A DNA stretch of 64,000 nucleotides, from contig NC_134847.1 of assembly GCF_965363235.1 (NCBI RefSeq), positions 64,666,144 to 64,730,143 on the forward strand, given 5' to 3'. Made by a program: the position numbers and the translations under genes. This document shows, in pieces, positions 1-64,000 of this stretch (the stretch's first letter is position 1; the number at the start of each line of letters is the position of its first letter). The notes beneath the pieces are model-generated. The model searched no databases. It worked only from the letters and a program-made list of their open reading frames with translations, and had not been told where the DNA came from. The stretch is from Mytilus galloprovincialis. Taxonomy: Eukaryota; Mollusca; Bivalvia; Mytilida; Mytilidae.

Positions 1-429
1 TAAATGAAGATAATTTGTATGCATTTGTATTAGAAATCACATTTCCATGGAGATTATAAGCCCGCTCCTCTATTTGATAATGTTTGCTAATTGAAGTTTC
101 TATCCATCTTTTTAAACACCAAAAATTGGTAAAAACTGTCAACAAAGGGCAATATCTCTAATAATGTATGGACTGATGATTTTCCCTGTTTGACCTTTTT
201 GTAGAACTTGTCTAACTGATCAATTTTGCAATATAAAGTTTTCTCTTTATCTGTCATAGTTTTCAAGATTATAGGCAAAAACAGGGAAAAAAAATTTGTC
301 TATTAAAAACAATAACTCCTATTAGATGTTGTCTATCAGTTTTTAGGTATATTAACATAGGAAGAGCTCAACATTCTGAAAATTTTTGCTCCACTAGATT
401 TTTATCTATTCATAATCGTTTTCACAATA

Positions 430-636
430 CTGTTCATTTAGAAATTATTGTGAAGTTTTTATTAATGCGAATAACACGACTGAATGAGTATCGCAACAAT
501 AAAAACTAGCATTCTGATATATGATACAAACAGATGTGTGCAGATTTTCCTGAAATCGCAAAAATTAATCTTGAATTTCAGTCCTTTCTTCCAAATTCAC
601 AATAATAAATGCACACAATAATTTCTGAATTTACAG
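430..636. mobile_element. TA-type MITE, about 207 bp (family A)
   Basis: The left end is CTGTTCATTTAGAAATTATTG after a TA; the right end is the complement of CTGTAAATTCAGAAATTATT. It has the same TIR and nearly the same length as copies at 20697 and 42371. The TIRs are diverged, so it is an old copy. TA flank and ends of this type suggest a mariner/Tc1 relative; no transposase is present. Confidence 0.75.
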
Positions 637-730
637 AAAGACAAAACTTGCATTTTACCCCTATAATCTATTTTTAGCCATGTTTGGTTAAATTTGGCTC
701 AGTAGTTAACAGAGGAGAACATTTTTATAA

Positions 731-1703
731 GACCACAAAAATTTTAATTTTTTGGTCGTATATTGCTATCACGTTGGCGGCGTCTTTGTCGTCCTCGTCG
801 TCCGAATACTTTTAGTTTTCGCACTCTAACTTTAGTAAAAGTGAATAGAAATCAATGAAATTTTAACACAAGGTTTAAGACCACTAAAGGAAGGTTGGGA
901 TTGATTTTGGGAGTTTTGGTCCCAACATTTTAGGAATTAGGGGCCAAAAAGGGCCCAAATAAGCATTTTCTTGGTTTTCGCACTATAACTTTAGTTTAAG
1001 TGAATAGAAATCTATGAAATTTTGACACAAGGTTTATGACCACAAAAGGAAGGTTGGGATTGATTTTGGGAGTTTTGGTTCCAACAGTTCAGGAATTAAG
1101 GGCCAAAAAAGGGCCCAAATAAGCATTATTCTTGGTTTTCGCACAATAACTTTAGTATAAGTAAATAGAAATCAATGAAATTTTAAAACAAGGTTTATGA
1201 CCATAAAAGGAAGGTTGGGATTAATTTTTGGAGTTGAGGTCACAACAGTTTAGGAATTAGGGGCCAAAAAGGGGCCCAAATAAGCATTATTTTTGGTTTT
1301 TGCACCATAACTTTAGTATAAGTAAATAGAAATCTATGAAATTTACACACAAGGTTTATGACCATAAAAGGAAGGTTGGGTTTGATTTTGGGAGTTTTGG
1401 TCCTAACAGTTTAGGAATAAGGGGCCCAAAGGGTCCAAAATTGAACTTTGTGTGATTTCATCAAAAATTGAATAATTGGGGTTCTTTGATATGCCAAATC
1501 TAACTATGTATGTAGATTCTTAATTTTTGGTCCCGTTTTCAAATTGGTCTACATTAAGGTCCAAAGGGTCCAAAATTAAACTAAGTTTGATTTTAACAAA
1601 AATTAATTTCTTGGGCTTATTTGATATGATTTATCTAAATATGTACTTTGATTTTTGATTACGGGCCCAGTTTTCAAGTTGGTCCAAATCAGGATTCCAT
1701 ATC
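731..1703. repeat. Pearl-like element 1: terminal hairpin, GTC-rich tract, four ~160-bp tandem cores
   Basis: It starts with an imperfect hairpin, GACC...GGTC, at 731-757. A GTC/GGCG-rich stretch follows (770-805). Then come four tandem cores beginning at 815, 974, 1135 and 1296 (GGTTTTCGCAC-type start, periods 159-161 bp), containing the block GGGGCCAAAAAGGGCCC. A diverged tail of two related blocks ends near 1700. No coding capacity. Confidence 0.8.
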
Positions 1704-1800
1704 AAGTATTGTGCAATAGCAAGAAATTTTCAATTGCACAGTATTGCACAATAGCAAGAAATATCTAATTGCACAATATTGTGCAATAGCAATTAATTTT
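1690..1800. repeat. Palindromic 'ATTGCACAAT' repeats
   Basis: Four overlapping copies of TTGTGCAATAGCAA-like motifs in both orientations, including a perfect 20-bp palindrome at 1768-1787 (ATTGCACAAT and its complement). It probably forms the end of the preceding element. Confidence 0.6.
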
Positions 1801-1837
1801 CAATTGGAGTTATCTTTCTTTGTATAGAATAGTAGTT

Positions 1838-2125
1838 GATAATATATGTTGGAAATTTGCCAGACATGACTATGATGTCATTTTCTATTTTTATTTGCCA
1901 ATAACTTTATGTAAATAACTTCATTGGAAATTTGCCAATATAAAATGTTGCTGATGAAGCTTTTTTTCCTTATCTTATCTAAAATGTTTTTAGATAATGT
2001 ATGTTGGACATTTGCCAGACATGACTATGATGTCATTTTCTATTTTTATTTGCCAATAACTTTATGTAAATAACTTCATTGGAAATTTGCCAATATAAAA
2101 TGTTGCTGATGAAGTGTTTTTTATT
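1838..2125. repeat. Tandem duplication, 2 x 155 bp
   Basis: The second copy starts at 1993. Both contain the TTTGCCAGACATGACTATGA block and TTTGCCAATATAAAATGTTG; only a few differences, so the duplication is recent. Confidence 0.85.
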
Positions 2126-2299
2126 GTTTTATACAATAAACAATGTATATTCACTTTTACTACCAACCAATCTTTACCATTCAGTGATAACAAGCACTTT
2201 ATTTTACATTTTAATATTTTATGATGTATTTAAAAGAGTAGTTATTGTTGCAAACTCCATTAGAAATTTGAATTGATATCAGTTTTGGAAAAAGGGAAA

Positions 2300-2815
2300 T
2301 GGAAATGTGAAAAAAGGGGGGGGGGGAGGTTTAAATTTTTCTCATTTCAGATTTCATAAATAAAAAGAAAATTTCTTCAAACATTTTTTTGAGAGGATTA
2401 CTATTCAACAGCATAGTGAATTGCTCAAAGGCAAAAATAAACTTTTAAGTTCATTAGACCACATTCATTCTGTGTCAGAAACCTATGCTGTGTCAACTAT
2501 TTAATTTTAGATTTAAAAAGTTTGAAGAAGAAATCTTTGATTTGTAAAATCTTATCATTTGTTTTGTGTAAAAAAAAACCATGTAATGTCAAAAATTTGA
2601 TCACAATCCAAATTCAGAGCTGTATCACGCTTGAATGTTTTGTCCATACTTGCCCCAAATGTTCAGGGTTCGACCTCTGCGGTCGTATAAAGCTGCGCCC
2701 TGCGGAGCACCTGGTTGTAAAAGTTAACTATGAAGGACAACAATGATGATAGATGCTAAGTGATGGGAAAAGCTTACTTGGCCCTTCTGGCTAGATGAGC
2801 TTTAAATGAAAGCTA
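2300..2815. repeat. Dispersed repeat (family B), ends in hairpin-like tail
   Basis: It shares a long diverged stretch with 10140-10370: a G-rich start, TCAGAAACCT.TG.TGTCAA, ATTCAGA.CT.TATCA, TTGCCCCAA.TGTT, then GACCTCTG.GGTC. The tail (2715-2815) resembles 5160-5222: GTAAAAGTTAAC, GTGATG..AAAGCT, ACTTGGCC. A G12 run lies at about 2314. The 74-aa ORF over it is not a gene. Confidence 0.65.
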
Positions 2816-3252
2816 CCTAAGGTTTCTTTACCTTGTTTTAATATCACATTTATTTGATGACAACACATGTATAATACGGTATATTTTAATATAAAATATA
2901 TCTTAGACATTCAATATCAATAATATTTTGATATATAAAAAAAAATAAAATCTAAAGTTTAGTTCATAAAATTTGCAGTAGCCACAGCCTATGGAAATGA
3001 ATAGCTCCTTTATCCACAGGGAGGTGTATTCTCTTTATCTGAAAAAAGAATGAATAAGAGGAACATTATCATTAGAAATAATTCAGTATTCAATACGGCA
3101 GGTGTAAAATTGAATATTTTTAGCTACTTCCCTTTAATATCTATATCTTTATAAACTTTTCAGCCATGTAGAAAAAAAATCTAATAAGAAATTTTAATTA
3201 AGGATGAATACAAACATACATAATTGTAATATTCTCTATAAAATATAGTGGT

Positions 3253-3444
3253 GGACAACATTTAAAACCAACTATGACAACAACAATTCTACTGAAATTG
3301 CTTTTTTGCCTTTTTTCATTTAATTCTTCAAAACTGCCATTTTGATTTGGACAACATGTAAAACCAACTATGACAACAACAATTCTACTGAAATTGCTTT
3401 TTTGCCTTTTTTCATTAAATTCTTCAAAACTGCCATTTTGATTC
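3253..3444. repeat. Tandem duplication, 2 x 96 bp
   Basis: The units at 3253 and 3349 both begin GGACAACAT and end CTGCCATTTTGATT, with about three differences. Just downstream of the LTO1 3' end. Confidence 0.85.
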
Positions 3445-3729
3445 AGTCAGTAAATTGTGGCGGATAAAAAAAGTCATTTAAATATCTCTCTTTCTTAAAC
3501 CACAGTTTGATCATTCTTGGTCCTCAAAGAGAAAGTATGTCTATGTATTGTAATAAAGCATTGCATTTTTTGGGGTTAAAATATCAATGCACCATCGAAG
3601 ATCAATCATTGATTTAACATTTATCTCCACGTTAATTTTTGGCCAATTTTGTGCTAAATTGTACCTTCTCCTTTTAAACTAGTTTTATACAAAGATATAA
3701 TCCATTGAAGAGTTAATAAACAAACCTGG

Positions 3730-3735
3730 TTTATT
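3730..3735 (-). terminator. Probable LTO1 polyadenylation signal
   Basis: AATAAA on the minus strand, 58 nt after the LTO1 stop codon. It is the first canonical hexamer downstream, so a short 3' UTR is likely; no cleavage site can be proved from sequence. Confidence 0.5.
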
Positions 3736-3793
3736 GCACATCACAGCTGAATGTTCTATCAAGTCATCAGTTTTTTTTCTGCACTTTTCAATG

Positions 3794-6700
3794 TCAAAAT
3801 GACACCCCTTTATTCTCTTGTCCTGTGTTAAAATCTGCCTTCATCCCTAACAATGACATAATCTACAAACAAATTATTAAGCTTATTATATCAAAGATTA
3901 AAGAATGCTTCAAAAAGGACATTCAGAGAATTAAAAATATTTTCAAGTACATAAATAATCAATAAACAATCAAGAGACAACAACCCGACCACAAGGCATA
4001 AAACAGCTAATGGCCACCAATATATATAAAGTATAGCTGTAACATAAGCTGTCTACATTCTACAACATATAAACAAAATTTGAGAAATTTGAAGAATACA
4101 CTCACCAAAAGAAACATTTCACCAGTTTTGTATGAAAAGTTTTTAAGAAAAAAAATTGTAGGTAATTTTTTGTGAATGATTTATGACCTTCTTGTGTGTA
4201 GGAAACCACAAATTTAAGCAATTTTTTTTCAAACCACAAAAATTGAAACCAATAAAAATCCAAAGTAAATAAAAGGATATTACCTACCTGTTTAAACTTT
4301 GCCCTGATGTTCTCCAGTTTGTCAAACAGTAAGTTATTTGTTGGATCTTCCAAAGTTAACTCTGTGATTAATTTTAGAAGTGTCTCTGTTACTTTAAAAG
4401 CCCTAAATATAACACTATGTAATTAAAAGATGCCAACATCTTCACCAGAATGTATACAGTTTTAAATATTGCAGTACTAGAACACTTGTTAAAGATAATT
4501 TGTTTTGTTGGTTTTTCTTGAAAGTACAAGCAGTTGGTTATTTATGAATTCCCTGGCAAAACATGCAAACAGATTTTTGACAATGAATAACAATATCAAT
4601 TTAATATATTCTTCAATGCTACAATAACTCCTGTAGATAATGTTCACCTTTGATTGGATTTTTGTTAAGTGGTTACTGAGAGGCTGCAGATAAGATCCAA
4701 ATTTTTCCAATTAATTTCTTTTTTTCACATTTCCATACCGATTGTGAAACAATTGTTCTCCTCATTAGTGAATTAACTGTTCTCAGCTAACTGTTACACA
4801 ATTGGTCACAATTTTTAATTTATGACATCAAATTTTATGAATTTCCTATTGTGACGTCATGAAAAAAAGGCGACCATGCCTGATGATGTCACATATAAAG
4901 AACACAACTTTCTACAAATCTTTGAAAAGGACAGATGAAAATCATACAGAAACAGACCATGACAGACACAAAGTGATAGCAAAAACTCAAATTTCTTTGG
5001 AAAGGTGAGCTAAAACAATCTTTCTGAGAAGAAATTGTTAAAAATTGACTTTAAAGGGGTCAACCAAAAATTTTGGTCATGTTGACATATTTGTAGATTT
5101 TACTAATTAATGATTATGGCCAAGTTTGTTTAAATTTGGCCAAGTAGTTTCAGAGGAGAAGATTTTTGTAAAAGTTAACAATGCTGGACACCAGGTGATG
5201 ACAAAAGCTCACTTGGCCTTTTAAAAGGTGATTATTGAAATAAGAATGATAGAAAAAAACTACTAAAAGTACTTTTTCATTGACACATGTACCGGTACTT
5301 GATTTCATATGAATGTTTATACAAGGTATTTAGAAAGTTACAAGATACAAACCTCTGTTTGCTGTCATCATCCTGTATTTTAATTTGAAGTTCTTCAATG
5401 AAACCATGATAAAATCCAACCTACAAAAAACAAAGATATTGAAATGCTTATCCAAAACCTTTTACAACCAATAATGTCATAACTGATATATATATATGTT
5501 CCTTTATTTTCTTTTATCATTGATTCTAAATGCATTATTTATATATGTATAAAGTTAAATTTCAGTCATGTACAGATTGCATTTTACTTGATAACAACTT
5601 TTTAAAAGTAAATAAGATATGACTTTTTTGTACCTCTGATGCAATAGAAGATCCCTTTTCCCAACCTAGTCTGTATCCTTCATCATATCCAGATTGTTTT
5701 CCTGCTTCAAATCCAGCTTCATAACCCTGCGACTGAGATCTGAAAACAAAATTTTGAAAATTTATATGTATCTTTTTTGGAAGAAATGTGTCCGAAAGTG
5801 ACACTATGATTTTTGCAGGTTCTACTGTCTGATGGTATGAGGATAGCAGATGGGATTGCTACAATTTGATGTACTATTTTGTGGAACATTATCAATCTTG
5901 TGCGTAATCTTCTTTCCCGTAGTGTGAGCCAGTTTAGTGAGTTTATCATGTCTGTAGGACTGCTGATGTTATGGTATCTGTTACAGACATATCTGGCAGC
6001 TCGTCTTTGGACCATCTCAATTTTAGAGGTTTGTTCAACTGTGTGAGAGTTCCATACTAAACATGAATATTCAAGCTTAGGATGAACTAGTGCCAGATAT
6101 GCCTGGGTTTTGATGTTCTGGCATGATGTTTTTAAATTTCTTTTTAAGAAGCCCAAAGATTTGTTACCATTATCTATGATGTTGTCTGTATGTTTTGACC
6201 ATTTTAAGGTTTATGAACCCTTCTGTAGCCATTTTTGTACGAATTTTTCAAACTTCAATTGTATCAAAACTACAAATATAATGAATAATAGGGATAGGCC
6301 ATTTTGTACATATTCCAAGGGGAAACTTGATGCAAATCATAGTTATTTATTGTTTCATTGCATTTAATTGAAAAAGAGTATTTTGTGGCAAATAAATCAA
6401 GATTTTTATAGAAAATCCACAGCTTTTAATACAAAGATTTTTGTTATAAAATTTGAAATATAGATTACTCACTTGCTTTTATATGATGTGCTAGTGTTTA
6501 TTTTTTACAAAAAGTTGTAAACAGCCTGTAAATTCCAAAATACCTCATGCTGAGTCACTAAAGTCGAGCGCACCCTAAAAGGTGTACTTGATTTGGTCCA
6601 TATTTTAATTTGTTTTAACCAATAGCTACATTAATAAACTCGTTTTAAGGAAATCAATGCTAGCACTGCATGCAATAATCTTATATCTATCAGTCATGAA

Positions 6701-7737
6701 ATTGCCAAATATGAGGGTACTAGGATAAATGCTGTGGATTTTCTATAAAATTTCCATATGTTTAGCATTGAATTAACACAAGGGTACATAATCCTTAAGT
6801 TTGCTTGCAGTGTAATGCCCAGATATTTAGCTGAAGTGACTAGTTCAAGTTTGTGATTGTGCAGGATATAGTCATGTTTAAACTGTTTTTTTTTCTTTTG
6901 GGATATTGTAAGGACTGTGCATTTGTCTGGATGTAAAGCCATCAACCAGTCTTGCTCCCACCTAGCAGCTGCATTTCGTCTAACAGGTCAGGAATAACCA
7001 CCAATTGGTGGATTATACCTCAATTGACGTATAATCCACCAATTGACATATAATGGTATAGACCAATTGGTGTATAATTCTTTGTTTTTCAAAACAAATT
7101 ATTCCAACAAAATGGAGCATTGTTTTCTTAAAACCATATTATGGTATGAAAACTTGTCAAACATTACTAGTTTAGTATTGTAACATAACATATTGCATTT
7201 AATCAATAATCATATTTGAAGTTTCTTCTATTGTTATCTTGTCAATTCTTGATTGGCAAATTTACCTGTAATCACCTGTCAATGGACATCATTACTGCAC
7301 AGGGGCTTGTTACAAATGCCGTACGAACCCCTAAAAAAACACTTTCTTAGGGGTTCGTATGGATAGTAAACCCGGCAATTGTAACAAGCCCCTGTGCGTC
7401 AATTGAGGTATAATCCACCAATTGGTGGTTATTCCTGACCTGTCTAATGCATAGTAATTTCATTGAAAGAATAAAAATGGATTATTGTAAAAGATAAAAG
7501 ATGTTTCATCAGGTCAAAGAAAAAATAACTCAATGACAGTCGAACTCCACAAAAGGCACAAATTATATCAATACAAAAGACATTATTTTGAGTATGGATA
7601 ACATTTCTTGGATTTAATATGATTGTATGGCTTGAAATATGACAATAAAAATTGATAGAGGGATCAATAGAGGGTAATTACTTTTCTTCACCCATTATAA
7701 TATCATGAAATATATCATCTTCTGTATTGTTTGCCAT
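3794..7737 (-). CDS. LTO1: LTO1 (ORAOV1), deca-GX3 Fe-S adaptor protein, complete, 5 exons
   Basis: Coding exons (minus): 7737-7682, 5739-5634, 5420-5353, 4402-4288, 3862-3794; all introns GT-AG, frame intact, 137 aa, which is the length I recall for human LTO1. The N-terminus reads MANNTEDDIFHDIIMGEEK, like the human IFDAIVMADER region. A deca-GX3 array follows, with Gly at residues 24, 28, 32, 36, 40, 44, 48, 56 and 60; the eighth position (52) is Ala. A helical segment (EDPTNNLLFDKLENIRAKFK, about 95-114) matches human DPTYDKLHEDLDKIRGKFK. The protein ends G-V-S-F (human G-L-S-F). In yeast and human, LTO1 with YAE1 recruits the ABC protein ABCE1/Rli1 to the cytosolic iron-sulfur targeting complex, and the aromatic C-terminus docks there. 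It is divergent from SMAP. Intron 1 is full of nested transposons. YAE1 itself is less likely because of the length and the C-terminal match. Confidence 0.96.
3960..4035. repeat. Fragment of the repeat family also at 62390-62735
   Basis: AAGAGACAACAACCCGACCA, then AACAGCTAATGGCCACCAA, parallels 62410-62462. It lies in LTO1 intron 4. Truncated. Confidence 0.55.
5040..5222. repeat. Dispersed repeat, hairpin-ended (related to 660-730 and 2700-2815)
   Basis: Contains GGCCAAGTTTGTTTAAATTTGG and TTTCAGAGGAGAAGATTTTT (compare 672-725), then a GTGATGACAAAAGCTCAC hairpin-type end. In LTO1 intron 3. No coding potential. Confidence 0.6.
5760..6983 (-). mobile_element. LINE fragment, C-terminal part of a non-LTR reverse transcriptase, split by a MITE
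   Basis: On the minus strand, the frame reads WEQDWLMALHPDKCTVLTIS then KYLGITLQANL (6965-6799) and, after the inserted element, KWSKHTDNIIDN, GFLKRNL, ALVHPKLEYSCLVWN, KIEMVQRRAARYVCNRYHN (6207-5830). These are the late palm and thumb blocks typical of jockey/CR1/L2-like LINEs. The element is 5'-truncated; the catalytic [FY]xDD block is not present. A frame slip lies just upstream of WEQDW and the frame decays towards 5760. It may continue to about 7470 beyond a second MITE. Situated in LTO1 intron 1; its 3' end lies about 20 bp from the exon 2 acceptor. Confidence 0.85.
6208..6794. mobile_element. 587-bp MITE with TTAA target duplication, inserted in the LINE
   Basis: TTAA flanks at 6204-6207 and 6795-6798. 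The 19-bp TIRs GGTTTATGAACCCTTCTGT (6208-6226) and GGATTATGTACCCTTGTGT (complement of 6776-6794) match at 16 of 19. A second, inner inverted repeat of 20 bp lies at 6404-6423 and 6731-6750. Removing the element and one TTAA joins the LINE frame exactly (QANL-KWSKH). TTAA targets are typical of piggyBac relatives; the TIR start is not the usual CCC, so the superfamily is tentative. Confidence 0.87.
6984..7442. mobile_element. 459-bp MITE with perfect 46-bp TIRs and TCTAA target duplication
   Basis: It starts CAGGTCAGGAATAACCACC and ends with its complement; the first 46 bp of each arm are identical. Direct repeats TCTAA at 6979-6983 and 7443-7447. Palindromic CCAATTGG motifs recur in the arms. 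It holds a nested hairpin (7298-7396). Identical arms indicate a young insertion. Superfamily not assigned. Confidence 0.85.
7298..7396. mobile_element. Foldback hairpin of the hAT-like CACAGG family, nested
   Basis: The arms start CACAGGGGCTTGTTAC and fold back on each other; the inner arms are TACGAACCCCTAA and its complement. It shares GGGTTTACTATCCATAC (in the complement) with the hairpin at 54907-55010. No clear target duplication. Confidence 0.7.
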
Positions 7738-8007
7738 TCTTAAATAATGAGAATGCAAAACACTGTAAATCAAAGTGAAAGTGAAAGAAAAGATTATCTC
7801 CCTTTGACTTACATCATTGAAAAGTTCAGAACAAAAAAAGGTATCAGGAAAGTTTTGATGTTCAAACTGTTATAAATTTCCGTTCATAATGACTTTGTTT
7901 GTTGTTTAAAGTAATTGGTAATTCATTCACTTACTTGTGAATGATCAATATTAAAATTAATTTCCGTTTTTTATTGATAGAAGGGGCAAGCATTTCTTCG
8001 AGAAAAA
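7738..8007. promoter_or_regulatory. Bidirectional promoter between LTO1 and SMAP
   Basis: Only 270 bp separate the two divergent start codons, so both 5' UTRs and core promoters must overlap here. There is no TATA box at a convincing distance and no CpG island. At 7777-7787 the interval holds GAAAGTGAAAG, within a longer run of GAAA-type repeats; this fits the GAAANNGAAA core bound by IRF-family factors. That last point is a motif match only. Confidence 0.7.
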
Positions 8008-11000
8008 ATGAGTGAAAAGGAAAAAACGATAGAGAAAACAGAAACAAAGGAAGAATCCAGCAAAAAAGCTGAAAAGGAGCCAGAGAATGTAATGAAACAG
8101 ATGATTTAGTGTCTTTAAATAACATTTATACTTTAGTCTTTACTAAATAGCATTATCAGGCTGTGTTACACTAGATGTAAAAAGGACCATGTTGTTGCAA
8201 GACATGAGGGTCGAAACAGGGGGTTCTATAAGCATAAAGCATAAAAGATTTATTTAAAGTCGGGTATGCATATACCAATACAACATAGTCGGGTATGCAT
8301 ATACCAATACAACATAGTCGGGTATGCATATACCAATACAACATAGCTATTTAGAGTTTTTGACTGCCATACATATATGTGATAAGCACAGCCACAAGAT
8401 ATAAAACACATAAAACAGTTAGCACATCATGCAAAGCATGCATACTGGTATCAAGTATAGATACCTTTATGATAAATAACGGAAAACAAAATCATGACAA
8501 ATGACGTTAAACAGTTATTTTTTGTGCATAATGATAAAATGCACATTTTCTTGATGACGATAATACAATATTGGCTGATTTTGAAGCATTATGTTTGAAA
8601 AGTTGTATTTGTATTGTCTTATCACAGGAATCAGAAATTCTATCAATAAAAGTCAGTAAATAATAAAGTCAATGAGAAGCTCTACTATGATAAATCGACT
8701 GTGTTATATACAGACTTTTATTGGTAGAATTTCTAATTCCTGTGGTCTGATCATGATGAGACAGTATAAAAGCTCAATAGAGCTGATGTTTTTTCTGTAT
8801 TCTGACATTCATCTGACATTAACTATAGCTTTTGAACTGAACATTTATTTATTTTTCCAAATATAAGGGTTATGGATAATTAATTGAGACCACTAAAGAA
8901 TCATGATAAAGATATTTAGACAAATCCCAATAGAATTTTAACAATTTGAAGCTTGCAGTAGCCAAAAAAAAAAGGCTGTTTTGTGTCTGACCCTGAGTTA
9001 GACAATTCCTACCCACAGACATGTGCCTGTGTGAATTTTAAACCACAGGGGCTCTTCATAAAAATCGTTAGACTAGAATTGGTCCTTAAATGAAAGTGAA
9101 ATATTGATGATTTACAAGTATTTTTACTCATAAGAATTTTTGTGAAATGAGTCACAGTACCTTAATAATTTTATTATTCACAATTCATTTAATAAAAGTT
9201 TTAAAATTTAATTGACAAATTTTTTTTTGTTCATACAGCATGTACAGTACCACAACAAAACTTTAAACCTGTTGATGGCACCCAACATTTATAAACCTGA
9301 ACACCAAGATAACCTCTACAGACATAGAAAAGTCTGATACCTGGACTGTTAACACTGCAAACAAATTCTCATATATATATTTATAGCAAATATTGTTCAT
9401 TAATTTTAATCATCTTTACTATCATACTATACATACAGTTACTTTTGGATAGATAAAAAATTTAAAAGTGACAAGATACAAATCCAAATCCCTTCGAAAA
9501 TTACACAATTAACAATGATTAATTTCAATCAGGAACTACAAACAAAAGATTCCTGAAAATCGTTATCAGGCTTCATGTCAGCTTGTTTTACTGTGAGACA
9601 TGGTTTAAGATTCATCAGTTCACTCAACAATCTCTAGTATTTAGAATATTTTAATATATGCTCTTAACGTCTTAATGGCCTTATATTTGAAAACGTCATT
9701 GGATTTATATATGAAACTGAACCTCATATAATTTGCTATCTGCAGTTTTCATATGCACATGCTAGACGAAGTAATGTGTTTTCAGATTCATTTTTCTTCA
9801 GCTTCCTGTTTGCCAAATACTTAAAGCAGGGTTAGTATTAGTGAGTAATAGCTTGTGAGTTTAACCTGCTTTAATTGTGAATATTAACTTATGCACATAT
9901 ATTTTTAAAGGTTCACTCTGCCAACAAGTGGGAAGAAGTAGATTTGGGAGATAATGACAGGAAGAATAAATTCCTTCGTTTGATGGGTGCTGCAAAGGTA
10001 CAGATGTTTATGTTAATTGTACATTAAGGATCTATAAATATCAAAATGGTAGTGTCATATCATGTTTTCACAATTTTTTTTCATCACATGTCTACTCAAC
10101 ACGCAAAATGAGCTTTTGTAATAAATAAATGGCTTTCTAAGAATGTTAAAAAAAAATTGGGGGAGGGACAATTTCAATTTGTTCAAATCACATAACCAAT
10201 TCAAGTTCTTTGACTACAGTTATTGTGTGTCAGAAACCTGTTTTGTGTCAAATATTAATTACAATCTAAATTCAGACCTCTATCAAGTGAGAATATTGTG
10301 TCCATTTTTGCCCCAACTGTTGGACCTCTGTGGTCAAATCCAGCTGTGCTCAGTGAAGCAATATATATATAAACAAGTCTTAATTGAAAACAACGTTCAA
10401 ACCTATGATTGCATTGGATAAAAACCTTAATTTTTATACGTGTGCATGTAAAACAAATTTTGTTGTAGAGGGGTCTCAAAGCAGCACAAACAACATTTTC
10501 AAAAAGACCAAAAAAGTGAAAAATTATATTTTAACAAAACGCATTTGATATATTTTCAGAAAGAACACCATGGACAATTTGTTATTGGTGAGGAGAAAAT
10601 GCATCAACATGAAAGGGAAAGTATGTACATGTTTTGCAACTGCATTTTTTTATGCCAGTATAGCAAAGTCAACATATTAACATGAATTAAATGGCAAAAA
10701 TAAAAAAAAAACAAAAAACAAAGTTTCAAAATTTAATAAAAGTATTGAATTCGTTCCAAGTTTGTATTTTAAGATTATTTTTTTTAAAATCCATAAGACA
10801 GCAACCGAGCAACACATACAAAGTAAAAGAAAATCTACAGGTTAACATATGGTCTTCAACAAGCTGGCTAATTTTGTCTAATATGATGTCAAAGTGTTAT
10901 CACCTGGAATCAAGACATGTCAAAGATTTAATGTAACAAAGACTAACAGAGATCGACTATTCTAATGAGTAAAAAGATATTGCAAGGGAATTCAACATCA

Positions 11001-12694
11001 TGGTCCTTCGTTCATTAAAACGAACTTATGCATATTACTGAAGTTATCAAGATGATTTTTTATGCCCCATCTACGATAGTAGAGGGGCATTATGTTTTCT
11101 GGTCTGTTCGTCCCTCTTCAGGTTACAGTTTTTGGTCAATAGTACACATATGCCCTATGATATGATCTTTCTAATTTTAATGCCAAACTAGAGTTTTGAC
11201 CCCAATTTCATAGTCCACTGAACATAGAAAATGATAGTGCAAGTTTCAGGTTAAAGTTTTTGATGAAGTTGAAGTCCAATCAACTTTAAACTTAGTACAC
11301 ATGTTCCCTTTGATATGATATTTCAAATTTTAATGCCAAATTAGAGTTTTGACCCCAATGTCATAGTCCACTGAACACAGAAAATGATAGTGCAAGTTTC
11401 AGGTTAAAGTTTTTGGTTGAGGTGGTTTTTGATGAAGTTGAAGTCCAATCAATTGAAACTTGGTATACATGTTCCTTATGATATTATCTTTCTAATTTAA
11501 ATCCAAATTAGAGTTTTTATCCCGATTTCACGGTCCAAGAAACATAGAAAATGAGTGCTAGTGGGACATCCGTGTATTATGGACACATTCTTGTTCTTAA
11601 ATATTTTATGAAATTTTTATGCCCCATCTACGATAGTAGAGGGCCTTATGTTTTCTGGTCTGTGCATCTGTTCGTTCGTTCCTTCTTCCATCTGTTCGTC
11701 AGTCTGTCCCACTTCAGGTTAAAGTTTACGGTCAAGGTAGCTTTTGATGAAGTTGAAGTCCAATCAACTTGAAACTTAGTACACATGTCCCCTGTCATAT
11801 GATCTTTCTAATTTTAATGCCAAATTAAGAGTTTTTACCCCATTTCATAGTCCACTGAACATAGAAAATGATAGTGCGAGTGGGGCATCTGTGTACTGTG
11901 GACACATTCTTGTTTTTTATGCATGTTAAGATTTTATGCATAATATGAATACAAAAAGTTCTGAAAAAAACAATGTTATGTACAATAAGACTTCCAAATA
12001 CAAAATAAAACCATCTTGAATACAAACTTTAAACGAATTTAATACTTTTATTGAATTTTGAAGCTCTGTTTTGGGGTTTTTTATTTTCATTTTTGCCATT
12101 TCTTGATTGGAGAATGATTTTATAGATTATGACAACATTTTTACTGTTTTGGCAATGTCTAATTTATATAAATGTACAATAATTTTCCTGTCTTATTTAT
12201 CCTTAATCTATTTTGATGTGGACTTATCATTGCTTTTGACTCCTAATAATTTAGTTAGTAGATAGTCTGATACTCTTGTCCCCCCTCAAGTATTATATAC
12301 ATGTAGTCTGTAGGATATAAATATAAAATAAAGTAGTCCATCTTTATAAGTAAACAATACATTTCCTACTTATTCTTTAAATGTATAATTCAGTTTATGT
12401 ATTTTGACAGGCCCAGAGAGAGACGTGGAAGAAAAGTTAGAAGAACAGTTCAACAAAGGATTAGAACATAAGCTGTTAGCTGGTCCTAAAGCACATATAG
12501 GCCTAGGATTTCATGAAGATCCAAAGAAAAAGTCTTTTAATTCTGAGGAGGGAAAAGATGAAACCAAAGAAGGGGACAAGGAAAAAACTGACGAAAAAGT
12601 GGCAGAAAAACATAAACTAGACGATAAATCTGATTCTAATGTCCCAGTGAAAAAGAAAATGATGTGCAATTTTGTAAAAGCTAGTGATTCATGA
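8008..12694 (+). CDS. SMAP: Small acidic protein (SMAP/C11orf58), complete, 4 exons
   Basis: Coding exons (plus): 8008-8088, 9911-9997, 10560-10620, 12411-12694; GT-AG introns, phases 0, 0 and 1, 170 aa (human about 183). Residues 1-27 are Lys/Glu-rich and poorly conserved. Residues 33-66 (NKWEEVDLGDNDRKNKFLRL, then MGAAKKEHHGQFVIG) match human NWEAADLGNEERKQKFLRL, MGAGKKEHTGRLVIG. KLLAGPKAHIGLGFHED matches KLSGRYRRHCGLGF. A charged low-complexity Glu/Lys/Asp tract follows. The C-terminus KKKMMCNFVKASDS matches human YKMMFVKSSGS. The start is the first ATG after an in-frame stop at 7978. The family is conserved in animals but its molecular role is poorly known, so I claim none. The tail is less acidic than in vertebrates: the long Asp run is replaced by mixed Lys/Glu. 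Introns 1 and 2 carry several repeats. Confidence 0.95.
8259..8346. repeat. Tandem repeat, 3 x 29 bp
   Basis: Perfect units containing CGGGTATGCATATACCAATA start at 8261, 8290 and 8319. In SMAP intron 1. Each unit contains the palindrome GTATGCATATAC. Confidence 0.85.
8623..8744. mobile_element. 122-bp hAT-like MITE with ~32-bp TIRs
   Basis: Arms CACAGGAATCAGAAATTCTA and CACAGGAATTAGAAATTCTA, extending to AATAAAAGTC, with about 2 mismatches. Flanks GTCTTATC and GTCTGATC are a possible 8-bp target duplication with one change. In SMAP intron 1. Confidence 0.75.
10140..10370. repeat. Family B repeat copy, older
   Basis: Parallels 2300-2720 (GGGGGAGG, TCAGAAACCTG, AATTCAGACCTCTATCA, GCCCCAACTGTT, GACCTCTGTGGTC). 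In SMAP intron 2. The overlapping 92-aa and 74-aa ORFs are not genes. Confidence 0.6.
11056..11594 (+). repeat. Pearl-like element 2, copy a (hairpin ATGCCCC/GGGGCAT)
   Basis: Starts with hairpin ATGCCCC..CTAC/GTAG.GGGGCAT (11062-11090), then TTCTGGTCTGTTCGTCC, followed by tandem cores containing GATGAAGTTGAAGTCCAATCA, and ends near GTATTATGGACACATTCTTG. The same family occurs at 11614, 30121 and 59934. In SMAP intron 3. Confidence 0.8.
11614..11912 (+). repeat. Pearl-like element 2, copy b
   Basis: A second complete but single-core copy, 20 bp after copy a and in the same orientation: hairpin, TCTGTTCGTTCGTTCC tract, one core, end TGTGGACACATTCTTG. Confidence 0.8.
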
Positions 12695-12774
12695 TAAGTA
12701 ACATGAAAGATAAAAATCATTTTATTTCTTGAATGTAAGTTTCAGGGTGAATGTTGTCAAAATTCCATCATTTT

Positions 12775-12780
12775 AATAAA
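12775..12780 (+). terminator. SMAP polyadenylation signal
   Basis: AATAAA on the plus strand, 80 nt after the SMAP stop codon, with T/G-rich sequence downstream. It is the expected end of the transcript. Confidence 0.65.
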
Positions 12781-12854
12781 GTTCATAATGTAAGTTTTAA
12801 CACAAGAATTTTTCTTTAGAAATCTTTTGACTATTAACTATTATTCTCATCTCC

Positions 12855-12990
12855 TTGCTAATGAGACAACTCTTCACAATAGACCAAACTGAACACAGAA
12901 ATTAACAATTATATGTTTTCAACAATGAGCAAACCCCCCATACCTTGTAGTCAGCTATAAAAGGCCCTGAAATGACAAATGTAAAACAAG
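12855..12990 (-). repeat. Dispersed repeat R1, minus orientation
   Basis: GAGACAACTCTTCACAATAG, then AAATTAACAATTATA, TCAACAATGAGCAAA and TATAAAAGGCCC AGAAATGACAAATG blocks; the same order appears at 44050-44220. Lies just after the SMAP 3' end. Confidence 0.6.
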
Positions 12991-13439
12991 GAGAAAACTA
13001 CTGGCCTAATTAATAAAAAAAAAAGGCGGGATATTTGTTTGCTATCATGATATACGAAAGATTTTAATCTTTGATTACATTAGACCAGATGTGACTAATT
13101 TAAAAGAGATAAACAGACTTAAAACTAGAGGTGAAATTAATTGAAATTAATACAAAGATGGAAATGTTGAGATCTTTGACTATTGAAAAAAGAGGCATGT
13201 AAAATTGTAAATAAAAGTGGCTCTGGCAAGCAGAAATATGGAAATAATATTGGACAATGTAGAAAACAAGACCAAAAATGCCATCTGGATCTGCATCACA
13301 TGTTACTGTTTCAAAGAAAAGACTTCAGTCAAGTTCAGTGCCATAAAAATCTAAAGTGTTAGAATTTTATTCTTTAACTTTAGATTGTTTGATTTTGCAC
13401 ATGCTGAAAAGTTCCACGAGCTTTACAATATTATTACTT

Positions 13440-14185
13440 TGAATTTATGTTGCAAATCTGTTATCTGTAATCGTCCATACATCCCAAAGTTGATTTTCGT
13501 TCTCTAACTTTAGTTTGCTTCAACCAAATATCATGAAACTTACACAAAATGCTTATTACCACAAAACACAGATCAAGTATGGATTTTGGTGGCATCACCT
13601 GTACCATTTTTGAGTTATGCCCCTTTACAAATGAAAAATTAAGAATCTAATATCTGTTCTAAAAATATCAAATGTGTAATTGTTAAAATTAATTTTTGAA
13701 ATTGAATCTATCTTCCTTTGTCCATAATTGTAGTTGATCCAAAATTGAAATTATCTTCCTTTGTCCATAATTGTAGTTGATCCAACTACAATTATGGACA
13801 AAGGAAGATAGCTCCCAATTTTAAAAATTAATTTGAACAATTACATCAACTACAACCACTGCTTTTTACAATGCAATTTTTCACTAAAAAAATTAAAACA
13901 ATCTTTACCCTTCGGTGCTTACAAGCACTTTGATTACAGTTCTTCAGTTTTGTCCCTTTATATCGTAATCTTATATGATGTATTGTTTCCATTCTCTAAC
14001 TTAAGTTGGTCTCAACTAAATTTAATGAAATGTATATACAAATCTATAATGCTTATTACCACTTAACTCAGTTTAACTTTGGGAAGCGAGACTTTTGCAG
14101 TTCTTAAGTTATGTCTTTTCATAATGTTATATGCTAGGGGGTGCATCTTCAGTGTCCCTATGGACACATTCCCCATTTATTCTAC
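13440..14185. repeat. Pearl-like element 3, interrupted by a hairpin insertion
   Basis: Two diverged cores (TCTCTAACTTTAGTTTG and ATGCTTATTACCAC at 13500-13640; TCTCTAACTTAAGTTGG and the same ATGCTTATTACCAC at 13993-14060) flank a different sequence. The end at 14130-14180 carries GGTGCATCTTCAGTGTCC and ATGGACACATTCCCC, as in element 2. Confidence 0.6.
13708..13810. repeat. Perfect 28-bp inverted repeat with an extra direct copy
   Basis: Arms at 13752-13779 and 13783-13810 are perfectly complementary around a 3-bp loop (ATCTTCCTTTGTCCATAATT on the left). The left arm is also present as a direct repeat at about 13709-13737. Confidence 0.8.
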
Positions 14186-17100
14186 AAGTATCCCTGAAAC
14201 TTGAAATGATCAATTATCCATGTAAATGAGTTCTAGGTCAAACTAACCCTGCCATACAGGTATGTGTACCTTACAATCATACATTGCACTTTGTATAGAG
14301 TTCCTACTGCTTATATTGTTGGAGAAACTGACTTTACTGCTAAATAATTGAATATTGACTTACGGAACAAAAAAAATAAGGTCAAAGACAGATAAACTCT
14401 GCAAGGCAAGATGTGCACAAAGCAATTATTCCATATAAATGTTAACAGAGAGCCATATATATCTCTTGCATGTAAAAGACACCCTTGTAGATTTTGAAAA
14501 AGAGCAGGCTAATATTGCTACAAAACAGCACACGTAAAGTGGAAAGGGATTGATATAAGTTGCAATAACTTGTTTCCAAATCCACTATAAAGGAATCTGT
14601 TTAAACTTATCCGACAAATCCTGCCTGACAGGGATATACACTTTACCATCATCCAATACACCTTATGTAGTTGACTTGTTGTTAACAGTGTCTAAGAAAC
14701 TGAAAAATCTTCAAGTTTTAAACATTGACCAATGAACTTTGATATTCAGATCAAGGTCTGGTGAACATTGTCTGATGAACATGTAGAACAGCAATTAATA
14801 AAGGGCCCAAAAATGACTAGTGTAAAACCATTCAAACAGGAAAACCACAGGGTCTGCTTACCCTTCTGTAGCACCTGATAGCATCCATGGTTTTTGGTGT
14901 GGTTTGTGTTTCTCAGTCTAGTTTTGGGATTATTTTTCATGGTATTTTACGTTTTTTTGGATTTGTGAGATTTTTTATTATCTTTGATGTCTTCTACTTC
15001 TTTTTTGTTCTATGGTATGTTTATATTGTGTATCAAAACAAGTTTCATTAATTAATACCAGGTCAATTTGTTGAAAAATGAATTTTTCTACAAGTTGATC
15101 AAATTCCTTTCGATCTTACAGCCTGACATTTTTAAGATCATGGACAAAACTTGATACTGAAAAATATTAGGCAACGTCATGCATCAGTGCAGCAATGTCA
15201 CATGTTCATGCCCATTTGTGTCAATGTATCCATGAAATACACCTGACTTCATTCATACAACCTTACAGGTTGCACTTTGTAAATATAGCTGTTTCTCACA
15301 CCTCACCTTTTTGGGGAGATCTTGAATATTCATAGAAAATTGACTTTGTTTACATACTTGTTCCCAGTTATGCTCTCTGTTTTCCATCTCACAGAGACAT
15401 AACTTGGGAATGTTACCAGTAAATATACATGTGCATATTGAATTACATTGAAATCTGTGGTAACCTTTCATACGAGGTAGGGGTAGTTAAGAAAATTAGT
15501 GTTAGTCTTAACTCTGAGAAGTTCAGGGCATATAAACATTGAAAATATGCCGCACAGCCCTATATTTTGACCTTTGAAAAAATTGTAGTGCATATGAACT
15601 TTCTATTCTAGGATAAGATTTTTTTCAAAACTTCATAGTAAATGTGGTACAGTTTTAGCCGTAAAAGGAGTTCCTATGGGAAATTGCATTGTAAATATTT
15701 ACAGAAATGCAACCTACAACTATCAATGTTTTCAATGCATAATATAGTTTTCTTTCTATATGTATTTCATTTGATCCCATATTCTCAACAAGAAAATATA
15801 TATTGGTAAGACAAATTCCATGTAAAAAGAATACTGGCATTTTTTTTTTTTATAGAAGCTTAGTTCGACTGAAATACAGATCCTGCGTCCATGCTTTGCT
15901 CATAAGGACTTGAAATCTGAATACTCTGGTTTTTGTAAATTAGTACACACTTAAAAAATTTGAAGGCTGCAATTTTATTGGCTGATGTAATAATTATCTG
16001 AAAAGAAAGTAAACCAGAGGGTTTTCAGATTCTTGTAAGCAAAGGTAGGACACAGAATCTGTATTTTAATTAGATTGCAGCCTCTAGATATTATCTTATG
16101 ATCATAAACAAGCTTCTGGCCAAGTTTGGTAGAAATCTTGGAAAGTTTAAGAAAGTTTTTAAAATTTAAAAAAACTTGAACCACAGAGTGAATATTTGTG
16201 GATGCTGCTGACGACAATGACCAAATGTAGGATCGCTATGTTTTGCTTTTGCAACTTATATCGCAGGCTCAACAAAAATGCAAATGCCGTTATATATGCC
16301 CTTATGTTTCAATCTAGGTAAAAAACAGAAATAAAACAATGTAAAATTCAAATATTTATTAGATAACTTGGAATGCATCTTATTCTAGCTTCAACAAGAT
16401 GAAGTACTTCAATATGGATTATAACAATCTTCACACACAAAAAGAAACCAGACAAGAAAAAAATAGTTCATCCTGAGATTTGGTGCCAGTGAAAAGTCGT
16501 AACATGTATTATGTTAGTTTATTGTTGTATGTAGGGCACAATATTGGCGGAGTTCATGGCAGCAGTAACTTACAAATTTTTATACAGTATATTGCATAAT
16601 CATAAACTTTCTGTCTGGTTAAAGAAAACCATAACATCTTACATGCAATACCCTTTCAAGGATTTAATTCTGTTATGAATATTCTGAGTGAAATGAAACT
16701 TGATCTATTACAAGGTGGATCAATTAAATTAGTTTTAAGTATGACATTTTATAACAAGCAAAAATTGGTTACTAATATAAAGATGATCTTGGTCAGTAAC
16801 TCCTCTTAAGCAGACTATACATAGAATTATCTAAATGTCTCAATATTATATATCGAAAAAGTGCAAAAATCTTTTCCAATGAAAATTCTAAGACTAAAAT
16901 GAAATATGTTATGAAGTTTGAATGTTTTTAAATTAAAAGGCTCCATACCATGAAATTTAATCCATATTACAACTTGCTACCAAAAAAAGGGTTGGTATCT
17001 GTTATTCAAATTATAAGCAACTACTTTAATATTGGTAAGATTTCAGTGCAAAATTCAAATAGAATGAATCAGAGACTTATAAATTTATGATAAATTAAAG

Positions 17101-18379
17101 AATGGGCATCGCTAGCCATGGACAAATCACACCTGTTTAATATTAAAGGTGGTTCATCAGAACACGATTCTATTGTAATCTTCAATTTTGTAATACAGAT
17201 TTAAAATTAAGATGCAGTCTAACATGTCAATTTTAACTCAATCTTTTTAAACATTAATCATTTATTTATAATTCTACTATATAATATATATGTTTGCATA
17301 TTTTGTGTTAGAGCTATTCAATGGTTTTGCATATTTTAATCTTTTGGTTGTTGCATATAGTTTTAAGGTTAATTTGTAAGGATAACAATGCCAGAAAGTT
17401 AAAAAGATAATAAATGACCAAATAAATATTTCAAGTTGTGGTCTGTTCATTTGGGGAAAATGTATTTTTTTATGATATAAAATAAGGAAATGAGGTATGC
17501 TTGGCAACAAGACAAACTATACACCATAACCAAAAAATGTGCAAATAAATATCTACACTGACACATATTGTGCAGTCTAATTTCATGATCTAATTGATTT
17601 TTTTTGTTCATGGTCTTGAATCTATATTTTCATTTTCTTCATACAGAATACAGAAAAAAATAATCTCATATTCATATGGAAAAAATAATTGGAAAATATG
17701 AAAATACACAGTTTTTATAAAGACTGAAAATTTCTCCAGTTTACAAAGTTTTATATAAAGATATCATCTTCTGATGAATCATAGTGAATGATAGTAAACT
17801 GTTGCTGACACTTACAGTAGCCAAAATAAGGCTTTTGACATCTGAAGGTAAAAGGCATAACTTCCAAGTGAAAAAAGTAATAAATTCTGCAATAACAACA
17901 AATACAGATGAACGAATCATTATAATGTACATTTATTTTGTAAGTTTAGTTTAATTTTGTAAAGAAGTTGCAGAATAGCATAAAATTTGACACAGATTAC
18001 CTCTATGTATGGTCACATATTCCCATAATGATAACACAATGACAAAGTCTGGTCAGAATTAAACAGAAATATAATCACATACAGCTAGGTCATTCACTTC
18101 CACTTACAATTTTCATGTAAAAATAGACATTAAAAACAATAAAATCATATATATATATTAATTTTTGTATCTGGACTTTGACTGATCACTGGCTTCACAG
18201 ATCTTTCAATAAAAAACAAAAACTTCTATAAATAATAAAACATTAATGTTTAGTTATCTACAACAGGATATGATCACAATAATTTATTATATTTACAGAG
18301 GCATTTTATGCACATAGGAAACACATACTATCACATGAAAACTATATTGGCACCTAAATTAATCTGATAATGATCTGAA
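14186..18379. other. Intergenic DNA between convergent SMAP and STK33
   Basis: No gene recognised. Contains an R1 fragment on the minus strand at about 14790-14860 (GACTAGTGTAAAACCATTCA) and otherwise AT-rich sequence. Open reading frames up to 80 codons show no family features. Confidence 0.5.
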
Positions 18380-18665
18380 CACCCTGGTGAAATGGTACAT
18401 CGTTCTGATAAAATGATGTCTTGGCTAACATGCACCTTGGTGAAATGGTACATCGTTCTGAAAAATGATGTCTTGGCTAATGTGCACCCTGGTGAAATGG
18501 TACATCGTACTGAAAAAATGATGTCTTGGCTAACATGCACCTTGGTGAAATGGTACATCGTTCTGATAAAATGAAGTCTTGGCTATCGTGCACCCTGGTG
18601 AAATGGTACATCGATCTGATAAAATGATGTCTTGGCTAACATGCACCATAGTGATTGTACATTAT
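18380..18665. repeat. Minisatellite, five 53-bp units plus a degenerate sixth
   Basis: GGTGAAATGGTACATCG starts at 18386, 18439, 18491, 18544 and 18597 (period 52-53). Each unit carries ATGATGTCTTGGCTAA. Because 53 is not a multiple of 3, the ORFs over it cycle through frames and are artefacts. About 3 kb downstream of the STK33 stop. Confidence 0.9.
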
Positions 18666-19228
18666 TGATAAAATGACTAAAGTCTTCTTTGTAATTAGAT
18701 TCATATTCATTTTGACACACGTTTTTGAAATTTTCATATAGCGAGTTTAGGAATGTTGTCCAAGTTGTTTGATTTTTTAAACATGTATACAACAAATATC
18801 TCTTTAAAGTGAATGGCATGTTGTTGAATTTTTTTATCATGACACATTAGAAACATCACATTGAATGTGTAATTTAAAGAAAATAATAATAAAACAAAAC
18901 AGGAAGTAAAATTTCTTTAGGGGAGATGACTTGTGCACATTCAACAAAGTTTATAAAAATATTAATCCCTTAATATTCTGTTTTTGTTTTTCTTGGTTTT
19001 TCTTCCTCATTCAGAGATTGGCAAAAAACTGTTAATAACTGTTTCTGTCACACTTCAAAATCAGAAACTTCATAGTTAGCTATATATTTCAAGTTATTTC
19101 TAGTTAATTGTGTGAGTCTAAAAAACTGAATATATATATACAATATACAAAAGCATTCCACCTGGACTTTTATTTTGCTTAAAAATCTACCATTTCATCT
19201 CAACTCCTACAGTAGCAGAAAACAGATA

Positions 19229-19386
19229 CTGTGATTTCATTATATTGGTAGGTACCAATTTTTGTGGATATTTGATTGCACAAAATATTCAAAATTTGCA
19301 TTTAAGCCAAAGTAATATTGTACTTAGTTGAAAATTTAAATACATCCACAAAATTAGAAGCCGAAGAAATAATGATGAATCCACAG
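19229..19386. mobile_element. TA-type MITE, 158 bp (family C)
   Basis: TA flanks; ends CTGTGATTTCATTAT and CTGTGGATTCATCATTA (complement). Internal GGTACCAATTTTTGTGGAT; the same words occur in a fragment at 59840-59930. Confidence 0.7.
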
Positions 19387-20696
19387 TAAGTTAAAAAGTA
19401 ACATTCAAATGACTTGAAATGATTAAATGGTACACTATTCACAAAACATCATTAACAAAATATCCCACGACCAATATCTTGTAAATATTGGTCTTTAAAC
19501 AGGCAAGATTTCAAACAAAATCATTTATACAACATACCTCACGCATATACATTTGCAACCATTCATATTAACAAAATAAATTTTAACGTTTTAAATAATT
19601 TCCCATGTTTATTTCTTGGACATTTTTTTCTATTCTGTGGAATGTATCTTATATTGAATGCATAAAAATATAACATCTGCAACTATATAACAGAAACATC
19701 ACACCAAAAAAATGTAAATGTTGAACGGAATTCTTTTCCTGAAAATTTTTGCTTCAAAACACACATTTGAAAAATTTCACTTAAAAACTTAAAATAATCA
19801 GAATAAACAAATTCTCTAGCTGTTGAAAAAAAAATCAATTCAGATGAAAAATAAATTGGATTGGCAAACAAAGCATAAAGTTTAATAAGGAAAACCATTA
19901 ATTGACAACAAAAATAAAACTAAATAATTGAAAACAGCACTAAAAATGAATTTGTAATTGTATAAAGGCACAAATATCCAGAAGTAAATGCCCAGAATTT
20001 GGCACAACAACATTTGAGCACAAAATTGTAAAGCATTTTATCATCAGCAGTATTATATACAGTTGACAAATGATTTACAACTAGTCAAAAATACACCATT
20101 TTCTCTATTGATTTCAAACACTTGAGAACTAGAAGCCAATTGTTGGCTAGTAAGTATGCTGGAAAAATGATACAAATATTTTATTTCATTTAGGATGCTA
20201 CCTGCAGTTATCAAAATTCAACCTTATTTTAAATCTAAAAGCAATGTGAAAATATTGTTTTTTAATAAATAAATAAATAAATAAATGATCATAGCATACC
20301 AAAGATTTATCAATATTTTCAATTCTTAATTATCAAAATAAGAATGTCTTGATACAGCCTTCTCTTTATGAAGTTATTTGACTAAGTGTAAATGGTTTGT
20401 TATCACTGTCAACTGTATAGTCAGCAGTGAAATAAATCTTTATATTCAAATATTAATGGACAATTAAAATTGTTTGAATTGTCACTCCAGATAAGGAACA
20501 ATTTCAATGGCAACTCAGGGAGTCAAAATGTTAATCACATGTATTAATCATCTGCATATAAAGTAAAAACTTTCCTTTGGATTAAAGTTTTGTGACTGAT
20601 GTAAAAGTTTTGCAATTCCTTTTCTTGAATAATTTTTGAAACAATTGCATATTTCATCGATTTTTACAAAATTTGTTAAATATAATACAGCATTTA

Positions 20697-20902
20697 CTGT
20701 AAATTCAGAAATTATTGCGAGGTTTTTATTATTGCGAAAAATGCAACGAGTTGTAAGCACAATAATTTAAAACTCGCATTTTGAAATATTTTATATGAAT
20801 TTAACAGGATTTTTCTCAAAATCGTAAAAAATAAAATCGCATTTCAGTCTTAAATGATAAATTCGCAATAATAAATGCATGCAATAATTTCTGAATTTAC
20901 AG
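20697..20902. mobile_element. TA-type MITE, 206 bp (family A), well preserved
   Basis: TA at 20695-20696 and 20903-20904. TIRs are perfect for at least 22 bp, starting CTGTAAATTCAGAAATTA. Sister copies at 430-636, 42371-42575 and, cut by the window edge, from about 63950. Confidence 0.9.
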
Positions 20903-21670
20903 TAATTGGAATTCCACTGCATAATAAATATGTATAACATGTAGATATAATGTACAGCAGTTATAAGTTTAAACAAAAATAAATAAGGCAAACATAATGA
21001 AAGGATTTGAAATGATTGATATATCGTTTAAAGAAACAAAAACAAACGAAGCATTTTATAGAACTTAGAAGGATGATATCTTTTTTGTTGATTCATATAT
21101 AGACATGCTTGTGAGGAAAGTATTTTTCACATTACAGCTGAATTTAAAATTTGAAGCTCATTATTTCAAATGTTTAAAAAATTTAACTATAGAAGGTTGG
21201 TCAGTGTTTTTCAAAGAGATGTTTAAATGTCTTTTTTTTATTTGATATACTCAGACATAATAAACATATTTTTCATACAAACAGAATGGCAAAATCTGAA
21301 AACTGCAAATAAATTTGATATCATAATTTAAATTCAATTACTAGAATGGTAGAAAAATGAAGCAACACAAACCCAATCAATTGGTCAGAAAAAGTATAAA
21401 TAAGTGCAGAATAAAAGAAACATAAACAATTTTGTTCACTTCATAATATATTCTTATCAAATTTCAAACCTATAATATTTGACAATTAATGTGAACATCA
21501 TATACAACTCCATATGCCTGCCTTCCACTTCCATTCTTTTTTCTTTTGTTAAAAATGGTTGTTACATAACATAGAATCACAGCTAGATGCCAATACTAGT
21601 AGTGTGTGCAGTGTCTGCCGATGTTCTGGCCATCTTTTTATACCTTGTCACATATTTAACAATCTTTACG

Positions 21671-39341
<17,671 letters not shown>

Positions 39342-39364
39342 CTTTATGGATCTTATCTGAAATT
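39342..39364 (-). other. STK33: STK33 5' UTR segment joined to an upstream non-coding exon
   Basis: Just upstream of the start codon, on the minus strand, a pyrimidine tract ends in TTTTCAG at 39365-39371, with a second possible AG 8 nt further in. This implies that the 5' UTR continues in one or more exons at higher coordinates, which I could not place. The GC-rich patch near 48.9-49.1 kb is one candidate. Confidence 0.6.
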
Positions 39365-39371
39365 CTGAAAA

Positions 39372-41820
39372 GTAAAAGATTGGTTTTATATTTTTCAATA
39401 ACGCAAGCCATATACATCATAAATGTATGCATGCATCTGTTAACAATTATTATAAACAAACCAACAATTTATTTTTTGTAAATTCAACTGTCTTCATAAA
39501 TGTAAGACCACAATGTGTGTAATGCTGATACCAAATGTTTAAAATAATGATTTACCAAAATATTTTTTCTTGTGTACTGGCATCATTATCTAGTCAAGTT
39601 CCTTCCCACAATGCATCCAGCAATTCACATGAATTCTAATATAGATCTCATCTTTAATATTGATGATTTCATCATAATTAACATTTACTGACATCATTAC
39701 ACCTAAGCCATTTTTTCTTAGATAAGTGTTTATGGTAATAAATTTGCAATACATCATCACGTATATATGGATCATTTCATGTTATACATACTTAAGGAAA
39801 TACTAACTACATTTTTAAACCTTTAATCATGTAATTCACAAATTGGTTTTGCATTTTATGCCATCAAGTAATATAAATTTTAGGTATGCTTCATGATCAA
39901 CTTTAAGCAATGATTTATGCAGTATTTTAAACCAAAAAAAAACCAAAAATAACTTTCTAATTTCACTTTTTGGAGAAGTTGCCTGCTCGTTATTCACGGA
40001 GTTACATGCATATTGGTAAGGAAGCATAGTGTAAGCTATTTCATCATGAAACAAAGACTTTATTCCTTGTTTGTCCATGCACATACCCCCTTTACACCCT
40101 CTTCAAAGATAGCACAAGACCTGGGGTATCATAGCACTTGTGTGCATTGTCAGGGCCTGTCATACAGACTTCAGCAGACTATGAAGGTACCTAGATCAGT
40201 ATCAATGGTTGTTGGTCAAGAAATAGGAATAAAACTTGATGTTTTACACATAGGATATCTTGACTAATCAGCTTCTCCCAAAATTGTAATCACTATTGTG
40301 AGGGTATAATTAAACATGGATAAACATGGATAAGCTGGCAATCAAACAAAAAAATCAACATTTGATTTCATTCTATTTTTGCCTTTATCATGTACATGTT
40401 TATCAAATTCAGACCTGTTTTTTGTAATATAGTTAATAAAGTGTGTCCTCGGTAAGAATTGGGATTATCTGGCTTTAGAAAAAACCTTGAATTTCAAACA
40501 CTAATCTTATCAACTCAAACTTAATCCCACTTCATTCATTTTCCATTTTTCCAATAAAATGTCTTACCATGTGTAGAAACAAACACTTGTATAATGCTGG
40601 TATCTGTCTTTTTTACAAAGAAATCTAGATATCTTCACTTCAGGTAGAAGATATGACAATTGTAATATATATAACAATTATTTATCCTAAAATTGTTTCC
40701 ACTAATCCAGGACTGCACTAAATCAATCTCTCACAATCATGGAAATAATGTTTTCAAAAGAGCTATATTCCAACTTCAAAGATATAATGGTAAAACATGC
40801 ATTCTTACACGTACATGAATATATCAAATAAATCCTGCACTACTTTATAAATGACACACTATCAATATCCATTGTGAGTTTAAAATGAGACCAAATTTAA
40901 CTGTAAAAAATATGTGTTTCAATAGTGTGGTAATTTCTTTCCAGGTGTCCTTCTAACATTCTGATACAACACTTGTCAATGGCACAAAGACTTAAGATAC
41001 TGTTCAATAAGTACCCTATGAATGTTATGTAAAATAAATTGTAATTTTTGGATTAACAACAAATACTAAATAGTCCTAAGTACAAAGCTTTTGTGTTTAC
41101 ATTTAAACATTACAAGCCAACTGAGTAGTTACGTTGTGTATGGAAGTGTTTCGATCATTTCTCATTGCTAATTATCGTCAAAAGGCCGTGAACCGCGATT
41201 ATGATCTTCAAGTTAATTTCAAAGTTTTAAGTTTTAAATGTGTTGATATAACCAAACAACATTGTATAAAGTGTCTACAGAAAACCTAAATGTTTTTGTT
41301 TGCTTTCTTTCAAATCATAGATAATTAATTTAAAGTTATTTAGTCATTGAAAAGTTTTCAAACTGACCTAATTATAGGTATAAAGGATAAAGGTATGTTT
41401 AACCACTAATTGTGGGATATTTTATTAGAGTTCAAATGTGACAAAGTTAAAAAAAAAAAAAAATAACTTCCAAAGTTCCAATCCAGATACAAACTATTCA
41501 TTTTTAACAATTTTCAGTAATCAAACACATTTTCTAAACACATTAAGATTGTGAAAATCTTGTAAACAAGTAATGACAAAAGGTTTCATTTCCCTGCCAG
41601 TCATAGGACAGATAAAAACGCTTCAAAGACATTTTCATATTTAAAGCATTTCTCTCAACTATTATATTTTTGTATTGAACATACATGAGAAGACGCCAAA
41701 TAAAATTAATGGCTAAGGTAAAATTTCTAAAATGATAAAGGCTGAGTAGCACAACAAAGTGACTGATGACTTAAAAGCAAATAGGATTGTAACACATTTA
41801 TATCAATTGAAAAAAAAATA
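39372..41820. other. Upstream flank of the STK33 start, or a 5' UTR intron
   Basis: No gene recognised. An 84-codon plus ORF at 40013-40267 lies between short inverted GGAGAAG words (39972 and 40271) but matches nothing I know. Confidence 0.4.
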
Positions 41821-42043
41821 GAACTGTATGGAACCAAACCCACAGCTTATAATAATGTGATCAGTCATATATATATGTAGTTAACTAATTAGAACTGTAT
41901 GGAACCAAACCCACAGCTTATAATAATGTGATCAGTCATATATATATGTAGTTAACTAATTAGAACTGTATGGAACCATACCCACAGCTTATAATAATGT
42001 GATCAGTCATATATATACATGTACATGTATGTAGTTAACTAAT
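41821..42043. repeat. Tandem repeat, 3 x 71 bp
   Basis: GAACTGTATGGAACCA starts at 41821, 41892 and 41963; units include GTGATCAGTCATATATATA. The third unit carries a small TACATG expansion. Nearly identical, so recent. Confidence 0.9.
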
Positions 42044-42370
42044 TTCCCACTTCAGAAACTAAAGGAGTCTTAGCATGTAATTTCATTCTTTGTACCCCAA
42101 ATTGACTCGTCTTATGTTGTGCTGATCAATTACTGTCCCAGGTTAGAAGAGGGTTGAGAGCCAGCAAGACATGTTTCACCTGCAAATAATTGCTAACATC
42201 TACATCATTTTGACTCTGATGGTGAGTTGTTTCATCAACAATCATACCAAATATTCTTATTTTTATAATGTTCAAAGAAGTTTATGAATACAACTAAATA
42301 CAAAAATTAATATCTAGAACAGATGAAAGGTATATTGCTCTGATCCTTATGATCATTGCACAGATGGTTA

Positions 42371-42575
42371 CTGTACTATAAATTTAGAAATTATTGCATG
42401 CATTTATTATTATTATTTTTTTTTTTAAATGGACAAAAATGCCATATTAAATATTGCGATGTCAGGAAAATATGCATACAGATATATGTATCAGATATAA
42501 GAATGCAAGTTCTTGTTCTTGCAAAATTCACTCAGTCGCATTATTAAAACCTCAAAATAATTTCTGAATATACAG
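42371..42575. mobile_element. TA-type MITE, 205 bp (family A), diverged
   Basis: TA flanks; left CTGTACTATAAATTTAGAAA, right complement CTGTATATTCAGAAATTA. Same size class as the other family A copies. Confidence 0.75.
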
Positions 42576-42784
42576 TATTCAAGTTACATTTAGTAGTTAC
42601 AAATGTGTTTCTTTAGTACAATGTATCTATATTATATTATACATGTACTATTGTTTGTAATTTGTTTGGAACTATTTTAAAGTACATTACTACAGGTAAA
42701 ATTTATAGGTGGAGAAAAACAAATAGCTAAGTTTTAAACATGGTAAACCAATGAATTTTGTAAAGAACTGATAGATAGAACTAA

Positions 42785-42905
42785 ATGCAGCTTTGCTTTT
42801 GCTCATTGTTGAAGACCATACAGTAACCTATAGTTGTTAACTTATGTCATTTGGTCTCTGATAGAAAGTTGTTTTATTGGCAATTATGTTACATCTTCTT
42901 ATTTT
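42785..42905 (+). repeat. R1-related repeat (CTCATTGTTGAAGACCATAC type)
   Basis: TTGTTGAAGACCATACAGTAA, CTATAGTTGTTAACTTATGTC, TTTGGTCTCTGATAGAAAGT. Sister copies at 58130-58265 and 63655-63745. Confidence 0.65.
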
Positions 42906-44049
42906 TATAAATAATCTTTACAAATAACCAGAACAAAGATAAAGTATGTGCTGCACTACCCACCGTTGGGCCACCGTGGTACTAAGCTGGTGATAAAAGG
43001 AAGTTGTGACCCACAAGATAGACAACTTACCCAAAAATATTACCCCTCAAATGGCCTCCATTATAGAGTTAATTTTTTTTAATTCCAGGTGCTAATAAAT
43101 TTCTTAATAGAGTAAAGAAGTTTTTATCTTAACTGCCTACACCACATACATGTACACCGTACATTGTGCCAGAGGACAAAATATCTTTGAAGTTTCATTT
43201 CTTAATTTAGTTTCGAGAATTGTTGTTACACTGACATTTGCTGATTATGTATTGGAATATCTAAAGCTAAGAGCATAAAGTGTGAAGAAATAAGTCCTAT
43301 TAACGATTTAATCATCGAAAAAGTATAACATAAAATTCCCATACAGGCCCACCTACTTCATTTTTACAAATCTCTCCACAATTAGTCACTACTAGTCTTA
43401 CAATGCATGTAGTTCTGAGTTAGGTGGCAGGAATTCTATTATGGGGAGTCTTTAATATCACATAATCATTAATTTTACATTTCACATTCCTCTTAATTTT
43501 CCACAAGCATGATCTATAAACAATGATAAATGTATCCAAGACTAAAATTCTACTTACCAGAATTGTTTTTATATTCCATATTTGTATATAAAAAATATTC
43601 ACTTCTCAAATATCATTTAGTATAGTTCATAATTTCAGTAAATATTATCCAATAACCATAGTAAAACATATTAACTGTTTATTCTTCACACAAAGATATA
43701 TAAGCCAGGCACGTTCTATAATAAAATCCACTGAACATGTATTCTTTATTTGAACATTGTAACAGAACAATGGAGCTACTAAGCTATCTGATGAAGGCAT
43801 ATAATAGATTAACAGGACAGCATTTACACACTTGAGTTATGCCACAGTGTCCTTTAAATTTATCTGATTGGGTCAACTGACAATTATTTGATGACAATTG
43901 ACATGGAAATTATAGAAATATGAGACAAGCTTTATGAAAATTTAATTTCCATGACACTTATATGCTCAGTATCTTTCAAGCTTAGTTAAGATAGGGAATA
44001 AGAACACTTTCTCATTTATAAAAACAAATCGTCAAAGTAGGATTGCCAA

Positions 44050-44220
44050 TGAGTAAGCTCTCCATAAGTGGCCAAATGACACAGAAATTAACAATTATAG
44101 GTCACTGTTCTGCCTTCAACAATAAGCAAAACCTATGTCACATAGTCAACTATAAAAGACCCAGAAATGACAAATGTAGCACAATTCATATGAAAACTAA
44201 CACTAGCATGGAACACTGGA
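44050..44220 (-). repeat. R1-related repeat, minus orientation
   Basis: AAATTAACAATTATAGGTCA, CTTCAACAATAAGCAAAACC, ACTATAAAAGACCCAGAAAT. The 121-codon ORF over it (44043-44408) is an artefact of the repeat. Confidence 0.65.
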
Positions 44221-45564
44221 TTTACTATGTTTACGGAATTTTTAATATAAATTTTGTTCGTAACTTTAAGAAACCGAGCTGGCTTCCACAAATAACCATA
44301 CCACATAAAATTGCTAAACTGAACAAACAGAGGCTTTCTTTACCAAAACATATACATTTTTGTAACTGTATAAACTTGAACAACTTGCATTTTGATTTTT
44401 TTTTTTAAAGTTTAGCTATGATCAGACCAGTCTAAATAACCTAAAAAATTGTGCTGTACTAGCCTGTACTCAGTAGTTGCAATGACAATTGAAAATTCTT
44501 AAATAAACAAATTACCAGAACCTGTGTGTATGGATATGGGACATTTTTTGTAAAATTAAATACTTCAAATTGTCTAATTTAGCACTGAGCATAGAAATAT
44601 TGAACTAATGGTAAACATAGTATATATTTATGCTTTGTTGTAGGCAAGCTGGATACAATAGAAAGGCGACTAAACACTTCAAACATCAAGTGTTTGCTTT
44701 ATCAAAATTGATCTCATGTCTTCATAATTTTGGACATGACAGTCGTGTGTATTATTAAAAGGCTATTTCTAGGTAATATTTAGATAAGAAAATAATGTGT
44801 TCATAAAGCTTTGATGACAATTATAACTAAATATTGACACTTCAAACAAAATTTATTTTGGTTCGTCCGTAAAACTTTGACATGAACTTAAGACGTTAAT
44901 ATTGATCTGTGGTAAATAATATGTAGACTTTACTTAACCATGTTAACAGTAGCATGTATACTGGTTTACAGTATTATGGTTCATTTACATGATGTACCGG
45001 TATACAAAGAATAAACGAGTGCTAATCTATCCATCCATTATTTACAAAAGACTTACAGAATAAGTTATATATTGATGACATTTTTACATGCAATTCATCA
45101 TGTTTGTTATTGATCATATATATATGTAGATTTTTTTAATAATCAACAAAATATCAGCCTTAGCCTCATGCAGGCTTGACTCTTTATTAAAGGCTCCAAC
45201 GAGCATGATGAGCATACAATGTATGTATCCATAAATTAAAAAGATAATTTAGAGAGAACATTTATTCCCTTGCTGTAACTCATAAAGATTTGATATTTCA
45301 TGTTAGGTTAATCTTCTTTATAAATTTAAAATATTTTGGACTTCCAGGGTATTTTTTTTTATCATTTATGCATGTGGCAGAAATATTTGTTATGGTACGG
45401 CTCATCAAATGTCAATCCGTATCTTATATTGTTTTAATAAGAGGCTATATATTGCCATCTTACATACATATCTGTTAAAAAAAACTCTTAAAAGGGGACA
45501 GAATTCGAAGATACCAAATATATCACATTGAAATCACAAGTAGAAGAAAACTAGTCATACACAT

Positions 45565-45755
45565 TGAATGGTTTTACACAAGTCATTTTTGGGGGCCCTT
45601 TAATTTATAGCTTGCTGTTTGGTGTGAGCCAAGGCTTTGAGTTGAAGACCGTACTTAAACCTATAATGGTTTACTATTACAAATTGTGACTTGGATGGAG
45701 AGTTGTCTCATTGGAACTCATTCCACAGTACATCTTCTTATATCTATACAACATA
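45565..45755 (+). repeat. Dispersed repeat R1
   Basis: AATGGTTTTACACAAGTCAT, GGTGTGAGCCAAGGCTTTGA, GACTTGGATGGAGAGTTGTC, ending CATCTTCTTATATCTAT. Confidence 0.75.
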
Positions 45756-46535
45756 CATGGCAAAAATTGGTATAATTAGGAAAAGACAAAGACATTACTG
45801 GCTACTCAAGCTGAATGACAATGAGTAACTTCTTCCATTATGTATGATCATAGAACAAAGTGACAACATATATAACACACTTAATTAATTCATATCTCAT
45901 AAACACATAAATCTAATATTATAATAACTCTATTAACTGGTTGACCAGTTCAGAAAAAAAAGCATGCACATTGTTGCAACTTAATTACCACAAGTTTAAT
46001 GAATGTGTTTAATGAAGCAATGAAGCAGATAATATCCATTCCATGTATGTTTAAATATCCATAGATGTGTACCATGTACAAACTGACATATTTACTGATT
46101 AAACCATATCATGCTGTGTTTCTTATTTTGAAAACTTTGGATCGCTAAAACTTGTATGGGAAAGTAAAGAAGAGAACTTTGATGTAAAAAGAAGATTAAC
46201 TTTGTATCTTAAAAGGATAAATTTGAAAATAATATACAAACAAATTGTAGTGTTCTCAAGTTCAAAACATGTACCCTTATCACAAATTGGTTCATAAATA
46301 CATTATCTGTTTAGTCAAAATTGTTGTCTATTTTGCAATTTTGCCGATTGTGTCCTGTTCCCGACTGCGACTTATTATGGATTCACATGACAGGTGATGT
46401 ATCCATAGCAGGAGAGGCTTTATACTATACTCTGTCACCCGACTGGTCACACTTTTTATGTCAGATTGTCTTTTAAAATTTGTCTTCGTTATCAATTCAC
46501 AAGATTTGAACATCCTTTATCTATATATGGTTGTC

Positions 46536-47118
46536 AAAGGAGAAGGTCCGGTAAGACCCCTTTTTGGCCCCAAAATATAGCAGTTTTACCAAACTGTTAA
46601 AATGTAAACTTTTAGTTTTTTATTGGACAGTAAAATGCTTCTACTACATAAATATGGCCTGTTTTTGACAATACAATGCACATATATCGAGTACTAGCAC
46701 CACTAAGTCATTCTAAATTACTGAAATCTTCACAATTCTATCATTTTAGTTAAATTTTAGACGGTTTTCGCTTAAAACGAAAGTGGCCGCATTCGTGTTC
46801 ATCCTTAATATTGGAATGAGAGTTGTATTTCATGATGATACATAACATATATAAAGGTTTAGGATGAACACGGATGCGGCCACTTTCATTTTTGACAAAA
46901 ACCATCTGAAAAGTGACATTTTTTAACAAATTTGGTAGATTTGTCATTTTGAGCTTGAATCGGATCGTTTTTAATGACTAAATCAGTTATAATCTTTCAC
47001 AAAAACTAACTGAATCAAATGAAATAGACACTTAAGTGTTTAAAAAGAGGTCAAAATATTTCGTCAGATGAACCTGAAATTTGAGGCCAAAATCGGTCCT
47101 TACCGGACCTACTCCTTT
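46536..47118. mobile_element. 583-bp TIR element with a 27-bp internal stem (family E)
   Basis: TIRs AAAGGAGAAGGTCCGGTAAG and AAAGGAGTAGGTCCGGTAAG, continuing to TTTTGGCC. Internal arms at 46779-46805 and 46861-46887 pair at 26 of 27 (GAAAGTGGCCGCAT.CGTGTT). No clear target duplication. A related partial copy starts at 62982. Confidence 0.8.
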
Positions 47119-48445
47119 ATACAAATTGTAACTGAAAACCAACATTATAACGAAAATGTGTCATTGACTCGCTTTGACTAGCCCTGTAGAGAAAGCAAAC
47201 TAAAAGAAAAACAATAAAATATGCACATATGCTGGTACCTATACAGGAACTTGGAAACAAACTGACAAGACATCATATTGAGACTAGTGTTATGAATTGA
47301 AAGACATTTAAAATTAGACACAATTGATTTTTTCTCAAAACAACAAAAAGTGCTCTCAATATGCCCAGCAATGTCATCTCTTCAGATTTAAGTTTAATTC
47401 AAACATGTTGAAGGGTATTGATTTTGTTCAATATCAAAATAAAATCCTTGAAATTAATTTGCATGTATTGGATTTTCATATAAATTCCAAGGTGAGAACA
47501 AAAACGCTAGCAGTAATACTGAAAGAATGAAAATATTGGGAGTTTTAAGTGTTTATAAGTAATCTTAAAAATAAACAAAACCGTAACGGTTACTAAAATT
47601 CATTGAATACATAACAGTAGCTAAAAGATTAGCATGGATTAAAAGATAAAAATAACTTCTTACAGAAAAATTATATTTCATATCATTTAAACTTTTATTA
47701 AAATTTGTAATCCTTGATAATAAGAATAGGTGTATCTTTTAATTTCTTAAATCCTAGGACTTGAAAAACAAAGTCGGACACAAAGTCGAGAAGAGCATAA
47801 TGTTTAATACCCATGGCCAATACAGTGCAAGATTTGATGAAAAATACCTGATAATTCAAATTTTACACTGGTTGAAATGAAATATGTTCATCATAATAAC
47901 CCAAATAATTCAGTTGTTATATTTTGCTGCTTTATAAAGATGGCTACATTAACGCCTGAAAGCCTTTTCAATGAAAAATTACCAATTTATAATTCAGATT
48001 CAGCTGTACATTTTTCTATCTAACATTAATCTACCAGCTACATGTAGTTGGAAGTCTCATCCAAGAACCAATCAAAATCCTTTTTCAACCCTCTATAGTA
48101 CACCATGAGGAGGGACTGACATATTCAACTTAAACATTACCAAGTAAAAACAAACCAATAAATCACTCCATTGATGGTTTTCGACAATTCTCAGTAACTT
48201 TGTCGCGGCGCGCGGTTGGTTTGTAATTGATTTGTTATGTGTTTTTCTTATATAATGCTATTGATGTTTTCCCCTTTCATGTTTGCTAATGTTATTGTCT
48301 GGATATAGACATGATAAAAGAAAAGTCTTTTTGTCTCCATTGTAAATACATATAATCAGCACCCGAGACATGTATTATATGTCTCTGTTAGCACTGTCCA
48401 TTCCTTTCATCCGTTTCGGCATCTTTATAAAGCGAAAAAATGTAG
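47119..48445. other. Intergenic DNA
   Basis: Nothing coding recognised. A short GTCGCGGCGCGCG patch occurs near 48203. Confidence 0.4.
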
Positions 48446-48486
48446 CAGTGTTCTGTTAACCTTACGACGTTTAACTTGGCTTCACC

Positions 48487-48540
48487 CAAGCTGGACATCG
48501 AGAAAGTGAATTTCTCAAGTCTAGTATCAGCTTGGGGTTT
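48487..48540. other. Compact two-stem hairpin
   Basis: CCCAAGCTG pairs with CAGCTTGGG, and inside it GAGAAA pairs with TTTCTC around a 5-nt loop. It could be a structural DNA or RNA motif; no known ncRNA family recognised. Confidence 0.35.
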
Positions 48541-48839
48541 GTTTTTCTATTATCATATCCTCTTAATTGCTTTCAAAGGGTAAAATTCATTACTGTAGAA
48601 TTGCTGATTAAACAGGTATTAGTTCGATTGGGTGATAATTAATACTTCAAAGACTAGCTCATTGAAGCCAATTTGATCGTTGTTAAAATCAGTGTTTGTT
48701 CAAAGTTCGTTAAACAAGTTTGTGAATGTCGTTGGGAAATGCGGTCAATTTATTTCTTCTCATTTCATTCATATATGCCTCTATATATTCATTAAATAGA
48801 TGTCAATGTTGAAATCTTTGTTTATTTTGATCTCTCAAC

Positions 48840-49090
48840 GACGCCATTTTGTAAAATTTATTAGACTGGTCCCGCGGAGTTACTTTAATACAACAGAAAT
48901 AATTCCTTCAAAAATCGTTAACCAGTCAATCACGTGATCCGAAAAGAAAAATAAGCGGGAAATTTTAAAAAATACAAAAAAAATTTTAGCGGTTGAACGG
49001 GATAGCGACGCGGTCAGTGCAATAGGACAGCGGGAAATTGAAATAGCGCTGAAAATCGCGGCGCTAAAACGGCCTGGGGAGAACACTGTA
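48840..49090 (-). promoter_or_regulatory. GC-rich patch, candidate promoter or transposon end
   Basis: The only GC-rich, CpG-containing block in the desert upstream of STK33. It has GATCACGTGATT (E-box) at about 48932, two GCGGGAAATT words (E2F-like), and on the minus strand ACAAAATGGCGTCG near 48850. It ends CCTGGGGAGAACACTG, which resembles hAT ends. It could hold the STK33 5' UTR exon or be a degraded element. Confidence 0.35.
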
Positions 49091-51184
49091 CAATATGTGC
49101 ATGTTGTCAAGATGTTTGTTGGTGATGTTGCACATAAAAAAAGAAAAAGATGCAAGTAAAACGTTCAGTTCCTAAGTGTACTTTAAAATTAAGTTTAAAT
49201 TATGGTACATGTATTATATATCAAGTTCATACATGTATATACATTGTATGAAGCCTCTAATTTAAAAAAAAAAATTATGCATATATATATGTTTTTTATA
49301 ACTAAATTGATAGTTTTCATTATAAAACCTATTTAAAAAATGTACATATATACTTTTTTCTGAAGAAAATTCTTTGATTTGTCCACATTTAGATAAAGAT
49401 TACTTTTTTTTAATTGCTTGCTTTCAGGAAGCAATTTGCCGCCATATTTTCTGTATGCAAAGTGACCTTAGCGTGACCCGGTCTAGTACAATTCATGCAG
49501 ACCGCCACTATTTAGCCTATAATATTTTTTTATGGATGTGCAACCTTTAAACCAAAATTCGGTGATCGCAATACCCATGGATCTCACATTGAAATAAACT
49601 ATTATCTGATTGTACATGTTATACATGTGCTCAATATCCATGCTTCATTGTTCATTGTTGATTGTTCAAAATAAGGTGACAATCTGTAAACCTGGGCTTC
49701 AAAACATGACAAATAATTAGTCACCATATTTTTACAATATATAAACAGACAGAGAGAGAGAAAAAAAACTGTTGATTATGTGATGTTTGCATAAAAAATG
49801 ATAAAATCATGCACAGAAGAATAAGTTTATGATAAATACATGCATTGGTTCAAGAATTGAATAAACATTATTTTTCACCAGTCACTCTTTTCATATGACT
49901 TTAAGTAAAAATAAAAATATGCAAATTTTCAACTGGGCTGTAATCAACACTGACATTTAACACATTACACAGTCTTTTATCAAATATTTGTCTATATATT
50001 TAAATTCTTGCATAATTCATTCTTTAATTGTATAACTAACTATAATTCATTCTTTAGTTGCATAACTAAATATAATAATGTTCCAGGCAAAGCATCGCAT
50101 CATTTGAAATCCCTTCATACAAAAGCTATATAAAATGAACAAAAAATTACCCAAGCCCAAAGTCAAACAGAAAAGGTCATAATGTACAGTAACAGTATAC
50201 CACCCTTTCCATGAAATTATTACAACATTATTAGGTAGTTTTATGTCTTTTAAGTTTAATATATTGTTAACACAAGGATGTGTCTCTGACGCCTGTATGT
50301 ACAAAATGTAGTTTCTAAATTCAATAGGGAACATATGTAACATTATTGTAGTAATAAACCATTATATAAGACAATGATTTACATTTTGATAGGCTCAATC
50401 AGTAGTTAAAGTGGTATATTGAAATAACAATTTGCTTTTAGCAGACAAATCAGTTCAAATGTGTCAAAATAAGCAAAGAAATATCACTGATGAATTATTT
50501 ACTTGCAAGTGAATAATTCTACCTCATTAAATTGGTATTCATTTGACCTTCAATTTAAAATAAAACAGATAGGGCATAATTTAGAATTGAAAGTGAAACA
50601 AAGGTGAACCACATCATTGACTGATTCGATCCACCAAAAATTTGGTTAAAACAATATTTAAGTTATTCTTTACATCATAAAACATGAAATCGAACATAAA
50701 AAACCCAATTGCATGAGGTCGCAAATTATTTATCTTTATGTATTTTTATATCGGCATAGTAGCCAGAAATGTCGGTGGCACTCTATGTTACCGTTTTGTC
50801 TATCCTGTTACCGATATCAGTATTTCACCTGCAAATGCTAAATTGGGAAGATTTTTTCATTTTCTGTGGTTGCTATTATTTTGAATAAGTGCTGTTATGC
50901 AAAAGGTCTCAGACCGTTATTTATGATTATGTATATATGATTACCTAATAAAAAAAACAAAAAAAACATCATAACTCATATTAATCCAATCATAGGGCGC
51001 GTGTTTCTGTTTAATGCAAACTTTGAGTATACAGATTTCGGAGGTGTTAATCCTTTAATTAGTTTATGTGATTGCCAATTATCAAACAAATTTACAATTA
51101 TTAACGTGAAAGTATATGCTGTACGGTTTATATGTTTGTTTTATATTTGTTTATCTGTATGACAGACTGAATAAACTAGATACA
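49091..51184. other. Intergenic AT-rich DNA
   Basis: No gene or defined element seen. An (AG)n run lies near 49751. The ORF at 50047-50343 has no family features. Confidence 0.4.
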
Positions 51185-51795
51185 AAAAAATGTATCATTG
51201 AGATGGGAGCCATCTCTGTGGGCCCCGCTGTGAATAATGTGCATTAAAAAATTGTATCTTTACCATAGGACATGGGTTTGTCAACTACAATCAAAGTTTT
51301 TGACCTTGACCTTTGACCTAGGAAGTTGTAAATAAATTATGACACACCCTTTGGTGTTGGTTTATAAACATGTCAAGTATAAACTTTGAAATGATAACGG
51401 TTCTCAAGATATAGAGCGGACGCGATCTTTCCCATAGGACATGGGGTTGTCAACTGAAACCAAAGTTTTTGACCTTGACCTTTGACCTAGGAGGTTGTAC
51501 ATAAATTATGACACACCCTTTGGTGTTGGTTTATATACATGTCAAGTATAAACTTTGAAATGACAACGGTTCTCAAGATATAAAGCGGACACGATCTTTA
51601 CCATAGGACATGGGGTTGTCAACTGAAACCAAAGTTTTTGACCTTGCACATACATCATGACACGCCCTCTGGTGGTGGTTAATAAACATGTAAAGTATAA
51701 AGTATGAAATCATAATGGTTCTCTAGATATGGAGCGGACACAAAAGTGTTACGGACGGACAGACTGATCACTATAGGGTACACGCCTAAAATATA
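51185..51795. repeat. Pearl-like element 4, three ~169-bp cores
   Basis: Starts with hairpin GAGATGG/CCATCTC near 51200. Cores contain CATAGGACATGGG at 51263, 51432 and 51601 and TTTGACCTAGGAAGTTGTA; the third is internally deleted. Ends with ACGGACGGACAGACTGATCA. Confidence 0.85.
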
Positions 51796-51909
51796 TTAAA
51801 CAAAAATTAATTGAATTGAATATGTAGCTCAATTCATTCATTAATCAAGTTGAACTTTTGGAGCTTACACTTAGTACAAAACGATCTTGCTTACAATTAA
51901 ATAAATTAC

Positions 51910-52230
51910 TAGAACGCACCCGCGAAATCGCGGGCATATACAGCTTGAGAACTGTTTTAGGATGATTTTTTGTAAAAGATATTATGTATGGAGAATTTCA
52001 TAACAGGTATCAAAAAGCCCTCTCCCTTTTTCCAAAGTCTGATATTTGTTTCCTTTCTGTTAAATTCAATTATTTTCGTGTTTCTGGCCTCAGACCACAA
52101 TTATTCTTCTCCTTTGCTACAATGCTTCTTTTAATTTGGTAAAAGTCAAATCAAATTAAAAATTTGCACCTTTTCAAACATGAAATAAATGTAACTGCTT
52201 ATATATATAGATACAAAATAAGATGCCTTT
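51910..52230. repeat. Dispersed repeat starting with CCCGCGAAATCGCGGG
   Basis: The start is a hairpin with 7-bp CCCGCGA/TCGCGGG arms. Then GGCATATACAGCTTGAGAAC and AGGATGATTTTTTGTAAAAG. No TSD identified; boundaries approximate. Confidence 0.45.
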
Positions 52231-52503
52231 ATATTACATTACGTTAAAAAACAATTGTTCAGAAATTGCTTATAACTGATAGTGAAGAAATAATCCATGT
52301 ACTTACATAATGGCCCAAACAAGATGTATATAAACAGGAGTGATGATGATAAAGCAAAGATAACTTTTACAAGAATAAATTAAGGTGAGCAGTAGATCTC
52401 TTGTGCAGAAAAAAATAAGTTACAAAATCATATTTATGTTATTAATATGAATAAATACTTATTATATTATTATATTTTATGTTATAACCTCAATAAAAGT
52501 GTG

Positions 52504-53240
52504 AACGATACGTCTCACAATGTATGGCCGACACATCCTGGGCCGTCATGGAAGTGTGGCCATTGGTTTCGAAAGCGTTTACACTAGCAAAAAAAGTACT
52601 CATTCATTGAATGTTTTTAATAAATTAGCAAACGCTTCTGTGTTTTTACCTCCAAATTGAAGAGTTCCAGTGCTACCCTTGGTCAAGAATAATATATTTG
52701 GAATGGGCGTGACATTAATTTTCCGATAGATGGGGCAACATTGTTTTCACAAATGTTTGCTTAATTTGCAAAGGTTGAAGAGAACGGGAATGGAACGTAA
52801 CCCTTGGCTAGCAAAGATGGGTGATGTTGTACCATTTAACACTTTGTCACTGACAGCTAATTTTTATCTCAGTCTAGAGCCCTGGACACAGTGCATGCGT
52901 TGTTGTCTAGTTATCCCAATAGCACAAGTTCTAATACACCTGATTGCTATAGTATAGCGACTATTGTCCATCATTACAAAAGTTCCCGTAAATTCTCACA
53001 TCATAATACAAAATATCTGACTACACAATGGAAAAGCGTTTGTTGTATGAGGTTAATAGTTCAAATGGGGGCAGATTTCCAAATAGTGATAAGGCCCTGT
53101 TTATCCCGACAAGAGAAGAAAACTTTGATGTCTGATGTTCGGCAAAACTATGTGACTGATGGGAAAGCAACTTCTGTTCCAAAGTTTCATGTTAGCATAC
53201 TTCACAAGCCCTGGTCAACTTTCATCCTAAAGTATTGAGA
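52504..53240 (+). pseudogene. Unrecognised, coding-like degraded stretch
   Basis: Higher GC than its surroundings, with two overlapping plus-strand ORFs (52730-52957, 75 codons; 52891-53238, 115 codons) of mixed, non-low-complexity composition (for example SSYPNSTSSNTPDCYS). No intact gene and no domain that I know. It may be a relic of a host gene or a mobile element; low confidence. Confidence 0.3.
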
Positions 53241-54055
53241 TTTTCTTACTTTGTCCCCAATCACAGATAACACCTCCCCCCATATAATTTACTCTGCTTT
53301 AGGCAATGCTACCTTGTAAACATGTAAAGTTTATAAATCAAATCATATAAACAAAATATTGTGCTATCTTACAGTGTTATTAAATAAGAAACTTGCAGTT
53401 TTTCATTTTCTCAACCACTTGTTGAAGTATCTCACCTAATCACATGAGACTGTCAGAAGCCTAACTGAACGTTTGGATCACCTCTTCTAATTTACATTAA
53501 TGTCTTGAACTTAATCCTGAAATGCTAGAGCTAGAAATCATGATGGGTTCACTAAATATTTATATAATTCTAACTTATTTAGCGGTGCCACTTTGAAATT
53601 CGGGTCGCCATAGGCGCTGTTTTGCTTCTAAGAATGTGCGCACTTCTTCTACGCAACCGGAAACACATATTTGCTTTCGGAATTTATTTGACTTTTCTAT
53701 AAGATACAATCTCATCCGAGTAGAAAATTAAAGTTTTTAAGCGGGAAATTTAAAATTACGTGCGAAGCATTTTAATCTCAATGTTAAATGGTATTTTTTT
53801 TATAATAATGATTAATTCTTCTATAATAACAGGAGGAAGAATTGGATTATTCTGGACACAGCATTTTCTGTTTCAATATGTTTTAATTTCAAAGATACAT
53901 TTTTTTTTAAAAGATCTTAGAATAGAAATAAAAGAATTGATTATATAACATAGACACAGGGGAGGATCCAGTCAGTTAAAAATGTTCAATTTCCAATGAG
54001 ACAACAAAGCACATTACATAAATAGAAATTAAAGAACCTTAGTGAGCACGCTCAC

Positions 54056-54637
54056 ATACCCCACGTCCCCACATTGTCAATGGAGAAATTAAATAAGTAT
54101 AAGAAAAAAAAATTGTATGAGAAAAAATATTGAATAATAATTTCCTGTCAATATACATAGTATGTCCTTATTATCTACAAAATTTCATGAAATTCTGTTG
54201 TGTGTTTTCAGAGGAGTTGAGATGACAAAACTGTTGCGGAAGTACATTGAGGCAAATAAGTTCAAAGGGACATAACTCCTAGAAAAAAAATTGAACCGTA
54301 ATTTCCTGTTGATATGCACATCTACATAGTATGTCCTTATTATCTACAAAGTTTCATGAAATTCTGTTGTGTGGTTTGAGAGGAGTTGCGATGACAAACT
54401 GTTGCAGTAGAACATTAAAGTAAATAAGTTCAAAGGGGCGTAACTCCTAGAAAAAAAATTGAATCGCAATTTCCCGTCGATATGCACAACTACATAGCAT
54501 GTCCTTATTATCTGAAAAGGTTTCGTGAAATTCTGTTGTGTGGTTTGAGAGGAGTTGCGATGACAAGAAACAGGACTGACGGACGGACGGACGGACTGAC
54601 GGACGAACGGACTGACGGACGGACGGACAGTGGGACA

Positions 54638-54673
<36 letters not shown>

Positions 54674-54689
54674 TCGTTGCGTGGGGTAT
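54056..54689. repeat. Pearl-like element 5, three ~169-bp cores
   Basis: Ends ATACCCCACG and CGTGGGGTAT. Cores carry GTATGTCCTTATTATCTAC at about 54161, 54330 and 54499 and GAGGAGTTG.GATGACAA. An (ACGG)n tract lies at 54586-54640. The terminal hairpin is ATACCC..GCAACTTCGTTGC..GGGTAT. The two ORFs over the ACGG tract are artefacts. Confidence 0.87.
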
Positions 54690-54726
54690 AATAAACAGAA
54701 GTTGTAAACAACTGTAGGTCACCTAA

Positions 54727-55093
54727 GGCAGCAACCATTTGATTTTCTGGATTTTTTTTCAGGACAAACTTTTTTTTTTGCCTTTGGAGAAAAACAATCT
54801 ATTTTTTTGGCGACAAGTCGAAAACATTTTTTTTTTTCAATTTTAGCATTACATATAGTGGCAGCTGAGGGTGAAACAAACAATTTTTTTTTCTCAGTGT
54901 CAAAAACACAGGGCACTTGTTTCTGTCAATGTGGGGTTTACTATCCATACCATACATTTTTGTACTGGTATGGATAGTAAACCCCACATTGACAGAAACA
55001 AGTGCCTGTGGTCAAAAACAGGAAACAAACGTTTTTCCCAAAAAATCCATAGCCCCTCCCCCCCCCCCCCCAGAAAATCAATTGGTTGTTGCC
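54727..55093. mobile_element. PIF/Harbinger-like MITE, 367 bp
   Basis: TAA target duplication at 54724-54726 and 55094-55096. TIRs GGCAGCAACCATTTGATTT and GGCAACAACCAATTGATTT. Contains a nested hairpin. A C13-14 run lies near the right end. Confidence 0.85.
54907..55010. mobile_element. 104-bp hAT-like foldback hairpin nested in the Harbinger MITE
   Basis: Perfect 8-bp target duplication GTCAAAAA at 54899-54906 and 55011-55018. The arms, CACAGGGCACTTGTTTCTG and CACAGGCACTTGTTTCTG, run for about 45 bp with one indel. Related to 7298-7396 by GGGTTTACTATCCATAC. Confidence 0.9.
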
Positions 55094-55245
55094 TAACAGC
55101 CTTTAACAATGAGCAAAACCCATACATATAAATGTTGAGGAGCGATAACCCATTCCCTTGAATCAAGGACCATGAAGTTGTATCAAAACAAATAAAAATC
55201 GATAAAATTCAGATGGAAAGAGCAACCTTATTAGATCAGCACTAA

Positions 55246-55511
55246 GGGAGCTACCATTTAATTTTTAAGGGGGAGCTAGGATGAAATTTGAAAAAAATAG
55301 GCAGGACAGGAGTTTTGAGTAAAAAAAAAAGGCAGGAAAAAAAAAAAAGTCAGGCAACAATTTAGGTAAAAAAGTCAGGATAAATTAAAAAAAAAAAGCA
55401 GGACCGAACAGAGTGAAAAATAAAAAGGCAGGACAGAGATTACAGCTAAAAAAAAATGCAGGACAAAATTTTTCCTCCTAGCTCCCCCATAAAAATCAAA
55501 TGGTAGCTCCC
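55246..55511. mobile_element. PIF/Harbinger-like MITE, 266 bp
   Basis: TAA at 55243-55245 and 55512-55514. TIRs of 36 bp, starting GGGAGCTACCATTT, with 2 mismatches. The interior is a series of A-runs followed by GGCAGGACA or similar. Confidence 0.87.
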
Positions 55512-55542
55512 TAAGTAAAACAAAACAGACAAAATCAACATA

Positions 55543-55651
55543 GGCGGATCCAGGCCCCCCCCCTTTTGTGGGAAAAATTTGGTTGATTATATAGGGAATC
55601 ATTGAAGCATGACTGGAGCGGGCCCCCCTTAGGAAAAGTTCTGGATCCGCC
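55543..55651. mobile_element. Short TIR element GGCGGATCCAG, 109 bp
   Basis: Ends GGCGGATCCAGG and CTGGATCCGCC, with GGCCCCCCC / GGGCCCCCC blocks just inside. Target duplication unclear. Confidence 0.65.
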
Positions 55652-56285
55652 ACTGATCAATAATCTAAGAGTATATATACTCAAAACTAATCCAAAATGT
55701 TTAAATCTAATTTCAACCAATGAATAAACCATCCAATGGATTTAAACAAACTTTACATAGGTATAGTCATCATCATGTTAGTACTGTGTAACAGTCTTTT
55801 GAAACCATATTTCTGTAGTTATCATTGAAATTATCATGTCAACTTTGAAAGGTACATTAATTTGGAGAGGTGACCATTTGATTGTCTTGTATAAATACAA
55901 TGAACAAAACCAAATTGATTATAATTCTGCAATCATCTCACCCTATATGATCCTATATCAATTTTTTTTAAATTCAGTCTCAATTTGTTGGAAAGACTGA
56001 TTTGTCTTGTTCTCATTTGATTACATGGGTATCAAGTTGACATAAGGTTTAGTCATCCAAATTGACATCTGAATATGTCAAAACTGAACAAGTTTTTTTC
56101 ATCAATATAGATTCAATATTGTGCCTACATTGTGGATATCTTCTGGAATAGTGTTGGACATGTATGGTAGCTACCAGTATATCATATGGATTCCTTCGAT
56201 CTTATTATATAAAATCTTTACCCAGAAAAAGTATTTTAATCCTGCCATATGTTTATGTGGATGTCCAAAGCCAATAACGTTATAA
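55652..56285. other. Intergenic AT-rich DNA
   Basis: Nothing recognised. Confidence 0.4.
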
Positions 56286-56405
56286 ATGGTTATTTTTTGT
56301 TATATAAATATAAGAAGATATGGTATGTGTGACAATGAGACAACTCTCTATCCAAGTCACAATTTGTAAAAGTAAACCATTATAGCTTAAAGTACAGTCT
56401 TCATA
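56286..56405 (-). repeat. R1 repeat 3' half, minus orientation
   Basis: AAGAAGATATGGTATGTGTG, CAATGAGACAACTCTCTATC, CCAAGTCACAATTTGTAAAA. Confidence 0.7.
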
Positions 56406-56559
56406 TATTTGTCTTTAGGGAATTCATTGTGTTTTGATTGATTTAAGCCATTGCAATTGATATTTTATAGTGTGTCTTTCTATGTATTGTTTCAGATAAG
56501 GGTGAAGGTTGGTATCTATTAAAGCGCTTAAATCAGCTGTATCTGTTGCACTTGCATCC

Positions 56560-56825
56560 TGTAATAAGTCAGGAACTGGTTGTTCAGTTGTTGTTGTTTG
56601 ATGTTCATAAGTGATTCTTGTTTTTTATATAGATTAGATCATTGCTTTTCCTGTTTGAATGGTTTGACATTAGTCATTTTTGGAGCCCTTTATAGCTTGC
56701 TGTTTGGTGTGAGCCAAGGCACCCATATTGAAGACCATACATTGACCTATAATGGTTTACTTTTACAAATTGCGACTAAGATGGAGATTTCATATTGGCA
56801 CTCTTACCACATCTTCTTATATTTA
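56560..56825 (+). repeat. R1 repeat, longest copy
   Basis: TTGTTGTTTGATGTTCATAA, TTTTTTATATAGATTAGATC, TTTCCTGTTTGAATGG, TTATAGCTTGCTGTTTGGTG, GACCATACATTGACCTATAA. It extends R1 on the 5' side compared with the other copies. Separated from the inverted copy at 56286 by 150 bp. Confidence 0.75.
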
Positions 56826-57339
56826 TTGACAACATTTTTTTTCGAGTCACACACAATTTTTTAAGTCAGTGCAATTCACGGCTTGACATATTGAAAGCTC
56901 AACTTATTATAGAAGACCATATGTGAACAATTAGAGGCTTTTCCATTATTCATATAATTCTGTCTAGTTAATATATATCCTAGCTCTCTTTTATTCATAT
57001 AAAAGTCTTTCTCAAAGTACACACAATATTCACTGTTTTCAAACAAAACTAAAAAATTACCCTAATCATGACAATAAAATCTGTAAATATCCATTACATA
57101 ACTGTATTTTAATACAAAGCTCTATGTAATATAGTCTATACTGAACACTTATGTAATACTCTACATAAAAAAACAAGCAAGTTAATTGCTTACACTTTAC
57201 TTGCAAATTACCTGTATGAAGTCTTGAAAGCAGTAAAACCTCTTGTTATCCTGTTTATAAGAAATTTGAAAATGGGCTCTCATACTAAAAAGTCTAAACT
57301 GTCTATCGGAGGGGCAATAACCAACCAATACAGTTGCCT

Positions 57340-57440
57340 TAGAATGACTGCTTATAACAACTTCATTTGCAGTTGGTTGTTGGATATCAGATAATTGTCT
57401 CATTGTCAATCATACTACATCTCCTTATTTTTATAAAGTT
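57340..57440 (+). repeat. R1-related 3' fragment
   Basis: CAGATAATTGTCTCATTGTC, AATCATACTACATCTCCTTA. Confidence 0.55.
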
Positions 57441-58120
57441 CAAGATCAAATATCTATCTTTCCACAACACAACAGAGAACATCTAATGAAAGTTTTGGTT
57501 GGAATGACAGATTGATTATTATATTTAATGCAATATACCAGCAACTCAAGGAAAGGGTGGATATAGAATGAACTAAATCAAAACAGGCTGATAAAGAAAT
57601 TGCTGCCTAGTTCACATTTTTGTATATTTTTAAAATGGTTAACATTTCCAAAGGGGATTACATGTTTACCTGTCTTAATGTGGAGGCAAATATATGTGGT
57701 GAAACATATTAACTCCTCAAGATATCATAATAGATCATCACCTTTAAGAGTGTTTATCACTGGGCAATAATTTATCTCAATCCATGCACCTAGCTTCATT
57801 ATATTTATTACTTTTATTCTAATTTTAATTATACCACAATTAGTTTAAATTCAACCTTTAAACTGATGATTTCAACTTTCATGACATGAGTGATCTTCAG
57901 ACATTTCACACAAAAATGAAGATATCCTTTACATATAAGGTCTATTTGTTAAATACTTAAGTTTGTTGACTATTCTGAACTAATCAGGTGTCTGTCCCAA
58001 GTCAGAAGCCTTTAGTTCAGTGGTTGTCATTGGTTCATGTCTGTCATATTTGTTTTTCATAAGCTGTTTTGTTATAAATTAGGCCATTTGTTTTATCAAT
58101 TGAATCTTTTCATATCAAAG
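57441..58120. other. Intergenic DNA downstream of MSH2
   Basis: Nothing recognised. Confidence 0.4.
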
Positions 58121-58265
58121 CCTTTTATAGTTGATCAGATGTTATGGGTTTTTCTCATTGTTGAAGGCCATAAGGTTGCCTATTATGGCTTACATCAACT
58201 TCATTTGAACTTCAGTGGATAGTTGTCTAATTGGCAATCATACCACATCTCCTTGTTTTTACATG
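58121..58265 (+). repeat. R1-related repeat next to the MSH2 3' end
   Basis: CTTTTATAGTTGATCAGATG, CATTGTTGAAGGCCATAAGG, TGTCTAATTGGCAATCATAC. Confidence 0.6.
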
Positions 58266-58429
58266 TAATATCATGTGCTAATGAAGGTTAGATCACACAA
58301 AAATCGAGTGACAGACAAGTGAGTAATTATCAAACCTAACAAATTTTCCAATTCTTTAAATGATTTTTCTGTGGATATTTTTTTATCATAACCAATGGCA
58401 ATAATAAATAAAATCTATATAAATCATGC

Positions 58430-58435
58430 TTTATT
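58430..58435 (-). terminator. AATAAA hexamer immediately after the MSH2 stop
   Basis: On the minus strand, AATAAA starts two nucleotides after the TGA stop. If used, the 3' UTR would be only 20-40 nt; a more distal site is equally possible. Confidence 0.4.
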
Positions 58436-58437
58436 TG

Positions 58438-61400
58438 TCACTGACCCCTAGCTAATACATCATTCACATAAGGATTATTTTTAGATTTGACATTATCTTT
58501 AAGTTTGTTCAATTCTTTAGTCAAGTCTCCTTCTGACATAGAGTCTATAGGTAAGGCTTTCACTTTCTTCAAAAATTCTTCAATGATTTCTTCTCCCTCC
58601 TACAAAAAAAGAAAATATCTATCCATCATATTCTAAAGACATCATGAAAAGGAAAGTATAAACTAAACAAGAGGCTGTCACAACGACAGCAAACCGGATT
58701 TATTAACATTAATTTGTGTCCTGGCAATATCACAAGAACCATTACTGATGAATGGTGAAAGTGAAAATCGTCAATATCAAATTTGACCTCCATTTTGTCA
58801 TCAGTATCAACATATTAAAATTTGAAAAGCTTAGATTGAATGGTTCATGAGTAAATGCAACAACCTGAATGGAAACACCATTTTACGATCTTTCAAGAAC
58901 CATAACTCCTGAACGGTAAAAGTCAAAATCATCATTATTGAACTTGACCTCTATTTTGTCATCAGTAACAACATATTAAAATTTCAAAAGCTTTGGTTGA
59001 ATGGTTCATGAGAAAATGCACGGACACGACGGGAAAAACCATTTTTCAATCTTTCAAGAACCATAACTCCTGAACGGTAAAAGTCAAAATCGTCATTATT
59101 GAACTTGACCTCCATTTTGTCATCAGTAACAGCATATTAAAATTTCGGAAGCTTTGGAAGAACAGTTCATGCATAAATGCACGGACACGACTGGAAACTC
59201 CATTTTTCAATCTTTCAAGAACCATAACTCCTGAACGATAAAAGTCAAATTCGTCATTATTGAACTTGACCTCCATTCTTTCATTAGTAACAACATATTA
59301 AAATTTGGGAAGCTTTGGTAGAACAGTTCATGCGTAAATGCACGGACAACTGCATTTTTCAATCTTTCAAGAACCATAACTCCTGAACGGTAAAAGTCAA
59401 AATCGCCATTATTGAACTTGACCTTCGTATAGTTGTCAGGAATAACATATTAAAATTTTAAAAGCTTTGGTTGAACGGTTCATGAGTTAATGCACAGACA
59501 ACATTTGATTGCCGCCCGCCCGCCCGCCCGCCCGACCGCCCGGCCGCCCGCCGTACATCCCCAAATCAATAACCGACATTTTTGTCACAAAAATCCGGTT
59601 AAAAATGCTTTGTAATTACTAAACACATCATTTGTCTTACTTTTCTTAGTACAATAATAAAGAACAAAGCAAGGTCATTTTTTTTAAATGGAACTATGAC
59701 ACACACAAATTGCATTTCAATCAGATTGGTGTACTATCTATATCTATATTTTTTTTATTGCAAGGTTATAATAGCCTAATAGAAATCAGAAAATCATCAA
59801 ATTTTTCAGAAGAAATTTATGTATAAAACAAAGAATTAACTGTAGATTTTTTTCCTTGGGTACCCATTTTTATGGATTGAGAAAAAAACTTTCATTTTTG
59901 TGGATATCTGATTTCCTGGGTTTACAAGCCTTTAACAAGAATGTGTCAATAGTACATGGATGACCCACTCGCACTATCATTTTCTATGTGCAGTGTGAAA
60001 TTGGGGTCAAAATTCTAATTTGGCATTAAAATTAGATAGATATTATCATATGAAACATGTTTACTAAGTTTCAAGTTGATTGGACTTCAACTTCATCAAA
60101 AACTACTTTGACCAAAAACTTTGACCTGAAGCCGGACAGACACACAAACAAATGGAATGGCAAACAGACGCACAGACCAGAAAACGTAATGCCCCTCTAC
60201 TAGATGGGGCATAAAAATGTGTACTTCCTAAACATTAAAAATTCTATGTTTATCTAATACTACTTAATACTGGAAAATTTATATCCTATGAATATTTATG
60301 TTTTCTCTATGTTTTGTTTTATAGGAAGATTGTTTACCTCTTTCACCACCTTTCTTTTCTTGACAGCAGGTTCATCATTCCCTTCTAGTCCTGTCCCTGT
60401 CAAACTAATGCTCTGGAAATCCTCTAATTCACTAGCCTTCTTCTTAGCAAAGTCTATGACATTTTTTGGAAAATGTGCTAATTCTGCAACATGTATTCCA
60501 AAACTCTGATCACACACACCTAAAACGATAAAATTATATTACACTATTTTAATGAAAGAAAGCAAGAATGGAATAATTTATGACAAAACGTCAAAAGAAA
60601 AACGAATTTAGAAGAATGAAAGCAACCTTCAGTTCATTGCTGAAAACCTGTCAGTAAGGCCACACCAATTTGATCCCTTGTTCGACGGACCCGCCCGCAC
60701 CTATTTTTTTCAAAACAGAATTTTTTAATCTTTTTATATTCTCGCTTCCCGCATCCAGAATTGTAATCATGTCCATTTCCCGCACCGTTTTTTTGTTGTA
60801 AATATTATAAAAAGATATCAACATTTGTTAAATTTATCACAATCTAACCTGTATATAACGATTTTAAACACAAAGCACCCCACCACACTGTGTAAATATC
60901 TGTGAGAATATTTATTTCAGCATGAAACCTGGAGTGCTCCGATAAAAAGTTATAACAGCGGGTATTTCCGTGAAGAACAAAAAATTGGTTTCTTTCCCCC
61001 TTACTTATATTTCCTATCAAAAAATGATCGTTGTTAGAATAAAGTACAAAGAACTTCTGAAGGATTTGCCTTCAACTGCAATTATATTGTATGCTGGCGA
61101 AACAAAACTATCCATAGCCGCTGCATGTTTATGCACCTGTCCTGATTGATTCAGGAGCATGTCGTTCAGCAGTTATCGTTTGTTGATGTTGTTCATTGGT
61201 ACTTTCCCGTTTGGATATATAAATTAGATCGTTGGTTTTCCTGTTCGAATTGTGTACGCTAATAATTTTGGGGTCCTTTATAGCTTGCTTTTTGGTCTGT
61301 ATCAAAGCCCTGTGTAAAAGGACGGACTTTGACCTGTGTTTGTTATTATCAGGTTGAGAACAACCCTCCCTCAGACAAGGGGTCATTTTACTGATGTAGA

Positions 61401-62894
61401 AAAGAAAATAGAAATACCAAGGATTTGTATAGTTCTTCTATACAAAACCTTTGAACACTTAGAATTTTGTACTCAAAAAGAAGAGAGTTACATCATATTT
61501 TAAACAAATTTTTCTTAAAGAGGGGTCCACTTATTTTGAATAATATTAAACTGTTAAAGTAAATGTGTTAACATGGTTAAAGTCCAGGAATATTACTAAA
61601 TTCTTAGACATGTTTTGACCATTTTTTTTTTTAAATACCAGATAGATATATAGTTCTATGAGAAAATATGAGCCCTTTTGTACAAACAAATATATTATAA
61701 CTTATATTGATCCCTCATAAAAGATGTAAAAGGGATATTTATAACATTAAGGGGTTGCCCCCAAACTGATTATGATTTGGATGGAGAATTGTCTCATTGT
61801 CAGTCACACATACATAGACCATATTTAATTATTTCTTGGTGAACAGGGAAAAAATACTTCAGAAATTAAAGAAATGTCAAAGTACAAGTGATAAATCAAG
61901 TTTTAATATTGTCAAAACCTATTATTTTATGTTTACCAAAAAAAATTATAATCGTTCGCCTTTACTTTTCAAGCTTCGCCTCAAAAATTTGCAAATTAAA
62001 TATTTTTTTATTAAAATTTTCAAATCGCTCGCTCGCCCCAAATTTTGGAGTCCAAAAATCCGTAGAACAAGAAATTAAATTGGTGTGGCCTAACTGTCAT
62101 GATGACAAACAGCTATACAAGTGCTTGTCTATGGTATATTGGTAAGTTACGACTTATATGTAAAATAATTTCAGCTGAGTAAAAGTTTCCAAATGTATTG
62201 GAACCATATTGCCCAAACAAGAGTGCACATGCTGAAATAAACCCAGTCAGATGGACATGTAAATTTTGCATTCATTCTATACAACAAAAATAGTTTACCA
62301 AATTGTTTAAAATTTCTGAGAAACTGACCAAATCATAAAACTTAACCTTGACCAATAAACCATTGATTTGTTAATTTGTTGTAAAATTGAGAATGGAAAT
62401 GGGGAATGTGTCAAAGAGACAACAACCCTACCAAATAAAAAACAACAGCAGAGGGTCACCAACAGGTCTTCAATGTAGCGAGAAATTCCCGCACCCGGAG
62501 GCGTCCTTCAGCTGGCCCCTAAACAAATATATACTAGTCCAGTGATAATGAACGCCATACTAATTTCCAAATTGTACACAAGAAACTAAAATTAAAATAA
62601 TACAAGACTAACAAAGGCCAGAGGCTCCTGACTTGGGACAGGCGCAAAAATGCAGCGGGGTTAAACATGTTTGTGAGATCTCAACCCTCCCCCTATACCT
62701 CTAACCAATGTAGAAAAGTAAACGCATAACAATATGTACCTGGTTTTACTCTGTATAGTAGTGTCAGCGTATCATTTGTGGTCAATGCCGTCACATGTAG
62801 ATTATTAACAGTTGTAACTTCATCTGATAATGCTGTCAATTCGTGGAAATGGGTGGCAAATAAACAAAAAGCTTTAATTTTGGTAGCAATGAAT
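58438..62894 (-). CDS. MSH2: MSH2 DNA mismatch repair ATPase, C-terminal three exons (5' part outside window)
   Basis: Exons (minus): 62894-62740, 60519-60338, 58599-58438; GT-AG introns, frame intact, about 165 residues to the stop. Exon [22 protein letters not shown] (shown 21 in family; key residues THFHEL) and [12 protein letters not shown], the end of the MutS ATPase domain with the conserved His loop. Exon [20 protein letters not shown], the helix-turn-helix dimer region, then a basic VKKRKVV. Exon C: the C-terminal helical part, [14 protein letters not shown]. The two intron positions at the 3' end (after VKPG and after VVKE) coincide with those I recall for the last human MSH2 exons; exon A starts later than human exon 14, so there is one extra intron. 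MSH2 pairs with MSH6 or MSH3 to bind mismatches in the nucleus. No further exon is visible up to base 64000. Confidence 0.97.
58666..59602. repeat. Pearl-like element 6, five ~150-165-bp cores
   Basis: Starts with hairpin GCTGTC/GACAGC. Cores carry CAAGAACCATAACTCCTGAA at about 58726, 58891, 59051, 59211 and 59361. A (GCCC)n-type tract lies at 59511-59551. It ends with a strong hairpin, AACCG..TTTTTGT/ACAAAAA..CGGTT (59571-59600). In the last MSH2 intron. Confidence 0.88.
59840..59930. repeat. Family C MITE fragment
   Basis: CTGTAGATTTTTTTCCTTGGG, TACCCATTTTTATGGATTGA; one end only. Confidence 0.5.
59934..60217 (-). repeat. Pearl-like element 2, copy d
   Basis: AACAAGAATGTGTCAATAGT, one core with CAAGTTGATTGGACTTCAAC, then AATGCCCCTCTACTAGATGG GGCAT hairpin end. 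In an MSH2 intron, 120 bp from exon B. Confidence 0.85.
60658..62090. mobile_element. PIF/Harbinger-like element, 1433 bp, with internal insertions
   Basis: TAA at 60655-60657 and 62091-62093. TIRs GGCCACACCAATTTGAT and GGCCACACCAATTTAAT, continuing through CTTGTTC.ACGGA. GC-bearing subterminal parts (CTCGCTTCCCGCATCC; CGCTCGCTCGCC). R1 fragments inside (61160-61350 and 61770-61830) show later insertion or capture. No transposase ORF. Confidence 0.83.
61160..61350 (+). repeat. R1 repeat inside the Harbinger-like element
   Basis: TTGATGTTGTTCATTGGTAC, ATATAAATTAGATCGTTGGT, TTTATAGCTTGCTTTTTGGT. The ORF at 61129-61386 on the other strand is an artefact. Confidence 0.65.
62390..62735. repeat. 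Dispersed repeat (AGAGACAACAACCC type), abuts an MSH2 exon
   Basis: GGGGAATGTGTCAAAGAGAC, CCCGCACCCGGAGGCGTCC, TTCAGCTGGCCCCTAAACAA, AAAGGCCAGAGGCTCCTGAC, GGGACAGGCGCAAAAATGC, CATAACAATATGTACC. Ends within a few bases of the splice donor of MSH2 exon A (exon edge 62740). A fragment is at 3960. Confidence 0.7.
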
Positions 62895-62981
62895 CTGTAA
62901 AGACAAAAACAAAGGTGCAATAAATGATTCACCATGTTCACCATGGATACTTTTCATAATTCAAACAAAAAAATTTGATTA

Positions 62982-63330
62982 AAGGAGTAGATTCAGTAAG
63001 ATCCCTTTTTGGCCCCAAAATATAGCACTTTTTCAAAATTGTTAAAATGTAAACTTTTAGCAATTTATAATACATAACATGTGTAAAGGTTGAGAGTGAA
63101 AACTGATGCGTTCACTTTCAGTTTGACAAAAACCATCTGAAATGCAAGATATTATGGCATATTTGATAGATTTTTCAGACCAATTGTTTTCCAAAAATGG
63201 TGAAATAGTTCCATCTTTTTTAAATATGACTTATGAAGCAAGATTTAAATTTTTGTATACATGTGGTGAGACTGATATAATTAGAATTATTGTTAAATTT
63301 ATAAGCGACATGTACATGAAATGAAATGCT
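62982..63330. mobile_element. Family E element, partial copy
   Basis: AAAGGAGTAGATTCAGTAAG, TTTTTGGCCCCAAAATATAGC, GATGCGTTCACTTTCAG, TTTGACAAAAACCATCTGAAA parallel 46536-46910, but the internal stem is half deleted and no matching right end was found. The 60-codon ORF over it is not a gene. Confidence 0.7.
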
Positions 63331-63649
63331 TTATTAAGTAATGTTTATGGATTTGGTATGATATATATGTTTGTATGTTTTGTATTGTCTTGGTATCAAT
63401 CCTGTAATTTTGATTTCGTTTTTTTCCGAATTTTGACAATACCAATTAAAAAATTAGAAAAAAATAAAATAAAATTGCAGACCTACCGACCCTAATTTTT
63501 AAAAGGATGTAACTGGAACCACATATATATTTTTATTTGGCCTGATATCTTAAATGTTATAGCTTGTACCAGAAAATGAAGAGCAAAGTGATCCTGAAAC
63601 AAATCTATATTTTACATTTATCTTTTCAAGCTTAATACGATGTGTTATG

Positions 63650-63750
63650 AGTATTACTCATTGTTGAAGGCAATACAAGTACCTATAGTTGTTCACTTCC
63701 ATGTCATTTGGTCTCTGGTGGAGAGTTGTCTTATTGACAATCATACCAAA
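63650..63750 (+). repeat. R1-related repeat copy
   Basis: CATTGTTGAAGGCAATACAA, CTATAGTTGTTCACTTCCAT, TGGTCTCTGGTGGAGAGTTG; near-identical order to 42800-42900. Confidence 0.65.
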
Positions 63751-63949
63751 TCTTCTGATCTATTTTGTTAACTGTCCACAGGTTTTTTTAAAATACATTT
63801 TATCCAAATTGATCAAAGTACAACAACAACAAATGTGTCAGCATGATCAGAATCTGAATAGTTCTCACTTCACTACACATGACATGTATTTGCCTTTATA
63901 TAATTGTTTATGTTACAACTCAAAAAATGTCATATTAAAATTTCTACTA

Positions 63950-64000
63950 CTTTAAATTCAGAAATTATTGCAATGATTTTATAATTGCAAAAAAATGAGA
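63950..64000. mobile_element. Family A MITE, left end, cut by the window edge
   Basis: TTAAATTCAGAAATTATTGC followed by AATGATTTTATAATTGC, as in the copy at 20697. The right end would lie near 64155 if full length. Confidence 0.65.

Follow-up and report, generated by a model that had tools for sequence, protein, structure and literature searches.

Bivalve genomes contain many pearl or HINE elements with satellite-like cores, and non-coding rolling-circle transposons of the HINE type are already known from them (PMC7492417). As described there, the Cg_HINEs of Crassostrea gigas consist of a 5' subTIR, an inverted repeat, a microsatellite, a 3' subTIR and a palindrome, insert at TT without duplication, and have cores of 138-181 bp (mostly 160-180 bp), with several families in one genome. 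According to the same account, Pearl elements have as many as six cores, each about 160 bp long, and MgE from Mytilus galloprovincialis is said to share a comparable architecture. The mover of these elements is not named in the oyster studies, either in the account given in PMC7492417 or in PMC7992393, which detected no autonomous sequences. For arthropods, PMC4067079 describes Helentron/HINE pairs (including DINE-1) in which a Helentron with Rep, helicase and endonuclease shares its subTIRs and 3' stem-loop with short derivatives.

The window considered here, i.e. the whole 64-kb stretch of Mytilus galloprovincialis DNA that was analysed, resembles the Cg_HINE system as set out in PMC7492417 in architecture, core size range, TT insertion and the presence of several families; the likeness to Pearl and MgE elements lies in their described architecture (PMC7492417). 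Families are numbered here (F1, 731; F2, 11056/30571/60212; F3, 51185; F4, 54056; F5, 58666; F6, 13440), and their features are collected in Table 1. With high confidence, F1-F5 can be assigned to the HINEs, non-autonomous derivatives of Helentrons, and F6 less surely so. Anatomy, exact ends, insertion at Ts without long duplication, and high copy number were all established for F1-F5. Their common plan is a 5' subTIR with an inverted partner, a GC-rich microsatellite, cores of 161-169 bp, a 3' subTIR, a 3' hairpin and T/T flanks, and, once F3, F4 and F5 are read on the minus strand, all five have the same polarity and their microsatellite towards the 5' end. Since each has its own subTIR, they are separate families by the criteria given in PMC4067079. 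Judged by stop-free stretches, the longest of which span 42-114 codons in nine window elements, they have no coding capacity. F1-F5 and F10 (see below) lie between Ts and none begins with TC, whereas canonical Helitrons would start with TC and sit between A and T; Rfam gave no gathering-score match within the window. Exact 3' ends of F1 occur at 1,697 genome places (844+853) and those of F5, with the loop left free, at 1,600 (reversed control 0 in both cases). Of 2,498 first-look F5 candidates, 40 places were scored, the window's own included, and all of these proved near full length and 97-100% identical.

Table 1. Features of the HINE families in the window, and Helentron B on contig C1. A slash in a terminal sequence marks the end of the element.
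Feature	Position	Strand	Basis or remarks
F1 HINE, full length, T5 and TT flanks, inserted in F10 copy	727..2714	+	ends from 7 genome copies and the window
F1 5' subTIR and inverted partner GGTCGTAT	727..761	+	copy sequences
F1 GTC-rich microsatellite, short run	781..803	+	
F1 tandem cores, 161 bp x 3.8	815..1430	+	TRF
F1 3' subTIR GGTCGTAT, imperfect hairpin 2692-2708, end CTGG/TT	2681..2714	+	genome copies
F2 HINE copy a	11062..11593	+	
F2 HINE copy b, 25 bp after copy a	11619..11912	+	
F2 HINE copy c, unlisted in the first-pass annotation	30123..30571	-	
F2 HINE copy d	59936..60212	-	
F3 HINE, 3' end CTAG/TT, hairpin 51200-51216, subTIR 51220-51228	51176..51795	-	
F3 tandem cores, 169 bp x 2.3	51256..51646	-	TRF
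F4 HINE, full length; 3' hairpin 54042-54055, 3' subTIR 54056-54065, 5' subTIR at 54689	54029..54689	-	
F4 tandem cores, 169 bp x 2.4	54154..54566	-	TRF
F4 GGAC microsatellite	54573..54646	-	TRF
F5 HINE, full length, young; 3' hairpin 58674-58690, 3' subTIR 58692-58701	58668..59600	-	
F5 tandem cores, 161 bp x 4.8	58733..59500	-	TRF
F5 GCCC microsatellite (TRF unit CCGC)	59512..59552	-	TRF
F6, old HINE-like element	13486..14184	+	core taken as 13486-13645, 3' hairpin 14152-14167
F7, further HINE-like 5' end (ATGCCCCC..GGGGGCAT)	29735..29772	-	by eye; 5' end only
F10-like sequence left of nested F1; patchy (118-284 at 70%, 638-682 at 89%)	118..721	-	blastn vs F10 copies L106/L107
F10 5' end region right of nested F1, degenerate	2717..2801	-	
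Second F10 fragment with 5' end region	5044..5218	-	
Helentron B, 16.8 kb	C1:86677602-86694367		F10-type ends, Rep/PIF1 ORF

The pearl/Helitron-like architecture proposed in the first-pass annotation is borne out by this HINE membership and by the exact ends, 3' hairpins and T-flanked insertion that accompany it; some details need revision. The GC-rich microsatellites reported there were recovered by TRF in F4 (GGAC) and F5 (CCGC), are short GTC-type runs in F1 and F3, and are degenerate in the window copies of F2. Cores of about 150-170 bp are the rule by TRF in F1-F5 (including F2 copy c, 169 bp x 1.9 at 30158-30479), but the size is not universal, the F10 core being 501 bp. Where four copies had been placed at 11056 there are two F2 elements, and two more lie elsewhere on the minus strand. 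The 5' subTIR of F1 is ATAAGACC in the window copy and ATACGACC in most fetched copies. The window copy of F3 has a short insert near its 3' end and has lost its 5' subTIR, so that its end at 51795 is approximate. The probable element at 13440, F6, does have a core (boundaries cut by hand) and a 3' hairpin, but TRF gave no tandem unit, a 5' end was sought and none was recognised, and the last 3' base is not fixed. Its best 40 genome rows after its own locus are at 71-86% identity, and it is, less surely than F1-F5 are HINEs, an old relative of them.

One family, F10, was overlooked in the first-pass annotation; a copy of it hosts the F1 insertion, and in the part left of the nested F1 no 3' end was recognised. 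Exact F10 ends are abundant in the genome, with 4,777 5' ends (2,395+2,382) and 7,423 3' ends (3,714+3,709; reversed control 0 for each). Of 100 F10 5' ends listed on contig C1, 54 fall within the part of it that the 3' list spans; 43 of these have a same-strand 3' end no more than 30 kb away, and two an opposite-strand one. Among the matches listed, 33 of these 43 spans fall into four size classes about 505 bp apart (about 0.8, 1.3, 1.8 and 2.3 kb), and the largest of the 43 spans, of 17,341 bp, contains a Rep hit (C1:2922923). The places listed for this comparison are the first 100, all on contig C1, and so cover part of the 138 Rep rows. Going by its coordinates, the 17.3-kb span would be a second F10-ended Helentron, besides the 16.8-kb Helentron B.

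The F10 family includes an autonomous Helentron, which has the 5' end, 3' subTIR and terminal motif of F10 as well as F10-type cores of its own. In this element, Helentron B, the 5' end is 98.4% identical to that of F10 over 63 bp. Once its flanks are joined, F10 cores match over the junction at 15 places; as the flanks close into an F10 core, the element was inserted there as one unit. Its ORF, scanned except for 2.7 kb inside, matches Helitron_like_N (1.4e-25) and PIF1 (3.1e-23), and the residues FYRVEFQQRGSPHIH correspond to the Helentron-type Rep motif RGSPHxH described in PMC4067079. A C-terminal endonuclease may also be encoded, its match to Exo_endo_phos_2 being weak and below the Pfam cut-off (E 0.0011; 19.2 bits vs 27.4). 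The 3' ends of B and the F10 HINE are alike at 32 of 36 positions (88.9%), but over the last 60 bases at only 47/63 and 49/65 aligned columns. Judged by sequence under the rules given in PMC4067079, Helentron B and the F10 HINEs are one family, in different subfamilies; the identical subTIR of at least 11 bp by which an autonomous partner is recognised is shared between them. A Helentron with matching ends very probably moves the F10 HINEs. As in the arthropod pairs described in PMC4067079, the partners share their ends and insert between Ts without duplication, but the HINEs described there are 84-99.9% like their partner, whereas B and the F10 HINEs share ends and cores and diverge upstream of the 3' subTIR. 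The 10 autonomous elements described with the Cg_HINEs could not be related to them (PMC7492417), whereas F10 has one partner, a link that is new relative to PMC7992393 and to the account in PMC7492417. Because both ends and an empty site tie a HINE family with thousands of end copies to Helentron B, which has a long open frame, it can now be asked which proteins spread the cores, whether the T5 and T2 classes (see below) depend on different ones, and whether arrays grow during transposition.

Insertion sites were compared for 54 unique copies (F2, 16; F4, 12; F5, 11; F1, 8; F3, 6; Helentron B, 1), F2 copies being entered only if both ends fitted the search expression, two F2 rows of L001 being dropped as L001 is the window itself, and F6 being left out for its unrecognised 5' end. 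T is the last base of the 5' flank in 53 of 54 copies and the first base of the 3' flank in all 54. Duplications of at least 5 bp number two, where shuffled partners give a mean of 3.35, in agreement with the insertion at TT sites without target site duplication expected for such elements. Flank matches of 2-4 bp are in slight excess over those of shuffled pairings (mean length 1.72 vs 1.31), so some copies may have a duplication of this size. F1 has paralogous empty sites in the window (5119-5209) and at L004:621-702. In the best-matching empty sites (L057 for F5, the window for F1, L004 for F2), the T run has two Ts fewer than the joined flanks show, and there is no other duplication; T-run lengths differ at some paralogous sites. 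The 5' T run falls into two classes, T5 (F1, F2, F5 and the one Helentron B copy tested) and T2 (F3 and F4), a split that could reflect two machineries.

In the proposed mechanism, Rep, helicase and endonuclease of such Helentrons would work in trans on the ends formed by subTIR and hairpin, nicking T-rich targets and copying the element by a rolling circle that starts at the 5' subTIR and stops at the 3' hairpin, presumably however many cores lie between. This model fits the F10 size ladder and the nested and abutting insertions. The earlier suggestion of one mobilising machinery holds at the level of class, the Helentron type, but an autonomous element could be linked to F10 alone. No autonomous partner of F1-F5 was found among the three Rep families whose 3' ends were definable (A, B and D), of which only B has ends matching a window family. 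For Rep families C, E, G and J, and for the L011 and L016 elements, no 3' end was reached or recognised, and inverted-repeat scans between partial 5' and 3' windows found no ends. Where copies of F2, F4 and F8 lie close to Helentrons A, B, C and G, they are insertions and do not form the ends of these elements. As candidate 5' ends of Helentrons A, B and C, the three families proved to be insertions upstream of the ORFs: homology of two C copies continues past F4, the F8/F2 element is missing from a second B copy, and the F2 at Helentron A is closed by a 3' end of its own, preceded by shared sequence.

It is unlikely, though the best of the alternatives, that a single Helentron lineage of the B type mobilises every family whatever its subTIR. 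The terminal motif CTNG/T, common to F1, F2, F3, F5, F10 and Helentrons B and D, would be expected of such a lineage, as would the 5' run of five Ts in most F1, F2 and F5 copies and in B, and the likeness of the F2 and F4 5' ends (approximately 72-74% over 112-137 bp, microsatellite included). The motif is shared with autonomous elements, as had been predicted, but F4 differs, ending CTTTAA/T, and the last base of Helentron A (within GGTTTTTAATT) is not fixed. Moreover, Rep families A and D exist with ends of their own, the A 3' end is found at 543+511 exact genome places, and F3 and F4 form the T2 class. Different families probably use different but related Helentrons.

The ends themselves bear on whether unrelated types of transposon, such as MITEs with terminal inverted repeats, came to look alike by chance or convergence. 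Eight end pairs were compared, one copy per family in HINE orientation (F1-F5, the F10 HINE and Helentrons B and A, the A pair combining the ends of neighbouring elements; F6 and F7 lay outside the set), by criteria chosen after the families had been seen. Exact subTIR matches of 7-12 bp occur in 8/8, an inverted repeat of at least 6 bp next to the 5' subTIR in 7/8 (F5 has 5 bp, AACCG and CGGTT), and a strict palindrome near the 3' terminus in 6/8. The conserved 3' hairpins that had been predicted are present in F1-F5 copies, with one mismatch in F1 and F2. All three structures without mismatch are combined in five of the eight pairs (F3, F4, F10 HINE, Helentrons B and A), F1, F2 and F5 each missing one item. 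End sequences are peculiar to each family, and random window segments have a 5' inverted repeat in 5.8% and a 3' hairpin in 3.2% of cases, as a chance resemblance would have it. However, only one in 40,000 random window pairs combines all three structures, the inverted repeats are placed asymmetrically (close to the terminus at the 5' side, internal to the hairpin at the 3' side), and duplications of at least 5 bp are not beyond chance, which makes unrelated origins very improbable. Least credible is the dispersal of satellites by recombination or extrachromosomal circles with incidental ends, for although the tandem cores, adjacent F2 pairs and an F8-F4 pair joined end to end suit it, the F1-F5 copies examined have the same ends and T flanks, empty sites exist, and F10 size classes lie between the same two ends among the matches listed.

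Within these Helentron-type frames, the cores have a history of their own. The families had been regarded as unrelated in sequence, and each does have its own subTIR, but the F1 and F6 cores are identical at 105 of 139 aligned positions and the F5 and F6 cores at 106 of 141 (0/2000 shuffles as good in each case), in the same orientation and with no such homology in reverse complement. On these alignments, the cores of F1, F5 and F6 are diverged descendants of a single one, and part of the constant core length would therefore be ancestry. This differs from the Cg_HINEs, in which one core cluster per end pair is described (PMC7492417). Tentatively, HINE frames and cores might evolve separately, one ancient core of approximately 160 bp being present in three or more families that differ in their ends (F1, F5 and F6), and two Helentron target classes (T5, B-like; T2, perhaps A-like) moving sets of families in trans. 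If so, a changing stock of satellite-like cores would be kept circulating by a few autonomous elements. The F10 core of 501 bp does not significantly resemble the F1-F6 cores and lacks a clear 167-bp period; its first and second thirds are similar (0/300 shuffles), the other two pairs of thirds giving 152/300 and 266/300. Among the 15 pairs of families compared, the similarity of the F4 and F5 cores (16/2000 shuffles) is only suggestive of kinship.

The repeats of families F1-F5 in the window are non-autonomous Helentrons (HINEs), ordinary in kind, and the first-pass annotation, which took them for pearl/Helitron-like elements, had recognised their type correctly. All five families share one layout, read with the microsatellite on the 5' side: a T run, a subterminal inverted repeat (subTIR), its inverted partner, a GC-rich microsatellite (degenerate in the F2 copies of the window), the cores, a 3' subTIR, a hairpin, the end and a T. 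Their places in the window were read directly, and tandem arrays were detected with TRF. Genome copies were obtained by DNA search of the assembly (1.385 Gb, 331 contigs; G000:C10:64666144-64730143 for the window), the best 40 candidates being scored per search and copies fetched with flanks. Ends were defined from genome copies (F5 and F4, n=10 each; F3, n=6; F1, n=7) plus the window copies, and for F2 from copies in loci L001-L008 plus the window. Stop-free stretches reach at most 42-114 codons in the window elements of F1-F5 and in F6, an old HINE-like element. In a strict structural test, for which criteria were fixed after the families were known and one copy was taken per family, 5/8 end pairs passed in full, compared with 1/40,000 random window pairs; the sole failed item in F1 and F2 was one mismatch in the 3' hairpin, and in F5 the failed item was a 5' arm of 5 bp.

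HINEs of the window and the Helentron B unit
Element	Position	Strand	Basis
F1 HINE	727-2714	+	read in window, ends from copies
F2 HINE	11062-11593	+	read in window, ends from copies
F2 HINE	11619-11912	+	read in window, ends from copies
F2 HINE	30571-30123	-	read in window, ends from copies
F2 HINE	60212-59936	-	read in window, ends from copies
F3 HINE	about 51795 to 51176	-	read in window, ends from copies
F4 HINE	54689-54029	-	read in window, ends from copies
F5 HINE	59600-58668	-	read in window, ends from copies
Helentron B unit	C1:86677602-86694367 (16,766 bp)		F10 5' end, F10-type 3' end; ORF read except for 2.7 kb

F1 carries two kinds of array, since a 155-bp tandem pair (1838-2122, 96%) is separate from its 161-bp cores. 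Outside the described HINEs, the window holds minisatellites of 29 bp x3.1 (8258-8346, 100%) and 71 bp x2.8 (41819-42017, 99%). A possible degenerate F2-like 3' end was seen at 23741 (-), and a coding-looking stretch at 29800-29930 (-) resembles a protein kinase exon by eye.

Core periods are 161 bp in F1 and F5 and 169 bp in F2, F3 and F4. Consensus cores were compared in HINE orientation by pairwise circular alignment with 2000 dinucleotide shuffles, the F6 core being cut by hand. The F1-F6 and F5-F6 pairs (105/139 and 106/141 aligned positions identical) lie above all 2000 shuffles, and F4-F5 was matched by 16/2000; by the same test the remaining 12 pairs were not significant, nor was any pair in reverse complement. 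Because the direct F1-F5 comparison (121/2000 shuffles) is not significant, these two cores are linked only through F6. From the homology of F1 and F5 with F6, as judged by alignment, relatives of one core are present in no fewer than three families that differ in their ends. The earlier description of the repeats as unrelated in sequence holds for F2 and F3, whose cores gave no significant match, and fails for the cores of F1, F5 and F6.

Among 54 unique copies, a T ends the 5' flank in 53 and begins the 3' flank in all 54. Direct flank duplications of at least 5 bp numbered 2 (one within a local AT repeat) versus 3.35 with shuffled partners. Shorter flank matches are slightly raised in mean length (1.72 vs 1.31), so that some copies may have duplications of 2-4 bp, which counts against a duplication-free reading. 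Paralogous empty sites were compared with the joined flanks; in those matching best, for F5 (L057 vs L102), the window F1 (window 5119-5209, L004) and F2 (L004 vs L005, L043 and L102), the T run is shorter by two, and T-run length deviates at some other paralogous sites. The two extra Ts may be borne by the element or duplicated at insertion, both readings fitting, and the same ambiguity is described in PMC4067079. Five Ts make up the 5' T run in F1 (7/8 copies), F5 (10/11) and F2 (10/16), and two in F3 (6/6) and F4 (10/12). The 3' termini (slash, element end) are CTGG/T in F1, CTTG/T in F2 and F5, CTAG/T in F3 and CTTTAA/T in F4; CTNGT ends 1.2% of random segments.

In some places two HINEs adjoin directly. 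An F8-type 3' end, CTTGTT, directly abuts an F4 5' end (L046 and L109, C3:4339420-4343220), and at L008:1868 an F2 3' end passes directly into the next F2. The terminal TT remaining on the 3' side of a HINE may be a preferred site of insertion. An apparent chimeric HINE (L044:1669-2201) has an F8-type 5' end and microsatellite followed by an F2-type core and 3' end. Another family, F9, whose 5' end is a hairpin and which has a GGC microsatellite, occurs twice in L097 (851 and 2006).

Matches to PF14214 number 138 in the genome, fragments included. The 3' end was readable for three Rep families of Helentrons, A, B and D, all with a hairpin near the end; the terminus is CTAG/TT in B and CTTG/T in D, and the last base is not fixed in A. 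With 3' ends read for these three Rep families, no autonomous partner of F1-F5 was found. B-type matches (profile 70-191) account for 28 of the 138, and in 16/28 the open frame spans 2,500 codons or more.

The pairing of Helentron B with a further HINE-type family, F10, is, together with the shared core lineage, what this analysis adds. As a 34-place pattern, the B 3' end occurs at 3,714+3,709 places (reversed control, 0), an exact-pattern count that misses mutated copies and does not imply complete elements. Two of these loci, L106 and L107, proved to be F10, with 501-bp cores and, in L107, both ends visible. F10 is also present in the window, where F1 is inserted into an F10 copy. The 54 F10 5' ends located in the first 15.4 Mb of C1 (from 100 listed) include 43 that have a same-strand partner within 30 kb among the 100 listed 3' ends (opposite-strand control, 2). 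Among these listed matches, 33/43 pair sizes are near 0.78, 1.3, 1.8 and 2.3 kb, the others being 1.1-6.2 kb besides one of 17.3 kb.

An F10 5' end, 98.4% alike over 63 bp, lies upstream of the B ORF, of which a part of 1,528 codons matches Helitron_like_N, PIF1 and, weakly, an endonuclease. The 16,766-bp B unit, bounded by this end and an F10-type 3' end, is a single insertion into an F10 array, because its two flanks, once joined, align with F10 cores right through the junction at 15 places (for the eight matches listed, 81-90% over 124 columns). Another B-type Rep match (C1:2922923) is placed, from coordinates only, between exact F10 5' and 3' ends that stand 17,341 bp apart on the same strand, and a third B copy (C2:32808548) has the same 3' end. 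B and the F10 HINEs are alike at 32/36 positions over the 3' subTIR and end. By the criteria of PMC4067079, which defines Helentrons and HINEs and gives arthropod pairs, their sequences place them in one family and, as the last 60 bases align at only 47/63 and 49/65 columns, in different subfamilies.

PMC7492417 describes 11 such families in oyster, with no autonomous element relatable to them, PMC7992393 detected no autonomous sequences in its oyster assembly, and passages of PMC10294476 and PMC12818792 contain no mention of autonomous partners. No bivalve Helentron/HINE pair was found in a literature search of partial coverage, with subscription journals mostly outside its scope, so the novelty of the pair is not proven.

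The Helentron A 5' end (subTIR and inverted partner) occurs x3 in tandem at L040:7606-7768, about 50 bp apart, and a Helentron D copy terminates within an apparent F1 HINE in L103 (C6:61039690-61043190). In the window, a dispersed repeat at 62382-62598 is 97% like the sequence right after a Helentron A 3' end on C12, and is a possible empty-site marker.
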